Positions 1 through 64,000 of a stretch of 64,000 nt of DNA are shown piece after piece (the stretch's first letter is position 1; the number at the start of each line of letters is the position of its first letter). The notes below the pieces were generated by a model. It was not told the DNA's origin. It saw nothing but the letters and a program-made list of their open reading frames with translations, and searched no databases. The stretch is taken from positions 868,001 through 932,000 of the forward strand of contig NZ_JARVWQ010000001.1 of assembly GCF_029846255.1 (NCBI RefSeq). The letters are read 5' to 3'. Source of the stretch: Amnibacterium sp. CER49 (GTDB lineage Bacteria; Actinomycetota; Actinomycetes; Actinomycetales; Microbacteriaceae). Made by a program: the position numbers and the translations under genes.

Positions 1-1
1 C

Positions 2-595
2 CACCGCGTCGCGATCGGCGAGGAGGACTTCGACACCGCCGGCCGCTGGCTCGAGGCCGACTACTCGGTCGGCGACGAGGTCCTCACCGTCGTCTCCGCC
101 TACGTGCACTCCGGCGAGGCGGGCACCCCGAAGCAGGACGAGAAGGTGAAGTTCCTCGACGCGATGGAGGCCCGGCTGCCCGAGCTCGTCGCGCACAACC
201 CGCTCGCGGTGGTGGTCGGCGACCTGAACGTCGCGCACCGCCGCATCGACCTGCGCAACTGGCGCGGCAACCAGAAGGCGAGCGGGTTCCTGCCCGAGGA
301 GCGCGCGTACTGGGACCGCTGGGTCGGCGCGGAGGGCGTGGACGGCTACAACGCGGGCGCAGGTCTCGGCTGGGTCGACGTCGGGCGCCGCGCGGCGGGC
401 GAGGTCGACGGGCCGTACACCTGGTGGTCGGTCCGCGGCCGGGCGTTCGACAACGACACGGGCTGGCGCATCGACTACCACCTCGCCTCCCCCGGGCTCG
501 GCGAGCGCGTCGCCGACTACCGGGTCGATCGCGCGGCGTCGCACGCCGAGCGATGGTCCGACCACGCCCCCGTGGTCGTCGACTACCGCTTCTGA
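2..595 (+). CDS. xthA: Exodeoxyribonuclease III, C-terminal part (5' truncated by window edge)
   Basis: Partial gene, open from the left edge in frame 2 and ending in TGA at 593-595. Exonuclease III is a Mg-dependent 3'-5' exonuclease and AP endonuclease of base-excision repair. The metal/catalytic motif GDLNVAH lies near base 220 and the terminal SDHAPVV motif, with the catalytic Asp-His pair, near base 558. Both are diagnostic of the endonuclease/exonuclease/phosphatase superfamily. WWSVRGRAFDNDTGWRIDYHL is the usual DNA-binding stretch of the ExoIII branch. About 197 residues are visible of the usual 260 or so, so only the N-terminal quarter is missing. It is followed 69 bases later by trpS on the same strand. 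Family assignment is secure. Confidence 0.93.
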   Translation, partial: HRVAIGEEDFDTAGRWLEADYSVGDEVLTVVSAYVHSGEAGTPKQDEKVKFLDAMEARLPELVAHNPLAVVVGDLNVAHRRIDLRNWRGNQKASGFLPEERAYWDRWVGAEGVDGYNAGAGLGWVDVGRRAAGEVDGPYTWWSVRGRAFDNDTGWRIDYHLASPGLGERVADYRVDRAASHAERWSDHAPVVVDYRF

Positions 596-1671
<1,076 letters not shown>

Positions 1672-1672
<1 letters not shown>

Positions 1673-2226
1673 TGATCACCCTCCGCACGTCCCGGCTCGT
1701 CCTCGAGCCGCCGACGGTGGACGACGTCGACGCGATCGCGGCGTACTGCGCCGATCCCGAGGTGCAGCGCTGGACGACCGTCCCGTCGCCGTACACGCGG
1801 GAGGACGCGGTCGCGTTCCTCGAGCACGTCGTGGCGCCGGGGTGGCGGGACGGCAGCGAGGAGTCGTGGGGCATCAGGCTGGCCGCGACGAACGAGCTGC
1901 TCGGCATGATCAGCGCCCGCCGCGCGCTCGAGGACGTCGGCTACTGGATGGGCGCCCCGTACCGCGGGCAGGGCTACCTCGTCGAGGCGCTCACCGCGGT
2001 GCTCGACCACCGCTTCGCGCAGGGCCAGGAGCTCGTGCGCTGGGAGTGCGTCCGGGGCAACGTGCCGTCGGCACGCACCGCACGCCGGGCGGGCTTCACC
2101 TACACGGGCGAGGCCCCGAGCCGCATCCGGAGCCGCGACGGCGCCTACCCGGACGCCTGGCACGGGGTGCTGCGCCGCGACGACGACCGCGCGCCGAAGC
2201 CGGGGTGGCCGGAGGCGGTCGCGTGA
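1672..2226 (+). CDS. GNAT-family N-acetyltransferase (RimJ/RimL type)
   Basis: A 184-residue acetyl-CoA-dependent N-acetyltransferase of the RimJ/RimL branch. It opens with the typical RTSRLVLEPPTVDDVDAI strand-helix, and the acetyl-CoA pyrophosphate-binding loop reads YRGQGYLVEAL around residues 99-109. N-PSARTARRAGFTYTGEA near residue 130 is the usual C-terminal motif. The substrate, protein N-terminus or small amine, cannot be told. The ATG at 1672 overlaps the trpS stop and its own TGA overlaps the GTG of the HAD gene, so the three are coupled. Confidence 0.85.
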
Positions 2227-2951
2227 TCCGCGTCGTCCTGTTCGACCTCGACGACACCCTGTTCTCGCACCGCGGCGCCGTCGACGACGGCCTCCTCGCG
2301 ACGCTCGACACGCTCGAGCGGATCGCCCACCTCGACGACGCGGCCGAGCAGCGCCGGTGGACCGAGCTCGAGGAGCACCACTACGCCCGCTACCTGACGG
2401 GCGAGCTCGACTACCTCGGGCAGCGGCGAGCGCGGGCGCGCGACTTCCTCGCCCCCTACGGCACCGTGCTCGAGGACGACGAGGCCGAGACCTGGTTCGA
2501 GGAGTACCTGGCGCGCTACCGCGCCGCGTTCCGGCTCCACGACGACGCGCTCCCCTGCCTCGATGAGCTGGAGCGGCGTCTGCCCGGGGTCCGTTTCGGC
2601 ATCATCACGAACGGCGACCTCGCCTTCCAGACCGCGAAGCTCGAGGCCCTCGGGCTCACCGACCGCGTCGAGCACCTCGTGACCTCCGGCGAGCTCGGCG
2701 TCGCGAAGCCCGACCCGCGCATCTTCGGGGCCGCGCTCACGCTGTTCGGCGCGCGGCCCGGGGAGGCCGCCTACATCGGCGATCGCCTCGTCACCGACGC
2801 CGTCGGCGCCGCCCGAGCGGGCCTCACGGGCGTCTGGCTGAACCGGACCGATGCGCGGCCCCTGCCCGAGCACCAGGCGGAGGCCGCCGCGCTCGGGGTG
2901 GCCGTGCTGCCGGACCTCACCGGCCTGCCCGACCTGCTCGCCGGCCGCTGA
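2223..2951 (+). CDS. HAD-superfamily hydrolase
   Basis: A 242-residue haloacid dehalogenase-like phosphatase. Motif I is DLDDT (residues 8-12) with the nucleophile and acid/base aspartates. Motif II is TNGD, motif III is the lysine of KPDPRIF, and motif IV is GDRLVTD. A helical cap of about 80 residues sits between motifs I and II, the C1 cap arrangement of the YjjG/pyrimidine nucleotidase and phosphoglycolate phosphatase branches. The GTG start at 2223 lies inside the stop region of the GNAT gene (GTGA overlap). The substrate is unknown, probably a small phosphorylated metabolite. Confidence 0.86.
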   Translation: MIRVVLFDLDDTLFSHRGAVDDGLLATLDTLERIAHLDDAAEQRRWTELEEHHYARYLTGELDYLGQRRARARDFLAPYGTVLEDDEAETWFEEYLARYRAAFRLHDDALPCLDELERRLPGVRFGIITNGDLAFQTAKLEALGLTDRVEHLVTSGELGVAKPDPRIFGAALTLFGARPGEAAYIGDRLVTDAVGAARAGLTGVWLNRTDARPLPEHQAEAAALGVAVLPDLTGLPDLLAGR

Positions 2952-3004
2952 TCGTGCCCCCGCTCGTGCGGTAGACCTGAGCAGGGACAGGGCGGGAGGC
3001 GCGG

Positions 3005-4153
3005 ATGGCGGACGTCGTGGACATCGCGATCGTGGGCGGCGGCGTCGCCGGGCTGTCGCTCGCCGCGGCGCTCCGCGGCCGTGCCCGCACCGTCGTGCTC
3101 GAGACCGAGCCGTCGCTGTACCTCCACACGTCGAGCCGGTCGGCCGAGCAGATGCAGCCGACCTACGGGCCGGACGCCGCCCGGCGGCTGACGAGCGCCT
3201 CGATCCCGCTCGTCGCCCGCATCGCGGAGCGGCTCGGCGAGCCGATCTTCACACCGCGCCCGCTGCTCTGGCTGTCGTACGCCGACGACCGGACCGAGCT
3301 CGAGCACCTGCTCGCCACGGTGCCGGGGCTCACCGAGCTGGGCGCCCGCGAGGCGGTGCGGCGCCTCCCGGCGCTCCGCCCCGACCTGCTGCGCGACGCG
3401 GCGGTCGACGACTCCGCGGTCGAGGTGCGGGTGCCGGCGCTGCTCGAGGCGTACCGCGCGGCGGCCGAGGCCGGCGGCGTGCGGATCCTGCTGTCGTCGC
3501 CGCTCACCCGTGTGGAGCAGGCCGGTGAGCGGTGGCGCCTGACGGCCGGGGACCGCACGATCGAGGCCGCGATCGTCGTGAACGCCGCCGGCGCGTGGGC
3601 CGAGCGGGTGGGGGCGCTCGTCGGCGGCGCCCCACGGGGCCTCGTGCCGAAGCGACGCACGGTCGCGGTCGTCGAGCCGACCGCCCGGCCCGTCGAGCCG
3701 GGCTGGCCGATGGCGGCGGATGCGGCCGACACCTTCTACTTCCGGCCGCGCGGCGCGACGCTGCTCGGCTGCGTGCTCGAGGACGAGCCGAGCGAGCCCG
3801 AGGACGCGCGGCCGCGCCCGGACGTGGTCGCCAGGGTCGTCGCGCGGTTGAACGCCGTCACCGACCTGGCGCTGACGGGCGCGACGAGCGCCTGGACGGG
3901 CCTGCGCACCGTCGCGCCGGACGGCCTGCCCGTCGTCGGCCGCGACGCCGAGGTGCCGGGCCTCTACTGGCTCGCCGGCCAGGGCGGCTTCGGCATCCAG
4001 ACCTCCGCCGCGCTCGGCGAGGTGGTCGCCGCCGACCTGCTCGGGGTCCCGTCGGGCCTCGACGGGCTCGACGGCGTGCTCGAGGCGATCCGCCCCGACC
4101 GGGACGCCCTCGCAGCAGCCGCGACGGCCGTCGGCGCCGAATCCCCCGTGTGA
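3005..4153 (+). CDS. FAD-dependent oxidoreductase, DAO family (D-arginine/D-amino-acid dehydrogenase-like)
   Basis: A 382-residue flavoprotein of the D-amino-acid oxidase/glycine oxidase fold. The dinucleotide-binding GGGVAG is at residues 11-16. A conserved TSSRSAEQMQPTYG segment near residue 43 resembles the FAD-contacting loop of D-arginine dehydrogenases. The C-terminal WTGLRTVAPDGLPVVGRD and GQGGFGIQTSAALGE segments are the usual FAD-closing motifs. No signal peptide or membrane segment is visible. The stop overlaps the GTG of the downstream alpha/beta hydrolase. The substrate could be an amino acid, a hydroxy acid or an amine; the family is clear and the reaction is not. Confidence 0.85.
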   Translation: MADVVDIAIVGGGVAGLSLAAALRGRARTVVLETEPSLYLHTSSRSAEQMQPTYGPDAARRLTSASIPLVARIAERLGEPIFTPRPLLWLSYADDRTELEHLLATVPGLTELGAREAVRRLPALRPDLLRDAAVDDSAVEVRVPALLEAYRAAAEAGGVRILLSSPLTRVEQAGERWRLTAGDRTIEAAIVVNAAGAWAERVGALVGGAPRGLVPKRRTVAVVEPTARPVEPGWPMAADAADTFYFRPRGATLLGCVLEDEPSEPEDARPRPDVVARVVARLNAVTDLALTGATSAWTGLRTVAPDGLPVVGRDAEVPGLYWLAGQGGFGIQTSAALGEVVAADLLGVPSGLDGLDGVLEAIRPDRDALAAAATAVGAESPV

Positions 4154-5040
4154 TCGATCCGGACGCCCTCGGGCTCACCCGCGAGGTCGTCGCGACCCCG
4201 CTCGGCCCCGTCGTCGTGCGGACGGGGCGGCGCACCGGCGCCGTCGCCACCGTGCTGCTGCACGGGGCCGCCGGCTCGTGGACGACGTGGGCGCCGCTGC
4301 TCGCCGCGGACCCGACGATCCCCGACGTCGTCGCGCCGGACCTGCCCGGCTGGGGCGAGTCCGCGGCGCCCGCGCGCCCTGCGGACGTCGAGGCGGTGAG
4401 CAGCGCCGTCGCCGGCGTCGCCCGTGCGCTCGGCTACGAGCGCTGGACCGTGCTCGGGCACTCGCTCGGCGGCTTCGTCGCCCTCGACCTCGCGGCCCGG
4501 GAGCCCGGAGCGACCGTCGCGGTGGGGCTCGTGTCGCCGACCGGTGCGGCGGTGGTCGACGCGATCCGCCGACCGCTCCGCGGCGGCCTGCGGCTGCCCT
4601 GGTTCGCCGGGATGCTGCTCGCCATGCGCGCGCTCGCGGCCCTGCCCCGCTCGGGCCGCGGCCTGCTGCGCCTGCTCGCCCGCCTCGGCCTGCTGCGGCC
4701 GCTCGCCGCACCGCTGTTCGCCGACGTCGCACGCGTCGACGAGGCCGTCATCGCGGCGCTCGCGGACGAGATCCGGCCGGTGCCCTTCCTGCTCGCGACG
4801 CGGGCCGCGGCGGCCTACGACCTCGCCACCTGGCGCCGTGTGCGCTGCCCCGTGCGGTCGGTGCGAGGCGCGCGCGACGTGTTCGTCGGCGCGGGCGACG
4901 GAGCCGCGCTCGCCGCCCTCCTCCCCGACGGCGCCGAGCTCGTGCTGCAGGGCGCCGGGCACTTCGCCGCGGTCGAGCGCCCCGACGCGGTGCTGCGGTT
5001 CCTGGGGCCGGACCGGATCGTCACGGAACGACGGGAATAG
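4150..5040 (+). CDS. Alpha/beta hydrolase
   Basis: A 296-residue alpha/beta-hydrolase-fold protein. LLHGAAGSW near residue 37 supplies the oxyanion region and GHSLGG the nucleophile elbow, with Ser105. An Asp in the RDVFVGAGD region and the His of GAGHFAAVERP near the C-terminus complete a plausible triad. A helical lid of about 90 residues, rich in Arg and Leu, separates the elbow from the acid residue, as in esterase and haloperoxidase-like members. The GTG at 4150 overlaps the FAD-oxidoreductase stop by four bases (GTGA), so the pair is co-translated. The substrate is unknown. Confidence 0.82.
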   Translation: MIDPDALGLTREVVATPLGPVVVRTGRRTGAVATVLLHGAAGSWTTWAPLLAADPTIPDVVAPDLPGWGESAAPARPADVEAVSSAVAGVARALGYERWTVLGHSLGGFVALDLAAREPGATVAVGLVSPTGAAVVDAIRRPLRGGLRLPWFAGMLLAMRALAALPRSGRGLLRLLARLGLLRPLAAPLFADVARVDEAVIAALADEIRPVPFLLATRAAAAYDLATWRRVRCPVRSVRGARDVFVGAGDGAALAALLPDGAELVLQGAGHFAAVERPDAVLRFLGPDRIVTERRE

Positions 5041-5085
5041 GAAGGCTCCGCGCCGTGTCTGCTACAACACAGCTACACGTTTCGT

Positions 5086-5232
5086 GCTCCGGGGTCGGTG
5101 CAATTCCGAACCGGCGGTCATAGTCCGCGAACCCCGTCCGAAGGCGCTCCTCATCGAGGGAGCGACGAGGGCGGGGCCGATCCGGTGGAACTCCGGGACC
5201 GACAGTCACAGTCTGGATGGGAGAAGCACGAG
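5086..5232 (+). promoter_or_regulatory. FMN riboswitch (RFN element) upstream of ribD
   Basis: The conserved RFN blocks are visible in order: GGGGTCGGTGCAATTCCG from 5091, then ACCGGCGGTCATAGTCCGCGA, GGTGGAACTCCGGGACCGACAGTC from 5183, and GTCTGGATGGGAGAAG ending near 5227. These match the FMN-aptamer consensus closely and lie about 70 bases before the ribD ATG. FMN binding would be expected to reduce riboflavin-operon expression. A weak extended -10 (GCTACAAC, near 5061-5068) could start the transcript about 10 bases before the aptamer. The expression platform between 5232 and 5300 is not obvious. End coordinates are approximate. Confidence 0.93.
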
Positions 5233-5300
5233 GTGGGCGGTGCCGTCCGCGGCACGGCCCGCGGCGCGCACCCCGGAGCCTGCCCACCGAGGACTCCGCG

Positions 5301-6338
5301 ATGACCACCACCGGCACGACGACGACCGTCGAGCAGGCGATGCGCCGCGCCCTCGAGCTCGCGGCGCTCGGTCCCGCGGGCGGCCCGAACCCGCAGGTCG
5401 GCTGCGTGCTGCTCTCCGCCGACGGGGAGGTGCTCGCCGAGGGCTACCACCGCGGCGCCGGCACCCCGCACGCCGAGGTCGACGCGCTCTCGCGACTGCC
5501 CGAGGGCGCCGCCCGCGGCGCGACCGCCGTCGTCACCCTCGAGCCGTGCAACCACACCGGCCGCACGGGTCCGTGCGCCGTCGCGCTGATCGAGGCCGGG
5601 GTCGCCCGCGTCGTCTTCGCGACCCGAGACCCGCTGCCGCTCGCCTCGGGCGGGGCCGCCCGGCTGCGCGCCGCGGGCGTCGCCGTCGAGGAGGGGCTGC
5701 TCGCCGACGCGGCGGACGCGCTGAACGAGCGCTGGCGCGCCGCGATCCGGCTCGGCAGGCCCTGGGTGACGGCGAAGTGGGGATCGAGCCTCGACGGCCG
5801 CATCGCGGCCGCCGACGGCACCAGCCGCTGGATCACCGGACCCGAGGCGCGCGCCGACGTGCACCGCCGCCGCGCGCAGCACGGAGCGATCGTCGTCGGC
5901 ACCGGCACCGCCCTCGCGGACGACCCGGCGCTCACCGCCCGCGGCGCCGACGGGCTGCTGCCCGCGCAGCCGCTGCCGGTCGTCGTCGGCCGGCGCGACG
6001 TGCCCGGCGACGCCGCCGTCCGGCGGCACCCGCGCCCGCTGCTGCAGGTGCGCCGCCACGAACCGGCCGCCGTGCTCGCGGCGCTCGCCGAGCAGGGGGT
6101 GACGAGCGCCTTCCTCGAGGGCGGTCCCACCCTGGTCTCCGCGTTCCTCGCCGCCGGCCTCGTCGACGAGGTGCTCGTCTACCTCGCGCCGACGCTGCTC
6201 GGCGGCTCCCGCCTCGCGACGACCGATCTCGGCGTCGCCACGATCGCCGACCAGCTGCGGCTCGACGTGCGCGAGGTGCGCACGCTCGGGACCGACGTGC
6301 TGGTCGCCGCCCGCCCGCATCCTGCGGGCACCCCCTGA
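5301..6338 (+). CDS. ribD: Bifunctional riboflavin deaminase/reductase RibD
   Basis: A 345-residue enzyme for the second and third steps of riboflavin synthesis. The N-terminal cytidine-deaminase-like domain carries the zinc motif HAE at residues 57-59 and EPCNHTGRTGPC with Cys83 and Cys92. The C-terminal DHFR-like reductase contains VTAKWGSSLDGRIA, ITGPEARADVHRRRA and FLEGGPTL. The ATG at 5301 was chosen because it begins just before the deaminase fold and follows the riboswitch; the frame upstream is open but overlaps the aptamer. First gene of ribD-ribE-ribBA-ribH. Confidence 0.96.
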   Translation: MTTTGTTTTVEQAMRRALELAALGPAGGPNPQVGCVLLSADGEVLAEGYHRGAGTPHAEVDALSRLPEGAARGATAVVTLEPCNHTGRTGPCAVALIEAGVARVVFATRDPLPLASGGAARLRAAGVAVEEGLLADAADALNERWRAAIRLGRPWVTAKWGSSLDGRIAAADGTSRWITGPEARADVHRRRAQHGAIVVGTGTALADDPALTARGADGLLPAQPLPVVVGRRDVPGDAAVRRHPRPLLQVRRHEPAAVLAALAEQGVTSAFLEGGPTLVSAFLAAGLVDEVLVYLAPTLLGGSRLATTDLGVATIADQLRLDVREVRTLGTDVLVAARPHPAGTP

Positions 6339-6352
6339 AGGGAAGTCGAACC

Positions 6353-6976
6353 ATGTTCACCGGCATCATCGAGGAGCGCGGGCGCGTGCTCGCCTGGGAG
6401 CGCACGCCCGACGGCGGCGCACGCCTCACCGTCGCGGCGCCGCTCACCGCATCCGACGCCGCCCACGGCGACTCCATCGCCGTCTCGGGCGTCTGCCTCA
6501 CCGTCGTCGACCGGCACGAGGGCGGCTTCACCGCCGACGTCATGGGGCAGACCCTCGCCGTCAGCGCGATCGCGGACCTCGGCCAGGGCGACGACGTGAA
6601 CCTCGAGCGGGCGGCCCAGGTGGGCGACCGGCTCGGCGGCCACATCGTGCAGGGCCACGTCGACGGCGTCGGCGTGCTCGAGTCGGTGCGCGACGAGGGC
6701 GCCTGGCGCGTGCTGCGGTTCTCGCTCCCCGAGGATCTCGCTCCGCTCGTCGTCGACAAGGGCTCGATCGCGGTCGCGGGCGTCTCGCTCACGGTCTCGG
6801 CCATCGGCGAGGCCGACGGGTTCTGGTTCGAGGTGAGCCTCATCCCCGAGACGCTGCGCGCCACGACGCTCGGTGCGCTCGCACCGGGCGCTCGCGTGAA
6901 CCTCGAGACCGACGTCCTCGCGCGGCACGTGCAGCGGCTGCTCGCGTTCGCGCCCGAGCGGACGGCGGTCGGCTGA
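6353..6976 (+). CDS. ribE: Riboflavin synthase, alpha subunit
   Basis: A 207-residue riboflavin synthase (dismutation of 6,7-dimethyl-8-ribityllumazine). It begins with the family-typical MFTGIIEERG and contains two homologous barrels: GVCLTVVD and LGGHIVQGHVDGVG in the first, GSIAVAGVSLTVSA and NLETDVLARHVQRL in the second. Length is normal. A GGAAG ribosome site precedes the ATG, and it begins 14 bases after ribD. The last A of its TGA stop is the first base of the ribBA ATG, so translation is coupled. Confidence 0.96.
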   Translation: MFTGIIEERGRVLAWERTPDGGARLTVAAPLTASDAAHGDSIAVSGVCLTVVDRHEGGFTADVMGQTLAVSAIADLGQGDDVNLERAAQVGDRLGGHIVQGHVDGVGVLESVRDEGAWRVLRFSLPEDLAPLVVDKGSIAVAGVSLTVSAIGEADGFWFEVSLIPETLRATTLGALAPGARVNLETDVLARHVQRLLAFAPERTAVG

Positions 6977-8256
6977 TGGCGCTCACCCCCATCCCCGAGG
7001 TGCTCGACGCGCTCCGCGCCGGGCGGGTCGTGATCGTCGCCGACGACGAGTGCCGTGAGAACGAGGGCGACGCCGTGATCGCGGCGCAGCACGCCACGCC
7101 GGAGACGATCGCCTGGATCGTGAACCACAGCTCCGGCTTCCTCTGCGCGCCGATGAGCAACGCGATCGCCGACCGGCTCGAGCTGCCGATGATGGTCCGG
7201 TTCAACGAGGACCCCCGCGGCACGGCCTACACGGTGAGCGTCGACGCCGCCGACCGGCACGCCACCGGCATCAGCGCCGCCGACCGGGCGCACACGCTGA
7301 ACGTGCTCGCCGACCCCGGCGCGACGCCGTCCGCGCTCAGCCGGCCCGGTCACGTGCTGCCGCTGCGCGCCGTCGACGGCGGCAGCCGCGTGCGCCCGGG
7401 GCACACCGAGGCGTCCGTCGACCTCATGCGCCTCGCGGGGCTGCAGCCCGTCGCGGCGATCGCCGAGATCACCGCCGAGGACGGCACCATGATGCGGCTG
7501 CCGCAGCTGCTCGAGCTCGGCGAGCGCGAGGACGTGCCGGTGACCACCGTCGCCGCGATCGTCGCGCATCTCGACGCGAACCCCGGCCTCTGCCGCCAGG
7601 TGGGGATCAGCACCCCGCCGCCCCCGCCGCGCATCACGTTCGAGGTCGAGACGAACCTGCCGACCGAGCACGGCGTCTTCCGCGTGCGCGCCTACCGGGA
7701 CCAGCTGAACGGCGACGAGCACGTCGCCCTGATCGTCGGCGAGCCCGGCCCCGGCGCGCTCGTCCGCGTGCACTCCGAGTGCCTGACCGGCGAGGCGTTC
7801 GGGTCCCTGAAGTGCGAGTGCGGCCCCCAGCTCGATGCGGCGCTCGAGCGCATCCAGCAGGACGGCGGCGTCGTCGTCTACCTGCGCGGGCACGAGGGAC
7901 GCGGGATCGGACTCGTGAACAAGCTGCGCGCCTACCGGCTGCAGGAGGACGGTCTCGACACCCTCGACGCGAACCTCGCGCTCGGGCTGCCGGCCGATGC
8001 CCGCGAGTACGTCGCGGCCGCGGTGATCCTCCGCGACCTCGGCGTCGACGACGTGCGGCTGCTCACGAACAACCCGAACAAGATCGCGCAGCTCGAGGAG
8101 CACGGCGTCCACGTCGCTGAGCGGGTGCCGCTCGTCGTCGGCGTCGGCGACGTGAACGAGGCCTACCTCGAGGCGAAGCGCGAGCGGATGGGCCACCTCA
8201 TCGACGACGCCGCGCTCCACCCGCTCGCCGCCGCTGCCGATGGGAGCGCGAGGTGA
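6976..8256 (+). CDS. ribBA: Bifunctional DHBP synthase / GTP cyclohydrolase II
   Basis: A 426-residue fusion making both riboflavin precursors. The N-terminal 3,4-dihydroxy-2-butanone-4-phosphate synthase part (about 1-200) has RENEGD at residues 27-32, with the acidic loop intact, and RPGHVLPLRA. The C-terminal GTP cyclohydrolase II (about 205-400) has zinc ligands Cys269, Cys280 and Cys282 in SECLTGEAFGSLKCECG and the GTP-binding RGHEGRGIGL motif. Since the key residues of both halves are present, both activities are expected. The stop overlaps the GTG of ribH. Confidence 0.96.
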   Translation: MALTPIPEVLDALRAGRVVIVADDECRENEGDAVIAAQHATPETIAWIVNHSSGFLCAPMSNAIADRLELPMMVRFNEDPRGTAYTVSVDAADRHATGISAADRAHTLNVLADPGATPSALSRPGHVLPLRAVDGGSRVRPGHTEASVDLMRLAGLQPVAAIAEITAEDGTMMRLPQLLELGEREDVPVTTVAAIVAHLDANPGLCRQVGISTPPPPPRITFEVETNLPTEHGVFRVRAYRDQLNGDEHVALIVGEPGPGALVRVHSECLTGEAFGSLKCECGPQLDAALERIQQDGGVVVYLRGHEGRGIGLVNKLRAYRLQEDGLDTLDANLALGLPADAREYVAAAVILRDLGVDDVRLLTNNPNKIAQLEEHGVHVAERVPLVVGVGDVNEAYLEAKRERMGHLIDDAALHPLAAAADGSAR

Positions 8257-8738
8257 GCGCCGAGGGACGCCCCGAGGAGACGCCGGTCGACGGCACCGGC
8301 CTCACGGTCGCCGTGGTGCACGGCACCTGGCATCCGCGGATCGCCGACGCGCTGCTCGCCGGCGCCCGGCGCCTGCTCGACGCGTCCGGCGCGCGGGTCG
8401 TCGAGCTGGCGGTACCCGGCAGCTTCGAGCTGCCGGTCGCCGCGAAGGCGGCGCTCGAGGCGGGCGCCGACGCGGCGGTCGCGCTCGGCGTCATCATCCG
8501 CGGCGGCACCCCGCACTTCGAGTACGTGTCGAGCGCGGCGACGCAGGGGCTCACGCAGGTGGCGATCGCCACCGGCAAGCCCGTCGGGTTCGGGGTGCTC
8601 ACCCTCGACGACGAGCAGCAGGGCCTCGACCGGGCCGGACTCCCGGAGTCGAAGGAGGACAAGGGCGCCGAGGCGGCCGCCGCGGCCCTCCGCACGGCGG
8701 CGCTGCTGCGCGACCTGCGGGCCTCCGGCCTGCGCTGA
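8253..8738 (+). CDS. ribH: 6,7-Dimethyl-8-ribityllumazine synthase
   Basis: A 161-residue lumazine synthase catalysing the penultimate step of riboflavin synthesis, normally as a 60-mer shell or pentamer. Motifs are VHGTWHPRIADALLAGARR, the substrate loop VPGSFELPVAAKAA, and GVIIRGGTPHFEYV, where the conserved His acts as acid/base. The GTG start at 8253 overlaps the ribBA stop. It is the last gene of the riboflavin operon. Downstream the palindromic repeat at 8753-8834 could act as a bidirectional terminator between ribH and the convergent ribokinase gene. Confidence 0.95.
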   Translation: MSAEGRPEETPVDGTGLTVAVVHGTWHPRIADALLAGARRLLDASGARVVELAVPGSFELPVAAKAALEAGADAAVALGVIIRGGTPHFEYVSSAATQGLTQVAIATGKPVGFGVLTLDDEQQGLDRAGLPESKEDKGAEAAAAALRTAALLRDLRASGLR

Positions 8739-8752
8739 ACCCGCCCACCAGT

Positions 8753-8834
8753 ACCGCGTGTAGGTACTTCGTCCTGGTGTAGGTGCGACACCCGGCTTCC
8801 GCACCTACACGGGCGCGGAGTACCTACACGCGGT
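8753..8834. repeat. Dispersed nested palindromic element, family A copy 1
   Basis: Outer arms ACCGCGTGTAGGTAC (8753-8767) and GTACCTACACGCGGT (8820-8834) are perfectly complementary over 15 bp. Inside, GTGTAGGTGCG (8777-8787) and CGCACCTACAC (8800-8810) pair perfectly over 11 bp. The octamer GTGTAGGT therefore occurs four times, twice per orientation. The same design recurs at 36667-36750, with the first 19 bases of the left arm identical. The right arm overlaps the 3' end of the ribokinase gene and supplies its last codons and TAG stop. It lies between convergent genes, so a transcription-stop role is possible. Confidence 0.8.
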
Positions 8835-9654
8835 TGCCCGGGTCGGGCTGGGCGCCGGACCAGGTGACGCTCCGGGCCGCCGCGGCCGACGCCTCCCGCA
8901 TCGCGGGCTCACGGTCCTCGCCGCGGGCGAGCGCCGCCGCCAGCGCGCCGCAGTAGGTGTCCCCCGCGCCCGTCGTGTCGACGACGTCCGCGACCCGGTC
9001 CGCGGCCACGCGGAGCTCGCCCCAGGAGGAGCCCGCACCGCCGCGGGTCACGAGCAGCTCGCCCGGCGTCGCGCCCGCCGCAGCGAGGGCCGCGGCCTCG
9101 CTCTCGTTCGCGACGACCGGGTCGCCGAGGTCGAGGACGTCCGGCGGCAGCGCCGCGTACGGGGCGACGTTGAGCACGACCCGCCCCTGCCGGGCTGAGA
9201 CCCGCTTCGCCGCCTCGGCGACGACGGCGAGGTCGACCTCGAGCTGGAGCAGGAGCACGTCGCCCGGGGCCACCGCGTCGAGCGGTTCGAGGTCGGTCGT
9301 GTCGACCGCGGCGTTCGCGCCGGGCGACACGATGATCGTGTTCTCCCCGCCCGCATCGACGGCGATGGCCGCACGGCCCGTGGCGGTGCGCGGGTCGACC
9401 CGCACGTCGCGGACGTCCACGCCGTGGCGGCGCAGCGAGTCGAGGTAGGCGCGCCCGTCCGCGTCGTCGCCGACCCGGCCGATCATGCGCACCGTGGCGC
9501 CGGCGCCCGCGGCCGCGACCGCCTGGTTCGCCCCCTTGCCGCCGAAGCGGATGTCGACCGGACCGCCGAGCACGGTCTCCCCCGGCTGCGGATGACGCTC
9601 GACCCGCACGATCGCATCCACGTTCAGACTTCCGAGCACCCACACCGTCGGCAT
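8824..9654 (-). CDS. rbsK: Ribokinase (PfkB family)
   Basis: A 276-residue PfkB sugar kinase that phosphorylates ribose or a similar sugar. The N-terminal signature VLGSLNVDAIVRVERHPQPGE, the GGKGANQAVAAAGAG ribokinase motif and the C-terminal DTTGAGDTYCGALAAAL, with the catalytic Asp and anion-hole glycines, are all present. The ATG at 9654 is chosen because it directly precedes the conserved first strand; the reading frame extends further upstream but into the 3' end of the carboxylesterase gene. It begins 4 bases after that stop, so the two are one operon. The last residues (NRV) and stop are encoded by the family A repeat. Confidence 0.9.
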   Translation of the reverse strand: MPTVWVLGSLNVDAIVRVERHPQPGETVLGGPVDIRFGGKGANQAVAAAGAGATVRMIGRVGDDADGRAYLDSLRRHGVDVRDVRVDPRTATGRAAIAVDAGGENTIIVSPGANAAVDTTDLEPLDAVAPGDVLLLQLEVDLAVVAEAAKRVSARQGRVVLNVAPYAALPPDVLDLGDPVVANESEAAALAAAGATPGELLVTRGGAGSSWGELRVAADRVADVVDTTGAGDTYCGALAAALARGEDREPAMREASAAAARSVTWSGAQPDPGNRV

Positions 9655-9658
9655 GCCG

Positions 9659-11026
9659 TCATCGTCCCATCGCCGAGAGGCGGGGACCCGGGCGCCGGAT
9701 GCGGAGCGGCACCGCGCTCCGCACCGCGGGCACGACGCCGTCCCGCGCAAAGGCCGCCCACGCCCGGCGCATCCCGCGGCCGAGCGGGTCGAGCGCGGCC
9801 GGGTCGACGTCGCCGATCAGCAGGGCCCCCGCCCACCCGGACACGCTCGGGAACAGCAGCGGCAGCTCGCTCGAGTGGGCAGCGCCGAGGCCGCCGGGGG
9901 GCCGCCAGGCGAGCTCGTAGGTCGTCACGCGGGCGCCTGCCCGCGCGAGCAGCGTGGCGAAGGCGCGGCCACCGCGGCGGTAGACGGCGTCCGTCGTGGC
10001 GCGCAGCAGCGCGGACCGGACCGGCCGTCCGAGCACGGGCAGCGCGAAGAGCCGGACCATCGCCGGCACCAGGGCGGCGAACAGGGCGGTCTCCTCCGCG
10101 GACCAGCCGACGAGCACGTCGAACCGCGGCGCGACCCGGCGCCACGCCTCGTCGGCACGGTCCTCCGGCGGCAGCGGCGCGTGCCCGTACTGCACGCCGA
10201 ACGGCATCCCCGCCCGGTAGCCGAACCGGCGTGCGGCCCGCTGCGCCCGGCCCTGCGCGGCGAACAGCACGTCCTCGGCGGCCTCCGGCTCGAGGCGCCC
10301 GACGGCGGCGAGCATGAGCGCCGTCATCCGGCTGCGGCGCCGGCGGATCCCGAAGGGTGCGCTCTGCAGGACCGCGCGCCGGAAGAGGCCCTCGGCGCCG
10401 TCCGCGATCATCAGGTGCGCGATCGCGTCGCCGCCCGAGGAGTGGCCGAACAGCGTGACGCGCTCCGGGTCGCCGCCGAAGCCGGCGACCGCGGCCCGCA
10501 CGAAGCGGAGCGCCTCGAGCAGGTCGAGCAGCCCGAGGTTCGCGGGCACGCTCGCGCCGTCGCCGAGGAAGCCGAGCACGCCGAGGCGGTAGGTGACCGC
10601 GACCACGACGACGCGCTCCCCGGCGACGAGCGCGGCCGGGTCGGCGATCGGCAGGTCGCCGCCGCCTGAGACGTAGGAGCCGCCGTGGATCCACACCAGC
10701 ACGGGGAGCCGCTCCCCCGGCGCGAGATCGGCCGGCACGGTGATCGACAGCCGCTGGCAGTCCTCGTCGTACGTCACGCCGCGGTTCGGGTCGCCGAGCA
10801 GCCGGCCGCCGGGCGCGAGCGGCTGCGGGCAGAGCGGCGCGGGCTCGACCGCGCGCACGACGCCCTCGTGCGGCGGCACCGGCACGGGCGCCGCGAACCG
10901 CGCCGCGGTCGCGTACCGCACGCCGAGCACGCGGACGACGTCCCCGTCGCGGACGCCCTCGTAGGCGCCGAGCGGGGTCTGGAACAGCGGCCCGGGCTCG
11001 TCGCGCACCCCACCAGGCTGGCGCAT
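9659..11026 (-). CDS. Carboxylesterase, type B
   Basis: A 455-residue alpha/beta hydrolase of the carboxylesterase type-B family. HGGSYVSGG near residues 114-122 forms the oxyanion hole. GHSSGG carries nucleophile Ser196, GYDEDCQRL-like VTYDEDCQRLSI is the family motif near residue 84, and a conserved His lies in AAHSSELPLLF. No signal peptide is visible, so it is probably cytoplasmic. It is immediately upstream of ribokinase with a 4-base gap. Possible substrates include acylated sugars or glycosides, which would fit the neighbouring glycosidase genes, but that is only inferred from location. Confidence 0.88.
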   Translation of the reverse strand: MRQPGGVRDEPGPLFQTPLGAYEGVRDGDVVRVLGVRYATAARFAAPVPVPPHEGVVRAVEPAPLCPQPLAPGGRLLGDPNRGVTYDEDCQRLSITVPADLAPGERLPVLVWIHGGSYVSGGGDLPIADPAALVAGERVVVVAVTYRLGVLGFLGDGASVPANLGLLDLLEALRFVRAAVAGFGGDPERVTLFGHSSGGDAIAHLMIADGAEGLFRRAVLQSAPFGIRRRRSRMTALMLAAVGRLEPEAAEDVLFAAQGRAQRAARRFGYRAGMPFGVQYGHAPLPPEDRADEAWRRVAPRFDVLVGWSAEETALFAALVPAMVRLFALPVLGRPVRSALLRATTDAVYRRGGRAFATLLARAGARVTTYELAWRPPGGLGAAHSSELPLLFPSVSGWAGALLIGDVDPAALDPLGRGMRRAWAAFARDGVVPAVRSAVPLRIRRPGPRLSAMGR

Positions 11027-11040
11027 CCGTCCTCCGAGTT

Positions 11041-11140
11041 CGCGGATCCGGAGTTCTTCGGCGACACGCCGCTCACAGCCCAGCGATCACGGCGTGTCGG
11101 GCCAGAAGTCCGGATCCGCGCGAGAAGTCCGGATCCGCGA
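11041..11140. repeat. Dispersed palindromic element, family B copy 1
   Basis: The left arm, beginning CGCGGATCCGGAGTTCTTCG at 11041, pairs with the segment beginning CGGCGTGTCG at 11090 and ending at 11120, as an imperfect palindrome of about 30 bp per arm. The final AGAAGTCCGGATCCGCG is then repeated directly (11104-11120 and 11123-11139). A related copy is at 49857-49952, where 26 of 28 bases match across 11044-11071. It fills the gap between a GH78 gene and the carboxylesterase gene on the same strand. Confidence 0.75.
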
Positions 11141-11146
11141 AGGTGG

Positions 11147-13615
11147 TCAGGGGATGGTGATGGTGCCCGCCTCGTGGCGCTGCTCGGTGCCGTCGGGCAG
11201 GGCCAGCACGAACGGCACCGGCGACTCGACGCGGATCGCGGTGCCGTCGACCGCGACGCGGAGCAGCCCCGCCGGGGTCGGCGCGGCGCCCTCGAACCGC
11301 TCGACGAGGCCGACGGCCGGCGCGACGCGCGCCACGGCGAAGCCGGGCTCGGCGGGGGTGACGCCGAGCACGCCGACCACGAGGTCGCGCGTCGGCGTGG
11401 AGCTCCAGCCGTGCACCGGCGTGCCCCAGCCCCAGCACTCGCCGAACGTGTCGTAGTCCTCGAGGAAGACGGACCAGCGGCGGATGCTCGTCAGCACCAG
11501 ATCGGTGCGGCCCGCTGCCTCGAACGCGTCGTGCACGACGTGCGCGGCGAACGGCTCGGCGACGACGACCTCGCGCTCCGCGTCCCAGTCGATGGTCTGC
11601 ACGCCCCGCATCTGGTCGAGGATCTTCTGCTGGTCGTAACCGCCGTCGCCCCCGATCCACGACCGCACCACCCAGCGGTCGGCATCGCCGATCCAGTCGA
11701 TCACCCGGCCGACCCGCTCCTGCGGCAGCAGCCCGGACACGATCGCGAGGGCGCCCGCGAGCTGCGAGGCCGCCGGCTCCCGCCGCCCGCCGAGCACGTG
11801 GTCGACCACCGTGCCGCGCTCGTCGTCCCAGAACTGCTCGAAGCCGCGCGCGGCCCGACCGTGCAGCTCCCGCGCCCACGCCGCCGAGCCCGCGTCGCCC
11901 AGCGCCTCGGCGAGCTCGGCGTAGTCCTGCAGGCCGCGCGCCCAGAGCGCGGTGAGGATCGCGCTGCGACCGGTGAGCAGGAGGCTCGACCAGTCGACGA
12001 GGTTCCACTCGGGCACGTCGGCGATCACGTCGCTCTCGTCGAGGTACGGCCCGTACCACTCGAGGATGCGCCGCACGGTCGGCAGCGCGGCCTGCACCGC
12101 ACCGCGATCGCCCGCGTAGCGGTGCAGGTTCCGGACCCCGCGGATCCAGTAGAGCGACCAGTCGGCGATCGTCGCCGCGCCGCTGTACTCGATCTCGCCG
12201 ACGACGGTCATCGGCAGGATGCCGTCGGCTCGCGGGGAGTTGCCGAGCTCGACGTACCAGGCGGCCATCCGCCAGTCCGTCGAGGTGGTGAGATGCACGG
12301 ACTGGTGCACGACGCCGTCGCCCACCCACGCCCGCTGCTCGCGGGTCGGGCAGTCGATGTAGGCGTCGAGCGCGTTCAGGGTCACGGTGCGGCGGCCCGC
12401 CGTGTAGAGCGCGTCGAGCTCGGGATCGCTCGAGCGGAAGAAGGCGTCGCCCGTGATGGGGTAGGTGCGCTCGCGGACGGCGAACCCCGTGATCGCGACC
12501 CGCGCCGCGACCGGAGTCGTGACGAGCGCGGTGACGTAGCGGAAGCCGTTCACCTCGAGCGCCTCGAACCGGTCGTCATGACCGCGGGCGATGTAGCGCG
12601 CACCGGTGCGCGGCACCGAGAACTCCTCCGCGTCACGCTCCGCTGCGGGCTTCTCGCGGTACAGCAGATCGACGACGGTGCCCTCCGGAGCGTCGAGGGC
12701 GAGCTCGACGAGCCCGGCGGTGATGCGGCCGAAGTCGAGCTCCACGCCGCGCGTCTCCCCCGCGCCGGCGTCGAAGGCGAGCACGGCGGGATCCTGCGGC
12801 TCGCCGCGGCCGGCGAACCGGCTCCAGGCGCGCAGCACGTCGTCGACCGGGTGGTCGCCCGGATCGGCGCCACCGGGCACCGGCGGCGCGACCGCTGCGC
12901 TGCGCGGGCGGACGATGTCGTCGCCCTGCTGCCCGATCGGCCGCGGGAGCAGGGGGCCGTAGGGATCCGTTGGCGGCTGCGACCGCGCGAGCGAGCCGAT
13001 GTGCGTCGCCGGCAGCACCGCGGCAGGGTTCCAGCCGTGCCCGCCGCCGTCGCGCCACGACGGGTCGAGCAGGCGGGCGTCGAGGATCTCGACGGGCACG
13101 CCGTCGATCCCGGCGCGCGGCGCGGCCGTCCACGCCGGCACCGCCTTCGCCTCCCATCCACCGTCCGTGGCGACCTCGACCTCGCCGAGCTCGCCCTCCG
13201 CGACGAGCACGCCGACCCGCCCGAGGCCCTCGTTGAACGCCGACGGCTGCCAGAACGAGTTCGGCACGCCGTAGTAGGTGACGAGCACGACGACCGTGTT
13301 CTCCCCCTCGCGGAGGTACGGGGCGAGGTCGACCTCGTCGTAGCGGAGCCGACGGGGCTGCGAGCGGACCGGGCCGCGTGCGGCCTCGCGCCCGTTCACG
13401 AGCAGCAGGTAGCGGGAGTCGGCGGTGAGCCGGAAGGGCGCCGACGCCGGGACGGCGGCGAGCTCGACACGGCGGCGGAACAGGGTGCGGGCGAAGTCGC
13501 CGCCGCCCTCCCCGTGCCACTGCGGTTCACCGCCCGCCGGCGCCGCGGGCGGCTCGAGGCCGATCCAGGATCCCCGCCAGGAGCGCGGCCAGGCGTGGGG
13601 AGCGACATCGGGCAT
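11147..13615 (-). CDS. Divergent GH78-like alpha-L-rhamnosidase
   Basis: An 822-residue GH78-related glycosidase. A beta-sandwich N-terminal part with TADSRYLLLVNGREAARGP and YDEVDLAPYLREGENTV is followed by an (alpha/alpha)6 barrel. The general-acid segment reads DCPTREQRAWVGDG, corresponding to the DERxGWxGD motif of the two paralogues upstream. The usual TTxWERW base motif is replaced by FGECWGWG, so this belongs to a distant branch and substrate may differ. No signal peptide, so it probably acts in the cytoplasm. ATG 13615 follows a CCGGAGG ribosome site. It is the last gene of the CUT1 importer-GH78 operon, 32 bases after the preceding GH78. Confidence 0.82.
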   Translation of the reverse strand: MPDVAPHAWPRSWRGSWIGLEPPAAPAGGEPQWHGEGGGDFARTLFRRRVELAAVPASAPFRLTADSRYLLLVNGREAARGPVRSQPRRLRYDEVDLAPYLREGENTVVVLVTYYGVPNSFWQPSAFNEGLGRVGVLVAEGELGEVEVATDGGWEAKAVPAWTAAPRAGIDGVPVEILDARLLDPSWRDGGGHGWNPAAVLPATHIGSLARSQPPTDPYGPLLPRPIGQQGDDIVRPRSAAVAPPVPGGADPGDHPVDDVLRAWSRFAGRGEPQDPAVLAFDAGAGETRGVELDFGRITAGLVELALDAPEGTVVDLLYREKPAAERDAEEFSVPRTGARYIARGHDDRFEALEVNGFRYVTALVTTPVAARVAITGFAVRERTYPITGDAFFRSSDPELDALYTAGRRTVTLNALDAYIDCPTREQRAWVGDGVVHQSVHLTTSTDWRMAAWYVELGNSPRADGILPMTVVGEIEYSGAATIADWSLYWIRGVRNLHRYAGDRGAVQAALPTVRRILEWYGPYLDESDVIADVPEWNLVDWSSLLLTGRSAILTALWARGLQDYAELAEALGDAGSAAWARELHGRAARGFEQFWDDERGTVVDHVLGGRREPAASQLAGALAIVSGLLPQERVGRVIDWIGDADRWVVRSWIGGDGGYDQQKILDQMRGVQTIDWDAEREVVVAEPFAAHVVHDAFEAAGRTDLVLTSIRRWSVFLEDYDTFGECWGWGTPVHGWSSTPTRDLVVGVLGVTPAEPGFAVARVAPAVGLVERFEGAAPTPAGLLRVAVDGTAIRVESPVPFVLALPDGTEQRHEAGTITIP

Positions 13616-13647
13616 CGGGACCTCCGGAGGTCGAGGGGAACGGCGGA

Positions 13648-16251
13648 TCAGGCGGGCACGCCGGCGGGCTCCGACAGCGTCGTGGCGAAGCGGTGGGCGC
13701 CGGCGCCGACGACCGATCGGGTGCCCGCGGCGTCGGGCAGCACGACCGTCGCGGTCGTGCCCGTCGGCACGACGACGTCGAGCAGGAAGTCGTCGCCGTT
13801 CCGCCGCCAGGCGACGCTCGCCGGTCCGTACGGCGTCTCGAGCGCGGCGGACGCCGACTCGAGCGGACCCGGCTGCGGCGCGACGAGCAGCTCGCGGTAG
13901 CCGGGCGCGGCGGGCGCGAGGCCCGCGACGCGGCGGTGGAGGAAGTCGGCGACAGCGCCGAAGGCGTAGTGGTTGAACGACGTCATCCCGCCCGGGTTGA
14001 TGCTGCCGTCGGGCAGCATGCTGTCCCAGCGCTCCCAGGTCGTCGTCGCGCCCATCACGACCTGGTAGAGCCACGACGGGCAGCCGCGCTCGAGCAGCAG
14101 GCGGTAGGCGGCGTCGATCTGCCCGGTCGCCGCGAGCGCGTCGAGGATCAACGGCGTGCCGACGAAGCCCGTCTGGATGCGGTAGCCGCCCTCCGCCGCG
14201 AGCTCGGCGAGCCGGGCGCCGGCCGCGACGCGGTCCGCCTCGTCCGGCAGCAGGTCGAAGCCGATCGCGAGCGAGAGGCCGGTAGCGGTGCCGAGCGGCC
14301 CGAAGTCGTTGCCGCCGCGGTACGCCGCGAGGAACGCTGCGAGGGTGCGGTCGGCGAGCCCGGTGAAGCGGACCTCGTCGTCCGGACGGCCGAGCACGGC
14401 TGCTGCCCGCGCGACGAGTCGAGCGGAGTGCACGAGGTAGGCGTTCGCGACGAGGTACTTGTCGGTCCGCGCCTCGGCGGGCCGGTCGGGCGGCGCGGTC
14501 GGGTCGAGCCAGTCGCCGAGCTGCGTGCCGGTGCGGATCAGGCCGTCCGGCCCGGCGAGCGCGGCGCAGTGCTCGACCCAGGCGCGCATGCTCGGCCACT
14601 GCGCGCCGAGCACGCCGGCGTCGCCGAAACGCTCGTAGAGCGTCCATGGCACGACGACGGCGGCGTCACCCCACGCGGCCGACTCGAAGCCGTGCGAGAA
14701 GCCGAGCGGCAGCCACGGCACGTAGTCGGGCACCGCGCCGTCGGAGCGCTGCTCGGCGGCGAGGTCGCGCAGCCAGCTGACCAGCGTGCCGGCGCTGTCG
14801 AAGAGGAAGGCGGCCGTCGGCGCGAAGATCTGGATGTCGCCCGTCCAGCCGAGTCGCTCGTCGCGGTTCGGGCAGTCGGTGGGCAGCCCGACGAAGTTGC
14901 CGCGCATGCTCCAGACGACGTTCTCGTGCAGGCGGGTGAGCAGCGGGTCGCTCGCCGCGAAGCCACCGGTGGGTCGCAGGTCCGACGAGATCACCTGCGC
15001 GACGACGTCGCCGTCGGCGAGCCCCCCGGGCCAGTCCTCGAGCTCGGCGTAGCGGAACCCGTGGATCGTGAAGGCGGGCGCCCAGCGCTCGCGGCCCGTT
15101 CCCGCGAGCACGTAGGTGTCGACGGCGGTCGCGGCGCGGAGCGGCCGGGTGCCGAGCTCGTCGTGCTCGAGCACCTCGGCGTGGTGCAGCCGCACCGCGT
15201 GCCCGCGGGGCCCCTCGACCTCGACGCGCAGGCGTCCGGCGATGTTCTGGCCGAAGTCGAGCCGGATGCGGCCGTTCGGGCGCCGCTCGACGGCGACGGG
15301 CGCGAGCTCGCCGACGACGCGGATCGGCGGGTCGAGCGCAGGCTCGAGCACCGCAGGGAAGTCCGACGACGGGAGCAGCGCGGGACGCTCCCAGCCGGTG
15401 TCGTCGAAGCCGGGGGCGTCCCAGCCCGCGGGCAGCAGCCGGGCGTCGAAGCTCTCCCCCTCGTAGAGGCCGGCGGCGGTGACGGGGCCGGCGCTCGAGC
15501 GCCAGCGGTCGCCGAGCGGCACGACCTCGACACGACCGTCGGGCCGGGTGATCTCGAGCTGCGCGAGCAGCGCCACGTCGGGTCCGTAGACGTCCCAGAG
15601 GCCGCCGTCGAAGCCGATGTGGCCGCGGTACCAGCCGTCCGCGACCTGCGCGGCGAGCACGTTCTCGCCCCGCCGCAGGCGGTCGGTGACGTCGTAGGTC
15701 TGCGCGCGGATGCGCGACCGGTAGCTGGTCCATGCGGGGTCGAGCACCGAGTCGGCCACGGGCTCGCCGTTCAGCGCGAGCGTGAAGACACCGTGGGCGG
15801 TGGCACGGATCCGGGCCCGCCGCACCTCGCCGTCGAGCGGGACCGCGGCGCGCAGCAGGAACCCGGGACGCACCCCCGACCGGGACGCGGCGGGCGACGG
15901 CGAGACGAACGGCTCGGTCCAGTCGGTCGGGGCGAGCAGGCCCGCCTCGACGGCGAGCGGCTCGCTCCAGCCGGTCGTGGTGCCGTCGTCGAGGCGCGCA
16001 CGGATGCGGACCGCGACGGCCTGCCGGGAGACGAGCGGCGCGAACGGCCAGTCGACGAGCACCCGGTCGGGCGTCGGCGACTCGGCGCGCTGCACCCTGC
16101 CTTCGTCGTCGGTGAGCTCGAGCTCCGCCGCCGCCTGGTCGACGCCCGGCGCGACACCCTCGAGCCGCCAGGACAGCCGGGGGCGCGCCGAACCGAGCCC
16201 GAGCGCATCGGCCCGGTACTCGGCTCGGAGCGCGACGACGCGCGCCGTCAC
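13648..16251 (-). CDS. Alpha-L-rhamnosidase, GH78
   Basis: An 867-residue GH78 inverting alpha-L-rhamnosidase. N-terminal beta-domains include LDFGQNIAGRLRVEVEG and GFRYAELEDWPGG. The (alpha/alpha)6 catalytic domain carries PTDCPNRDERLGWTGDIQ (general acid Glu in DERLGW) and GATTTWERWDSM (general base Glu in WERW), then NHYAFGAVADFLHRRVAGL. There is no signal peptide. Start GTG 16251 overlaps the permease stop by four bases (GTGA), so synthesis is coupled to the importer. This supports cleavage of rhamnosides inside the cell after uptake. It is closely similar to the GH78 at 20575. Confidence 0.93.
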   Translation of the reverse strand: MTARVVALRAEYRADALGLGSARPRLSWRLEGVAPGVDQAAAELELTDDEGRVQRAESPTPDRVLVDWPFAPLVSRQAVAVRIRARLDDGTTTGWSEPLAVEAGLLAPTDWTEPFVSPSPAASRSGVRPGFLLRAAVPLDGEVRRARIRATAHGVFTLALNGEPVADSVLDPAWTSYRSRIRAQTYDVTDRLRRGENVLAAQVADGWYRGHIGFDGGLWDVYGPDVALLAQLEITRPDGRVEVVPLGDRWRSSAGPVTAAGLYEGESFDARLLPAGWDAPGFDDTGWERPALLPSSDFPAVLEPALDPPIRVVGELAPVAVERRPNGRIRLDFGQNIAGRLRVEVEGPRGHAVRLHHAEVLEHDELGTRPLRAATAVDTYVLAGTGRERWAPAFTIHGFRYAELEDWPGGLADGDVVAQVISSDLRPTGGFAASDPLLTRLHENVVWSMRGNFVGLPTDCPNRDERLGWTGDIQIFAPTAAFLFDSAGTLVSWLRDLAAEQRSDGAVPDYVPWLPLGFSHGFESAAWGDAAVVVPWTLYERFGDAGVLGAQWPSMRAWVEHCAALAGPDGLIRTGTQLGDWLDPTAPPDRPAEARTDKYLVANAYLVHSARLVARAAAVLGRPDDEVRFTGLADRTLAAFLAAYRGGNDFGPLGTATGLSLAIGFDLLPDEADRVAAGARLAELAAEGGYRIQTGFVGTPLILDALAATGQIDAAYRLLLERGCPSWLYQVVMGATTTWERWDSMLPDGSINPGGMTSFNHYAFGAVADFLHRRVAGLAPAAPGYRELLVAPQPGPLESASAALETPYGPASVAWRRNGDDFLLDVVVPTGTTATVVLPDAAGTRSVVGAGAHRFATTLSEPAGVPA

Positions 16252-17081
16252 CCCTTCACCGCGCCGCTGGTCAAGCCGGCGACGATCTGGCGGTTGAAGA
16301 AGATGAACATGACGAGCGGCGGGATCGTGATCAGCAGGATGTCCATGAAGAGCAGGTTGTAGAAGCTCTGGCTCTGCCCCTGGAACTGGTACAGCGTCAG
16401 CTGCACGGTCGCGTTCTCGTCGCCGGGCAGGAAGTAGAGCGGTCCGGCGAAGTCGTTGAAGACCACGACGGCCTGCACCACGATCACGGTGACGAGCACC
16501 GGTCGCAGCAGCGGCAGGATCACCCGGAAGAACATCCGGATCGGCCCGGAGCCGTCGATGACGGCGGCCTCGTCGAGCTCCTTCGGGATCGTCGCGACGA
16601 ACGCCCGGAACAGCAGGATGTTGAACGAGAGCCCGAAGGTGGCCTCGATGAGGATCATCCCGAGCATGGTCTTGTAGAGCCCGAGCCCCTGCAGCACCCA
16701 GATCGTCGGCACGACCGCGGGGGGCACGATGAGGCCCGCGAGCACGAAGAAGTTGATCACCGGGTTCCAGCGGCTCGGCTTGCGCTGCAGCACGTAGCCG
16801 ACCATCGCGGCGAACACCGTCGTGACCGCGACGCTGAACACCGTGAGGATCGTGCTGTTCACGAACGCGCGGAAGATGATGCCGTCGTTGTAGGTGAGCA
16901 CGTCGCCGAGGTTCTGGAAGAAGAGGAACTGCTTCGGCCACGAGAAGGCGAGCGTCTGCGCGTCGGCCGGATCCTTCGCCGCCTGCAGGACGACGTAGAC
17001 GAACGGCACCAGGAAGACGACCACCGAGACGACGACGGCGATGACCCCCGTGATCCACGCCCGGGTGCGCTGCGCCTTCAC
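16248..17081 (-). CDS. Carbohydrate ABC transporter permease (CUT1, MalG-like)
   Basis: A 277-residue inner-membrane permease with six predicted hydrophobic segments, the first at about residues 11-32 (ITGVIAVVVSVVVFLVPFVY). The EAA loop that docks the ATPase reads ELDEAAVIDGSGPIRMFFRVILPL. The GTG at 17081 overlaps the stop of the partner permease (GTGA) and its own stop overlaps the GH78 start. It works with the SBP at 18119 and permease at 17078 to import an oligosaccharide or glycoside, probably a rhamnoside. No ATPase gene is in the operon. Confidence 0.92.
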   Translation of the reverse strand: MKAQRTRAWITGVIAVVVSVVVFLVPFVYVVLQAAKDPADAQTLAFSWPKQFLFFQNLGDVLTYNDGIIFRAFVNSTILTVFSVAVTTVFAAMVGYVLQRKPSRWNPVINFFVLAGLIVPPAVVPTIWVLQGLGLYKTMLGMILIEATFGLSFNILLFRAFVATIPKELDEAAVIDGSGPIRMFFRVILPLLRPVLVTVIVVQAVVVFNDFAGPLYFLPGDENATVQLTLYQFQGQSQSFYNLLFMDILLITIPPLVMFIFFNRQIVAGLTSGAVKG

Positions 17082-18013
17082 AGCTCGACCTCCTTGCGGT
17101 TCAGGAAGTACGAGATCGGCACCATGATCACCGTCACCACGAGGAACAGCACCACGTTGCCGGCCGTCGACAGCCCGTAGAACCCGGCCTGGTACTCCTT
17201 GTAGATCACGGAGGCGATCACGTCGCTCGTGAAGCCGGGGCCGCCGCCCGTCGTCGCCCAGATGAGGTCGAACGACCGCAGGCCGCCGATGAGCGACAGG
17301 ATGATGACGGTCGCCATCGCGGGGCGCGACAGCGGCAGCGTGATCGTGCGGAGGATCTTCCAGCTGCCCGCGCCGTCCATGCGCGCTGCCTCGAAGTACT
17401 CCTGCGGGATGGCGACGATGCCGGCCATGAAGATCAGGGTGGCGATGCCGACGCCCTTCCAGATGTCGACCGCGGCGATCGACCAGAGCGCGAGCTTCGG
17501 GTCCGTGAACCAGCCCGGCTGCGGCAGCCCGACGGCGCCGAGGATGCCGTTCACCATGCCGTGGAACGGGTCGAGCAGGTTCTTGAAGACGATGCCGACG
17601 CCGATCGTCGAGACGAGCACCGGGAAGAAGATGACCGCTCGCAGGTAGCCGCGCGCGATGACGGGACCGGTGAGCAGCAGCGCGAGCAGGAACCCGATGA
17701 CGACCTTCGCGGCGCTCGTGGCGAAGCCGTACTCGAAGGTGTGGATGAAGCCCGAGATCAGCTGCGGGTCCTGGAAGAACTCGACGAAGTTGCCGAAGCC
17801 GATGAACGTGTTGTCGAACAGCGTCCACCTCGTGAGCGCGAAGTAGAACGACGCGAAGGTCGGCACCGCGAAGAACACGACGTAGAGCGCGATCGCCGGG
17901 ATGTAGAACCACGACGGGTAGAAGGACTTGATCTTGCGGCGGGCAGGGGCGCCGCCGTTCTTCGTGAGCGCGGCGGCCGGCTTCAGCGCGGACGTCGTGG
18001 TGGCGGTCGTCAT
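17078..18013 (-). CDS. Carbohydrate ABC transporter permease (CUT1, MalF-like)
   Basis: A 311-residue sugar permease with a cytoplasmic N-terminal tail rich in Thr and Ala, then hydrophobic segments beginning at about residue 37 (SWFYIPAIALYVVFFAVPTF). The EAA loop reads EYFEAARMDGAGSWKILRTITLPL near residue 210. TTGGGPGFTSDVIASVIYKEYQAG is typical of MalF/UgpA-type subunits. It begins 105 bases after the SBP gene, with a strong hairpin between, so it is probably made in smaller amount than the binding protein. Confidence 0.92.
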   Translation of the reverse strand: MTTATTTSALKPAAALTKNGGAPARRKIKSFYPSWFYIPAIALYVVFFAVPTFASFYFALTRWTLFDNTFIGFGNFVEFFQDPQLISGFIHTFEYGFATSAAKVVIGFLLALLLTGPVIARGYLRAVIFFPVLVSTIGVGIVFKNLLDPFHGMVNGILGAVGLPQPGWFTDPKLALWSIAAVDIWKGVGIATLIFMAGIVAIPQEYFEAARMDGAGSWKILRTITLPLSRPAMATVIILSLIGGLRSFDLIWATTGGGPGFTSDVIASVIYKEYQAGFYGLSTAGNVVLFLVVTVIMVPISYFLNRKEVEL

Positions 18014-18064
18014 GCTGCACTCCTCATCGAGCGGACCCTCTCCCCAGTGTCGTGCTTCGAGGAA

Positions 18065-18094
18065 GGGGCCGGCGACTGGATGGTCGCCGGCCCC
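18065..18094. terminator. Strong hairpin between SBP and permease genes
   Basis: GGGGCCGGCGAC (18065-18076) pairs perfectly with GTCGCCGGCCCC (18083-18094) around a 6-base loop. It lies downstream of the SBP stop at 18119 on the minus strand and before the permease start at 18013. There is no U-tract. In transport operons such hairpins commonly stabilise SBP mRNA or partly terminate transcription, and that role is inferred here. Confidence 0.65.
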
Positions 18095-18118
18095 CGTGGA
18101 TCGGAGCCGGAGCCCCGA

Positions 18119-19492
18119 TCAGCCCCAGGCCTTGAGGCCCAGCTGCTGCGCCTGCTTCTTCACGTCGTCGTCGTAGAGCTTCGCGCCCTGCGCCGCCGAC
18201 GAGATGCCCGAGCCGACCTGGATGAGGATCTTCTCGAGGTTCGGGCCCTTGATCGGCGAGAGGAACTCGAGCGCGACGCCCGACTTGCCCTGGTCGATGT
18301 ACTTCTGGGTGTCCGCCACGAGGGCCGGAGCGGTGCTCGGCACCTTGCACTGGCTGATCGCGTACGGGCCGGACGGCAGGCCGGTCTTGTTCTGGATGTC
18401 GCAGCCGGCGGGCGAGTTCAGCCAGGCGACGAACTTCTTCGCCGCGATGAGCTTCTGCCCGGTGGTCGTCTTCGGGATGTAGGCGCCGCCCGGCTCCCAG
18501 ATGGTGAGGTGGGTGTCCGAGGCGTTGTCGGCCGGGATCGGGAAGACGCCGATGTCGTTCACCTTGCTCGGGTCGCTCTGCAGCACGTTGCCGATGACCA
18601 CCGCGATCATCGGGTACTGCGCGGCCTTGCCCTCGGCGAGCTCCTTCAGGCCGTTCACGTTCGTGAGCGACGCGTAGTCCTTGTTCGCGAGGCCGAGCTG
18701 GTGGATCTGCGCCGTGTGCTCGAAGCCCTCGAGCGCGGGCATCTTCGAGTACTTCGCGCTCGGGTCGTTGTCGGTGTACTTGGTCGCCCACTGCGGGTCG
18801 CTCGCGCTGATGTTCGCGTAGCTGCCGAGCACGAACAGCTGGCTGGTCCACGTGTCGCCGTAGGTCTGCAGCACCGGCGTGATGCCCGCGGCCTTGATCT
18901 TCTTGCTGTTGGCGATGAACTCGTCCCAGCTCGTCGGGATCGACAGGTGGAGCTTCTCGTAGACCTTCTTGTTGTACATGATGCCGCCGGCGAAGGTCGT
19001 GCCCGCCGGGGCGCCGTAGGTCCCCTTGCTCGTGCTCACCGTGGCCTTGAAGTCCTTGGTGATGTTCTTCACCCAGGGCTCGTTCGTGAGCGGCTGCAGC
19101 GTCTGGTCCGGGTGCAGCGCCTGGAACAGCGAGCCGGAGTTGTAGAGGAAGACGTCGTCCATCTCGCCGGTCGAGAGGCGGGTCTTGATCAGGTTGTCGC
19201 CGTCGGTGCCGCCCGGGCGCGTGTCGACCGTCACCGTGACCTTCGGTTCGGCCTTGTGGAAGCCGGCCGCGTACTGCTTCGCGGTCGCGATCGACACCGG
19301 GTCGTTGCCGCCCGCGAGCAGCTTGATCGTCACGTTGCTCGTGAGCTTGCCCGAGCTCGTGTCGCTGGTGCTGCCGCCGCCACCGGCGGACGAGCCACCG
19401 AGTCCACCGGAGCAGCCGGCGAGTGAGGCGACGAGCAGGGCGGTGCCGCCCAGGGCCACCGCCGTCCTCGCCGCGGTTCCGCGGAAGACCAT
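18119..19492 (-). CDS. Extracellular solute-binding lipoprotein, family 1 (sugar ABC)
   Basis: A 457-residue lipoprotein binding a sugar outside the membrane for the CUT1 importer. A signal peptide ends in lipobox SLAGC (Cys27), followed by a Gly/Ser-rich linker to about residue 45. The mature part shows family 1 features: KYAAGFHKAEPKVTVTVDTRPGG, YGAPAGTTFAGGIMYNKKVYEKL and GGAYIPKTTTGQKLIAAKKFVAWL. The ATG at 19492 is preceded by a GAGGAGGTAAG ribosome site. Position between GH78 genes and rha operators suggests a rhamnose-containing ligand. It is first in the operon and directly downstream of a LacI operator and promoter. Confidence 0.93.
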   Translation of the reverse strand: MVFRGTAARTAVALGGTALLVASLAGCSGGLGGSSAGGGGSTSDTSSGKLTSNVTIKLLAGGNDPVSIATAKQYAAGFHKAEPKVTVTVDTRPGGTDGDNLIKTRLSTGEMDDVFLYNSGSLFQALHPDQTLQPLTNEPWVKNITKDFKATVSTSKGTYGAPAGTTFAGGIMYNKKVYEKLHLSIPTSWDEFIANSKKIKAAGITPVLQTYGDTWTSQLFVLGSYANISASDPQWATKYTDNDPSAKYSKMPALEGFEHTAQIHQLGLANKDYASLTNVNGLKELAEGKAAQYPMIAVVIGNVLQSDPSKVNDIGVFPIPADNASDTHLTIWEPGGAYIPKTTTGQKLIAAKKFVAWLNSPAGCDIQNKTGLPSGPYAISQCKVPSTAPALVADTQKYIDQGKSGVALEFLSPIKGPNLEKILIQVGSGISSAAQGAKLYDDDVKKQAQQLGLKAWG

Positions 19493-19535
19493 CGCTTACC
19501 TCCTCGTAAGTGGCCGGAACGTCCCGGCAGCGCTT

Positions 19536-19549
19536 TTGAAACGCTTCAA
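19536..19549 (-). promoter_or_regulatory. LacI-type operator of the rhamnoside importer operon
   Basis: TTGAAACGCTTCAA is a near-perfect palindrome with the central CG of LacI-family sites; six of seven base pairs are symmetric. It lies just downstream of the -10 of the importer promoter and 44 bases before the SBP start, a repressor position. It matches the sites at 28476 (rhaI) and 25657 (GH3), so one LacI protein, probably one of the two encoded at 23431 and 24547, may bind all three. Confidence 0.85.
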
Positions 19550-19555
19550 GCCGAA

Positions 19556-19584
19556 AGGATGAACCAGAGCGGGAGGCGCGTCAA
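19556..19584 (-). promoter_or_regulatory. Promoter of the SBP-permease-GH78 operon
   Basis: On the minus strand a TTGACG -35 (19584-19579) and CATCCT -10 (19561-19556) are separated by exactly 17 bases. The LacI operator follows about 6 bases later and the SBP start 64 bases later. The -35 is a good sigma-A match and the -10 is a weak one. Confidence 0.65.
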
Positions 19585-19621
19585 CGCGGCACAGGTAACG
19601 ACTGGATAACGGCCGGAAAGT

Positions 19622-19639
19622 TTCGGACCCCGGTCCGAA
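19622..19639. promoter_or_regulatory. Perfect palindrome between divergent promoters
   Basis: TTCGGACC-CC-GGTCCGAA has 8-bp perfect arms with a 2-base centre. It lies between the importer promoter and the nucleotidyltransferase promoter, in neither core promoter. It differs from the LacI sites, so a second regulator (TetR- or GntR-like site size) may bind. Function is unknown. Confidence 0.45.
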
Positions 19640-19655
19640 GTTCGCGTTGGAACGA

Positions 19656-19685
19656 TTCACAGCGCGGCCCGATCGTGCGTAGAGT
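19656..19685 (+). promoter_or_regulatory. Promoter of the nucleotidyltransferase-GH78 unit with degenerate LacI site
   Basis: TTCACA (19656-19661) and TAGAGT (19680-19685) form -35 and -10 hexamers 18 bases apart, pointing to the gene at 19760. TTGGAACGATTCAC at 19647-19660 resembles the TTGAAACGATTCAA operator of rhaI and overlaps the -35. Its centre is 111 bp from the operator at 19536. Both calls rest on motif similarity only. Confidence 0.55.
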
Positions 19686-19759
19686 GACGGCCACGCTCCG
19701 CCCGCGCCGGCCGGACGCTCCGTCGCCGGCGCCCCTCGCGGGGCGCGGGAGGACTCTCG

Positions 19760-20545
19760 GTGCGGCACCACGACGACGCCCTGCAGCGCTACGCCACGCG
19801 CCAGCGCGAGGACGACGGCGTGCTGGGCGTGATCCTCACGGGGTCGCTCGCCCGCGGGGCCGAGCGACCGGACTCCGACGTCGACGTGATCCTCGTCGTG
19901 ACGGACGAGCGCTTCGCCGCCGCGCTCGACGCCGGCCGCCTCGCGTACGTCGAGACCGACGACGTGGCGTACGAGCACGGCTACATCGACGTCAAGCTCG
20001 CGAGCCCGCGGTACCTCGAGGAGGCCGCCGAGCGGGGGGACGACCCGCTGCGCGACGGCTTCGCCGGCGCCCGCGTGGTGCTCGACCGCATCGGCGGGCT
20101 CCCCGGCCTCGTGGCGCGCGTCGCCGAGGTGCCCCAGGCGCAGTGGGACGAGCGCGCCGCGTCGTTCGTGGCGCAGGCGCGCCTCCACGGCGGGTACTTC
20201 CTCGTGCAGGGCGTCGAGCGCGGCGACCCGCTGCTCGCCGCCCATGCCGCGGTGCACCTCGCGACCTCGGCCGCGCGGGCGATGCTCGCCCTGAACCACG
20301 TGCGCTTCGCGGGCCCGAAGTACCTCGCGGCGGCGGTCCGGGCCCTGCCACGCAAGCCCACCGGCTTCGACGAGGCGCTGCTCGAGGTCGTGCAGCGCCC
20401 CTCGGTCGAGGCCGGCCGCCGGGTGCTCGGCCTGCTGGAGGGCGCCGCCGACTGGCCGCTCCCCCGCGACGCGAGCCTGTCCCGCTTCGTGCTCGACAAC
20501 GAGCTGGCGTGGCGCACCCGCGTGCCGCCGCCCGAGTACTCCTGA
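19760..20545 (+). CDS. Nucleotidyltransferase-domain protein
   Basis: A 261-residue protein with a minimal nucleotidyltransferase fold. The G28-S29 of LTGSLARGAE is followed by Asp40-V-Asp42, the metal-binding DxD, and DVDVILVV is the core strand. The C-terminal half is helical, with WDERAASFVAQARLHGGYFL and HLATSAARAMLALNHVRF, as in aminoglycoside-adenylyltransferase relatives and kanamycin-NTase-like proteins. The GTG at 19760 follows a GGGAGGA ribosome site. It is 29 bases upstream of a GH78 gene and probably co-transcribed with it, an unusual pairing. The acceptor (sugar, antibiotic or protein) cannot be told. Confidence 0.75.
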   Translation: MRHHDDALQRYATRQREDDGVLGVILTGSLARGAERPDSDVDVILVVTDERFAAALDAGRLAYVETDDVAYEHGYIDVKLASPRYLEEAAERGDDPLRDGFAGARVVLDRIGGLPGLVARVAEVPQAQWDERAASFVAQARLHGGYFLVQGVERGDPLLAAHAAVHLATSAARAMLALNHVRFAGPKYLAAAVRALPRKPTGFDEALLEVVQRPSVEAGRRVLGLLEGAADWPLPRDASLSRFVLDNELAWRTRVPPPEYS

Positions 20546-20574
20546 CCTCGTCCGACCCCTTGTGAGGAGCCCTG

Positions 20575-23376
20575 ATGACCGTCCGCGTCCGCCAGGTCCG
20601 CGCCGAGCTGCGCACCGACAGCACCGACGTCGCCGTCCCGAACCCGCGCCTCAGCTGGACCACCGAGTCCGACGGCGAGGGCTGGCTGCAGGCGCGCGCC
20701 GAGCTCGAGCTCGACGGTGCCGCCACCGCCACCGTCGAGGGCCGGGACTCGGTGCTGGTCGCCTGGCCGTTCGCACCGCTCGCGCCGCGCGAGGCGCACA
20801 CGCTGCGCGTGCGGGTCACCGGCGACGACGGTGCCACCTCCGAGTGGAGCGAGCCCACGACGGTCGTCGCCGCGTTCCTCGGCGACGGCGAGTGGACGGC
20901 GCCGCTGGTGGGGCTCGCGGACCCCCCGCGCGACGCGCAGCCGGCGCTGCTCCGCACCGAGTTCGACGTCGAGGGAAGGGTCGCCCGGGCCACGCTCTAC
21001 GCCACCGCGCACGGCGCCTACCAGGTCGAGGTCAACGGGCAGGAGGTCGACGACCAGGTGCTGAAGCCGGGGTGGACCTCGTACCAGTGGCGCCTGATCC
21101 ACGAGACCACCGACGTCACGGCGCTCGTGGCCCCTGGCCGCAACGCGATCGGCGTGACGCTCGCGGGCGCCTGGTGGACCGAGCGGTTCGGCTTCCGCGG
21201 CTTCGCGAAGCCCTTCTACGGTCCGCAGCCCGCGGTCGCCCTCCAGCTCGTCCTGGAGCTCGAGGACGGCTCCTCCCGCACGATCACGACCGGGCCGGAC
21301 TGGCGGGCGACCGGCGGGGGCCCGATCACGGCGAGCGGCATCTACGCCGGTGAGACCTACGACGCGCGGCTCGAGCAGCCCGGCTGGTCGACGCCCGGCT
21401 TCGACGACGGCGCCTGGTCCGGCGTGCGCGTCGCCGAGGGGTTCCCGGTCCCGCAGGCCCGCGTCGCGCCGCCGGTGCGCGCGACGCAGGAGCTGCCGGT
21501 GCAGGACACGGTCGTCGCGGCGAGCGGCGGCACGATCCTCGACTTCGGCCAGAACCTCGTCGGCCGACTGCGCATCCGCGTCCGCGGGACGGCGGGCACC
21601 GAGGTCGTGCTGCAGCACGCGGAGGTGCTCGAGCACGGGGAGCTCGGCCGCCGGCCGCTCCGCGCCGCCGAGGCGACCGACCGGTACGTGCTGAAGGGCG
21701 ACGGCGAGGAGGTCTGGGAGCCGCGGTTCACCTTCCACGGCTTCCGCTACGCCCAGCTCACCGGTCTCGACGTCCGGCCGGAGGACGTCACCGCGGTCGT
21801 GCTGCACAGCGACCTGCGCCGCACCGGGTGGTTCGAGAGCTCGGAGCCGCTGCTGAACCGCCTGCACGAGAACGTCGTCTGGGGCATGCGCGGCAACTTC
21901 CTGTCGGTGCCCACCGACTGCCCGCAGCGCGACGAGCGGCTCGGCTGGACCGGCGACATCCAGGTGTTCTCCCCCACCGCCTCGTTCCTCTTCGACAGCG
22001 ACGGCTTCCTCACCTCCTGGCTGCAGGACCTCGCCCTCGAGCAGCAGCACGCCGACGGCGTCGTGCCGTTCGTCGTGCCGATGGTGCTCGGCGAGCCGGC
22101 ACCCGCGGCGGCCTGGGGCGATGCCGCGACCGTCGTCCCGACGGTGCTGCACGAGCGGTTCGGCGACGTCGGCGCGCTCGAGCAGCAGCTCGGCAGCATG
22201 CGGGCATGGGCCGACGCCCTGCTCGAGCGGGCCGGCGACCGGCTGCTCTGGGAGGACTCGTTCCAGTTCGGCGACTGGCTCGACCCCACGGCGCCTCCCG
22301 AGAACCCGTTCGAGGCGCGCACCGACGCCGACATCGTGGCGAGCGCCTACCTGTTCCGCTCGACCTCCTTCGTCGCACGGGCCGCCGAGCTGCTCGGCCG
22401 GCACGACGAGGCGGAGCGCTACGGCGCGCTGGCCGAGCGGATCAGGGCGGCGTTCCTCGCCGAGTTCGTCGCCGACTCCGGCCGGATGATGTCGGACGCG
22501 CAGACCGGGTACGCGCTCGGGATCATGTTCGGTCTGAACACCGGCCCGGAGCAGCGCCAGGCGATGGGCGACCGGCTCGCCGCCCTCGTCCGCGCCAACG
22601 GCTACCGCATCGGCACCGGCTTCGTCGGCACGCCGCTCATCCTCGACGCGCTCACCGAGACCGGGCACCTCGACGCCGCCGAGCGGCTGCTCCTGCAGAC
22701 CGACAACCCGTCGTGGCTCTACTCGGTGCGAATGGGGGCGACCACCATCTGGGAGCGCTGGGACAGCATGCTCGAGGACGGCAGCATCAACCCCGGCGAG
22801 ATGACGTCGTTCAACCACTACGCCTTCGGCGCCGTCGCGGACTGGCTGCACCGGACCGTCGCGGGCCTCGCCCCGGCCGAGCCCGGCTACCGCACGCTCC
22901 GCATCGCCCCGCGGCCGCTCGGCGCGCTCACCTCGGCCGAGGCGTCGCACGAGACGCCGTACGGGCTCGCCCGCGTCGCGTGGCACCGCGAGGGCGACAC
23001 CGTCGAGATCGAGGCGACGGTGCCGGCGAACACCACCGCCGAGGTGCTGCTGCCCGACGGCGCGGCCGCGCAACGGGTCGGCTCCGGCACGCACCGCTGG
23101 AGCGTCACGCTCCCGGTCCGCAGCGCTGAACGCGGTGCCGTCGACGACAGCACGTCGCTCGCCGAGGTCATCGACGACCGCGAGGCGTACGACGCCATCG
23201 TCGCCGCGCTGCAGTCGCGTGACGAGAAGCTCGCGAGCGACTTCCGCCGGCGCACGCGCTGGACGCCGGGTCGGTCCGTCGGCGAGGCGCTGCGCTTCGT
23301 GCCCGCGGGCACGCGCTCGGCGGTCGACGAGGCGCTCGCGCGGCTGAACGAGGAGCGCTCCCCCGCGAGGCGGTGA
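20575..23376 (+). CDS. Alpha-L-rhamnosidase, GH78, with C-terminal extension
   Basis: A 933-residue GH78 enzyme. N-terminal beta-domains include LDFGQNLVGRLRIRVRG. The catalytic (alpha/alpha)6 barrel has PTDCPQRDERLGWTGDIQ (acid Glu) and GATTIWERWDSM (base Glu), then FNHYAFGAVADWLHR, all very like the GH78 at 13648. After the usual terminal beta-domain ending near THRWSVTLPV it continues for about 85 residues. This charged, mostly helical tail (SLAEVIDDREAYDAI onward) is absent from the paralogues. No signal peptide. ATG 20575 follows a GAGGAG ribosome site. Confidence 0.93.
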   Translation: MTVRVRQVRAELRTDSTDVAVPNPRLSWTTESDGEGWLQARAELELDGAATATVEGRDSVLVAWPFAPLAPREAHTLRVRVTGDDGATSEWSEPTTVVAAFLGDGEWTAPLVGLADPPRDAQPALLRTEFDVEGRVARATLYATAHGAYQVEVNGQEVDDQVLKPGWTSYQWRLIHETTDVTALVAPGRNAIGVTLAGAWWTERFGFRGFAKPFYGPQPAVALQLVLELEDGSSRTITTGPDWRATGGGPITASGIYAGETYDARLEQPGWSTPGFDDGAWSGVRVAEGFPVPQARVAPPVRATQELPVQDTVVAASGGTILDFGQNLVGRLRIRVRGTAGTEVVLQHAEVLEHGELGRRPLRAAEATDRYVLKGDGEEVWEPRFTFHGFRYAQLTGLDVRPEDVTAVVLHSDLRRTGWFESSEPLLNRLHENVVWGMRGNFLSVPTDCPQRDERLGWTGDIQVFSPTASFLFDSDGFLTSWLQDLALEQQHADGVVPFVVPMVLGEPAPAAAWGDAATVVPTVLHERFGDVGALEQQLGSMRAWADALLERAGDRLLWEDSFQFGDWLDPTAPPENPFEARTDADIVASAYLFRSTSFVARAAELLGRHDEAERYGALAERIRAAFLAEFVADSGRMMSDAQTGYALGIMFGLNTGPEQRQAMGDRLAALVRANGYRIGTGFVGTPLILDALTETGHLDAAERLLLQTDNPSWLYSVRMGATTIWERWDSMLEDGSINPGEMTSFNHYAFGAVADWLHRTVAGLAPAEPGYRTLRIAPRPLGALTSAEASHETPYGLARVAWHREGDTVEIEATVPANTTAEVLLPDGAAAQRVGSGTHRWSVTLPVRSAERGAVDDSTSLAEVIDDREAYDAIVAALQSRDEKLASDFRRRTRWTPGRSVGEALRFVPAGTRSAVDEALARLNEERSPARR

Positions 23377-23381
23377 CCGCA

Positions 23382-23411
23382 CGGGGAGGGACGCACCGGC
23401 GTCCCTCCCCG
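23382..23411. terminator. Hairpin terminator after GH78
   Basis: CGGGGAGGGACGC (23382-23394) pairs perfectly over 13 bp with GCGTCCCTCCCCG (23399-23411) around an ACCG tetraloop, 6 bases after the GH78 stop. No U-tract follows, as is common in high-GC actinomycetes. It separates the GH78 transcript from the downstream LacI gene's own promoter. Confidence 0.7.
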
Positions 23412-23416
23412 CCGGG

Positions 23417-23422
23417 TAGAGT
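23417..23422 (+). promoter_or_regulatory. -10 element for a leaderless LacI transcript
   Basis: TAGAGT lies 8 bases before the GTG at 23431, so transcription would start at or within a base or two of the start codon. No ribosome site is present before the GTG, which agrees with a leaderless mRNA. No clear -35 is visible; the matching interval falls in the terminator hairpin. Confidence 0.55.
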
Positions 23423-23430
23423 CCACCGCC

Positions 23431-24504
23431 GTGCCCGGCGACGACCTCCCCCGCGGCGGGACGCCGACGCTGCAGGACGTCGCGGCCCGCGCCGGGGTCT
23501 CGATCGGCACCGTGTCGAACGTGCTGAACCACCCCGAGAAGGTGACGACCTCGACGCGCAGCCGCGTGGCCGCCGCGATCGCGGAGCTCGGCTTCTCGCG
23601 CAACACGATGGCGAGCGCCCTGGCGTCCGGTCGCACGAGCACCTTCGGCGCCGTCGTGCCGACCTTCCGCAACTCGCTGTTCGTCGATCTCGCGAGCGGC
23701 GCGCAGCGGGCGGCGAAGGAGCGTGGCTTCCGGCTGCAGCTCGCGAGCGCGGACAGCGACATCCTGCTCCAGGACGAGCACGTCGAGTTCCTCACCGGCG
23801 CGCGCGTGACGGGGCTGCTGCTCGCGCCGATGCAGGAGTCCCGGGTCGAGATCGAGCAGGTGCGCCGACGGGGCGTGCCGGTGGTCCTGCTCAACTACGT
23901 CTCCGCCGAGCACGACGTGTGCACCGTGCTCATCGACAACGAGCAGGTCGGCTACCTCGCGGCGACGCACCTCATCGAGCTCGGGCGGCGGCGCATCCTC
24001 TGGGTGGGCGGCCGCTACGACTACCAGCCGACGACGCTGCGGCGGCGGGGCGTGCTCCGGGCCGTGGCCGAGCACCCCGACGTGCGGCTCGAGCAGCTCG
24101 AGGTCGAGGACATCGAGGCCGGCGGCGGCGCGGTCGCGGGCCGCTACGTCGCCGACTCCCCGGCGGGCCGGCGGCCCGACGCCGTGCTCGCGGTGACGGA
24201 CATGCTCGGCATGGGCACGATCAGCACGCTCATCGCGGCCGGACTCGGCGTGCCGGGCGACGTCGCCGTGCTCGGCTGCGACCACAACTCCGCCGCGTGG
24301 GGCGGCGCGATCCCGCTCACCTCGGTCTCCATGCAGGGCGAGGAGATGGGCGAGGAGGGCGTCCGACTGCTGCTCGAGGAGCTGGCGCACGAGGGCGACG
24401 CGCACGCCCACCGCACCGTCGTGCTGCAGCCGCACGTCGTGGCGCGGGAGAGCACGATCGGCCGCGCCGCCATGGAGGAGCGCTGGCGGCCGCCCGCCAC
24501 CTGA
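23431..24504 (+). CDS. LacI-family transcriptional regulator (1)
   Basis: A 357-residue repressor with an N-terminal HTH (TLQDVAARAGVSIGTVSNVL, about residues 13-32), a hinge (NTMASALASGR) and a periplasmic-binding-like sensor domain with VVLLNYVSAEHDVCTVLIDN and AVLAVTDMLGMGTISTLIA. The GTG start appears leaderless. It faces a second LacI gene tail to tail, and both sit amid rhamnose genes carrying TTGAA-N4-TTCAA operators, so a role as rhamnose/rhamnoside repressor is likely. Which of the two binds which site cannot be read from sequence. Confidence 0.92.
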   Translation: MPGDDLPRGGTPTLQDVAARAGVSIGTVSNVLNHPEKVTTSTRSRVAAAIAELGFSRNTMASALASGRTSTFGAVVPTFRNSLFVDLASGAQRAAKERGFRLQLASADSDILLQDEHVEFLTGARVTGLLLAPMQESRVEIEQVRRRGVPVVLLNYVSAEHDVCTVLIDNEQVGYLAATHLIELGRRRILWVGGRYDYQPTTLRRRGVLRAVAEHPDVRLEQLEVEDIEAGGGAVAGRYVADSPAGRRPDAVLAVTDMLGMGTISTLIAAGLGVPGDVAVLGCDHNSAAWGGAIPLTSVSMQGEEMGEEGVRLLLEELAHEGDAHAHRTVVLQPHVVARESTIGRAAMEERWRPPAT

Positions 24505-24546
24505 CGCTCCCGGACCGCTCCGGATCCGTGAACGGGGACGGGCGCG

Positions 24547-25539
24547 TCAGCGGGCGGCCGTCGACTCCCGGACCACGAGCTCCGGCTGGAACACGATCTG
24601 CCGGTGCCGCTCGTCGCCGTCGAGCTCGGCGAGCAGCAGCCCGAGCGCCTCGGCGCCCATCCGCTCCCGCGGCTGCCGGATCGAGGTGATGGGCACCGCC
24701 GCTGCGGCCGCGAAGTCGATGTCGTCGTAGCCGACGAGCGCGACGTCGTGCGGCACCCGGACCCCGCCGAGCAGCAGCCCCTGCAGCACGCCGAGGGCGA
24801 CCACGTCGTTCGCGGCGAGCACCGCGTCGCACCGCGGCTCCTGCTCGAGCACCCGGCGGCCGGCTGAGACGCCCTCCGTCATCGACAGCCCGGGCGTCTC
24901 GAGCACGTCGAGTCGCGCGTCGGGCACCTCGGCGACGGCCTCGCGGGCACCCCGGAGGCGATCGCGCACCTGGCCGAGCTCGAGCGGGCCGCCCACGAAG
25001 CCCAGCCGTCGCCGCCCGGTGTCCAGCAGGTGCTGCGCCGCCAGCCGCCCGCCGGCCACGTCGTCGACCGACACGGAGGAGAACCCCTCACCGGCCAGTC
25101 GGTCGACGAGCACCGTCGGGATGCCCCGCGCGCGCAGCCGGTGCAGGCGCTCCCCCACCTCGCCGACCGGGGTGATGAGCAGGCCGCGCACGCGCTGCTC
25201 CTCGAACAGGTCGAGGTGCGCTGCCTCGCGGTCCCGCCGCTCGTCGCTGTTCGCGAGCAGGACCACGAGCCCCTCCTCCGCGGCCCGCTCCTCGACGCCG
25301 CGCGCGACATCGGTGAAGAACGGGTTGCCGACGTCGAGCACGACGAGCCCGATGCTCCGGCTCGCTCCGGCGCGGAGCTGCCGAGCCGCGTCGTTGCGCA
25401 CGAAGCCGAGCGCCTCGATCGCGGCGATCACGCGCTCGGCGGTCGCCGCGGCGACCTTCTCCGGGTTGTTGAGCACGTTCGAGACGGTGCCGACGGAGAC
25501 GCCCGCCTGCTCCGCGACGTCGCGCACGCTCACCGCCAT
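24547..25539 (-). CDS. LacI-family transcriptional regulator (2)
   Basis: A 330-residue LacI-type repressor. HTH SVRDVAEQAGVSVGTVSNVL at residues 4-23, hinge NDAARQLRAGASR, then a sensor domain with VVLDVGNPFFTDVARGVEE, VDRLAGEGFSSVSVDD and VALVGYDDIDFAAAAAVPITSIRQP. The ATG at 25539 has a GGAGCGGGAC ribosome site. It is divergent from the GH3-rhaM operon, whose promoter region carries a LacI-type site, so direct regulation of those genes is the simplest reading. It converges with LacI (1), with only 42 bases between their ends. Confidence 0.93.
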   Translation of the reverse strand: MAVSVRDVAEQAGVSVGTVSNVLNNPEKVAAATAERVIAAIEALGFVRNDAARQLRAGASRSIGLVVLDVGNPFFTDVARGVEERAAEEGLVVLLANSDERRDREAAHLDLFEEQRVRGLLITPVGEVGERLHRLRARGIPTVLVDRLAGEGFSSVSVDDVAGGRLAAQHLLDTGRRRLGFVGGPLELGQVRDRLRGAREAVAEVPDARLDVLETPGLSMTEGVSAGRRVLEQEPRCDAVLAANDVVALGVLQGLLLGGVRVPHDVALVGYDDIDFAAAAAVPITSIRQPRERMGAEALGLLLAELDGDERHRQIVFQPELVVRESTAAR

Positions 25540-25656
25540 GTCCCGCTCCGCCCTGCTCCGCCGGCCTCGTCCGGCTCAGTCTGCCGTCTCGGGCATCCTC
25601 CGATGCGAAGCCCACGCAACGGAACCCCTCGATGCCGGAGCCCGCCACCGCTACGG

Positions 25657-25670
25657 TTGAAGCGTTTCAG
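25657..25670 (+). promoter_or_regulatory. LacI-type operator of the GH3-rhaM operon
   Basis: TTGAAGCGTTTCAG matches the rha-region operator with five of seven symmetric pairs and a central CG. It begins on the last base of a possible -10 (TACGGT, 25652-25657) and lies 15 bases before the GH3 ATG. A weak -35 (TCGATG, 25629) is 17 bases upstream of that -10. Confidence 0.72.
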
Positions 25671-25685
25671 AACGGGGGCGCGAGG

Positions 25686-28094
25686 ATGCACGGACCGATC
25701 GACTGGGACGTCGCGCTGCACCGGGCCGAGGTCAGGCTCGCGGCGCTGCCCGAGGCCGACCGGGACGCGATCGCGCTCGCCGCGTTCGATCGGGTGGGTG
25801 AGCCGGGCTTCGTCCCCTTCGTCTACGTCGACGGCCCGAACGGCGCCCGCGAGGTGCCGGGGGCGACCGCCTTCCCCTCCGCGCTCGCGCTCGCCGCGAC
25901 GTTCGACCGCGACCTCGCCGGGGACTACGGCCGGGTCCTCGCCGCCGAGGTGCTCGCGGCCGGCCGGAACGCGCTGCTGGGCCCCGCACTCGACCTCGCG
26001 CGTGTGCCGCAGTCCGGGCGCGCCGGCGAGAACCTGGGCGAGGACCCCGTGCTCGCCGGAGAGATCGGGGGGCAGATCGTCGAGTCCCTGCAGGCGGCAG
26101 GCGTGCTCGCGGTCGTGAAGCACTACGTCGCGAACGGCTTCGAATGGCTGCGCACCGGATCGGGCTTCCCGCAGCGCGGACCGGCGATGGACGTGCGGGT
26201 CGACCCGCGCACGCTCGCCGATCTCTACCTCGAGCCGTTCCGCCGGGTGGTCCGGCACGGTGCCGCGGCGCTCATGGGTTCGTACAACCGGCTGAACGGC
26301 GAGTACGTCTGCCAGTCCCCCGACCTGCTCGCCCTGCCCCGGGAGCGCTGGGGATGGCGCGGCGTCACGATCCCGGACTTCCTCTTCGCCGTCCGCGACC
26401 CCGCCGCCGCGCTGGCCGCCGGCCTCGACCTGCCGGGGCTCGACGGCGCCGCCGGCCGGACGCCGGAGCACCTCGGAGCCGACCGGGCACGCCGCGACGC
26501 GGCGGTGCTGCACGTGCTCACGGCGGCCGAGGCCATCGGCCTGCGCGCCCCCCGCGAGGATCCCGGCGCGCTCGGAGGCGCCGAGGCGCTCGCGCTCGCC
26601 GAGCGGATCGAGACCGAGGGCATGGTGCTGCTGAGGAACGAGGGCGACCTGCTGCCGCTCGCCGACGGCACCCGCGTGGCGCTGATCGCGCCCGAGACCG
26701 CCGGCGCGCTCCTCGTGATCGGCGGCTCCGCCGCGGTCGTCCCGCCGTCGGACCGCGTCCCCGGGCTCGAGGAGACCCTCGCGGCCCGGCTGACGGTGAC
26801 GAGCGCACCCGGCGTACCCGGCGTCGCGCCGCTGCCACCCCTGCCCGCCGACCGCACCGAGCACGGCATCCGCGTCACCCTCCGCACCGCCGACGGCGCG
26901 GAACGCGAGCTCGCGCCGACGTCCGCCGAGGTCGAGGCGCCCGACGGGCCGCCCGCGGCCTGGTCGGCCCTGCTCGAGACGCGCATCGTCCCCACCCGCA
27001 GCGGCCGTCACGTGCTCGCCCTCGAGCTCGCCGGCGAGGCCGTGCTGCTCGTCGACGGCCACCCGGTCGCCTCCGGCTTCCGGGAGGCGTCCCCGTTCGT
27101 CGTCGGCCCCCTGCTGCCGCTCTTCGCGACCGTCGACCTCGAGGCGGGCCGCGCGGCCGACGTCCGGGTCGAGTACACGAGCGGCGTCGCCATCAGCATC
27201 CCGATCCCGCACTCCCCGATCCGGCCGCACCTGCGCCTCGGCTGGAGCGAGCCCGACGACCGGGTCGCGAACGCCGCGCGGCTCGCCGCCGACGCGGACG
27301 TCGCGGTCGTGCTCGCCGGCCGCGTCTCGGGAGAGGGCATGGACACCGACGGCCTGCGGTTGCCCGGGTCGCAGGAGGACCTGCTCGCGGCGGTCGTCGC
27401 GGCGAACCCGCGGACCGTCCTCGTCACCCTCGGCGCCGGGCCGGTCGTGCTGCCGGACGGCGCCCCGCCGGCAGCGCTGCTGCACGCCTGGTTCCCGGGC
27501 GAGCGCTTCGCCCCGGCCCTGACCGCGGTGGTGACGGGCGACGCCGAGCCCGGCGGCCGGCTCGTCACGACCTGGCCCGCGGCCGAGGACCGCACCCCGA
27601 TCGAGACCCCGGTGCAGTACCCGGGCGCCGACGGCTCGGTCGAGCACACCGAGGGCCTGCTCGTCGGGTACCGCTGGTACGACGCCCGGGGCGAGGATCC
27701 GGCCTTCCCGTTCGGGCACGGACTCGGTTACACGACGTTCGATCTCACCGACGCGCGCGCCGCGGTGGGCGCCGACGATGTCGTCGTCGCGGTCACGGTC
27801 CGGAACGTCGGGGACCGGCGCGGCAAGGCCGTGCCGCAGGTCTACGTCGCCTTCCCGCCCGAGGCCGACCAGCCGCCGCGGCAGCTGCAGGCCTTCGCGG
27901 CGGTGCGGCTCGAGCCCGGGGAGGAGCGCCGCGTCGAGCTGCGCGTCCCGCTCGACGACCTCGCCCGCGCCGACGGGAGCGGACGTCGCCGTCTCGTCCC
28001 CGGCGAGCACGTCGCGTTCATCGGGGTGTCGTCGCGCGACGTCCGCCTCGAGGCGCCGTTCGCGGTTCCCGCAGCCGGAGCAGGGGGCGAGTGA
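25686..28094 (+). CDS. GH3 beta-glycosidase with PA14 insert
   Basis: An 802-residue family 3 glycoside hydrolase. The N-terminal barrel has KHYVANGFEW, MGSYNRLNGEYVC and GVTIPDF, where Asp231 is the probable nucleophile. The second (alpha/beta) domain carries IETEGMVLLRNEGDLLPL and a PA14-like insertion at about residues 420-560. The C-terminal Fn3-like domain includes VTVRNVGDRRGKAVPQVYV. No signal peptide, so it is cytoplasmic. ATG 25686 is preferred because the ATG 54 bases upstream would place the LacI operator inside the coding region. Likely beta-glucosidase or related activity on imported glycosides. Its TGA overlaps the rhaM ATG. Confidence 0.9.
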   Translation: MHGPIDWDVALHRAEVRLAALPEADRDAIALAAFDRVGEPGFVPFVYVDGPNGAREVPGATAFPSALALAATFDRDLAGDYGRVLAAEVLAAGRNALLGPALDLARVPQSGRAGENLGEDPVLAGEIGGQIVESLQAAGVLAVVKHYVANGFEWLRTGSGFPQRGPAMDVRVDPRTLADLYLEPFRRVVRHGAAALMGSYNRLNGEYVCQSPDLLALPRERWGWRGVTIPDFLFAVRDPAAALAAGLDLPGLDGAAGRTPEHLGADRARRDAAVLHVLTAAEAIGLRAPREDPGALGGAEALALAERIETEGMVLLRNEGDLLPLADGTRVALIAPETAGALLVIGGSAAVVPPSDRVPGLEETLAARLTVTSAPGVPGVAPLPPLPADRTEHGIRVTLRTADGAERELAPTSAEVEAPDGPPAAWSALLETRIVPTRSGRHVLALELAGEAVLLVDGHPVASGFREASPFVVGPLLPLFATVDLEAGRAADVRVEYTSGVAISIPIPHSPIRPHLRLGWSEPDDRVANAARLAADADVAVVLAGRVSGEGMDTDGLRLPGSQEDLLAAVVAANPRTVLVTLGAGPVVLPDGAPPAALLHAWFPGERFAPALTAVVTGDAEPGGRLVTTWPAAEDRTPIETPVQYPGADGSVEHTEGLLVGYRWYDARGEDPAFPFGHGLGYTTFDLTDARAAVGADDVVVAVTVRNVGDRRGKAVPQVYVAFPPEADQPPRQLQAFAAVRLEPGEERRVELRVPLDDLARADGSGRRRLVPGEHVAFIGVSSRDVRLEAPFAVPAAGAGGE

Positions 28095-28447
28095 TGGAGC
28101 GCCTCTGCTTCCAGCTGCAGGTGAAGCCCGAACGCATCGCCGAGTACATCGACCGGCACCGCGCCGTCCGGCCGGAGATGCTGCGGGCGATCGAGCGCTC
28201 GGGTCGCCGGAACTACTCGCTGTTCCTCCGCGACGACGGGCTGCTCATCGGCTACTACGAGACCGACGACGACGCGGCGTCTGCGCGGCGGCTCGCCGAG
28301 GACCCCGACACTGCGCGCTGGGAGGCGGAGTCGGCGGAGCTCTTCGTCGCGCTGCCCGGCGCCCGTCCCGACCAGGGCGCGCCACGCCTCCGCGAGGTCT
28401 TCTCGCTCGAGGACCAGCTCGCCCGACTCGATGCTCCCGGTGATTGA
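28094..28447 (+). CDS. rhaM: L-rhamnose mutarotase
   Basis: A 117-residue dimeric alpha/beta-barrel protein that interconverts alpha- and beta-L-rhamnose before isomerisation. The family-typical LCFQLQVKPERIAEYIDRHRAVRPEML (His22) and RRNYSLFLRDDGLLIGYYET are clear; length is close to the usual 104-115. The ATG shares one base with the GH3 stop, so the sugar released by glycosidases and its epimerisation are translationally linked. The promoter -35 of the rhaI operon overlaps its stop codon. Confidence 0.92.
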   Translation: MERLCFQLQVKPERIAEYIDRHRAVRPEMLRAIERSGRRNYSLFLRDDGLLIGYYETDDDAASARRLAEDPDTARWEAESAELFVALPGARPDQGAPRLREVFSLEDQLARLDAPGD

Positions 28448-28472
28448 CCCCGAGCCCTTCTCTCCCTACTCT
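28444..28472 (+). promoter_or_regulatory. Promoter of the rhaI-rhaB-lldD operon
   Basis: TTGACC (28444-28449) and TACTCT (28467-28472) are separated by exactly 17 bases, a good sigma-A-type promoter. The -35 overlaps the rhaM stop codon. A LacI operator starts 2-4 bases downstream of the -10, so repression by blocking initiation is expected. Confidence 0.75.
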
Positions 28473-28473
28473 T

Positions 28474-28491
28474 GCTTGAAACGATTCAAGC
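28474..28491 (+). promoter_or_regulatory. LacI-type operator of the rha operon
   Basis: GCTTGAAACGATTCAAGC is an 18-bp palindrome with only the pair flanking the central CG unsymmetrical, the best of the rha-type sites in this window. It lies over the expected transcription start and 33 bases before the rhaI ATG. Confidence 0.9.
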
Positions 28492-28523
28492 GGCGCGGAC
28501 GCCGCAGGAAAGGCTGAACGACG

Positions 28524-29690
28524 ATGCCGTCCTTCGCTGACATCACGCCCCTGCTCGAGCAGCAGGCGATCGAGCTCCCCTCGTGGGCGTTCGGCAACTC
28601 CGGCACCCGGTTCCGGGTCTTCCCGCAGGCCGGCGTCCCGCGCGATCCGTTCGAGAAGATCGCCGACGCGGCGAAGGTGCACGAGCTCACGGGGCTCGCG
28701 CCGACCGTCGCCCTGCACATTCCCTGGGACGAGGTGGACGACTTCGCCGCGCTCCGCCGCCATGCGGAGGACCTCGGCGTCGCTCTCGGCACCATCAACT
28801 CGAACACGTTCCAGGACGAGGCCTACAAGCTCGGCAGCCTCGCCTCGCGCGACGACGCCGTGCGCCGGAAGGCCGTCGACCACCACCTGCGCTGCATCGA
28901 GATCATGGGCGAGACCGGCAGCAAGGACCTGAAGATCTGGCTCGCCGACGGCACGAACTACCCCGGTCAGGACGACCTGCGCTCCCGCCAGGACCGCCTG
29001 ACCGAGTCGCTCCAGGAGATCTACGCCGCGATCGGCGAGGGGCAGCGCCTCGTGCTCGAGTACAAGTTCTTCGAGCCCGCGTTCTACTCCACCGACGTGC
29101 CCGACTGGGGCACCTCGTACGCGCAGGTCGCGGCGCTCGGCGACCGCGCGATGGTCTGCCTCGACACCGGCCATCACGCGCCCGGCACGAACATCGAGTT
29201 CATCGTCATGCAGCTGCTGCGCCTGAAGAAGCTCGGCAGCTTCGACTTCAACTCGCGCTTCTACGCCGACGACGACCTCATCGTCGGGGCGGCCGACCCG
29301 TTCCAGCTGTTCCGCATCCTCGTCGAGGTGGTCCGAGGCGGCGGGTACGGCGAGGGCAGCGACGTGGCGTTCATGCTCGACCAGTGCCACAACATCGAGA
29401 AGAAGATCCCGGGCCAGATCCGCAGCGTGCTGAACGTGCAGGAGATGACCGCTCGGGCGCTGCTGCTCGACCGCGAAGCGCTCGACGTCGCGCAGCGGGC
29501 GGGTGACGTGCTCGGCGCGAACGGGATCCTCATGGACGCCTTCTACCGCGACGTGCGGCCCGATCTCGCCGCGTGGCGCGCCTCGCGCGGCCTGCCGGCC
29601 GACCCGATGCGGGCGTACGCGGAGTCCGGCTACCAGGAGCGCATCGAGGCCGACCGCGTCGGCGGCGCCCAGGCGGGCTGGGGAGCCTGA
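28524..29690 (+). CDS. rhaI: L-rhamnose isomerase (Pseudomonas stutzeri type)
   Basis: A 388-residue metal-dependent isomerase converting L-rhamnose to L-rhamnulose. It belongs to the RhaI type rather than E. coli RhaA. AFGNSGTRFRVFPQAGVPRDP, ALGTINSNTFQDEAYKLGSL, LEYKFFEPAFYSTDVPDWG and CLDTGHHAPGTNIEF (metal Asp and His) are characteristic. First gene of its transcript, with a GGAAAGG ribosome site. It begins the phosphorylative route completed by the next genes. Confidence 0.94.
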   Translation: MPSFADITPLLEQQAIELPSWAFGNSGTRFRVFPQAGVPRDPFEKIADAAKVHELTGLAPTVALHIPWDEVDDFAALRRHAEDLGVALGTINSNTFQDEAYKLGSLASRDDAVRRKAVDHHLRCIEIMGETGSKDLKIWLADGTNYPGQDDLRSRQDRLTESLQEIYAAIGEGQRLVLEYKFFEPAFYSTDVPDWGTSYAQVAALGDRAMVCLDTGHHAPGTNIEFIVMQLLRLKKLGSFDFNSRFYADDDLIVGAADPFQLFRILVEVVRGGGYGEGSDVAFMLDQCHNIEKKIPGQIRSVLNVQEMTARALLLDREALDVAQRAGDVLGANGILMDAFYRDVRPDLAAWRASRGLPADPMRAYAESGYQERIEADRVGGAQAGWGA

Positions 29691-29740
29691 AGCTCCTCCC
29701 CCGACCGACGCACGATGCCCATCCGAACCGGGGAACGGGA

Positions 29741-29765
29741 GTCCGGCCGATGTGATCGGCCGGAC
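29741..29765. repeat. Intergenic hairpin between rhaI and the aldolase gene
   Basis: GTCCGGCCGAT and ATCGGCCGGAC form a perfect 11-bp stem with a 3-base loop, 50 bases after rhaI and 53 before the next start. No U-tract. It may be a partial terminator or an mRNA-processing or stability element that sets the rhaI to aldolase ratio; the role is inferred. Confidence 0.55.
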
Positions 29766-29818
29766 GGACCTCCCACGACGCGCGCCGGGCGAGGACCGGC
29801 GTGCCCAGAGGAGACGCC

Positions 29819-31855
29819 ATGACCAACGCCACCGCCGCCGCCCTGATCGCCCGGTCGAACCGGCTGGGCGCCGATCCGAAGAACACGAACTACGCCGGCG
29901 GCAACACCTCCGCCAAGGGCACCGAGACCGACCCCGTCTCGGGCGAGCCGGTCGAGCTGCTCTGGGTGAAGGGCTCGGGCGGCGACCTCGGCACGTTGAC
30001 GGAGCCCGGGCTCGCCGTGCTCCGCCTCGACCGGCTCCGCTCCCTCGTCGACGTCTACCCGGGGGTCGAGCGCGAGGACGAGATGGTCGCGGCGTTCGAC
30101 TTCACGCTGTTCGGCAAGGGCGGCGCGGCGCCGTCGATCGACACGGCCATGCACGGGCTCGTCGAGGCGGCGCACGTCGACCACCTGCATCCCGACTCCG
30201 GCATCGCGATCGCGACCGCGGCCGACGGCGAGCGGCTCACGAAGGAGATCTTCGGCGACCGTGTCGTGTGGGTGCCGTGGCGGCGGCCGGGGTTCCAGCT
30301 CGGCCTCGACATCGCGGCGATCAAGGACGCGAACCCGCAGGCGATCGGCACGATCCTCGGCGGTCACGGCATCACCGCGTGGGGTGGCACGAGCGAGGAG
30401 GCCGAGGCGAACAGCCTCGAGATCATCCGCACCGCGGAGGCGTACCTCGAGGAGCACGGCGAGCCGGAGCCCTTCGGCGCGGCGCTGCCCGGCTACGAGC
30501 CGCTGCCGGAGGCGGAGCGCCGCGCTCGCGCGGTCGCGCTGGCGCCCACCATCCGCGGCCTCGCCTCGACGGACCGCCCGCAGGTCGGGCACTTCACCGA
30601 CAGCGAGGTCGTGCTCGACTTCCTCGCCCGCGCCGAGCACCCGCGGCTCGCCGCGCTCGGCACGAGCTGCCCCGACCACTTCCTCCGCACGAAGGTGAAG
30701 CCGCTCGTGCTCGACCTGCCCGCGAAGGCGACCGTCGAGGAGCAGCTCGCGCGGCTCGCGGAGCTGCACGAGCAGTACCGCGCCGACTACCAGGCGTACT
30801 ACGACCGTCATGCGACGGCGGACTCCCCCGCGATCCGGGGCGCCGATCCCGCGATCGTGCTCGTGCCCGGCGTCGGCATGTTCAGCTACGGCGCCGACAA
30901 GCAGACCGCCCGCGTCGCCGGCGAGTTCTACGTGAACGCGATCAACGTGATGCGGGGCGCCGAGGCCGTCTCGACCTACGCCCCGATCCCGGAGTCGGAG
31001 AAGTTCCGCATCGAGTACTGGGCGCTCGAGGAGGCGAAGCTCCAGCGCATGCCGAGACCGAAGAGCCACGCCACCCGCATCGCCCTCGTCACGGGTGCCG
31101 CGAGCGGCATCGGCAAGGCGATCGCCACCCGCCTCGCCGCCGAGGGCGCCTGCGTCGTCATCGCCGACCTCGACCTCGGGAAGGCGCAGGCGGCGGCCGC
31201 GGAGCTCGGCAGCACCGACGTCGCCATCGGCGTGGCCGCGAACGTCACCGACGAGGCGCAGGTGCAGGCGGCGATCGACGCGACCGTGCTCGCCTTCGGC
31301 GGCGTCGACCTCGTCGTGAACAACGCCGGCCTGTCCCTCTCGAAGCCGCTGCTCGAGACCACGGAGGCCGACTGGGACCTGCAGCACGACGTGATGGCGA
31401 AGGGCTCGTTCCTCGTCTCGAAGGCCGCGGCGCGCGTCCTCATCGAGCAGGGGCTCGGCGGCGACGTCGTCTACGTCTCGAGCAAGAACTCCGTCTTCGC
31501 CGGGCCGAACAACATCGCCTACTCGGCGACGAAGGCCGACCAGGCGCACCAGGTGCGGCTGCTCGCGGTCGAGCTCGGCGAGCACGGCGTGAAGGTGAAC
31601 GGCATCAACCCGGACGGCGTCGTCCGCGGCTCCGGCATCTTCGCCTCCGGCTGGGGCGCGAACCGCGCGAAGACCTACGGGATCCCCGAGGAGGACCTCG
31701 GCAGGTTCTACGCGCAGCGCACGATCCTGAAGCGCGAGGTGCTGCCCGAGAACGTGGCGAACGCGGTGGCCGCGATCACCGGCCCCGACTTCAGCCACAC
31801 CACGGGGCTGCACATCCCCGTCGATGCGGGCGTCGCGGCCGCCTTCCTCCGATGA
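29819..31855 (+). CDS. rhaD: Bifunctional rhamnulose-1-phosphate aldolase / L-lactaldehyde dehydrogenase
   Basis: A 678-residue fusion. The N-terminal class II aldolase domain (about 1-400) has NYAGGNTSAKGTE, LLWVKGSGGDLGTL, VDHLHPDSGIAI (zinc histidines) and GGHGITAWG. The C-terminal SDR domain begins at about residue 423 with VTGAASGIGKA, then VNNAGLS and YSATKADQ (Tyr-x-x-x-Lys). The aldolase splits L-rhamnulose-1-phosphate to dihydroxyacetone phosphate and L-lactaldehyde, and the dehydrogenase oxidises the latter to L-lactate. ATG 29819 is chosen over a GTG 18 bases upstream because AGAGGAG precedes it correctly. Confidence 0.93.
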   Translation: MTNATAAALIARSNRLGADPKNTNYAGGNTSAKGTETDPVSGEPVELLWVKGSGGDLGTLTEPGLAVLRLDRLRSLVDVYPGVEREDEMVAAFDFTLFGKGGAAPSIDTAMHGLVEAAHVDHLHPDSGIAIATAADGERLTKEIFGDRVVWVPWRRPGFQLGLDIAAIKDANPQAIGTILGGHGITAWGGTSEEAEANSLEIIRTAEAYLEEHGEPEPFGAALPGYEPLPEAERRARAVALAPTIRGLASTDRPQVGHFTDSEVVLDFLARAEHPRLAALGTSCPDHFLRTKVKPLVLDLPAKATVEEQLARLAELHEQYRADYQAYYDRHATADSPAIRGADPAIVLVPGVGMFSYGADKQTARVAGEFYVNAINVMRGAEAVSTYAPIPESEKFRIEYWALEEAKLQRMPRPKSHATRIALVTGAASGIGKAIATRLAAEGACVVIADLDLGKAQAAAAELGSTDVAIGVAANVTDEAQVQAAIDATVLAFGGVDLVVNNAGLSLSKPLLETTEADWDLQHDVMAKGSFLVSKAAARVLIEQGLGGDVVYVSSKNSVFAGPNNIAYSATKADQAHQVRLLAVELGEHGVKVNGINPDGVVRGSGIFASGWGANRAKTYGIPEEDLGRFYAQRTILKREVLPENVANAVAAITGPDFSHTTGLHIPVDAGVAAAFLR

Positions 31856-31889
31856 CCGGCTCCCGGCTGCGAGGAGTAGGACGGACTCC

Positions 31890-33311
31890 ATGAAGTCCGT
31901 CGCTGCGATCGACCTCGGTGCCACGAGCGGGCGGGTGATCCTCGGCGCGTTCGGCCACGGCGAGCTGCACCTCCGGCACGTGATGCGGTTCCCGAACACC
32001 CCGGTCCGGCTGCCGGACGGCCTGCACTGGGACGTGCTGTCGCTGTACTCGGCCGCGATGACGGGCGTCGGCGCCGCCTCCCGCGAGGAGCCGGAGCTGC
32101 TCGGCGCGGCCGTCGACTCGTGGGCCGTCGACTACGGCCTGCTCCGCGGCATCCGCCTCATCGGCAACCCGTACCACTACCGGGACGAGCGGACCGCGGA
32201 GGGCGTGAAGGCGGTGCACGGCGAGGTGAGCGCCGAGGAGCTGTACCGCCGCAACGGCTTGCAGCACCTGCCCTTCAACACGATCTTCCAGCTGGCGGCG
32301 TCGGCCGGCACCGGCGTGCTCGACATGGCGACGCGGCTGCTGCTCATCCCCGACCTGCTCGGCTGGTGGGCGACCGGGGTGCAGGTCGCGGAGCGGACGA
32401 ACGCCTCGACGACGGGACTGCTGCCGGTCGGTGGCGGCGACTGGGACCGCGGCCTCATGCTCCGGCTCGGCCTGCGTTGGGACCTGCTCCCCGACCTCGT
32501 CGACCCCGGCACGGTGCTCGGCCCCGTCACCCCGACGACGCGCGACGAGTTCGGGATCGCCCGCGACCTCCTGCTCACCACGGTCGGCTCGCACGACACC
32601 GCCTCCGCGGTCGTCGGCGTGCCGATGCGCGACGCCGGCAGCGTCTACATCTCCTGCGGCACCTGGTCGCTCGTCGGCACCGAGCTCGAGTCCCCGCTCG
32701 CCACCGACGAAGCACGGGAAGCCGGGTTCACGAACGAGGGCGGCGTCGACGGCCGCACCCGGTTCCTCAAGAACGTGATGGGGCTCTGGCTGCTGTCGGA
32801 GTCGGTCCGCACGTGGGCGAAGGCCGGCGAGCCGGAGGACCTCGAGCCCCTGCTGGCGCAAGCCGCCGACGCGCCCGCCGACGTGCCAACGTTCGATGTG
32901 AACGACCCGCGGCTCCTCGCCCCCGGGAACATGCCTCGGCGCATCGAGGCGCTGCTCACCGAGCAGGGCAGCCGCGTGCCGGCGACGGTCGGCGAGTTCG
33001 TCCGCAGCGTGCTGCAGAGCCTCGCCGACGCCTATGCCGACGCCGTCCGCGACATCGAGCGGCTCACGGGTCGCACGATCCGCACCGTGCACGTCGTCGG
33101 CGGGGGCGCGCAGAACGAGCTGCTCTGCCGGCTGACCGCCGACGCGGTCGGCGTGCCGGTGGTCGCGGGTCCCGTCGAGGCGACCGCGATCGGCAACCTG
33201 CTCGTGCAGGCCCGCACCCACGGCCTGCTCGCCGGTGACCTCGAGGCGCTCCGCCGCGTGGTCGAGGTGTCCTTCCCGCCCCGCGTCTTCCCGCCGCGGG
33301 CCCGCTCCTGA
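31890..33311 (+). CDS. rhaB: Rhamnulokinase
   Basis: A 473-residue FGGY-family kinase phosphorylating L-rhamnulose with ATP. The N-terminal phosphate-binding [13 protein letters not shown], substrate loop [22 protein letters not shown], the catalytic-Asp region GSHDTASAV and the adenosine motif [19 protein letters not shown] are all present. ATG 31890 is preceded by GAGGAG. The frame is open upstream, but that region lies in the preceding gene's end. It is the third gene of the rha transcript. Confidence 0.94.
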
Positions 33312-33328
33312 CGAGAGGCTCATCGCCG

Positions 33329-34570
33329 ATGACGGTGCAGCGCCAGTTCCCGAAGCCCGCCGAGGTCTTCGAGTACCTGCGGTTCAAGAAGCCCGAGCTC
33401 GACTTCAAGAAGGCGCGGCTCGAGTCCGCGCTCACGATCGAGGACCTGCGGCGCATCGCGAAGCGGCGCACCCCGAAGGCCGCGTTCGACTACACGGACG
33501 GCTCGGCCGAGGCCGAGATCTCGATACAGCGGGCGCGGCAGGCGTTCGAGGACGTCGAGTTCCACCCGCAGGTGCTCCGCGACGTGGCGCACGTCGACAC
33601 CACGGCGACCGTGTTCGGGGCGCCCTCGAGGTGGCCGTTCGGCATCGCACCGACCGGTTTCACCCGGCTCATGCAGACCGAGGGCGAGACGGCGGGAGCG
33701 GGCGCGGCGGCGGAGGCCGGCATCCCCTTCACGCTCTCGACGCTCGGCACGACCTCGATCGAGTCCGTGAAGGAGACGAACCCGGACGGCCGCAACTGGT
33801 TCCAGCTCTACGTGATGCGGCAGCGCGAGATCTCGTACGGGCTCGTCGAGCGCGCCGCGAAGGCCGGCTTCGAGACGCTGTTCTTCACCGTCGACACCCC
33901 CGTCGCCGGCGCCCGGCTCCGCGACAAGCGCAACGGCTTCGCGATCCCGCCGCAGCTGACGCTGCGGACCCTGCTCGACGCGGCGCCCCGGCCGTGGTGG
34001 TGGATCGACTTCCTCACCACGCCGAAGCTCGAGTTCGCCTCGCTCAGCTCGACGGGCGGCACCGTCGGCGACCTGCTCGACATGGCCATGGACCCGACGA
34101 TCACCTTCGAGGACCTCGAGGTGATCCGCGGCCTCTGGCCCGGCAAGCTCGCGATCAAGGGGGTGCAGAGCGTCGAGGACGCGAAGCGCTTCGCCGACGC
34201 GGGTGTCGACGGCATCGTGCTCTCGAACCACGGCGGTCGCCAGCTCGACCGCGCACCGATCCCGTTCCACCTGCTGCCCGACGTGGTCCGCGAGGTCGGA
34301 CGCGACACCGACGTGATCGTCGACACCGGCATCATGAACGGCGCCGACATCGTCGCGTCGATCGCGCTCGGCGCGAGGTTCACGCTCATCGGGCGCGCCT
34401 ACCTCTACGGCCTCATGGCCGGCGGGCGCGCGGGCGTCGATCGGACGATCCAGATCCTCTCCGACCAGATCGTCCGCACGATGAAGCTGCTCGGCGCCCA
34501 CTCGCTCGAGGAGCTCACCCCGCAGCACGTGACGCAGCTCGAGCGCCTCGTGCCCCGCGCCCGCGCCTAG
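33329..34570 (+). CDS. lldD: L-lactate dehydrogenase / alpha-hydroxy-acid oxidase (FMN)
   Basis: A 413-residue FMN-dependent alpha-hydroxy-acid dehydrogenase. It has [47 protein letters not shown] and [14 protein letters not shown], where the His is the catalytic base and the Arg binds the carboxylate. [18 protein letters not shown] closes the FMN site. It follows rhaB by 17 bases. It would oxidise L-lactate from the aldolase/dehydrogenase fusion to pyruvate, completing L-rhamnose catabolism in one operon. Other 2-hydroxy acids are possible substrates. Confidence 0.9.
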
Positions 34571-34584
34571 CCGCCGGGGAGACG

Positions 34585-34622
34585 GATCCGGCGCCGCCCC
34601 GAGGAGGGAGCGGCGCCGGATC
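34585..34622. terminator. Bidirectional terminator between lldD and glsB-like gene
   Basis: GATCCGGCGCCGC (34585-34597) pairs perfectly with GCGGCGCCGGATC (34610-34622) around a 12-base loop, between two convergent genes and 14 bases after the lldD stop. No U-tract. Confidence 0.75.
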
Positions 34623-34638
34623 GAGGTGCTGAGGGGCC

Positions 34639-34920
34639 CTACCGGGCCGTGCGACGGCCGCGGACCGCCATCCAGATCAGCAGCACGATGATCGCGCCGA
34701 TGATCGAGCCGATGATGCCCGAGGGCTGGATGAAGCCGCCCTGGGGGTCGGCGTGGAAGAGCAGGAAGCCGAGGAAGCCGCCGACGAACGAGCCGACGAT
34801 GCCGAGCAGGATCGTCGCGCCGATGCCCATCGACTGCCGGCCGGGCACGATCGCCCGGGCGATGAAGCCCGCGATGAGCCCCACGATGATGATCACGATG
34901 ATGGTGCCGAGGATGCCCAT
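34639..34920 (-). CDS. GlsB/YeaQ/YmgE-family small membrane protein
   Basis: A 93-residue hydrophobic protein of the transglycosylase-associated family. Three predicted membrane segments, beginning with MGILGTIIVIIIVGLIAGF, plus the characteristic ARAIVPGRQSMGIGATILLGIVGSFVGG and a terminal IGAIIVLLIWMAVRGR. These proteins are general-stress-associated and their biochemical function is unknown. ATG 34920 is preferred over the upstream frame extension because it starts directly at the first membrane segment and follows GGAGAAGTGG. Confidence 0.9.
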   Translation of the reverse strand: MGILGTIIVIIIVGLIAGFIARAIVPGRQSMGIGATILLGIVGSFVGGFLGFLLFHADPQGGFIQPSGIIGSIIGAIIVLLIWMAVRGRRTAR

Positions 34921-34995
34921 GATCCACTTCTCCGAGATGCACGTGTCCGACGTGGCGGGCACCCCGAGGCGTGGGATGCAGAAGCGATCAGAGCA

Positions 34996-35033
34996 GGCTC
35001 AGGTGAGAATCAGCGGAGGTTCAGGTGGGAATC
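34996..35033 (+). promoter_or_regulatory. Direct repeats upstream of the response-regulator gene
   Basis: GGCTCAGGTGAGAATC (34996-35011) and GGTTCAGGTGGGAATC (35018-35033) match at 14 of 16 positions with a 22-bp period, two helical turns. They lie 53-90 bases before the regulator's GTG. A second structure, CCTAGGGGTG/CACCCCGAGG (about 35043-35070), follows. Both suggest protein-binding sites, possibly autoregulatory. Function not known. Confidence 0.5.
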
Positions 35034-35085
35034 CGGTGACATCCCTAGGGGTGAACTCCACACCCCGAGGTGTATACCGGGCCCT

Positions 35086-35763
35086 GTGGCAGCGGACACG
35101 CGGACGCGGCCCATCCGGGTCGCCCTGATCAACGACTACGACGTCGTGCTCATCGGGCTCGCCCACATGTTCGACCGGTACCAGGACCGGGTCACGATCG
35201 CCGAGATCGACGCGGAGGAGTCGCTCGCCGACGACATCGACGTCGTGCTCTACGACGACTTCGCGCAGCCCGAGCCCGGCTCGGGCGTGCTGCGCCAGCT
35301 CGTCGACAACCCGCACGCGCACCGCGTGGTCGTCTACACCTGGAACTTCCACCGCGAGCTCGTCGACCAGGCCCTCTCCGTGGGCGTGCGCGGCTACGTG
35401 TCGAAGACCCTGGCCGCGCGGGACCTCGTGGCGGCGATCGAGGCCGTGCAGGCGGGCGAGGTGGTCGTGAGCGACGCACCGCCGCGGTCCGCGGCCGCGC
35501 TCGGCCTCGACTGGCCAGGACGCCGGGAGGGCATCAGCGACCGGGAGGCCGAGGTGCTCGCGCTCATCACGCAGGGCCGCAGCAACGCCGAGATCGCCGA
35601 GATCACCTATCTGAGCCCGAACACCGTGAAGACCTACATCCGCTCCGTCTACCGCAAGATTGGGGTGACGAGCCGCACCCAGGCGGTGCTCTGGGGCGTG
35701 CGGCACGGCTTCGCGCCCGACCACCGGCGCATCGACAACTGGGTCCCGTCCGCCCCGTCCTGA
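35086..35763 (+). CDS. LuxR/NarL-type response regulator, orphan
   Basis: A 225-residue two-domain regulator. The receiver domain begins RVALINDYDVVLIGLAHMF. Its phosphoacceptor region reads DIDVVLYDDF, slightly unusual, since most family members have LLDxxMP there. The conserved K is in GYVSKTLAARDL. The C-terminal LuxR HTH is SDREAEVLALITQGRSNAEIA followed by LSPNTVKTYIRSVYRKIGV. GTG 35086 is chosen because it begins just before the receiver's first strand; no strong ribosome site is present. No histidine kinase is nearby. Confidence 0.85.
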   Translation: MAADTRTRPIRVALINDYDVVLIGLAHMFDRYQDRVTIAEIDAEESLADDIDVVLYDDFAQPEPGSGVLRQLVDNPHAHRVVVYTWNFHRELVDQALSVGVRGYVSKTLAARDLVAAIEAVQAGEVVVSDAPPRSAAALGLDWPGRREGISDREAEVLALITQGRSNAEIAEITYLSPNTVKTYIRSVYRKIGVTSRTQAVLWGVRHGFAPDHRRIDNWVPSAPS

Positions 35764-35771
35764 GCCGCGGG

Positions 35772-36635
35772 CTACCGCGCCAGGCGGAGCTCCCGCGCGA
35801 GCGCCGTGAGCGGCCCGACCACGTCTCCGGACGCCGGCTGCACCTGCACGTTGACGTGGTCCGCACCCGCGTCGAGGTGCGCCCGCAGCGCTGCAGTGAG
35901 CTCGGCAGCATCGCCGTGCGGGACGATGCGGTCGACGAGCCCGTCGCTGCCGCCGTCCGCGATGTCCTGCTCCGTGAAGCCGCCTCGGCGCATCGTGGTC
36001 GTGTAGTTCTCCATGCGGAGGTAGCCCGCGAGGAAGGCGCGGGCGGCGCGGCGAGCGGAGTCCGGGTCGGTGTCGAGCACGACCGTCTGCTCCGGCGCGA
36101 CGAGCGCCTCGGGCCCGAGCGCCTCCCGCTGCTCGCGCGTCTGCGACGGGATCGTCAGGTACGGATGCGTGCCGGCGCTGCGCTCGGCGGCCATGGCGAG
36201 CATCTTCGGGCCCAGCGCCGAGAGCACGCGGGCGTGGACGGGCACGCCGCGCTCGTCGAGCACGTCGAGGTAGCGGGCCATCGCATCGAGCGGGCGGACG
36301 CGTTGCGGGGTCGCCTCGCGGTGGCCCGAGCCGATGCCGAGCAGCAGCCGCCCGGGACGCCGCTCCTCGATGCGGAAGAAGGAGTCGGCGAGCTCGGCCG
36401 GGTCCGACTTCCAGATGTTCACGATGCCGGTGGCCACCTGCAGCCGGTCGGTCGCGTCGAGCAGCTCCTCGGCCCGGCGCAGGTCGGAGCCCGGCGAGCC
36501 GCCGAGCCAGACCGTGCCGTACCCGAGCGCCTCGATCGTCCTCGCGAGACCGGCGTCGACGTCGTTGCCGCCCCGCCAGACCCCGACCGTGCCGAGCCGA
36601 TCGCTCCAGCCGCTCCCCGTGCCCGTATCGCTCAC
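35772..36635 (-). CDS. LLM-class flavin-dependent oxidoreductase (F420-type)
   Basis: A 287-residue luciferase-like monooxygenase-fold protein. LGTVGVWRGGNDVDAGLARTIEALGYGTVWLGG at the start, LQVATGIVNIWKSDPAELADSF and RLLLGIGSGHREATP are characteristic of the small F420-dependent LLM group. Start GTG 36635 lies 7 bases after a TACGCT -10 and lacks a ribosome site, so the mRNA is probably leaderless. Substrate unknown. It converges with the response-regulator gene, 8 bases between stops. Confidence 0.83.
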   Translation of the reverse strand: MSDTGTGSGWSDRLGTVGVWRGGNDVDAGLARTIEALGYGTVWLGGSPGSDLRRAEELLDATDRLQVATGIVNIWKSDPAELADSFFRIEERRPGRLLLGIGSGHREATPQRVRPLDAMARYLDVLDERGVPVHARVLSALGPKMLAMAAERSAGTHPYLTIPSQTREQREALGPEALVAPEQTVVLDTDPDSARRAARAFLAGYLRMENYTTTMRRGGFTEQDIADGGSDGLVDRIVPHGDAAELTAALRAHLDAGADHVNVQVQPASGDVVGPLTALARELRLAR

Positions 36636-36642
36636 GCTCGGC

Positions 36643-36648
36643 AGCGTA
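36643..36648 (-). promoter_or_regulatory. -10 element for a leaderless LLM transcript
   Basis: TACGCT on the minus strand ends 7 bases before the GTG at 36635. No recognisable -35 at the right distance; that region is the edge of the family A repeat. Confidence 0.45.
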
Positions 36649-36666
36649 GGCACTCGCCGCCTGAGG

Positions 36667-36750
36667 AACCGCGTGTAGGTACTTCGCTCTGCCGTAGGTA
36701 CGCGCCTCGCGTGTCGCACCGACACGAGCACGAACCACCTACACGCGGTT
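36667..36750. repeat. Dispersed nested palindromic element, family A copy 2
   Basis: Outer arms AACCGCGTGTAGGT (36667-36680) and ACCTACACGCGGTT (36737-36750) are perfectly complementary over 14 bp. An inner stem CGTGTCG/CGACACG (36710-36716, 36720-36726) caps it. The first 19 bases of the A1 left arm (ACCGCGTGTAGGTACTTCG) are identical here. It lies between two minus-strand genes, downstream of the sugar isomerase and upstream of the LLM gene. Confidence 0.8.
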
Positions 36751-36766
36751 CCCGGAGGAGGTCGGA

Positions 36767-37774
36767 TCAGTCCCGGGCGCTCGAGAACGCGGCGTCGAAG
36801 GCCGCCGCCGAGGGCTCGACCGCGTTCTCGCGGACGAACTCGAGCGCCGCCGGGGCGCCGACGAGGCGGTCCATGCCGGCGTCCTCCCACTCGACCGAGA
36901 GCGGGCCGTCGTAGCCGATCGAGTTCAGCGCGCGGAAGCAGCGCTGCCACGGCACGTCGCCCAGGCCGACGGAGACGAAGTCCCAGCCGCGCCGCGGGTC
37001 CGCCCAGGCCAGGTGCGACGAGAGCCGCGCGTTGCGGCCGTTGCCGACCTGCACCTTCGAGTCCTTGCAGTGCACGTGGTAGATCCGGTCGGCGAAGTCG
37101 ACGATGAAGCCGACCGGGTCGACCTGCTGCCACACCATGTGACTCGGGTCCCAGTTCAGCCCGAACGACTCCCGCTGGCCGATCGCGTCGAGCATCCGCT
37201 GCGCCGTCCAGTAGTCGTAGGCGATCTCGCTCGGGTGCACCTCCATGGCGAAGCGCACGCCCTGCTCCTCGAACACGTCGAGGATCGGGTGGAAGCGGTC
37301 GGCGAAGTCCTGATACCCGGCCTCGACCATCTCGTCCGGCACCGGCGGGAACATCGCCACCGTCTTCCAGATCGATGATCCGGTGAACCCCGTCACGGTC
37401 TTCACGCCGAGCGCCTTCGCCATCCGGGCGGTGTCCTTCAGCTCCTCCGCGGCGCGCTGCCGCACGCCCTCGGGCTCGCCGTCGCCCCATACCCGGTCGG
37501 GCAGGATCCCGCGGTGCCGGGCGTCGATCGGGTCGTCGCAGACCGCCTGCCCGACGAGGTGGTTCGAGATCGTCCAGACCTGCAGGCCGTTCTGCTCGAG
37601 GATCGCCTTCCGGCCCGCCACGTAGTCGGCGTCCGCGTGCCGGGACACGTCGAGATGGTCGCCCCACGAGGCGATCTCGAGGCCGTCGAAGCCCCACTCC
37701 CCCGCGAGCCGCGCCACCTCCTCGAACGGCAGATCGGCCCACTGGCCGGTGAACAGGGTGATCGGTCGCGCCAT
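36767..37774 (-). CDS. Sugar phosphate isomerase/epimerase (AP endonuclease 2-like TIM barrel)
   Basis: A 335-residue xylose-isomerase-like TIM-barrel protein. [37 protein letters not shown] at the N-terminus, [32 protein letters not shown] and [11 protein letters not shown] supply the usual metal-binding Glu, Asp and His residues. ATG 37774 follows GAAGGAG. A TAGCGT -10 may lie at 37830-37825. Family members act on inositols, keto-sugars and related compounds; the substrate here is unknown. Confidence 0.85.
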
Positions 37775-37852
37775 CGCTGCTCCTTCGCTGCCGGCCGGGC
37801 CCGCGGCCCGGCGCCTCACCGCCGACGCTAGCGGAGCGAGGTCGGGGCCGAC

Positions 37853-39052
37853 CTAGAGCGCCTCGAGGATCATCGCGCTGCCCTGCCCGCCACCGCCGCA
37901 GAGCGCCGCCGCGGCGAGCGTGCCCGCGGGCGACTGCGCGAGCTCGAGCGCGAGGTGCCCGACGAGGCGGGTGCCGGAGGCGCCGATGGGATGACCGAGC
38001 GCGATCGCGCCGCCGTCGCGGTTCACCCGCTCCGGGTCGACCCCGAGCTCGCGCACCGACACCACGGCGACGGAGGCGAAGGCCTCGTTGATCTCGATGG
38101 CGGCGAGATCGGCGGGCTCGACGCCCGCGCGCTTCGCCGCGAGCGCGATCGCCTCGCTCGGCCGGGTCAGCAGCGACACGTCGGGGCCCGCCACCATCGC
38201 GGCGCTGCGGACGGCGGCGAGCGGCGTGCGACCGTGGTCCGCAGCCCACCGCGCGCTCGCGACGACGATCGCCGCGGCGCCGTCGGTGATCGGCGAGGCG
38301 TTGCCCGCCGTGATCGTGCCGGTCGGCGAGAACGAGGGTCGCAGCTTCGCGAGCGCCTCGGTGGAGGCGTCGTCCCGGATGCCGTCGTCCGCCTCGACGA
38401 ACGCGGTGGCGCGGCCGCGCTGCACCTCGACCGGCACGATCTCGTCGGCGAACCGGCCGCGGCTCGCGGACGCGCGCTGGTGGGAGCGGAGCGCCCACGC
38501 GTCCTGCTCCTCACGGCTGATGCCCCGCTCCCCCGCATAGTCCTCGGTGGAGGCGCCCATGCTCTGGTGCTGGAACGCGTCGGTGAGGCCGTCGTGGTCC
38601 GTCGAGTCGACCATGGTGACGGGTCCGTACTTGGAGCCGCTGCGGGACCCGGCGAGCAGCCGCGGCGCCTCGGTCATCGACTCCTGGCCGACGACGAGCA
38701 CCACGTCGGCCTCGCCGAGCGCGATGCGCCGGTGCGCCTCGGTGACGGCCTCGAGCCCCGAGAGGCAGACGGCGTTCAGCGTGATCGCGGGACGGGTCAT
38801 CGGGACGCCGGCGGCGACGGCCGTCTGACGGGCGGGGTTCTGACCGGCCCCGGCCTGCAGCACCTGGCCGACGACGACCTGGTCGACGTCCTCGGGCGAG
38901 ATGCCCGCCCGCTCCATCGCGGCGCGGGCGGCGACGGCGCCCAGCCGCACCGCCGGCATCCCGGCGAACTGCCCCGTGAACTTCACGAACGGGGTTCGGG
39001 CGTAGCCGAGCAGCACGGTCGTGGGTGCCGGTCGGTCCTTCACATCGGTCAC
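37853..39052 (-). CDS. Acetyl-CoA acetyltransferase (thiolase)
   Basis: A 399-residue thiolase. The acylated cysteine is Cys96 in NAVCLSGLEAV. The His base is in ALGHPIGASG and the second catalytic Cys in ALCGGGGQGSAM, with NEAFA before. All active-site motifs are intact and length is normal for a biosynthetic or degradative type-II thiolase. GTG 39052 is preceded by GAAGGAG. It stands alone; the neighbours give no pathway, so direction is undetermined. Confidence 0.92.
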   Translation of the reverse strand: MTDVKDRPAPTTVLLGYARTPFVKFTGQFAGMPAVRLGAVAARAAMERAGISPEDVDQVVVGQVLQAGAGQNPARQTAVAAGVPMTRPAITLNAVCLSGLEAVTEAHRRIALGEADVVLVVGQESMTEAPRLLAGSRSGSKYGPVTMVDSTDHDGLTDAFQHQSMGASTEDYAGERGISREEQDAWALRSHQRASASRGRFADEIVPVEVQRGRATAFVEADDGIRDDASTEALAKLRPSFSPTGTITAGNASPITDGAAAIVVASARWAADHGRTPLAAVRSAAMVAGPDVSLLTRPSEAIALAAKRAGVEPADLAAIEINEAFASVAVVSVRELGVDPERVNRDGGAIALGHPIGASGTRLVGHLALELAQSPAGTLAAAALCGGGGQGSAMILEAL

Positions 39053-39222
39053 GAGTCGCTCCTTCGCGGTCCTGCCGCGAGGATACGGCGGACGCCGCAT
39101 CGCCCGCGTCGTGTCTTCTCAGGGCGTTCATACGCATCTCATATGCCGGACGGAAGCGTCGAGCGCCGCGGTTTGTTGGACTGGTCGAACACAGAGGGTG
39201 CACGACTCCTGGAAGGAACGAC

Positions 39223-40095
39223 ATGCCTCACCGGCACTACAACGGCCTGAAGACCGCCCTGCTCTTCGGGCTCCTCGGCGCCGTGGTGCTCGGCGCCAGC
39301 TACCTGCTCTTCGGCCGCAGCCTCGCGGCCCTGACGATCGGGCTCGCGATCGCGCTGCTCGTGAACCTCGGCTCGTTCTGGTTCAGCGACACGGTCGCCA
39401 TCAAGGCGATGCGCGCCTACCCCGTCACCGAGGCGGAGCAGCCCGCGATGCACCGCATCGTGCGGGAGCTCTCCGCACGGGCCGGCCAGCCGATGCCGGC
39501 GCTCTTCGTCTCGCCGACCGCCTCACCGAACGCCTTCGCCACGGGCCGCAGCCCGAAGCACGCAGCCGTGTGCTGCACCGAGGGCATCCTCGAGCTGCTC
39601 TCGGAGCGCGAGCTGCGCGGCGTCCTCGGCCACGAGCTCATGCACGTCTACAACCGCGACATCCTCACCTCGTCGGTCGCGGCAGCGCTCTCGTCGGTGA
39701 TCACCTACCTCGCCTACGGGGCCATGTTCCTCGGCGGCGGCAACGACCGCGAGGAGCGCGGCGGCGGCTTCGGCGCCCTGCTGCTGCTGATCCTCGGTCC
39801 GCTCGCGGCCGGCGTCGTGCAGCTCGCGATCAGCCGCACCCGCGAGTACGACGCCGACGAGGACGGCGCCGCCCTCACCGGCGACCCGGTCGCCCTCGCC
39901 TCGGCCCTCCGCAAGCTCGAGGCGGGCACGCAGCAGCTGCCGCTCCCGCCGGAGCCGCGGCTGCAGAGCACGAGCCACCTCATGATCGCGAACCCGTTCC
40001 GCGCCCAGGACGTGGGCCAGCTGTTCTCGACGCACCCGCCGATGCGGGAGCGCATCGCGCGGCTCGAGAGCATGGCGGCCGGCATCCGCCGCTGA
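39223..40095 (+). CDS. htpX: HtpX-family membrane zinc metalloprotease
   Basis: A 290-residue M48 peptidase of membrane-protein quality control. Two N-terminal membrane segments (about 10-50), the zinc motif HELMH at residues 137-141 with catalytic Glu138, a further pair of hydrophobic segments at about 147-200, and the third zinc ligand Glu in TREYDADEDGAAL. FSTHPPMRERIARLE is the typical C-terminus. ATG 39223 follows GGAAGGAAC. The actinobacterial form is this length. Confidence 0.93.
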   Translation: MPHRHYNGLKTALLFGLLGAVVLGASYLLFGRSLAALTIGLAIALLVNLGSFWFSDTVAIKAMRAYPVTEAEQPAMHRIVRELSARAGQPMPALFVSPTASPNAFATGRSPKHAAVCCTEGILELLSERELRGVLGHELMHVYNRDILTSSVAAALSSVITYLAYGAMFLGGGNDREERGGGFGALLLLILGPLAAGVVQLAISRTREYDADEDGAALTGDPVALASALRKLEAGTQQLPLPPEPRLQSTSHLMIANPFRAQDVGQLFSTHPPMRERIARLESMAAGIRR

Positions 40096-40102
40096 TCCAG
40101 GT

Positions 40103-40161
40103 CCCTGCTCCGGATCCTGGTCGCTCCGGCTCGGTCGAAGCGGCACGGATCCGGAGCAGGG
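40103..40161. terminator. Perfect inverted repeat after htpX
   Basis: CCCTGCTCCGGATCC (40103-40117) and GGATCCGGAGCAGGG (40147-40161) are perfectly complementary over 15 bp with a 29-base loop that contains a smaller stem. It begins 7 bases after the htpX stop, where a terminator is expected, though the loop is long and no U-tract follows. The TCCGGATCC core also occurs in family B repeats. Confidence 0.55.
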
Positions 40162-40230
40162 CGGGCTGATCCGCGGGGGCTTCGTCGCGCTAGCGTGACG
40201 GGCGACGGCCCGCTGACGAAGGAGGCACCG

Positions 40231-41157
40231 ATGCCCCGCCTGCGCGTCATCGCCGACAACGATTACGCCGGGGATCCCGACGGCCTCGTCCAGCTCGCGC
40301 ACCACGCGCTCAGCCCCTCGGTCGAGCTGCGGCTCGTGATCGGCTCGCACCTCGCCGCGGGCGACGCGTGGGACGACTCCGGCGCCACGGCGGACCACGC
40401 CGCCGACCGCGCTCGCGAGGTGCTCGCGGCGCTCGGCCTGCCGGACGATCGCGTGATGGCGGGATCGAACCTCGGCCTCGCGGATCGCCGCACGCCCGCC
40501 GACTCGTCCGCCGCCCGCGCCATCGTCGAGGAGGCGATGCGCGACGACACCGACCTGCCCCTCGTCGTCGCCTGCGGCGGCGGGCTCACCGAGATCGCGA
40601 GCGCGTGGCTGCTCGAGCCGCGGATCGCCGAACGCCTCACGGTGGTGTGGATCGGCGGCGCCGAGTACCCGGGCCACGGCACCACCCCGCCGGGCGCGCC
40701 CGACGTCGAGTACAACACCGCCATCGACGTAGTCGCCGCGCAGGTCGTCTTCAACGACTCCGACCTCGACGTCTGGCAGGTGCCGCGGAACGCCTACCGG
40801 CAGACCCTGCTGTCGCAGGCGGAGCTGGACCGGCGCATCCGGCCGCACGGCGCGATCGGAGCGCTGCTCGCCGAGGCGATCGACGGGGCGCAGCGTTCGG
40901 TGGCGGCAGCGGGGCACGACCTGGGCGAGACCTACGCGTACGGCGACAGCCCGCTCGTGCTGCTCACCGCGCTGCAGTCGGCCTTCGAGCCGGACGCCTC
41001 GTCGAGCGAGTCGGTCGTCGAACCCGCGCCGCGCTTCGGCGACGACGGCACGCTGCACCCGACGGGCAACGGCCGCGCGATCCGCGTCTTCACACGACTC
41101 GACACCCGGCTGATGTTCGAGGATCTGTTCGCGAAGCTCGAAGCCGCCGCGCGCTGA
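40231..41157 (+). CDS. Nucleoside-hydrolase-like protein (1)
   Basis: A 308-residue member of the inosine-uridine nucleoside hydrolase superfamily. The N-terminal calcium-site motif reads DNDYAGDPDG (Asp9, Asp11, Asp15, Asp17), a variant of the canonical DxDxxxDD in which a Pro separates the last two acids. VACGGGLTEIASAWL and VVWIGGAEYPG follow, and YAYGDSPLVLL near residue 245 corresponds to the C-terminal Asp loop. ATG 40231 follows GAAGGAGG. It is 28 bases upstream of an RbsD/FucU mutarotase, which fits a glycosidase releasing a free sugar. Shares the motif with the gene at 49956. Confidence 0.8.
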   Translation: MPRLRVIADNDYAGDPDGLVQLAHHALSPSVELRLVIGSHLAAGDAWDDSGATADHAADRAREVLAALGLPDDRVMAGSNLGLADRRTPADSSAARAIVEEAMRDDTDLPLVVACGGGLTEIASAWLLEPRIAERLTVVWIGGAEYPGHGTTPPGAPDVEYNTAIDVVAAQVVFNDSDLDVWQVPRNAYRQTLLSQAELDRRIRPHGAIGALLAEAIDGAQRSVAAAGHDLGETYAYGDSPLVLLTALQSAFEPDASSSESVVEPAPRFGDDGTLHPTGNGRAIRVFTRLDTRLMFEDLFAKLEAAAR

Positions 41158-41185
41158 TCGGCGCGCTCCGCTCGGAAGGACCCGC

Positions 41186-41617
41186 ATGCTCAAGGGCATC
41201 CCCCGCACCCTCGGCCCCGACCTGCTCTGGGCGCTCGCCGCGATGGGGCACGGCGACCGGCTCGCCGTCGTCGACGCCAACTACCCCGCGCACTCGCACT
41301 CGACGCGGGTGATCCCGCTGGCCGCGGTGCCGCTCGTCGACGCGATCGGTGACGTGCTGAGCCTGTTCCCGGTCGACGACTTCGTGGAACCCGCCGCGTT
41401 CCGCATGGTGCCCGACGGGCGGCCCGAGGAGGTGCTCGACGTGCACCGCGACGTCGAGCGCGCGGCCTCGAGCGCGGAGGGCCGGGCCGTGCGCTTCGCG
41501 CCGGTCGAGCGCACCGCCTTCTACGACCTCGCGAGGGGCTGCTTCGCCACCGTGGCGACCACGGACGACCGCCCGTACGGGTGCTTCGTGCTCACGAAGG
41601 GCGTCGTCTCGGGCTGA
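41186..41617 (+). CDS. RbsD/FucU-family sugar mutarotase
   Basis: A 143-residue protein of the RbsD/FucU family, which speeds anomer interconversion of ribose or fucose. IPRTLGPDLLWALAAMGHGDRLAVVDANYPA contains the family His22 and Asp30. The C-terminal FAPVERTAFYDLARGCFATVATTDDRPYGCFVLTKGV holds the conserved Tyr and Phe. It is closer to FucU by length and ends. Co-transcribed with the nucleoside-hydrolase-like gene; the sugar ABC importer lies convergent just downstream. Confidence 0.88.
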   Translation: MLKGIPRTLGPDLLWALAAMGHGDRLAVVDANYPAHSHSTRVIPLAAVPLVDAIGDVLSLFPVDDFVEPAAFRMVPDGRPEEVLDVHRDVERAASSAEGRAVRFAPVERTAFYDLARGCFATVATTDDRPYGCFVLTKGVVSG

Positions 41618-41708
41618 GCGCGGCTCCGATCCGCACGATCGGCCGCCCCGGCCGCGGACGACGCGGGACTCGGCGGCACCAGCCCGTCGACGCCACGGGA
41701 AGACGCGG

Positions 41709-41736
41709 AAGGGGCCGGGATCGCTCCCGGCCCCTT
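41709..41736. terminator. Bidirectional terminator
   Basis: AAGGGGCCGGGA (41709-41720) and TCCCGGCCCCTT (41725-41736) form a perfect 12-bp stem with a TCGC loop, between convergent genes, 16 bases after the permease stop at 41752 on the minus strand. It serves either transcript. Confidence 0.82.
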
Positions 41737-41751
41737 CGTGTGCGGCTCGCG

Positions 41752-43056
41752 TCAGACGCGGGCGAGCGACGCGCCGGCCCGCTTGCGCGAGAGGGCGTCG
41801 ACCGTGGCGGCGAGGATCAGCACGCCGCCGGTGATGAGCAGGTTGACGCCGCCCGGCAGGCTCATGAGGCCGAGGCCGTTCGTGATCGCGGTGATCACGA
41901 GCGCCCCGACGACACCCTGGACGAGCCGGCCGCGACCGCCGAAGAGGCTGACGCCGCCGACGACCGCCGCCGCGACGCCGTTCAGCACGTCCGTCTGGCC
42001 GAAGGACGAGCCGACCACGCCGACCTCGCTCGCCTGGAACAGGCCCGAGACGATCGCGAGGGTGGAGCAGAGCACGAACGCGGAGATGCGGATCGCCGCG
42101 ACGCTGATGCCGGCGCGGCGGGCCGCCTCCGGGTTGCCGCCCACCGCGTAGAGGTGGAGGCCCCAGCGGGTGCGGTCGAGCACCTGCGTCGCGATCCAGA
42201 GGATGGCGAGCACGATCGGCACGACGATCGGGACGCCCTGCACGGGCACGACCGAGACGGACCGGTCCTGGTTCAGCAGGGCGACGATGATGCCCGTGAA
42301 GACCGCGACCGCGCCGACGCGGATCGCGAGCATGCTGATCGGCCGCACCGGGACGCCGGCGCGCTGCCGTCGGGTGCGGTCGTAGAAGGCGGACCCCAAG
42401 GAGACCAGCACGATGACGGCCCACATCAGCCATCCGGCCCACACCGGCATGTTGCTGTTCTCGATCGCGAGCACCGACGGGTCGGTGATCCGGTACGAGT
42501 TGCCGTTGCCGAGCAGCACGAGCTGCAGGCCCTGGAAGCCGAGGAACAGCCCCAGGGTGACGACGAACGACGGGATGCCGACCTTCGCCACGAAGTAGCC
42601 GATGAAGCCGCCGATCACGATGCCGACGACGAGCGAGACGATCAGGGCGAGGAACCAGTTGATGTGGAGCGAGTTGTTCAGCTGCACGAACACGGCCATG
42701 CCGACACCAGCGGTCACACCGGCCGACAGATCGATCTCGCCGAGCAGGATCACGAACACGAGCGCGACCGCGAGCATCGCGAGGAACGCCGTCTGCGTGA
42801 TCAGGTTGGAGACGTTCAGCAGGCCGAGGAAGTCACCCTGGGTCAGGATCTCGAACAGGATGCAGAGCACGATGAAGCCGCCGATGGCGGGCAGCATGCC
42901 CATCTCCCCCGAGCGCACCCGGGCGATGTAGGCCCTGAACTGGTCACCGATCGTGCCCTCGTAGCCGGTCGCGATCCCGGGAGCGGTCGCGCCGCCCGCC
43001 GTATCGACGGCCGCTGCGAGCTCGGGGTCCGGCACCTTGTTCTCGGTGGTGGTCAT
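41752..43056 (-). CDS. Sugar ABC transporter permease (CUT2, XylH/RbsC-like)
   Basis: A 434-residue CUT2 permease with about ten membrane segments, the first at about residue 55 (LPAIGGFIVLCILFEILTQG). The conserved VFVILLGEIDLSAGVTAGVG, GIPSFVVTLGLFLGFQGL and the EAA-like GLHLYAVGGNPEAARRAGI loop are all present. ATG 43056 overlaps the ATPase stop (ATGA). The last gene of the SBP-ATPase-permease operon. It is longer than most RbsC, resembling XylH. Confidence 0.93.
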   Translation of the reverse strand: MTTTENKVPDPELAAAVDTAGGATAPGIATGYEGTIGDQFRAYIARVRSGEMGMLPAIGGFIVLCILFEILTQGDFLGLLNVSNLITQTAFLAMLAVALVFVILLGEIDLSAGVTAGVGMAVFVQLNNSLHINWFLALIVSLVVGIVIGGFIGYFVAKVGIPSFVVTLGLFLGFQGLQLVLLGNGNSYRITDPSVLAIENSNMPVWAGWLMWAVIVLVSLGSAFYDRTRRQRAGVPVRPISMLAIRVGAVAVFTGIIVALLNQDRSVSVVPVQGVPIVVPIVLAILWIATQVLDRTRWGLHLYAVGGNPEAARRAGISVAAIRISAFVLCSTLAIVSGLFQASEVGVVGSSFGQTDVLNGVAAAVVGGVSLFGGRGRLVQGVVGALVITAITNGLGLMSLPGGVNLLITGGVLILAATVDALSRKRAGASLARV

Positions 43057-43817
43057 CGTGCGGCTCCTGCGGCGCTCGGCTCGACGGATTTGAGACCGGT
43101 GATGTACCCGATCACGTCGTTGTTGTTCGTCTCCTTCGTCTCCAGCTGCGCGACCATCGTGCCGAGGTAGAGCACGTTGATGTGGTCGGCGACCTGGAAG
43201 ACGTCGGCGAGGTTGTGGCTGATGATGAGCACGCCCACGCCCTGATCGGCGAGGCGGCGGACGAGGTTCAGGACCTGCTCCGTCTGCGCGACACCGAGGG
43301 CGGCGGTCGGCTCGTCGAGGATGACGACCTTGGCCTTCTGCAGCACCGCGCGGGCGATCGCGACCGTCTGCCGCTGGCCGCCGGAGAGCGACGAGACCTT
43401 CTGCCGCACCGACTTCATGGTGCGGACCGAGAGCGAGCCGAGGGTGGCGGAGGCGTGCTTCTCCATCTCGCCGTTGCTCAGGGTGCCCTGGTGGGTCTCC
43501 TCGCGGCCGAGGAACATGTTCTGGACGATGTCGAGGTTCTCGCAGAGCGCGAGGTCCTGGTACACGACCTCGATGCCGAGGCGGGAGGCCTCCTTCGGCG
43601 TCGCGAGATGCGCGGGCGAGCCGTCGATCAGGGTCTCGCCCGAGTCGTAGGGCTGCACGCCGGCGAGGCCCTTGATGAGGGTGGACTTGCCGGCGCCGTT
43701 GTCGCCGACGAGCGCGCTGACCTGACCCGGGTAGACCTTGAGGTTCACCCCCTTCAGTACGTCGACCGGACCGAAGCTCTTGCGGACGTCTCTCAGTTCG
43801 ATGATCGGGGCGACCAT
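43053..43817 (-). CDS. Sugar ABC transporter ATP-binding protein (single-domain CUT2)
   Basis: A 254-residue ATPase. Walker A GDNGAGKS at residues 38-45, signature LSGGQRQTVAIARA, Walker B VVILDEPTAALG and H-loop ISHN are intact. Unlike RbsA and XylG, which carry two ATPase domains (about 500 residues), this has one, like the FrcA type. Its TGA overlaps the permease ATG. Confidence 0.93.
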   Translation of the reverse strand: MVAPIIELRDVRKSFGPVDVLKGVNLKVYPGQVSALVGDNGAGKSTLIKGLAGVQPYDSGETLIDGSPAHLATPKEASRLGIEVVYQDLALCENLDIVQNMFLGREETHQGTLSNGEMEKHASATLGSLSVRTMKSVRQKVSSLSGGQRQTVAIARAVLQKAKVVILDEPTAALGVAQTEQVLNLVRRLADQGVGVLIISHNLADVFQVADHINVLYLGTMVAQLETKETNNNDVIGYITGLKSVEPSAAGAAR

Positions 43818-43867
43818 GCCCCCTCCTTCTTTCTGCCGCTGCTATGCGGGAGGTGCCGGAACCGGCT

Positions 43868-43919
43868 GCGGCCTGCACGGCCGGTGCACCCCGAAGGATG
43901 CTCCGACCGCGCAGGCCGC
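43868..43919. repeat. Hairpin between SBP and ATPase genes
   Basis: GCGGCCTGC (43868-43876) pairs with GCAGGCCGC (43911-43919) around a 34-base loop. A GCCGGAACCGGC inverted repeat lies just before it. Position after the SBP stop at 43931 resembles the hairpins that follow the other two SBP genes here. Its effect on expression is inferred. Confidence 0.4.
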
Positions 43920-43930
43920 GCCAGAGGGGA

Positions 43931-45010
43931 TTACTTGACGCCGTACTTGTCGCACGCCTTCTTGACGGCGCCGGTGCAGATCTGCGCGACGGACGCGTTG
44001 CCGTCCTGCACGACCTTCTCGACGCCCGTGGCGGTGGTGAGGATCGGCGTCTCGAGGAACGACGGCACCCCGCCGACCTTCGTCGGAGCGCTCGGCTTCG
44101 AGCCCTTCAGCAGGTCGATGGCGATCTTCGACGCCTGGTCGGCCTCGAGCTGGTACGGCTTGTAGACCGTGCCGTACTGCTTGCCGAGCAGGATGTTCTG
44201 CAGACCGGGGATCGAGGCGTCCTGACCGGACGTCGGCACGACCTTGTTGTACTTGTCGAGCACCGTGATGACGGCCGCGTTGTTCGCGTCGTTCGCGGTC
44301 CAGACCGCGTCGATGTTGCCCTTCAGCGCCGTGTACGCCTGCGCGAACTCGGTGCCGGACTTCGTGGCGTCCCAGGTGCCCTTCGGCGAGAACGCGCACT
44401 GGATGCCGGCGGCACCCATCGACTTCTTCGCGCCGCTCAGGAAGTAGGCGGCGTTGCCGTCGGTCGGGTCGCCGGCCATGCAGACGACCTTGGCCGTCTT
44501 CGGGTCCTTGCCCTCCTTCTTCAGGCCGTCGACGATCATCTGGCCCTCGAGCTCGCCGACCTTCTCGTTGTCGAACGAGACGTAGTAGTCGGCACCCTGG
44601 ATCGGGCGGTCGTAGGCGATGACCGGCACGCCCTGGCCGTGCGCCTTCGTGAGCACCTGCGCGCCGGCACCGTTCAGGTCGACGAGCAGCATCACGCCGC
44701 AGCCCTTGCTGAGCTGGGCCGAGGCGATGGTCGCGTACTGGGTGGTGCTGTTGTGCGCGTTCTGGATGTCGGCGGTGAAGCCGGCGCCCGTGAGCGCCTT
44801 CTGCAGCGCGGGCCGGTCGCCGTTCTCCCAGCGGGGCGACGACTCGGTGTCGGGCAGGATGACGCAGGCGCGCTTCGAGGCCGCGGCCTTCGCACCGCCG
44901 CCCGAGCCGCTCGTGCTCTTCGTCGTGGAGCCACCGCCGGAGGCACAGCCGGCCAGCAGCAGGGTCGTCGCAGCGACTACCGTCGCCGCGCCGAGGATCG
45001 TCTTCTTCAA
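43931..45010 (-). CDS. Sugar-binding lipoprotein of the CUT2 importer
   Basis: A 359-residue periplasmic-binding-protein type 1 lipoprotein. Signal peptide with lipobox LLAGC (Cys22), then a Ser/Gly/Lys linker. Mature features: RWENGDRPALQKALTGAGF, LLVDLNGAGAQVLTKAHGQGVPVIAYDRPI, DNEKVGELEGQMIVDGL, AVWTANDANNAAVITVLD and PTSGQDASIPGLQNILLGKQYGTVYKP, much like xylose/ribose binding proteins. The only in-frame start that gives a signal peptide is TTG at 45010, after GAAGGGTGAAGAAG. Expected ligand is a monosaccharide. Confidence 0.9.
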   Translation of the reverse strand: MKKTILGAATVVAATTLLLAGCASGGGSTTKSTSGSGGGAKAAASKRACVILPDTESSPRWENGDRPALQKALTGAGFTADIQNAHNSTTQYATIASAQLSKGCGVMLLVDLNGAGAQVLTKAHGQGVPVIAYDRPIQGADYYVSFDNEKVGELEGQMIVDGLKKEGKDPKTAKVVCMAGDPTDGNAAYFLSGAKKSMGAAGIQCAFSPKGTWDATKSGTEFAQAYTALKGNIDAVWTANDANNAAVITVLDKYNKVVPTSGQDASIPGLQNILLGKQYGTVYKPYQLEADQASKIAIDLLKGSKPSAPTKVGGVPSFLETPILTTATGVEKVVQDGNASVAQICTGAVKKACDKYGVK

Positions 45011-45138
45011 GGCTTCTTCACCCTTCTCGTCCTGGACGGCAGCAGGCCGTCTCCGCGCCTCGGCAACGAGGAGCGGACCTCCGAACTCTAGGGAGACCCC
45101 CAGGTCCCGACCCCCGAAATCCGGTAACGATCCCGTGA

Positions 45139-45150
45139 CGAAACGTTTCG
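45139..45150 (-). promoter_or_regulatory. LacI-type operator of the CUT2 operon
   Basis: CGAAACGTTTCG is a perfect 12-bp palindrome with the central CG of LacI sites, about 130 bases before the SBP start. The outer bases differ from the TTGAAACG...TTCAA rha sites, so a different LacI protein, not in this window, is the likely partner. Confidence 0.75.
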
Positions 45151-45231
45151 CCTGGTGAGAGAAGGGGACCAGGCAGCACCCAGCAGGGCGTGGCTGCTGC
45201 GTCCCGATCCGCTTCCCCCTGGACGCACGAC

Positions 45232-45262
45232 GGAGGGACGGGCCCTCCCGGCCCGTCCCTCC
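45232..45262. terminator. Terminator after the phosphatase gene
   Basis: GGAGGGACGGGCC (45232-45244) and GGCCCGTCCCTCC (45250-45262) form a perfect 13-bp stem with a 5-base loop, 11 bases beyond the phosphatase stop on the minus strand. It insulates the CUT2 operon downstream. Confidence 0.78.
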
Positions 45263-45273
45263 TCCCTCGCGGC

Positions 45274-47004
45274 TCAGCGCAGCCCGGGCAGCGTCCTCGT
45301 GCCATCGATACGGACGCCCCGCAGCGCGTTCGGGTCGAGACCCAGCAGCGCGAGGATCGTGGGCGCGATCTGCGTCGTGGCCACGTGGGCCGACGATGCG
45401 GATCCCGCATGGTGCACGCCGGCACCGGCGACCACGAGCGGCACCGCGCGGTCGTCGAAGGCGGCACCGCCGTGCTCGGCGATCTTCTTCACCCCGCCCG
45501 TGTAGACGACGCCCTGCTGAGCGATGCCGATGAGGTCCGGCCTGCGCGGGTCGCCGGCCTTCGCGTCGACGAGACGCGCTGCGGCCGTGCCCACGAACAC
45601 CGCGCTGAGCCCCGAGGAGGCGACGGTCGTCGAGTACACGCCCTTCGGGTCGTTGATCGTGTTGGCAGGGGCGGAGTGCGTGAGCAGGTAGTGCCGCGCG
45701 AACACCACGGCGCCGGACGACCGGTCGGAGAGCCAGAGCAGCATCCCGTCGTCGTTCACGGAGAACGAGACGAGGTCGGCGCTGCCCGAGTGGGCGGCCT
45801 TCCACGCGGCGTTCAGCCCGTCGAGGACCTTGCCGTCGTCGACCCGGCGCAGCTGCTGCGGGAGGATCGGCGACTGGCCGTGCTTGGCGGAGAGGATCAC
45901 CGTCGTGGACCCGGCGCGGCCCTCGTGACGGAGCTCGGCGAGCATGCGGCCCACCTGCCGGTCGACGGAGTCGAGCGCGCGCTGCAGGAGCGGACCGGGA
46001 GCGCCGGTGCTCGTGTAGCCGCCCTTCAGGCCGTCCGAGACGGGCAGCTTCTCCGCGGTCGAGACGGTCTGGAAGTTCATGCCGAACACGGCCGGCTCCC
46101 CGACGCGGTGGGTCCGGCTGTGGTCGTAGCCGTCGATCTCGTTGAGGACCGCCTGCACCTTGAAGGAGTCGTACTCCTGCGTCAGCGCGTTGTCCGTCGT
46201 CCAGTCGTCGCCCGCGGCGTCGGCGACGCTGTTGATCTCCGGGGTGAAGAGGTCGTCGATGCCGTTGCCCGAGGGACCGTTCAGGATGTCGTAGGCGGGG
46301 TGCTTGTCGGACCACGCGGTGCGGAGGCCGGCCGCGTGCGCGACCTCGAACACGGTGTTCACGCGCAGGTACTGGTAGGGCTCGACCGGCGTGCACGACG
46401 ACGGGTTCACGGGCAGCGCGGCCGGGTCGAGCAGCGTGCGCGGCTTCGACGTCAGCTGCAGGATCGCCGTCGTGAGCGACGGCGCGGCAGCGAGGGTCTG
46501 AGCGATCGAGTTCGTCGGGAGAGCCGCCAGCGACGAGCTCCGGATGCCCTGACCGGCGTCGAGCGTGATCGGGTTCTGGGAGCGGTCGGCGGCCTCGGTG
46601 AGCGAGACCTCGGCGCCCGGGGCGGCGCCGCTGCAGTGCGTCGTGCCGGCGGGGAGCAGCGAGTGGTTGTACGTGTCGTCGTAGAAGACGCCGCTCGTGC
46701 CGGCATCGGCACCGGTGAGCTGCGCGACCATGCCCGGGAAGGAGTCCGACGGGAAGGTCGCCGAGGCGCGGGTGTACGACCGGCCCTGCCGCACGAGGCC
46801 GGCGAGCGCCGAGCGCGGGTGCTGCCGCACGTAGCGGGCGAGGTCGGACTCGTGCAGCCCGTCGACCGACAGGAGGAGCACGTGACGGCTCGCCGGGCGG
46901 TGCTCGGAGGTGGCCGGCTGGGCGGCGGCGGGCAGGGCGCCCACCGCAAGGGCGGCGGCGCACCCGGCTGCACCCACGGGAAGGGTCCAACGTCGGGACG
47001 GCAT
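45274..47004 (-). CDS. Secreted alkaline-phosphatase-superfamily phosphodiesterase/phosphatase
   Basis: A 576-residue exported protein of the type I phosphodiesterase/nucleotide pyrophosphatase family. Signal peptide 1-29 ends ALPAAAQ. Metal Asp48 lies in LLLSVDGLHESDL, and the nucleophile is probably Ser88 in TFPSDSFPG, where relatives have Thr. TAWSDKHPAYDILNGPSGNGIDDLFTPE and ILSAKHGQSP carry further metal ligands. ATG 47004 follows GAAGGAG. The promoter region carries PHO-box-like repeats, so phosphate scavenging from organic phosphates is the likely role. Confidence 0.85.
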   Translation of the reverse strand: MPSRRWTLPVGAAGCAAALAVGALPAAAQPATSEHRPASRHVLLLSVDGLHESDLARYVRQHPRSALAGLVRQGRSYTRASATFPSDSFPGMVAQLTGADAGTSGVFYDDTYNHSLLPAGTTHCSGAAPGAEVSLTEAADRSQNPITLDAGQGIRSSSLAALPTNSIAQTLAAAPSLTTAILQLTSKPRTLLDPAALPVNPSSCTPVEPYQYLRVNTVFEVAHAAGLRTAWSDKHPAYDILNGPSGNGIDDLFTPEINSVADAAGDDWTTDNALTQEYDSFKVQAVLNEIDGYDHSRTHRVGEPAVFGMNFQTVSTAEKLPVSDGLKGGYTSTGAPGPLLQRALDSVDRQVGRMLAELRHEGRAGSTTVILSAKHGQSPILPQQLRRVDDGKVLDGLNAAWKAAHSGSADLVSFSVNDDGMLLWLSDRSSGAVVFARHYLLTHSAPANTINDPKGVYSTTVASSGLSAVFVGTAAARLVDAKAGDPRRPDLIGIAQQGVVYTGGVKKIAEHGGAAFDDRAVPLVVAGAGVHHAGSASSAHVATTQIAPTILALLGLDPNALRGVRIDGTRTLPGLR

Positions 47005-47053
47005 GCACGTGCTCCTTCGAACAGGCTCGGGGGTCGCCTCGGATGCTCCGAGG

Positions 47054-47097
47054 ACGGGGTGAACGAGGGTCCCTGCGCGTGGGAACGGCCGGTGAAC
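47054..47097 (-). promoter_or_regulatory. PHO-box-like 11-bp direct repeats
   Basis: Read on the minus strand, 11-base units GTTCACCGGCC (47097-47087), GTTCCCACGCG (47086-47076), a divergent unit, and GTTCACCCCGT (47064-47054) fall in exact 11-bp phase. They end about 50 bases before the phosphatase ATG. GTTCAC(C) units in 11-bp phase are the signature of PhoP sites in actinomycetes. The match is by eye; no phoP gene is in the window. Confidence 0.7.
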
Positions 47098-47231
47098 GAC
47101 TCCTGCAGATGGGCTGGAGAGCACGTCCTCGACGCGTTCGACGTGCGGCAGAAACCGGCTTTCGGATCCGCCGGGGCTCAGTAGCATCGCCGAGGGGCGG
47201 TGCAGGCGCCGGTCCGATCGGAGGGACGCGG

Positions 47232-49841
47232 ATGAGCCGCCCGACCCGGCTCCGCTCGGAGCACCTCGTCGCCCCGCTCGGCATCGGCGAGCCGGCCCCG
47301 CGGCTGTCCTGGTGGCTGCCCGAGGGCGCGCTCCGGCAGGAGGCGTACGAGATCGAGACCCGCAGGGACGGCCGCGCGACGACGACCGGCGAGGTCGCGA
47401 GCGGCGACTCCGTGCTCGTGACGGCACCCATCCCGCCGGCGGGCAGCCGCGAGCGCGTCGAGTGGCGGGTGCGCGTCCGCACGGCCGAGGGCTGGAGCGA
47501 CTGGTCCGACCCGTCGTCGTACGAGTGCGGGCTCCTGCGCACCGCCGACTGGACCGCCCGGTGGATCGAGCCGGACGAGGAGTCGCCCGCGGAACCGGGC
47601 AGACGGCCCACCACCTGGCTGCGCACCCGCTTCCGCGCGCCCGAGCCGGTGGTCCGTGCCCGCCTCCACATCACCGCGCACGGCGTGTTCGAGGCGCACG
47701 TCGACCGACGTCGGATCGGGGACGCCGAGCTCACTCCGGGCTGGACCCAGTACGAGTCGCGGCTGCAGGTGCAGACCTTCGACGTCTCCGGGCTGGTCTG
47801 CGCCGGGGAGGAGCAGGAGCTCGCCGTCGAGGTGTCCGACGGCTGGTGGCGCGGGCAGATCGGGCTGTTCCGCGCCGCCGACCAGTGGGGGCCGACGGCC
47901 GGACTGCTCGCACAGCTCGAGCTCGACGGCGAGCGGGGAGCGCGCACCGTGGTGACGACCGACGGCTCGTGGACGTGGGCGCCGTCCTCCCACCTCGCGG
48001 ACCTCATCGCGGGCGAGGCGATCGACCTCGCGCATCCGGGACCGCGGGGCGGATGGCGGCCGGTGCGCGTCGCCGACCACGACCTCGGGAACCTCGTCGC
48101 CTCACCCGCTCCCCCGGTGCGCCGAGTCGAGGAGCTGCCCGCCCGGTCCGTGCGTCGGGCCGGGCGGGGGCTGGTCGTCGACTTCGGGCAGAACGTGAAC
48201 GGCTGGGTGCGACTGAGCGGTCTCGACGCCCCGGGGGCGCGGCTCACGATCACCTACGGCGAGGCGCTCGACCCCTCGGGGGACGTGACGCAGGCGAACC
48301 TCGTGCCCGAGGTGCCGATGCTGCCCGAGCCGCTGCCAGCCGGCCAGGTCGACACCGTGCTGCTCGGCGACGGCCCCGCGACGGCGGAGCCGCGGCACAG
48401 CACGAAGGGCTTCCGGTACGTGCGGATCGAGGGCCTCGACGCCGACCTCGCGCCGGGCTCCGCGACCGCGGTCGTCGTGCACACCGACCTGCCGCGCATC
48501 GGGATGTTCCGGTGCAGCGACGAGCGGGTGAACCGGCTGCACGAGGCCGCGGCCTGGAGCTTCCGGGGCAACGCGTGCGACGTGCCGACCGACTGCCCCA
48601 CGCGGGAGCGCGCGGGGTGGTCGGGCGACTGGCAGCTGTTCCTGCCGGCCGCGGCGTTCCTCTTCGACGTCGGCGGCTTCGCGACGAAGTGGTTCCGGGA
48701 CTTCGTCGCCGCGCAGTGGCCGGACGGGATCATGCCGAACGTGGCGCCGCAGGCGCCGGCCGAGGGACCGCACGGGCCGGCGGCGTCTCTCGCCGGCTCC
48801 GCCGGCTGGGGCGACGCCGTCGCGATCCTGCCGGTCGAGCAGCACCTCGCCACGGGCGACGAGGGGATCCTCGCCGAGGCGTGGCCCGCCCTCGTCCGCT
48901 GGCTCGACCGCGCGCAGCGGATCGCGCGGGAGCAGCGCCACCCCGACCGCGCCGCCGAGCGTCCGGAGCCGCTGCCGCACGAGCAGCACCTGTGGGACGC
49001 CGGCTTCTCCTTCGGCGAGTGGCTCGAGCCGGAGCCCGAGGTCGAGCGGCTCGGCTTCCCGGCGTTCGTCGCGGCCGACAAGAGCGATGTCGCGACCGCG
49101 TACCTCCGGCACTCGACCCGGCTCGCCGCGCGCATCGCGACGGTGCTCGGCAAGCAGCGGGAGGCCGACGAGTACGCCGCCTACTCGGAGCGCGTGCGCG
49201 AGGCGTGGGCGGCCGAGTTCCTCGACGAGAGCGGCCTCGTCCGCCCGGCGAACCAGGCGAACTGCGTGCGCGCGCTCGCCTTCGACCTCGTACCCGACGA
49301 GGCGCGGGCGCGGATCGCCACCCAGCTCGTGGCGCTCGTGCGCGACGCCGGCGACCACCTGACGACCGGCTTCCTCTCGACGCCGCTGCTGCTGCCTGCG
49401 CTCGCGGACGCGGGGCACGCCGAGGTGGCGTACGACCTGCTGCTCCAGGACTCGTGGCCGAGCTGGCTGAAGATGATCGACGAGGGCGCGACCACCATCT
49501 GGGAGCGCTGGTCGGGCTACGACGCCGACGGGATGCCCTCGCAGTCGCACAACCACTACTCGAAGGGCGCCGTCGTCGCGTTCCTGCACCGGTACACGGC
49601 GGGGATCGTGCCGCTCGAGCCGGGCTACCGGCGATTCGCCGTCCGGCCCGTCCCGGATGCGCGACTCGACTGGGCCCAGGCGTCGCACGAGAGCCCGTAC
49701 GGCCGCATCAGGAGCGCGTGGCACCGGACCGCCGACGGGATCGCGCTCGAGGTCGAGGTGCCGCCGGGCGCCCGGTGCGAGGTGACCCCGCCGGGTGGAT
49801 CCATCTCGGTCGTCGGTCCGGGCAGCCACCGCTTCGGCTGA
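47232..49841 (+). CDS. Alpha-L-rhamnosidase, GH78 (fourth copy)
   Basis: An 869-residue GH78 enzyme. Begins RLRSEHLVAPLGIGEPAPRLSWWLP, typical of the N-terminal Fn3-like domain. VDFGQNVNGWVRLSG follows, then the catalytic barrel with PTDCPTRERAGWSGDWQ (acid Glu) and GATTIWERWSGYD (base Glu), and NHYSKGAVVAFLHRYTAGI. Closer to standalone RhaB-like rhamnosidases than to the two GH78 of the rha region, whose motif is DERLGWTGD. No signal peptide. ATG 47232 follows GGAGGGAC. A TAGCAT -10 may lie at 47182. Single gene, divergent from the phosphatase. Confidence 0.93.
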   Translation: MSRPTRLRSEHLVAPLGIGEPAPRLSWWLPEGALRQEAYEIETRRDGRATTTGEVASGDSVLVTAPIPPAGSRERVEWRVRVRTAEGWSDWSDPSSYECGLLRTADWTARWIEPDEESPAEPGRRPTTWLRTRFRAPEPVVRARLHITAHGVFEAHVDRRRIGDAELTPGWTQYESRLQVQTFDVSGLVCAGEEQELAVEVSDGWWRGQIGLFRAADQWGPTAGLLAQLELDGERGARTVVTTDGSWTWAPSSHLADLIAGEAIDLAHPGPRGGWRPVRVADHDLGNLVASPAPPVRRVEELPARSVRRAGRGLVVDFGQNVNGWVRLSGLDAPGARLTITYGEALDPSGDVTQANLVPEVPMLPEPLPAGQVDTVLLGDGPATAEPRHSTKGFRYVRIEGLDADLAPGSATAVVVHTDLPRIGMFRCSDERVNRLHEAAAWSFRGNACDVPTDCPTRERAGWSGDWQLFLPAAAFLFDVGGFATKWFRDFVAAQWPDGIMPNVAPQAPAEGPHGPAASLAGSAGWGDAVAILPVEQHLATGDEGILAEAWPALVRWLDRAQRIAREQRHPDRAAERPEPLPHEQHLWDAGFSFGEWLEPEPEVERLGFPAFVAADKSDVATAYLRHSTRLAARIATVLGKQREADEYAAYSERVREAWAAEFLDESGLVRPANQANCVRALAFDLVPDEARARIATQLVALVRDAGDHLTTGFLSTPLLLPALADAGHAEVAYDLLLQDSWPSWLKMIDEGATTIWERWSGYDADGMPSQSHNHYSKGAVVAFLHRYTAGIVPLEPGYRRFAVRPVPDARLDWAQASHESPYGRIRSAWHRTADGIALEVEVPPGARCEVTPPGGSISVVGPGSHRFG

Positions 49842-49856
49842 CCCGCGGCTGACCCC

Positions 49857-49952
49857 CGGATCCGGAGATCCTCGGCGACACGCCGGTGGAGTCTGCGCGA
49901 CCGCGGCGTGTCACTGAGGAACTCCGGAAGGGCGCAAGCGATCCGGATCCGC
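49857..49952. repeat. Dispersed palindromic element, family B copy 2
   Basis: The left arm from 49858 (GGATCCGGAGATCCTCGGCG...) matches copy B1 at 26 of 28 bases. Its complement starts CGGCGTGTCA at 49904 and continues with GAGGAACTCCGG. An ATCCGGATCC follows at 49941. It fills the gap between convergent GH78 and nucleoside-hydrolase-like genes. Confidence 0.72.
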
Positions 49953-49955
49953 GCG

Positions 49956-50807
49956 CTACCGAGCGGACCGGTCACGCCCCTGCTCGTGCAGCCGCAGCCG
50001 CGCGAGCAGGTCCCCGACGAGCAGTCGGAGGTCCACATCCGTGTACCGGCGGCGCTCGGCGGCCCCGGTCGATTCGAGAACGGACGAGCTCGACGCGTCG
50101 GTGAGCGCCGTGACGAGCAGGGGCGGGCTGTCGCCGAGCGTCCAGGTCGCCCCGACGGGGAACCCCTCCGGCAGCGGCAGCGTGACGAACCGCTCCCACA
50201 GCCACTCCCCGATCCGACCGGAGCGGCGCAGGTCGTGCTCGAGCTCGGCGATCGAGTAGGCGCAGCGCTCATAGGTCTCGAGCGGGAACCATCGGATGGC
50301 CAGCTCCGGCACCGCGAACACGAGCTCGGCGGCCGCCGGATCCGTGTCGCGGTTGTACTCGAAGCCGCGGTCCTCGGCGGCGCCGCCGATCCAGACGAGC
50401 GTGAGCCGCGTCGCGATGTCGGCTGCGAGCCGCAGCGCCTCCGCGACGTTCGTGAGCGGCCCGGCGCAGACGAGGAGCAGCGGGAGCGGGTCGTCGCGTC
50501 GGGCGGCGGCGACGATCGCCTCCGCGGCCGGGCTCGAGGCGTGGGTCAGCGCCTGCTCGGATCCGGCGACGACGGGCGGCCGCCGGTCCTTCCCGATCAG
50601 GTCGATCAGCTCCTCGGCCAGGGCGGCGCCCCGCGCCGCGCCCCCGGGCGACTCGAACACCGGGTCGAGGAACGAGCTCGTGACGAGCTCGACGCGGTTC
50701 GCGGGCGACAGCAGGTGGTGCGCGAGCGCGACGAGTCCATCGGGGTCGCCGGCCCAGTCGTTGTCGACGATCACCCGGCAGCGCTCGGCGACGCGGAGAC
50801 CGCTCAC
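49956..50807 (-). CDS. Nucleoside-hydrolase-like protein (2)
   Basis: A 283-residue member of the nucleoside hydrolase superfamily. The N-terminal motif DNDWAGDPDG (Asp15, Asp17, Asp21, Asp23) and the following LVALAHHLLSP match the gene at 40231. LLLVCAGPLTNVAEALRLA, LTLVWIGGAAED and LGDSPPLLVTAL complete the fold. GTG 50807 overlaps the stop of the Opp ATPase (GTGA), so it is the last gene of the importer operon. This suggests that it hydrolyses the imported compound, perhaps a nucleoside or other N-glycoside, but the altered acidic loop leaves substrate open. Confidence 0.8.
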   Translation of the reverse strand: MSGLRVAERCRVIVDNDWAGDPDGLVALAHHLLSPANRVELVTSSFLDPVFESPGGAARGAALAEELIDLIGKDRRPPVVAGSEQALTHASSPAAEAIVAAARRDDPLPLLLVCAGPLTNVAEALRLAADIATRLTLVWIGGAAEDRGFEYNRDTDPAAAELVFAVPELAIRWFPLETYERCAYSIAELEHDLRRSGRIGEWLWERFVTLPLPEGFPVGATWTLGDSPPLLVTALTDASSSSVLESTGAAERRRYTDVDLRLLVGDLLARLRLHEQGRDRSAR

Positions 50808-51841
50808 GGGACCGGCACGGGCCGCAGCGACGGCACCCGCTCCGCGTGGTGACACGCGCTGAGGCTGTCGCCGGCGTGCCGCAGCGGCGGCCGCTCGGCA
50901 CGGCAGACGTCGGTGACGAGCGGGCAGCGCGGCGCGAACGGGCAGCCGGCCGCAGCCGGAGCCGCGACACCGGCGGTGCGGAAGCCGAGCGCCTCGCGCG
51001 CCTCCCGCCGCGCGGCCTGCTCCGCCGGACGCGGAACCGGGGCTGCCGCGGTGAGCGCGACCGTGTACGGGTGCTGCGGCCCCTGCGTCACCGGCTCAAC
51101 GGGACCCGACTCCATGATCTGGCCGCGGTAGAGCACGACGACCCGCTGCGCGAGGAAGCGGACGACGCCGAGGTCGTGCGCGATGAAGAGGAAGGCGAGG
51201 TCGCGCTGGTCGCGCAGGTCGGCGAGCAGGTTCAGCACGGTCGCCTGCGTGGAGAGGTCGAGGGCGCTCACGGGCTCGTCGAGCACGACGACCTTCGGGT
51301 CGCAGACGAGCGCGCGGGCGATCGCGATGCGCTGCCGCTGGCCGCCGGAGAACTGCGCGGGGTACCGGTCCGCCGCGTCCGCGGGCAGGCCGACGGACTC
51401 GAGGGTGGCCCGCGCCCGCTGCAGCGCCTCGGCGCGACGCACGCCGAGCACCGCGAGGGGCTCGACGAGTGTCTGCCCGATGGTCCGGGACGGGTTCAGC
51501 GACGAGTACGGGTCCTGGAACACCACCCGCAGGTCGACGGCGAGGCCGCGGCGCTCCTTCAGCGACGCCTTCGTGATGTCGCGGCCGTGCAGCAGCACCG
51601 TGCCGGAGGTCGGCGGCTGCAGCCCGAGCACCGACTTGCCGATCGTCGACTTCCCCGAGCCGGACTCGCCGACGAGCCCCAGGGTCTCCCCCGGCCGGAT
51701 GTCGAACGTCACGCGGTCGATCGCGGGCGGCGCGAGCCGCGCCTTCCGGCTCGTGCCGTAGCGGACGACGAGGTCGGTGACCTCGAGCGCCGGCGCGGCG
51801 GCCGCGACCTCGGTCGTCCTGGTCCCGCTCGCCGCGCTCAT
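50804..51841 (-). CDS. Oligopeptide-type ABC transporter ATP-binding protein (OppF/DppF-like)
   Basis: A 345-residue ATPase. Walker A GESGSGKS at residues 58-65, the Opp-specific VVFQDPYSSLNPSRTIGQTL, signature FSGGQRQRIAIARAL, Walker B VVVLDEPVSALD and H-loop FIAHDLGV. The C-terminal Cys cluster CPFAPRCPLVTDVC is the usual oligopeptide/dipeptide ATPase tail. ATG 51841 overlaps the stop of the fusion gene (ATGA). Confidence 0.93.
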   Translation of the reverse strand: MSAASGTRTTEVAAAAPALEVTDLVVRYGTSRKARLAPPAIDRVTFDIRPGETLGLVGESGSGKSTIGKSVLGLQPPTSGTVLLHGRDITKASLKERRGLAVDLRVVFQDPYSSLNPSRTIGQTLVEPLAVLGVRRAEALQRARATLESVGLPADAADRYPAQFSGGQRQRIAIARALVCDPKVVVLDEPVSALDLSTQATVLNLLADLRDQRDLAFLFIAHDLGVVRFLAQRVVVLYRGQIMESGPVEPVTQGPQHPYTVALTAAAPVPRPAEQAARREAREALGFRTAGVAAPAAAGCPFAPRCPLVTDVCRAERPPLRHAGDSLSACHHAERVPSLRPVPVP

Positions 51842-53820
51842 GCCGGCACCCCCGCTCCGGTCTCGAGCTCCGCGCCGACCGCGTCGGCGTCCCACGTGAC
51901 CTGCTCGCGCTGCAGCTCGTCGACGCGGATGCAGCGCACCGACCCGCTGCCGTGCGCGGGCAGCGCCGGGAACGGCTTCCGGCACTCGTCGCGGGCGAAG
52001 CGGCAGCGGCTCGCGAAGCGGCACCCGCTCGGCCAGGAGCCGGGAGGCGGCACCGCGCCGGCGATCGAGGCGAGGCGGACGGGCACGGCGGCGCCCTCGG
52101 GCACGTGCGGGTTCGCCCGCAGCAGGGCCATCGTGTACGGGTGCGCCGGCTCGTCGAGCACCGCGGCGGCGGTGCCGGACTCGACGACCTCACCGGCGTA
52201 CATCACCGCGACGTCGTCGCAGAGGTCGGCGACGACCCCGAGGTCGTGGCTGACGATCACGATCGACAGGTCGATCTCGCGGACGAGGTCCCGCAGCAGG
52301 GTGAGGATCTCGGCCTGCACGGTCACGTCGAGCGCCGTGGTGGGTTCGTCGGCGATGAGCAGCTTCGGTCGGCCGGTGAGGGCGAGAGCGATCGCGACCC
52401 GCTGCGCCATGCCGCCCGACAGCTGGTGCGGGAAGCTCTTCAGCACCCGGGCCGGATCGACGATGCCGACCTGCTCGAGCAGCTCGACCGCCGTGGAGCG
52501 CGCCTCGGTGCGGCTGAGGCCCCGGAAGCGGCGCAACGGCTGCGTCAGCTGGTAGGCGATCGAGAACATGGGGTCGAGGGCGACCATCGGCTCCTGCGAG
52601 ATCATCGCGATCTCCTGGCCGCGGACGGCGTTCAGCTCGCGCTCCGAGAGCCCGACGAGGTCGCGCCCGCGCCAGAGGATCGCGCCGCCGGACACCGAGA
52701 CGCCGTCCGGGAGCAGACCGAGCAGCGACCGGGCCGTCATCGTCTTGCCGCAGCCCGATTCCCCCACGAGCCCGAGCACACGGCCGGCGCCGAGGCTGAA
52801 CGAGACGTCGCTCACGAGCGTCGGGCCGCCGTCGACCGCGACGGTGAGACCGCGGACCTCGAGCACGGCGGACGCACTCGGCGCTCCGTCCGCCGGCGAC
52901 GCGGGCGTGCGACCCGGGCGGCGCCGAGCGACGGTCCGCTCGCCGGCGGCCCTGTGGGCCAGCGCATCGGCGAGCTCGTTCGCGGCCACCACGGTGAGCG
53001 CGAGCGCGAGACCGCTCGGCACGAGCAGCCACGGGTCGTCGTAGATGTGCTTGCTGGCGTCCTGGATCATGAAGCCCCAGCTCGGCTGCGGCTCGCCCGG
53101 GCCGAAGCCGAGGAAGGCGAGGCCCGCGTTGATCAGCAGTCCGATGCCGAACAGCTGCGCCGCCTGCACGGCCGCGACCGTCGCCATCGACGGCAGCACG
53201 TGCACGAGGTTCACCTTCAGCGAGCCGATGCCGTTCACACGCGCGGCGTCGATGTAGAGGCGCTGCCGCACCGACTGGGCGACCCCGAGCATGATCCGGT
53301 AGACGGCTGCGGAGATGAGCACACCGAGCACCGCCATGACGACGTAGGTCTGCGCCCCGATCACGCCGATCACGGCGAGCAGGATGATGACGAGCGGCAG
53401 CGCGAGCATCACCTCCGTCGAGCGGCTGAGCACGCGCTCGACCCGCCGCCCGCGCTCCGCGGCGATCAGCGCGAGCGGCAGGCCGATGCCGAAGGCGACG
53501 ACGACCGTCACGAACGACGCGAGCAGCGGCTCGGCACCGGCGGTCACGACGCGGCTCAGCAGGTCGCGGCCGAGCGGGTCGGTGCCGAGCAGGTGCGCGC
53601 CCGACGGGAGCGCGAGCCGGTGCGCGAGGTCCTGGTCGTCGACGCGGTACGGGCGCCAGAGGGGTGCGGTGAACGACGCGACGACGATGAGCACGAGCCA
53701 GGCGGCGCCGAGCAGGCCGCCGGGGCGGCGGAGGAACCACGGCATCCCGCGACGTCGTGCCGTCGGCGCGGCGGGTTCGGGGGCGACCTCGTCGGCCGCG
53801 TCGAGAGGCAGCACGCTCAT
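51838..53820 (-). CDS. Fused ABC permease (DppC-like) and ATP-binding protein (DppD-like)
   Basis: A 660-residue fusion. Residues 1-295 are a DppC-type permease: first membrane segment at about 35-52, LLGTDPLGRDLLSRVV, the EAA loop DAARVNGIGSLKVNLVHVLP at 191-210, and FLGFGPGEPQPSWG. After a Pro/Ala-rich linker (about 296-318) comes a DppD-type ATPase with Walker A GESGCGKT (353-360), ISQEPMVALDPM, LSGGMAQRVAIALA and LLIADEPTTALD, then a terminal CRFASRCRFARDEC cluster. The fusion replaces two genes of a standard opp operon. Start overlaps the upstream permease stop (ATGA). Confidence 0.93.
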   Translation of the reverse strand: MSVLPLDAADEVAPEPAAPTARRRGMPWFLRRPGGLLGAAWLVLIVVASFTAPLWRPYRVDDQDLAHRLALPSGAHLLGTDPLGRDLLSRVVTAGAEPLLASFVTVVVAFGIGLPLALIAAERGRRVERVLSRSTEVMLALPLVIILLAVIGVIGAQTYVVMAVLGVLISAAVYRIMLGVAQSVRQRLYIDAARVNGIGSLKVNLVHVLPSMATVAAVQAAQLFGIGLLINAGLAFLGFGPGEPQPSWGFMIQDASKHIYDDPWLLVPSGLALALTVVAANELADALAHRAAGERTVARRRPGRTPASPADGAPSASAVLEVRGLTVAVDGGPTLVSDVSFSLGAGRVLGLVGESGCGKTMTARSLLGLLPDGVSVSGGAILWRGRDLVGLSERELNAVRGQEIAMISQEPMVALDPMFSIAYQLTQPLRRFRGLSRTEARSTAVELLEQVGIVDPARVLKSFPHQLSGGMAQRVAIALALTGRPKLLIADEPTTALDVTVQAEILTLLRDLVREIDLSIVIVSHDLGVVADLCDDVAVMYAGEVVESGTAAAVLDEPAHPYTMALLRANPHVPEGAAVPVRLASIAGAVPPPGSWPSGCRFASRCRFARDECRKPFPALPAHGSGSVRCIRVDELQREQVTWDADAVGAELETGAGVPA

Positions 53821-54758
53821 GCGGTCCGCACCTTCGGGTCGAGCGCCGCGACCATGAGGTCGAGCAGCAGGTTGGTGACGACGACCACGGCGGTCGCGAC
53901 GATGACGACGCCGATGAGCGCCGGGAAGTCGTGGGCGGACACCGCCGCCTGGCTCGCCTGGCCGAGGCCCGGCAGCGCGAAGAGGTTCTCGATGATCACC
54001 GAGCCGCCGAAGAGGCCGATGAACTGGATGCCGAGCACCGAGACGACGGGCACGCTCGTGAAGCGGAGCGCGTGCACGTAGCGGATGCGCCAGGTCGGCG
54101 TGCCGAGCGCCCGCAGCGTGCGGATGTGCTCCTGGCCGAGCGCCTCCCGCATGCCCGCGGCCGCGGTGCGGGCGATGATCGCGGCGCCGCCCACGGTCAG
54201 GGTGAGCACGGGCAGCAGGATGCTCCCGAGCCAGCCGAGCGGGTCCTGGCTGAGCGCGATGTAGCCGGTCGCCGGCAGCAGGTTCAGCTGCAGCGACAGC
54301 ACGAGGACGAAGAGGATCCCGACCCAGAAGGCGGGGAGGCTGAGGCCGATGCCGCTCCCGACGGTGATGATCCGGGCGAGCCAGCCGCCGCGGACCGCGG
54401 CGGTCACGCCGAGCACGATGCCGACGACACCGGAGAGCAGCGTCGCGAGCACGGCGATCGAGGCGGTCACCGGCAGCCGGGCCGCGAGGTCCGCGCCGAT
54501 GGAGCGACCGTCGATCAGCGAGACACCGAGATCGCCGCGGACGAGGTGGCCGAGGTAGTCGAGGAACTGGATCCAGAGCGGCCGGTCCCAGCCGAGCTCG
54601 TGGTTCTTCGCGGCGATCTGCGCCGGGGTGCCGCTCGGCCCGAGCACCACCGCGCCGGGGCTGCCCGGCGTCGCGTGCACGAGCAGGAAGCTGATCACCA
54701 CCGCGGCGAGGACCGTCGCGATCGCGATCGCGAGCCGTCGGCCGATGTAGGCGAGCAT
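53817..54758 (-). CDS. Oligopeptide-type ABC transporter permease (OppB/DppB-like)
   Basis: A 313-residue permease: N-terminal membrane segment YIGRRLAIAIATVLAAVVISF, then VHATPGSPG and LGWDRPLWIQFLDYLGHLVRGDLGVSL, the standard OppB periplasmic loop. The EAA loop is ALGQEHIRTLRALGTPTWRIRYVHAL and the closing IENLFALPGLGQASQAAV. It follows the SBP gene after a strong hairpin. Confidence 0.93.
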   Translation of the reverse strand: MLAYIGRRLAIAIATVLAAVVISFLLVHATPGSPGAVVLGPSGTPAQIAAKNHELGWDRPLWIQFLDYLGHLVRGDLGVSLIDGRSIGADLAARLPVTASIAVLATLLSGVVGIVLGVTAAVRGGWLARIITVGSGIGLSLPAFWVGILFVLVLSLQLNLLPATGYIALSQDPLGWLGSILLPVLTLTVGGAAIIARTAAAGMREALGQEHIRTLRALGTPTWRIRYVHALRFTSVPVVSVLGIQFIGLFGGSVIIENLFALPGLGQASQAAVSAHDFPALIGVVIVATAVVVVTNLLLDLMVAALDPKVRTA

Positions 54759-54796
54759 GTCGATCCCTTGGGTCAGCGCCGTTGCCGGGGACGGGG

Positions 54797-54826
54797 AGGG
54801 TGGCCGGGCCGGGGCCCGGCCACCCT
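54797..54826. terminator. Strong hairpin between Opp SBP and permease genes
   Basis: AGGGTGGCCGGGC (54797-54809) and GCCCGGCCACCCT (54814-54826) form a perfect 13-bp stem with a 4-base loop, 9 bases after the SBP stop on the minus strand. It probably lowers downstream transcription or stabilises SBP mRNA. Confidence 0.72.
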
Positions 54827-54834
54827 GGGTGTGG

Positions 54835-56421
54835 TCAGCTCGCGGGCTTGACGCTCGAGAGCACGATCTGGCCGTAGTTCGTGTAGAGCTCCGGCTTGGC
54901 GACCTTCTTCGCGTCGTAGCCGAAGTAGTTGAACGACTCGTACACCGGGATGTACCAGCCCTCGTTCGTGATCGCGGCGTCGAGGTTCTTCAGGGCCGCG
55001 TCCCGAGCGGTGCCCGTCGACCCGAGCGCCTGACCGAGGGCCGCGCCGATCTTGGGGTCCTGGGCGTGCTGCAGGTTCATGAAGCCGCCGTAGACGACGC
55101 CGGCGACGAAGCCGGCGGGGTTCGTGCCGATGCTGAAGGGCCCGAAGAGCAGCGGCTGCGTCTGGGCCGCCGCGAAGACGGCGTCGGTCGACGTGGCGGT
55201 CTTGAAGTTCAGCGTGACGCCGATCTTCGACCACTGCTTCTGGATCGCGACCTCGTCGTCCGTCGGCTTGCCGAGCACGGTGAGGTCGATCGAGAAGCCG
55301 TTCGGGTACCCCGCCTGGGCGAGCAGCCGCTTCGCCTTCGCCGGGTCGTACGCGTACTGCGTGTTGAGCGCCGGGTCGAAGCCGGTCGCGGCCGACGGGA
55401 ACAGCTGCGCCGTCGCCTTCGCGCCGGGGTGCAGGTCCTTCACGATGGTGGCGCGGTCGATGCCGTAGCTGAGCGCCTGACGCACCTCGGGCTTCGCGAA
55501 CGCCTTGTTCGTCCTGCCGAGCTTGTCGGCGACGGGGAAGCCGACGATGGTGCCGCCGACCTGGGTGACGCTCCTGCGGGCCTTCACGACGTTCGTCGTG
55601 CTCGGGTCGAGCTGGCCCGCGAGGTCGACCTGGCCGGAGGCGACCGCGTTCGCGAGCGACTGGGCGTCGGTGATCACCTTGAAGACGACCGTGTCGAACG
55701 CGAACGCCGTCGCGTCCCAGGCCTTCGCGTTCTTCTTCAGCGTGTAGGAGCTGCCGCGGGTCGCGGAGCCGAGCGTGTACGGGCCGGATCCGTCGGGGGT
55801 CGTCTTCAGGGACGAGGGGTCCGCGATCCCCTTGCTGCCGACGATCGCGCCCGCGCTGTCGGCGAGCGCGCTCGCGCCGTTCGCCTGCGGCTGCGCCCAG
55901 GTGATGACGACGGTGCTCGCGTCGGGGGTGGCGATGTCGGTGATCGCGCTGCTGCCGGTCTTCGACAGCTGCCCGTACGCCGCGAGCGTGGGGTCGCTCC
56001 GGCGGTCGAGGTTCTGCTTCACGAGCGAGGAGGTGAGCGTCGACCCGTCCGTGAACTTCACGCCCGGGCGCAGCTTCAGCGTGAAGGTCTTGTTGTCCTT
56101 GCTCGTGGTCGAGGAGGCGACGAGGCTCGGCTTCGCGTTCCCCGCGGCGTCCGTGACGAACAGCGCGTCGTACAGGCCCGCGAAGAAGCTGAACTGGCCG
56201 GCCGAGTAGAGCAGCGGGTCGTAGCCGTTCGGCGCGGCGTCCGCGTTCTCGCCGATGGTCACCGTCGAGGTCGTCGACGCACCGCCCGCGCTGCCGGACG
56301 CGCCGCCCGAGCAGGCGGCGAGCGACGTGGCCAGGGCGACGGCCGCGGCAGCCGCGCCGAGGCGCAGCCACGGAGCGCCCGAGCGGGCCGTCGGCGTCGG
56401 CGTCGGGGAGGGACGGTTCAT
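54835..56421 (-). CDS. Solute-binding lipoprotein, family 5 (Opp/Dpp type)
   Basis: A 528-residue SBP. The signal peptide ends in lipobox SLAAC (Cys37). Mature features include NGYDPLLYSAGQFSFFAGLYDALF, KTFTLKLRPGVKFTDGSTL, DGSGPYTL, EVRQALSYGIDRATIV and AKRLLAQAGYPNGF, all family 5. These proteins bind peptides but also glycosides, nickel and other compounds. The glycosidase neighbours here favour a glycoside. ATG 56421 follows AAAGGAG; the frame extends 34 codons further but into the promoter. Confidence 0.92.
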   Translation of the reverse strand: MNRPSPTPTPTARSGAPWLRLGAAAAAVALATSLAACSGGASGSAGGASTTSTVTIGENADAAPNGYDPLLYSAGQFSFFAGLYDALFVTDAAGNAKPSLVASSTTSKDNKTFTLKLRPGVKFTDGSTLTSSLVKQNLDRRSDPTLAAYGQLSKTGSSAITDIATPDASTVVITWAQPQANGASALADSAGAIVGSKGIADPSSLKTTPDGSGPYTLGSATRGSSYTLKKNAKAWDATAFAFDTVVFKVITDAQSLANAVASGQVDLAGQLDPSTTNVVKARRSVTQVGGTIVGFPVADKLGRTNKAFAKPEVRQALSYGIDRATIVKDLHPGAKATAQLFPSAATGFDPALNTQYAYDPAKAKRLLAQAGYPNGFSIDLTVLGKPTDDEVAIQKQWSKIGVTLNFKTATSTDAVFAAAQTQPLLFGPFSIGTNPAGFVAGVVYGGFMNLQHAQDPKIGAALGQALGSTGTARDAALKNLDAAITNEGWYIPVYESFNYFGYDAKKVAKPELYTNYGQIVLSSVKPAS

Positions 56422-56496
56422 GAGCAGGGGCTCCTTTGCCTTACCGGGCTTCGATCCGCGGCCGCCGGTCGCGGTCCTCGCGGGGATGTCCGGGAA

Positions 56497-56525
56497 GTTG
56501 TAGCACGGATCCGGGCGAATCAAAA
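56497..56525 (-). promoter_or_regulatory. Promoter of the opp operon
   Basis: On the minus strand TTTTGA (56525-56520) and TACAAC (56502-56497) are 17 bases apart; TTGATT with a 15-base spacer is an alternative. The palindromic site at 56531 lies just upstream of the -35, an activator position. Confidence 0.5.
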
Positions 56526-56530
56526 GTAAC

Positions 56531-56545
56531 TTTCGCAGAGCGAAA
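56531..56545 (-). promoter_or_regulatory. Palindromic operator TTTCGC-AGA-GCGAAA
   Basis: A perfect 6-bp-arm palindrome with a 3-base centre, located 5 bases upstream of the opp -35. A 13-of-15 match lies downstream of the -10 of the SDR operon (61271-61285). Such sites are typical in size of IclR-family regulators, and an IclR gene starts at 63768. Confidence 0.7.
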
Positions 56546-56575
56546 CAGGACGTGTCGCGAGGCGTCGACGAGGGG

Positions 56576-57817
56576 TCAGGCGAGGCGGCGGGAGCGGCTC
56601 ACGAGCCGTCCGTACTCGTGCGCGCTGGGCTTCGGCGTGCGCACGAACGTCGTCCTGTCGACCTCGTGCAGCCCGAGGCGGGGGCCGTAGCCGCCGACCC
56701 ACTCGAAGTTGTCGAGATGCGTCCAGTGGCAGTAGCCGAGCACCGGCACGCCCTCGGCGATCGCCTCGGCGAGCGCCTCGAGCGAGGGCTCCAGGAAGCC
56801 GACCCGCACCCGATCGTCGTGGGTGCCGACGCCGTGCTCGGAGACGAGCGCCGGCACGCCCGTCACCTCGTGGGCGTACCGCACGGCACCGGCGAGCGAG
56901 GCGGGTTCGACGGCGGACCCCATCTCGTTCAGCACGGCCCCGTCAGGGGCCGGGAGGGGCCCCTCCGGGCCGTGCACGACCCGCTCGTAGTTCTGCACGC
57001 CCACGAAGTCGTCCTCCGCGGCGAGCGCGAGCCAGCGACCGTACGCGGCCGCCCGCTTCGCGTCGCGGGCCGCCTCACCGCCCGGCGCCGCGACGTCGTC
57101 GACCATCGCGATCGAGAACCCGACGGGCAGGTCCGGGCGGCGGCCCTTGATCGCCGCCTTGCCGGCGCGATGGGCGGCCGTGAGCCCCTCCTCGATGGCG
57201 TCGTAGTCCTCCGGCTGCACGACGTTGCTCGCGCGGTACCGCTCGACCCCCGCCGCCTCGGAGGCGGCACTGAGGGTGGCGCGGGTCAGGTCGAGCACGG
57301 GCGGCGGAAGGATGAACGAGAGCAGCCGCGGCAGGTTCGGCTCGTTCAGGGTCATCGCGATCGCGATGCGGTCGCCGAAGCGCTCCATGACGACGTCGCA
57401 GTACCGGGCGAACCGGGGCGCCGCATCCTCGGCGAGCATCCCGCCCCTGGCCGCGAACCAGTGCGGGGCGGTGAAGTGGTTGAAGGTGACGACCGGCGCG
57501 AGCCCGCGGGCGACCGCACCGTCGACGACCGCCTCGTAGTGGTCGAGGGCCGCCTCGTCGATCCGGCCCGCCTCCGGCTCGACGCGCGCCCATTCGACGG
57601 AGAACCGGTAGGAGTTCAGGTGCATCGCGACCGCGAGGTCGAGGTCGGTCTCCCAGAGCTCGTAGCCGTTGCACGCACGGCCCGACGGCTCGCGGAAGAT
57701 CGTCGGCGTCACGTGCTCGAGGAACCACGTGTCGCTCGTCGTGTTGTCGCCCTCGTTCTGGTGGCCGGCGGTGGCGACCCCCCAGAGGAAGTCGGCGGGG
57801 AAGGTCGGATCAGGCAT
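56576..57817 (-). CDS. GH1 beta-glycosidase
   Basis: A 413-residue family 1 glycosidase. Begins FPADFLWGVATAGHQNEG, the GH1 N-terminal signature. The acid/base Glu159 is in TLNEPN. The nucleophile Glu327 is in SEHGVG, where most members have TENG, so the residue after the nucleophile is changed. YCHWTHLDNFEW contains the aglycone/sugar-binding Trp and Glu. It is slightly short for GH1 (usually 440-480). No signal peptide. ATG 57817 follows AAGGAG. It is between the FAH genes and the opp operon on the same strand, fitting hydrolysis of an imported beta-glucoside. Confidence 0.9.
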   Translation of the reverse strand: MPDPTFPADFLWGVATAGHQNEGDNTTSDTWFLEHVTPTIFREPSGRACNGYELWETDLDLAVAMHLNSYRFSVEWARVEPEAGRIDEAALDHYEAVVDGAVARGLAPVVTFNHFTAPHWFAARGGMLAEDAAPRFARYCDVVMERFGDRIAIAMTLNEPNLPRLLSFILPPPVLDLTRATLSAASEAAGVERYRASNVVQPEDYDAIEEGLTAAHRAGKAAIKGRRPDLPVGFSIAMVDDVAAPGGEAARDAKRAAAYGRWLALAAEDDFVGVQNYERVVHGPEGPLPAPDGAVLNEMGSAVEPASLAGAVRYAHEVTGVPALVSEHGVGTHDDRVRVGFLEPSLEALAEAIAEGVPVLGYCHWTHLDNFEWVGGYGPRLGLHEVDRTTFVRTPKPSAHEYGRLVSRSRRLA

Positions 57818-57871
57818 GTGTGCTCCTTGGACGTGTGACGGAGGCGTGCAGGGACGCCGGAGGCATGGTCG

Positions 57872-57903
57872 AGGAGGGCGACGGCCGGTGCCGTCGCCCT
57901 CCT
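57872..57903. terminator. Hairpin between FAH and GH1 genes
   Basis: AGGAGGGCGACGGC (57872-57885) and GCCGTCGCCCTCCT (57890-57903) form a perfect 14-bp stem with a tetraloop (ACCG on the minus strand), 12 bases after the FAH stop. The same tetraloop closes the terminator at 23382. Probable partial or full terminator of the SDR-FAH transcript. Confidence 0.7.
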
Positions 57904-57915
57904 TGCCGGACGGGA

Positions 57916-58761
57916 TCAGGGGGCGGCGCGGAAACGCGTGCGGATGCTGCCGACGCCCTCGATCTCGCTGACGAGCTCCTCGCCGGGCGTGAGGAACCGC
58001 TTCGGGGTGCGCGCGTTGCCGACCCCCGAGGGCGTGCCCGAGAAGACCAGGTCGCCGGGCAGCAGCGTGCAGACGGCGGAGAGCCGCACGAGCAGCTCCG
58101 GCACGTCGTAGATCATCCGCGAGGTGCGGCCCGACTGCATCGTCTCGCCGTCGAGCCGGCACGAGATCGCGAGGTCGTCGCGGTCCGGCAGCTCGTCGGC
58201 CGTGACGAGCCACGGACCGGTCGGCCCGAAGCCCTCGTGCGACTTCGCGAGGCTGTACTGCGGCTTCGCGCCGGCGGACTGGGACACGCGCTCGGAGAGG
58301 TCCTGCCCCACCGTCACGCCCGCGACGTGCTCCCACGCCTGCTCGCGCGACAGCCGCCGCGCCCGCGTGCCGATCGCGAGGACGAGCTCGACCTCCCAGT
58401 CGACCGTCTCGGTCGGCAGCTCGACGACCGCGTCGGCGCCCGTGAGGCAGGTCGGGAACTTCGTGAACGTGATCGGTGCGGAGTCCGGCGGGTAGCCCGC
58501 CTCGTCGGCGTGCTCGCGGTAGTTCACGCCGATCGCGAAGACCTGCGGCGGGCGCGGGACGGGCGGTCCGAGCTGCTCGGGCGCGAACCGGACGTCCGGC
58601 TCGCCGGTCGCGCCCGCGGCCCAGCCGGCGAACCCGCCCCAGTCGGTGAACAGCGCCTGCGGATCGGCGCCGAAGCGGCCGTCCGAGGCCCGCTCGACGT
58701 CGAGACCGACGCCGTCGCCCGTGACGAGGACGGCGCGGCCGGCGACGTTCGCGACCCTCAT
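57916..58761 (-). CDS. Fumarylacetoacetate hydrolase-family protein (1)
   Basis: A 281-residue FAH-fold enzyme. FAIGVNYREHADEAGYP, ITFTKFPTCLTG, VDWEVELVLAIG (metal glutamates), VAGVTVGQDLSERV (metal Asp) and LLPGDLVFSGTPSGVGNAR are the family motifs. Members hydrolyse or dehydrate beta-diketo acids and 2-keto-3-deoxy sugar acids. Its ATG overlaps the stop of the second FAH gene (ATGA). The reaction cannot be fixed from sequence. Confidence 0.88.
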   Translation of the reverse strand: MRVANVAGRAVLVTGDGVGLDVERASDGRFGADPQALFTDWGGFAGWAAGATGEPDVRFAPEQLGPPVPRPPQVFAIGVNYREHADEAGYPPDSAPITFTKFPTCLTGADAVVELPTETVDWEVELVLAIGTRARRLSREQAWEHVAGVTVGQDLSERVSQSAGAKPQYSLAKSHEGFGPTGPWLVTADELPDRDDLAISCRLDGETMQSGRTSRMIYDVPELLVRLSAVCTLLPGDLVFSGTPSGVGNARTPKRFLTPGEELVSEIEGVGSIRTRFRAAP

Positions 58762-59636
58762 TCGGTCACCGAGACGGCGGGCTGCGGCTCGGGGGTGCCG
58801 TAGGCGTCCTCCCACGACACGACGCGGTTGCGCAGCACGCCGATGCCCTGGATCTCGGCCTCGACGACGTCGCCGGGCTGCAGGTAGAAGTCGAACGGGT
58901 TCTCCTGGATCGCGGCGACGCCCGAGACGGTGCCGGTGGTGAGCAGGTCGCCCGCGCTGTAGCCCTGCGGCGAGTGGAACGCGATGAGCTGCGGGATGGT
59001 GAGCCGCATGTCGTTCGTGTTGCCGGTCTGGCGCACGTCGCCGTTCACGCGCAGCTCCATCGCGAGCTCCTGGTAGTCGGGGATCTCGTCGGCCGTGACG
59101 ATCCACGGGCCGATCGGGCAGAAGGTGTCGATGCCCTTGCTGAACGAGAAGACGCCCGACTTCATCTCCCGGCGCTGGATGTCGCGCGCGGTGATGTCGT
59201 TGAAGACGGTGAAACCGGCGATGTACGACTCGGCCTCGTCGGGGCCGAAGAACTTGCCCTTCCTGCCGATCACGACGGCGAGCTCGAGCTCGTAGTCGAG
59301 CTCCTTCGTGAGGTTCGCGGGGTACACGATGTCGTCGTCGGGGCCGATGACCGCGTCGACGTTCTGGAAGAACACGATGCCCTTGTGCACGGGGTGCGAC
59401 CAGCTGACGGCGGTGAGCTCCTCGTGGTGCGCGGCGAAGTTGCCGGCGGTGTGGAAGAACTTCCTCGGCTGGATGGGCGCGCGCAGCCGCACGTCCTGCA
59501 GCTTCAGCCGCTCCCCCGTCTCGCGGACGTCGCCCCCGCGCTCGAAGTACTCGCGGGTCGACGGCACGTCGAGCTCGACGACGTCGTCGCCCTCGAGCCG
59601 CGCGACGCGGCCCTGGTCGAAGGTGATGAGCTTCAT
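58758..59636 (-). CDS. Fumarylacetoacetate hydrolase-family protein (2)
   Basis: A 292-residue FAH-fold enzyme of a second subgroup. RKFFHTAGNFAAHHEEL replaces the GxNYxxH stretch. LDYELELAVVIG, IAGFTVFNDITARDIQ and YSAGDLLTTGTVSGVAAI carry the metal-site Glu and Asp residues. It could act before or after FAH (1) in the same route. It is preceded by 25 bases and the stop of an SDR. Two different FAH genes beside two SDRs resemble non-phosphorylative sugar-acid pathways as well as aromatic meta-cleavage ends. Confidence 0.88.
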   Translation of the reverse strand: MKLITFDQGRVARLEGDDVVELDVPSTREYFERGGDVRETGERLKLQDVRLRAPIQPRKFFHTAGNFAAHHEELTAVSWSHPVHKGIVFFQNVDAVIGPDDDIVYPANLTKELDYELELAVVIGRKGKFFGPDEAESYIAGFTVFNDITARDIQRREMKSGVFSFSKGIDTFCPIGPWIVTADEIPDYQELAMELRVNGDVRQTGNTNDMRLTIPQLIAFHSPQGYSAGDLLTTGTVSGVAAIQENPFDFYLQPGDVVEAEIQGIGVLRNRVVSWEDAYGTPEPQPAVSVTE

Positions 59637-59661
59637 CTCGGACGATCCTTCCTCGGCGGCC

Positions 59662-60456
59662 TCAGGCGCCGACCATGTTGAAGCCGCCGTCGGCGAGCAT
59701 GTACGAGCCGGTCAGATGGGCCGCCTCGTCGGTGGCGAGCCAGAGGCACGTGCCCGCGACGAACTCGGGCGGCGGGATGACGCCCATCGGCGTCTGCGAG
59801 AGCAGCACCTCGCGGCGCCCGCTCTTCCAGTCCTCGCGGTTCAGCAGCCGCTCGGTCTCCATGAAGCCCGGCGCGAACGTGTTCACGCGGACCGCGGGCG
59901 CGAAGGCCTTCGCGTACGACTTCGTGATGCCGAGGATCCCGTACTTCGCCGCCGCGTACTGCGGCGCGCGGGGCGACCCGCGCACGATCACGGTGGAGCC
60001 GACGTTGACGATGCTCCCGTGGCCCTGCTCGAGCATCCGCGAGCCGAACTCGTGGGTCATGAGCAGCGTCCCCTTGACGTCGACGTCGATGACCGCGTCG
60101 AGCGCCTCCTGGGTCAGCTCGCGCCACGACATCTGCTCGGAGGAGACGTCCCCGACGTTGTTCACGAGCACGTCGAGGCCGCCGAACGCGGCCCAGACCT
60201 CGTCAGCCATGCGCTTGATCTCGTCCCAGGACGCGATGTCGGCCTGCACGAGGATGCCGTCGCGGCCCGCTTCGCGCACCCGCTCGAGCGTGCGCTCGGC
60301 GCCCGCCTTCGAGCTGCGGTAGTGGATGGCGACGTTCGCGCCCTCCTGCGCCGCGCGGGCCGCGACCTCGGCACCGAACCCGGTGCCGGCGCCGGTGACG
60401 AGCACCGTCCTGCCCTCGAACCGCGGGAAGATCCGCGGCTCCGTCGGATCGCTCAT
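59662..60456 (-). CDS. Short-chain dehydrogenase/reductase (1)
   Basis: A 264-residue classical SDR. Cofactor motif VLVTGAGTGFG near residue 18, VNNVG, the catalytic Ser in NVGSTVIV and YAAAKYG (Tyr-x-x-x-Lys). VRVNTFAPGFMETERL follows. HYRSSKAG after the second strand, with basic residues, would favour NADP. It starts 31 bases after the SDR upstream. Probable dehydrogenase of a sugar or a sugar-acid intermediate. Confidence 0.9.
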   Translation of the reverse strand: MSDPTEPRIFPRFEGRTVLVTGAGTGFGAEVAARAAQEGANVAIHYRSSKAGAERTLERVREAGRDGILVQADIASWDEIKRMADEVWAAFGGLDVLVNNVGDVSSEQMSWRELTQEALDAVIDVDVKGTLLMTHEFGSRMLEQGHGSIVNVGSTVIVRGSPRAPQYAAAKYGILGITKSYAKAFAPAVRVNTFAPGFMETERLLNREDWKSGRREVLLSQTPMGVIPPPEFVAGTCLWLATDEAAHLTGSYMLADGGFNMVGA

Positions 60457-60487
60457 ACGAGGACTCCTTCGATCTCGTGTCGGTCGG

Positions 60488-61252
60488 TCAGACGAGCGTG
60501 CGCCCGCCGTCGATGTAGAGGACGTGCCCGGTGATGAACTGAGCGTGCGGGGAGGAGAGGAACAGCGCCGGTCCCGTCAGCTCCTCGGGGGTGCCGAGCC
60601 GCCCGGCGGGCACCTGTGACTCGAGCTCCTCGCGCTTCCCCGGCTCCGCGAGATGGTGCGCGGTGAGGGGCGTCTCGATGTAGCCGGGCGCAAGGGCGTT
60701 CACGGTCACGCCGGCCGCCGCCCACTCGCGGGCCATGACGCGCAGCAGCTGGTTGATGCCGCCCTTCGACGCCGCGTAGGGGCCGTGCGAGTGGTGCGCG
60801 AGCAGGCCGGACACCGACGAGAGGGCGAGGACCCGGCCGGAGCCCTGCTCGACCATGTGGCGGCCGGCGGCCTGCGCGAGGCCGAAGAGCGTGGAGAGGT
60901 TGACGCGGAGGATCCGGTCCCACTCCTCCTCGGTGAAGTCGAGGATCGGGCGGCGGTCGTTGATGCCCACGGCGTGCAGCAGCACGTCGAGGCCGCCGAG
61001 CCGCGCGACCGTCTCCGCGACGACGGCGCTGCCGGCGCCGTGTGCGGTGAGGTCGGCCTCGATGCGCTCGCCGGTGAAGCCCTGGTCGCCGAGGGCGCCG
61101 AGGGCCTCGACGCTGCGATCGACGACGGCGACGCGGGCCCCCGCCGCCTCGTAGGCGAGGGCGCAGGCTCCGCCGATGCCGCCGGCGCCGGCGATGAGCA
61201 CGCGCCGGTCGAGGAGGCCGAGCCATGAGGCGTCGGGTGCGGTGTCGCCCAT
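60488..61252 (-). CDS. Short-chain dehydrogenase/reductase (2)
   Basis: A 254-residue classical SDR with cofactor motif IAGAGGIGGACALA, the Asp of VAVVDRS favouring NAD, catalytic Ser in ALSSVSGLL, and YAASKGG. The HAVGINDRRP segment replaces the usual NNAG. ATG 61252 follows AAAGGAG. First gene of the SDR-SDR-FAH-FAH operon, behind a consensus promoter and an operator shared with the opp operon. Confidence 0.9.
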   Translation of the reverse strand: MGDTAPDASWLGLLDRRVLIAGAGGIGGACALAYEAAGARVAVVDRSVEALGALGDQGFTGERIEADLTAHGAGSAVVAETVARLGGLDVLLHAVGINDRRPILDFTEEEWDRILRVNLSTLFGLAQAAGRHMVEQGSGRVLALSSVSGLLAHHSHGPYAASKGGINQLLRVMAREWAAAGVTVNALAPGYIETPLTAHHLAEPGKREELESQVPAGRLGTPEELTGPALFLSSPHAQFITGHVLYIDGGRTLV

Positions 61253-61270
61253 GCTCCGCTCCTTTGCGCG

Positions 61271-61287
61271 TCTCACTCTGCGAAAGC
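61271..61287 (-). promoter_or_regulatory. Operator of the SDR-FAH operon, related to the opp site
   Basis: On the minus strand CTTTCGCAGAGTGAGA (61286-61271) matches the opp palindrome at 13 of 15 positions, keeping TTTCGCAGAG exactly. It lies 8 bases downstream of the -10, a repressor position, and 18 bases before the SDR ATG. Confidence 0.65.
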
Positions 61288-61294
61288 AGGTTTC

Positions 61295-61323
61295 ACGCTA
61301 GGTCGCGCGTGCTCCGGTGTCAA
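61295..61323 (-). promoter_or_regulatory. Consensus promoter of the SDR-FAH operon
   Basis: TTGACA (61323-61318) and TAGCGT (61300-61295) are separated by exactly 17 bases on the minus strand. It lies inside the 3' end of the LysR gene; the TAG of the -10 is the LysR stop codon. Confidence 0.82.
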
Positions 61324-62212
61324 CCGCGGCGGACGCCGTGTCGAGCGCCACCTGCTCGAAGACGCGCACCACGGGGTCCTCGCCCCCGTCGCGGCTGCAG
61401 AGCAGGATCGAGGCCGGCGCGACGTCCTCGATCGGCACGAAGGCGAGCTGGTCCCGGCGGTAGTGCGTGGCGACCGAGGCGGCCGCGATGTTCACCCCGA
61501 CGCCCGCCGCGCAGAGCTCGAGGATCCCCTCGATGTCGTCCGCGGTGGGCCCTCGTCGCACCGGCCGGCCATCCGGGCGCGGGTCGACGAGCCAGGCGTC
61601 GAGCACCGCCGGGTCGCCCCCGGCGGGCGCGACGAAGACCTCGTCGGTGGTCTCCTCGATCCGCACCGAGGGACGTTCCGCGAGCGGATGCGCGGCGGCG
61701 ACCACGAGCACGCGCCCCTCCCGCAGCACCTCCATCGCGCGGATGCCCGGGAGCGGCGGCAGCGGCGCCGGCGTGAACGCGACGTCCACCGTGCCGGCGA
61801 GCAGCTCGCGCGGCGCGTCGAAGAACCCGAGGCGCCGCATCTCGAGCCGCAGGCCCGGGATGCGTTCGAGCGCGGCGGCGAGGATCCCGGTCGTGAGGGC
61901 GCCCGCCCCGGCGGCGACCACGCCGACCCGGAGCACACCGCTGCCGCCGCGGCGCGCCTCGGCCCAGTCGAGGACCGCCCGGTGCGCGCGCCGCGCCTCG
62001 CGCGCGAGCGGCAGCAGCTCGCGGCCCGCGTCGGTGAGCACGACCCGGCGGGGTCCGCGGTCGAGCAGCCGCGCGCCGAGCTGCGACTCGAGGCGGGCGA
62101 TCTGCTGGCTCAGCGTGGGCGAGGCGATGCGCAGCCGTCGAGCCGCCTCGCCGAAGTGCAGCTCCTCGGCGAGCACGCAGAAGTACTGGAGCGAGGTGAT
62201 GGGGACGTCCAT
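61298..62212 (-). CDS. LysR-family transcriptional regulator
   Basis: A 304-residue LysR regulator. The HTH is LHFGEAARRLRIASPTLSQQIARLESQLGARLL at about residues 18-50. The effector domain has VLRVGVVAAGAGALTTGIL, DVAFTPAPLPPLPG and GILELCAAGVGVNIAAASV. It is divergent from the quercetinase gene with a 110-base gap, the usual setting for direct regulation. The ATG at 62212 lies 7 bases after a TATCGT -10, so its mRNA is probably leaderless. The ligand is unknown; a flavonoid or aromatic compound is the natural guess. Confidence 0.93.
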   Translation of the reverse strand: MDVPITSLQYFCVLAEELHFGEAARRLRIASPTLSQQIARLESQLGARLLDRGPRRVVLTDAGRELLPLAREARRAHRAVLDWAEARRGGSGVLRVGVVAAGAGALTTGILAAALERIPGLRLEMRRLGFFDAPRELLAGTVDVAFTPAPLPPLPGIRAMEVLREGRVLVVAAAHPLAERPSVRIEETTDEVFVAPAGGDPAVLDAWLVDPRPDGRPVRRGPTADDIEGILELCAAGVGVNIAAASVATHYRRDQLAFVPIEDVAPASILLCSRDGGEDPVVRVFEQVALDTASAAVDTGARAT

Positions 62213-62219
62213 CCGCGGA

Positions 62220-62225
62220 ACGATA
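62220..62225 (-). promoter_or_regulatory. -10 element for a leaderless LysR transcript
   Basis: TATCGT on the minus strand ends 7 bases before the LysR ATG and no ribosome site is present. A matching -35 is not evident. Confidence 0.5.
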
Positions 62226-62322
62226 GCCTCCGCCTACCGCTCGGGAGGCAGGTCCGACTGGCGCTCGACCCGCTGCGTGCCGCAGCCTGTCCCGGTCACT
62301 TCAACGAGGAGGTCCGTCAGCC

Positions 62323-62895
62323 ATGTCGATCGACACCCCGCACCGCGTGGACGAGTCCGCGGAGCGCGACCAGTTCCCCGGCGTCCTGCCCGGCCGGCCC
62401 GTGCCCTTCACGCTCGGCAACGGCGAGGGCGAGAAGTCGGTGCTGTTCGGCGACCTCTTCACGATCCTGCTGTCGGGCGACGAGACCGAGGGCCAGTACG
62501 ACGTGTTCACCGCCGAGGGCCACGCGGGCAGCATGATCCCCGCGCACCTGCACATGTGGACCCACGAGATCTTCTACGTCGTCGACGGGGCGGTGCACGT
62601 CTGGATGGACGACGAGCACGGCACGAAGGAGGACCGGGTCCTCACCACCGGGGACTTCGCGTACGTGCCGAAGAACATCGTGCACGCCTACCGCTTCGAG
62701 GCGACGTCGAAGGTGCTCGGCACCTCGACGGCGGGCTTCGGCCGCTTCTTCCACGCCATGGGCCGCAAGACCGACAAGCCCGGCATCCCCGAGCCCGGCG
62801 AGATCTTCGTGCCGACCCGAGAGCAGATGCAGGCCGCGGGCGAGAAGTACGGCACCGTGTTCCGCCCCGAGTTCCGCTTCGACGAGGCCGAGTGA
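62323..62895 (+). CDS. Monocupin quercetin 2,3-dioxygenase-like protein
   Basis: A 190-residue single-cupin protein. Metal ligands are His75 and His77 (AHLHMW), Glu82 (HEIFYVVDG) and His121 (NIVHAYRF), the pattern of bacterial quercetinases. Length and spacing fit the monocupin QueD type of Streptomyces (about 186 residues) rather than the 337-residue bicupin of Bacillus. LGNGEGEKSVLFGDLFTILLSGDETEGQYDVFT at the N-terminus is also quercetinase-like. These enzymes open flavonols to a depside with release of CO. ATG follows GAGGAGG. It is translationally coupled to the next hydrolase. Confidence 0.82.
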   Translation: MSIDTPHRVDESAERDQFPGVLPGRPVPFTLGNGEGEKSVLFGDLFTILLSGDETEGQYDVFTAEGHAGSMIPAHLHMWTHEIFYVVDGAVHVWMDDEHGTKEDRVLTTGDFAYVPKNIVHAYRFEATSKVLGTSTAGFGRFFHAMGRKTDKPGIPEPGEIFVPTREQMQAAGEKYGTVFRPEFRFDEAE

Positions 62896-63695
62896 CGACC
62901 GTCCTCCGCGACGTCGTCTTCGCCGAGCGGATCGGCTTCCGGCCGCTGTCGCTCGACCTGCACCTGCCGGAGGCGCTGCCCGCCCCCGTCGTCGTGTTCG
63001 TGCACGGCGGCGGGTGGCGACTCGGCAGCCGCCGCACGTTCACACCCGGGATCCCCGAGGCGGCGTCGTTCGGCCGGATCACGGCGGCGGGCGTCGCGGT
63101 CGCCTCGGTCGACCACCGGCTGAGCGGCGAGGCACGGTTCCCGGGGCCGGTCGAGGACGTCGTCCTCGCGCTCGACTGGCTCGAGCGGGAGGGCGCCCGG
63201 CACGGCCTCGAGGGGCGTCCCGTGCTCTGGGGCGAGTCGTCCGGCGCGCACCTCGCGGCGCTCGCGGCGATCGCCGCGCCGGACCGCGTCGCGGGCGTCA
63301 TCGACTGGTACGGCCCCGCCGACCTGACGACCCTCGGCCGGCACCTCTTCCCCGACGACCCCGACCGCTTCGACCACGACGCGGGCACGCGCGAGGCGGG
63401 CCTGCTCGGCGGCCCGGTCGGCCTGCTCCCCGACGCGGCGCTCGCCGCGAGCCCGGCGCGGCAGGTGACGCCGGCGCTGCCGCCGTTCCTCGTCGCGCAC
63501 GGCGAGGCCGACGATCTCATGCCGATCGCGCAGAGCGAGGCGCTCGTCGCCGCGCTGCAGGCGGCAGGGGTCGCGGTCGAGTTCCACCGCGAGCGGGGTG
63601 CGGGCCACTTCTGGCGCGGGGCGACCGATGCGGGCGCCCTCTTCGACCGGGCCATCGGCTTCGCGCGGGAGCGCTTCCGCGCCGCGGCGCGTTGA
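62892..63695 (+). CDS. Alpha/beta hydrolase coupled to the quercetinase-like gene
   Basis: A 267-residue alpha/beta hydrolase of the BD-FAE/hormone-sensitive-lipase-like group. The oxyanion motif is HGGGW, the nucleophile elbow GESSGAH, the acid in HGEADDLMP and the His in GAGHFW. GTG 62892 overlaps the quercetinase stop by four bases (GTGA). A quercetinase forms an aryl ester (depside), so an esterase encoded next to it may cleave that ester; this is inferred from context only. Confidence 0.83.
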   Translation: MTTVLRDVVFAERIGFRPLSLDLHLPEALPAPVVVFVHGGGWRLGSRRTFTPGIPEAASFGRITAAGVAVASVDHRLSGEARFPGPVEDVVLALDWLEREGARHGLEGRPVLWGESSGAHLAALAAIAAPDRVAGVIDWYGPADLTTLGRHLFPDDPDRFDHDAGTREAGLLGGPVGLLPDAALAASPARQVTPALPPFLVAHGEADDLMPIAQSEALVAALQAAGVAVEFHRERGAGHFWRGATDAGALFDRAIGFARERFRAAAR

Positions 63696-63767
63696 CACCC
63701 CGTTTCCCCGTTCACTACGGTGCCCGGGACCGGGCCGCCGGCGCGACCGATCGAGGAGGCGCATCCC

Positions 63768-64000
63768 ATGGGCGCTGACCCCCGTCCCGACGAGCCCGAC
63801 GCGCGCAACCAGTACCGCATCGAATCCCTCGCGAAGGGGCTGCAGGTGCTGCGGCTCTTCGACGAGACGACGCGGTCGCTGAAGCTGCGCGACGTCGTCG
63901 CCCGCACCGGCATCCCCATGCCGAGCGCGTTCCGCATCGTCGCGACGCTCGAGGAGGAGGGCTTCGTCGAGCGCACCGACGACGGCGTCATCTCCCCCGG
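63768..64000 (+). CDS. IclR-family transcriptional regulator, N-terminal part (cut by window edge)
   Basis: The first 77 codons are visible. YRIESLAKGLQVLRLFDETTRSLKLRDVVARTGIPMPSAFRIVATLEEEGFVERTDDG is a typical IclR winged HTH. ATG 63768 follows GAGGAGG. The effector domain lies beyond the window. It is the nearest regulator whose family binds short palindromes like TTTCGC-N3-GCGAAA, so it is a candidate to control the opp and SDR operons. Confidence 0.88.
   Translation, partial: MGADPRPDEPDARNQYRIESLAKGLQVLRLFDETTRSLKLRDVVARTGIPMPSAFRIVATLEEEGFVERTDDGVISP

What the first reader, a model, noticed from the sequence alone, without database searches (positions are those of the whole stretch)
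49956..63695. Possible flavonol-glycoside (rutin-like) catabolic system spanning two regions
A monocupin quercetinase, a coupled esterase-type hydrolase, a GH1 beta-glycosidase and a dedicated Opp-type importer lie together. The same window has four GH78 rhamnosidases, a GH3 enzyme and a full L-rhamnose pathway at 11147-34570. All glycosidases lack signal peptides. Together these are the steps needed to take up a rhamnoglucoside of quercetin intact, remove rhamnose and glucose, burn the rhamnose and open the aglycone. Families are seen in sequence; that they form one system is inference.
Basis: partly seen in the sequence, partly recalled or inferred. Interest (0 to 1): 0.75.

Follow-up and report, generated by a model that had tools for sequence, protein, structure and literature searches.

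The report
Flavonol glycoside degradation gene island
An actinobacterium carries a block of genes that looks able to import plant flavonols such as quercetin glycosides, strip off the sugars and break both aromatic rings, one of them perhaps by a route not described before.

Summary
The cupin (62323-62895) is a close homologue of the solved quercetinase QueD, followed by an esterase-type hydrolase; GH1, an Opp importer and a GH78 lie beside it. With an IclR regulator and a CMD-family gene at the window end they form a conserved cassette. In 14 cassette loci examined, IclR, CMD, SDR1, FAH1 and FAH2 occur in 14, cupin plus hydrolase in 13, SDR2 in 10. In 249 family genomes cupin (two weak matches dropped) and cassette occur in 7 each, 6 shared. 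Two operator motifs link quercetinase, GH1/Opp and cassette in relatives. A pobA-pca operon for the B-ring follows the window. I conclude: a flavonol-glycoside catabolic island whose cassette probably turns the A-ring product into acetoacetate and acetate. CoA-transferase genes stay beside it in four genomes lacking PcaH above cut-off. All substrates are inferred. Unity with the distant rhamnose region (11147-34570) is not shown.

The parts
62323..62895 (+). monocupin quercetinase (QueD-like)
   Evidence: QueD 5fli/5flh E 2e-37; H75, H77, E82, H121 invariant in 11 of 11 homologues aligned
62892..63695 (+). alpha/beta hydrolase (BD-FAE family), proposed depside esterase
   Evidence: Pfam BD-FAE 131.8 bits; adjacent to the cupin in 13 of 14 cassette loci, and adjacent (2) or one gene away (1) in 3 cupin-only loci
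61298..62212 (-). LysR-type regulator, divergent from the cupin
   Evidence: Pfam HTH_1 and LysR_substrate
62224..62236 (.). LysR box TAG-N7-CTA in the LysR-cupin intergenic region
   Evidence: present in 6 of 6 divergent LysR-cupin regions scanned; shuffle frequency 0.004-0.04 each
60488..61252 (-). SDR2, NAD-type dehydrogenase (Asp45 after beta2)
   Evidence: Pfam adh_short_C2; D45 invariant in 9 of 9; in 10 of 14 cassette loci
59662..60456 (-). SDR1, NADPH-type reductase; 70-91% identical across cassette loci
   Evidence: nearest solved structures are FabG reductases
58758..59636 (-). FAH1, FAH-family C-C hydrolase; most invariant columns of the cassette proteins (177)
   Evidence: Pfam FAA_hydrolase 227 bits; E116/E118/D147 and H70/E73 invariant in 9 of 9
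57916..58761 (-). FAH2, FAH-family C-C hydrolase
   Evidence: Pfam FAA_hydrolase 205 bits; E123/E125/D154 and H84/E87 invariant in 9 of 9
56576..57817 (-). GH1 beta-glycosidase
   Evidence: Pfam Glyco_hydro_1; nearest structure 4r27 E 5.8e-112
56522..56534 (.). GAAAGTNACTTTC operator (1 mismatch) before the Opp genes
   Evidence: only site with 1 mismatch or fewer in the 3.36-Mb genome; seven others have 2
61282..61294 (.). possible weak copy of the same operator (3 mismatches) before SDR2; such matches are common by chance
54835..56523 (-). Opp-type solute-binding lipoprotein (real start probably 56421)
   Evidence: Pfam SBP_bac_5 213 bits; start
53817..54758 (-). Opp-type permease
   Evidence: Pfam BPD_transp_1
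51838..53820 (-). Opp-type permease fused to ATPase
   Evidence: Pfam BPD_transp_1, ABC_tran, oligo_HPY
50804..51841 (-). Opp-type ATPase
   Evidence: Pfam ABC_tran, oligo_HPY
49956..50774 (-). nucleoside-hydrolase-like protein
   Evidence: Pfam IU_nuc_hydro 57 bits; homologues beside GH78 in G199 and G893 and beside GH1 in G835
47232..49841 (+). GH78 alpha-L-rhamnosidase next to the cluster
   Evidence: Pfam Bac_rhamnosid6H 322 bits
63768..64000 (+). IclR regulator, runs off the window; CMD-family gene, second IclR and the convergent pobA-pca operon follow outside (G000:C1:932562-941667)
28091..34570 (+). L-rhamnose pathway (RhaM, RhaI, RhaD-type aldolase, rhamnulokinase, L-lactate dehydrogenase); linked to the cluster only by function

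Best explanation
An island for growth on flavonol glycosides. The Opp importer takes up the glycoside and cytoplasmic GH78 and GH1 remove rhamnose and glucose. The monocupin opens ring C of the flavonol with release of CO, and the neighbouring hydrolase splits the resulting depside into a B-ring acid and 2,4,6-trihydroxybenzoate. B-ring: 4-hydroxybenzoate (from kaempferol) or protocatechuate (from quercetin) goes through PobA and the beta-ketoadipate operon just outside the window. A-ring: the cassette (CMD, SDR1, FAH1, SDR2, FAH2) degrades trihydroxybenzoate/phloroglucinol to acetoacetate and acetate, which enter metabolism through CoA transferase and thiolase. Shown: protein families, conserved linkage, shared operator motifs, the pca operon. 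Inferred: every substrate, the order of the A-ring steps, uptake of intact glycoside, and which regulator binds which motif.
For: Cupin is a QueD homologue with the 3His-1Glu positions invariant. Cupin (7 after dropping two matches at 30-31%) and cassette (7) occur in 249 family genomes, 6 shared; hypergeometric 1.6e-10, relatedness ignored. The linkage is kept in a second Micrococcales family. LysR box in 6 of 6 LysR-cupin regions and 3 of 6 GH1-Opp regions. Operator GAAAGTNACTTTC, 2 mismatches or fewer: 15 sites in intergenic DNA of nine cassette loci against 0.48 expected and 0 in four stretches without it; 12 of the 15 lie before SDR2, GH1/Opp or cupin. PobA, PcaH, PcaG, PcaB, PcaDC and CoA-transferase genes follow. 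ScoA/ScoB lie in the cassette stretch in four genomes (G066, G924, G952, G835) where no PcaH passes the cut-off. FAH1 and FAH2 keep the metal triad and His-Glu dyad (roles recalled). A reductive SDR plus retro-Claisen route for phloroglucinol is known from anaerobes (PMC10470551).
Against: No activity is shown. SDR1 is nearest to FabG reductases; no chain named phloroglucinol reductase is among the 60 shown of 645 or of 351, though deposit names are often generic. SDR2 is missing from the cluster in the four loci read of the second family; a 53-57% homologue lies elsewhere in all seven of those genomes, in another gene cluster in the two read. FAH1 relatives at 58-62% sit in a different cluster. 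Three loci of the second family scanned lack the operator; the LysR box is not in the GH1-Opp gap of the window, L015 or G143. G066 has the cassette without cupin or glycosidases. The anaerobic pathway uses other families for three of its four steps.
Confidence: 0.6

Rival explanations
1. The SDR/FAH cassette is a non-phosphorylative sugar-acid route (for L-rhamnose or another deoxysugar released from the glycoside), ending in a 2,4-diketo-3-deoxy acid hydrolase.
For: Both FAH proteins have 2,4-didehydro-3-deoxy-L-rhamnonate hydrolase as best NCBIfam model, and L-rhamnose 1-dehydrogenase is among the more than 200 SDR models matched by each SDR. 8gsr, such a hydrolase, is second and third among solved structures for FAH1 and FAH2. 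FAH1 also has a weak match to an FAH-fold sugar-acid dehydratase (2q18, E 4e-8).
Against: Scores are far below the curated cut-off (184 and 167 against 500). No separate dehydratase or lactonase is in the set shared by the loci. L-rhamnose already has the isomerase-aldolase route here. The cassette stands without glycosidases in the G066 stretch, beside ScoA/ScoB.
Confidence: 0.15
2. The cassette acts on the A-ring product but in another order, for example directly on trihydroxybenzoate, with the CMD protein in a role other than decarboxylase.
For: CMD function is inferred from the family alone. SDR2 is not kept at the cluster in all loci, so the redox steps may differ from the anaerobic scheme.
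Against: Nothing tested here separates the orders; an NADPH-type and an NAD-type SDR fit reduction followed by oxidation.
Confidence: 0.3
3. The cupin acts on a substrate other than flavonols, or only detoxifies flavonols, and the cassette is a neighbour for plant phenolics in general.
For: QueD-like cupins with hydrolase but without cassette occur in G073, G578 and G493. G066 has the cassette without the cupin.
Against: B-ring and sugar branches lie at the same place; GH1 is in 8 and GH78 in 6 of the first 9 cassette loci.
Confidence: 0.12
4. Region 11147-34570 is a separate island for other rhamnosides (for example pectic rhamnogalacturonan fragments) and not part of the flavonol system.
For: Own sugar ABC importer and two LacI-type regulators, read by eye; no operator site with 2 mismatches or fewer there.
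Against: It supplies GH78 enzymes and the rhamnose pathway that the flavonol route would need.
Confidence: 0.5

Closest known systems
QueD, monocupin quercetinase (PDB 5flh/5fli; source Streptomyces sp. FLA is recalled)
   Same: Single cupin domain, alignment over residues 19-186 of 190, same 3His-1Glu positions.
Anaerobic phloroglucinol pathway of Clostridium scatologenes (PGR, DPGC, TfD, TAL; PMC10470551, abstract, Results part 1, prevalence section and Discussion read)
   Same: Proposed logic: SDR reduction, retro-Claisen ring cleavage, oxidation, second C-C cleavage to acetoacetate, then CoA transferase and thiolase. The paper also lists the cluster in Mesorhizobium, Bradyrhizobium and Mycobacterium.
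   Different: Two FAH-family hydrolases in place of the cyclase-family DPGC and the BKACE-family TAL; an SDR in place of the 3-hydroxyacyl-CoA-dehydrogenase-like TfD; oxygenase steps upstream in a presumably aerobic host.
Fungal rutin pathway (glycosidases, quercetinase, esterase; passages of PMC4462102 and PMC5557065 read)
   Same: Deglycosylation, CO-releasing ring opening, split into protocatechuate and a phloroglucinol moiety.
   Different: Importer, dedicated regulators and gene sets for both ring fragments in one place; enzymes without evident signal peptides.
Beta-ketoadipate pathway (pca)
   Same: PobA, PcaH, PcaG, PcaB, PcaDC and CoA transferase genes in one row.
   Different: The thiolase passes an acetyl-CoA C-acetyltransferase model but not the PcaF model.

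Membership tests
QueD-type monocupin quercetinase | Single cupin domain with near full-length similarity to QueD | tested here: met
   132.5 bits, E 1.9e-37, residues 19-186 of 190
QueD-type monocupin quercetinase | 3His-1Glu metal ligands (role recalled) | tested here: met
   H75, H77, E82, H121 align with QueD and are invariant in 11 of 11
QueD-type monocupin quercetinase | CO release from flavonols | not testable with these tools
   needs an assay
Anaerobic phloroglucinol pathway (PGR/DPGC/TfD/TAL) | SDR-type phloroglucinol reductase | tested here: inconclusive
   SDR1 keeps Ser-Tyr-Lys and an NADPH-type loop, but no chain so named is among the 60 hits shown in each search
Anaerobic phloroglucinol pathway (PGR/DPGC/TfD/TAL) | BKACE-family TAL in the cluster | tested here: not met
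   the one BKACE frame found in the genome is on the other contig
Anaerobic phloroglucinol pathway (PGR/DPGC/TfD/TAL) | Cyclase-family DPGC in the cluster | tested here: not met
   none among the family-searched cluster genes; the rest of the genome was not searched for it
Anaerobic phloroglucinol pathway (PGR/DPGC/TfD/TAL) | 3-hydroxyacyl-CoA-dehydrogenase-like TfD in the cluster | tested here: not met
   none among the family-searched cluster genes
FAH superfamily hydrolase | Metal triad and lid His-Glu dyad (roles recalled) | tested here: met
   invariant in 9 of 9 for both FAH1 and FAH2
2,4-diketo-3-deoxyrhamnonate hydrolase route | NCBIfam NF053535 above cut-off; separate dehydratase in the cluster | tested here: not met
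   184 and 167 bits against 500; no separate dehydratase in the shared set
Beta-ketoadipate pathway | PcaH, PcaG, PcaB, PcaDC, CoA transferase | tested here: met
   PcaH, PcaG, PcaDC, PcaI- and PcaJ-family models above cut-off; PcaB is the best model for its protein but below its cut-off

The most novel reading that the evidence does not exclude
A route for the flavonol A-ring in Micrococcales that uses no oxygenase on that ring: CMD-family decarboxylation of 2,4,6-trihydroxybenzoate, NADPH-dependent dearomatisation of phloroglucinol by SDR1, retro-Claisen ring opening by FAH1, oxidation by SDR2 and cleavage of triacetate by FAH2 to acetoacetate and acetate. FAH-family hydrolases would replace both C-C cleaving enzymes of the anaerobic pathway.
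Probability: 0.4. Interest if true: 0.75.

Novelty: new variant of a known kind. Interest (0 to 1): 0.6.

Why it matters
Flavonols are common plant compounds and quercetinases are long known (recalled), but I found no described gene set that joins quercetinase to degradation of the phloroglucinol half, nor an FAH-based phloroglucinol route, in ten answered paper searches (listings, three papers opened). The known anaerobic-type phloroglucinol cluster is reported also in genera such as Mycobacterium and Bradyrhizobium (PMC10470551), so reductive phloroglucinol use outside strict anaerobes is not itself new. This island names five or six candidate genes, their regulators and operators, and simple tests. 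If right, it gives a marker for full flavonol use in actinobacteria and a new role for FAH-family hydrolases.

Tried and rejected
AlphaFold model of FAH1 from three sequences: mean pLDDT 35, not used. Plasmid search with FAH1: no match at 1e-60; with the cupin: four distant actinobacterial records, under 60% identity, not followed. The named-genome scan with the cupin confirmed two loci. In the phylum sample the cupin was found at 1e-30 in 3 of 396 genomes and FAH1 at 1e-80 in 6 of 396; the five FAH1 hits other than the own genome (58-62%) lie in a different cluster and were dropped. Two cupin hits at 30-31% identity (G164, G007) were dropped from the count of seven. The search for perfect palindromes in the cupin promoter regions gave none shared by all; only G178 and L016 shared some. 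My gene caller missed genes in G199 and G178; presence was re-scored by tblastn. The motif GAAAGTNACTTTC was found by eye on some of the same sequences, so only the G893 site is independent. At 3 mismatches the motif is no better than background (31 coding, 13 intergenic sites). TAG-N7-CTA also occurs in two intergenic places away from the cluster (L016 1078, G091 5449). Of the seven FAH1-bearing genomes of the second family I read the cassette stretch in four (G924, G952, G977, G835); G771, G934 and G995 were not opened. No LysR-box scan was run on the five loci opened last, and no operator scan on G835.
Full report
Setting. The window is G000:C1:868001-932000 of a 3.36-Mb genome in two contigs; GC of the window is 73%. 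The nearest named relative found is an Amnibacterium MAG (L015; cupin 90% identical), a genus of the Microbacteriaceae. Four other genomes of the same genus in the sample lack cupin, FAH1 and SDR1 at the thresholds used: the island is patchy.

Anatomy. From a 110-base gap between LysR (61298-62212, minus) and the cupin (62323-62895, plus) two gene rows diverge. Leftward: LysR, SDR2, SDR1, FAH1, FAH2, GH1, Opp binding protein, permease, permease-ATPase fusion, ATPase, nucleoside-hydrolase-like gene, with gaps of 98 bases or less. Rightward: cupin, hydrolase, IclR, then outside the window a CMD-family gene and a second IclR; a convergent row follows with thiolase, CoA transferase B and A, PcaDC, PcaB, PcaG, PcaH and PobA. 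That these rows are operons is inferred from spacing. A GH78 gene (47232-49841) lies next to the left end.

Families. The cupin matches QueD over residues 19-186 of 190, and the four residues recalled as metal ligands are invariant in 11 of 11 homologues aligned. The hydrolase is of the BD-FAE family. GH1 is nearest to 4r27 among solved structures. FAH1 and FAH2 belong to FAA_hydrolase and keep, in 9 of 9 loci each, the metal triad and the His-Glu dyad that I recall as typical of the hydrolases. After beta2 SDR1 has a Tyr-(Arg/Asn)-(Ser/Arg)-Ser loop without Asp, SDR2 has Asp-Arg, and both keep Ser-Tyr-Lys; from general knowledge this suggests NADPH for SDR1 and NAD for SDR2.

Conservation. 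Of 249 family genomes nine have a cupin match at 1e-15; seven are at 44% identity or more, and two at 30-31% were dropped. FAH1 (1e-100) and SDR1 (1e-90) are each found in seven genomes, the same seven. Six genomes have both cupin and cassette (hypergeometric 1.6e-10, relatedness ignored). G073 has the cupin only, G066 the cassette only. A tblastn table over 12 loci gives: IclR, CMD, SDR2, SDR1, FAH1 and FAH2 in 9 of 9 cassette loci and in none of 3 cupin-only loci (G073 shows only 28-31% SDR matches); cupin, hydrolase, LysR and GH1 in 8 of 9; Opp binding protein in 6 of 9; GH78 in 6 of 9; PcaH in 4 of 9. The stretches reach at most about 20 kb to a side, and L015 and L016 are 20 kb in all, so absences are local.

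A wider look. FAH1 at 1e-100 occurs in 9 of 396 genomes of the order: the own genome, G893 of the same family and seven of one genus in another family. I read five further cassette stretches (G893, G924, G952, G977, G835): all five have cupin, hydrolase, LysR, IclR, CMD, SDR1, FAH1 and FAH2. SDR2 is in G893 only; all seven genomes of the second family have a 53-57% SDR2 homologue elsewhere, which in the two read (G924, G835) sits in another gene cluster. Totals over 14 cassette loci: IclR, CMD, SDR1, FAH1, FAH2 in 14; cupin and hydrolase in 13; SDR2 in 10.

Regulation. TAG-N7-CTA, a T-N11-A site of the kind recalled for LysR regulators, is in 6 of 6 divergent LysR-cupin regions and in 3 of 6 GH1-Opp regions (not in the window, L015 or G143); shuffle frequencies in the nine regions with a site are 0.004-0.053. 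Two more intergenic matches lie away from the cluster. The palindrome GAAAGTNACTTTC with at most 2 mismatches occurs at 16 intergenic places and 1 coding place in 13 stretches. By position: before SDR2 seven, before GH1 or Opp four (window 56522 among them), before the cupin two (L016, G178), between CMD and a second hydrolase two, before another hydrolase in G091 one. In intergenic DNA of the nine cassette loci 15 were counted against 0.48 expected (maximum 2 in 60 resamples; the window site overlaps my gene start and is not in this count), and 0 in four stretches without cassette. In the own genome 8 sites have 2 mismatches or fewer (control pattern 3), and the window site is the only one with 1. 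G893, opened later, has a site with 1 mismatch between SDR2 and CMD; G924, G952 and G977 have none. That IclR is the binder is inferred.

Where the cassette leads. In fungi quercetinase gives CO and 2-protocatechuoylphloroglucinolcarboxylic acid, said to be cleaved to phloroglucinol and protocatechuic acid (passages of PMC4462102); an esterase step is described in passages of PMC5557065. That the first A-ring product is 2,4,6-trihydroxybenzoate is recalled. The B-ring half has its gene row. For the A-ring half the shared genes are CMD, two SDRs and two FAH hydrolases; no oxygenase is in that shared set. In Clostridium scatologenes phloroglucinol is reduced by an SDR, opened by a retro-Claisen hydrolase, oxidised, and cleaved to acetoacetate; the authors list such clusters also in Mesorhizobium, Bradyrhizobium and Mycobacterium (PMC10470551: abstract, Results part 1, prevalence section and Discussion). 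FAH enzymes are recalled to act on 3,5-dioxo acids, which makes triacetate a fitting substrate. ScoA and ScoB lie in the cassette stretch in G066, G924, G952 and G835 (with a thiolase in the last three), and none of these four genomes has PcaH above cut-off; G952 and G835 show weak matches below it. So there the transferase probably serves another 3-oxo acid; acetoacetate fits.

Limits. No substrate has been tested. SDR1 is FabG-like in the solved-structure searches, and whether a characterised phloroglucinol reductase is nearer was not tested. FAH1 relatives in another cluster show that the family is not specific to phloroglucinol. The distant rhamnose region shares function but no operator site. 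The novelty statement rests on ten answered paper searches in an open-access library, which misses most subscription journals.

Verdict.

Noticed in passing
L023-L024 (G143:C9), joined coordinates 10454-12655: GH1 glycosidase and a second esterase-like domain read as one 733-residue frame: a possible fusion for acylated flavonoid glycosides (the esterase part is related to the window hydrolase in the clustering).
   Followed up: partly
window 49956-50774 and 40195-41157; G199, G893, G835: Nucleoside-hydrolase-like proteins beside GH78 or GH1 in several of these islands; perhaps a glycosidase for furanosides.
   Followed up: no
L067-L076 (G423, G564, G359, G466, G366): A different conserved cluster in distant actinobacterial families: FAH1-like hydrolase at 58-62% with molybdenum-hydroxylase-like, LLM-type, peptidase-like and ABC importer genes (names by eye apart from FAH).
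   Followed up: partly
L015:4660-5559, L016:12836-13708, G178, G199, G042: A second alpha/beta hydrolase (Abhydrolase_3, tested in L015 only) in 5 of 9 cassette loci but not in the window cluster.
   Followed up: no
G066, G073, G091 stretches: An oxidoreductase and sugar-isomerase-like gene pair (names by eye) near cupin or cassette in three loci; could relate to C-glycosides, or be chance.
   Followed up: no
G000:C1:933893-935107 (L029:1994-3208): The thiolase of the pca row passes an acetyl-CoA C-acetyltransferase model but not the PcaF model; it may serve both beta-ketoadipyl-CoA and acetoacetyl-CoA.
   Followed up: no
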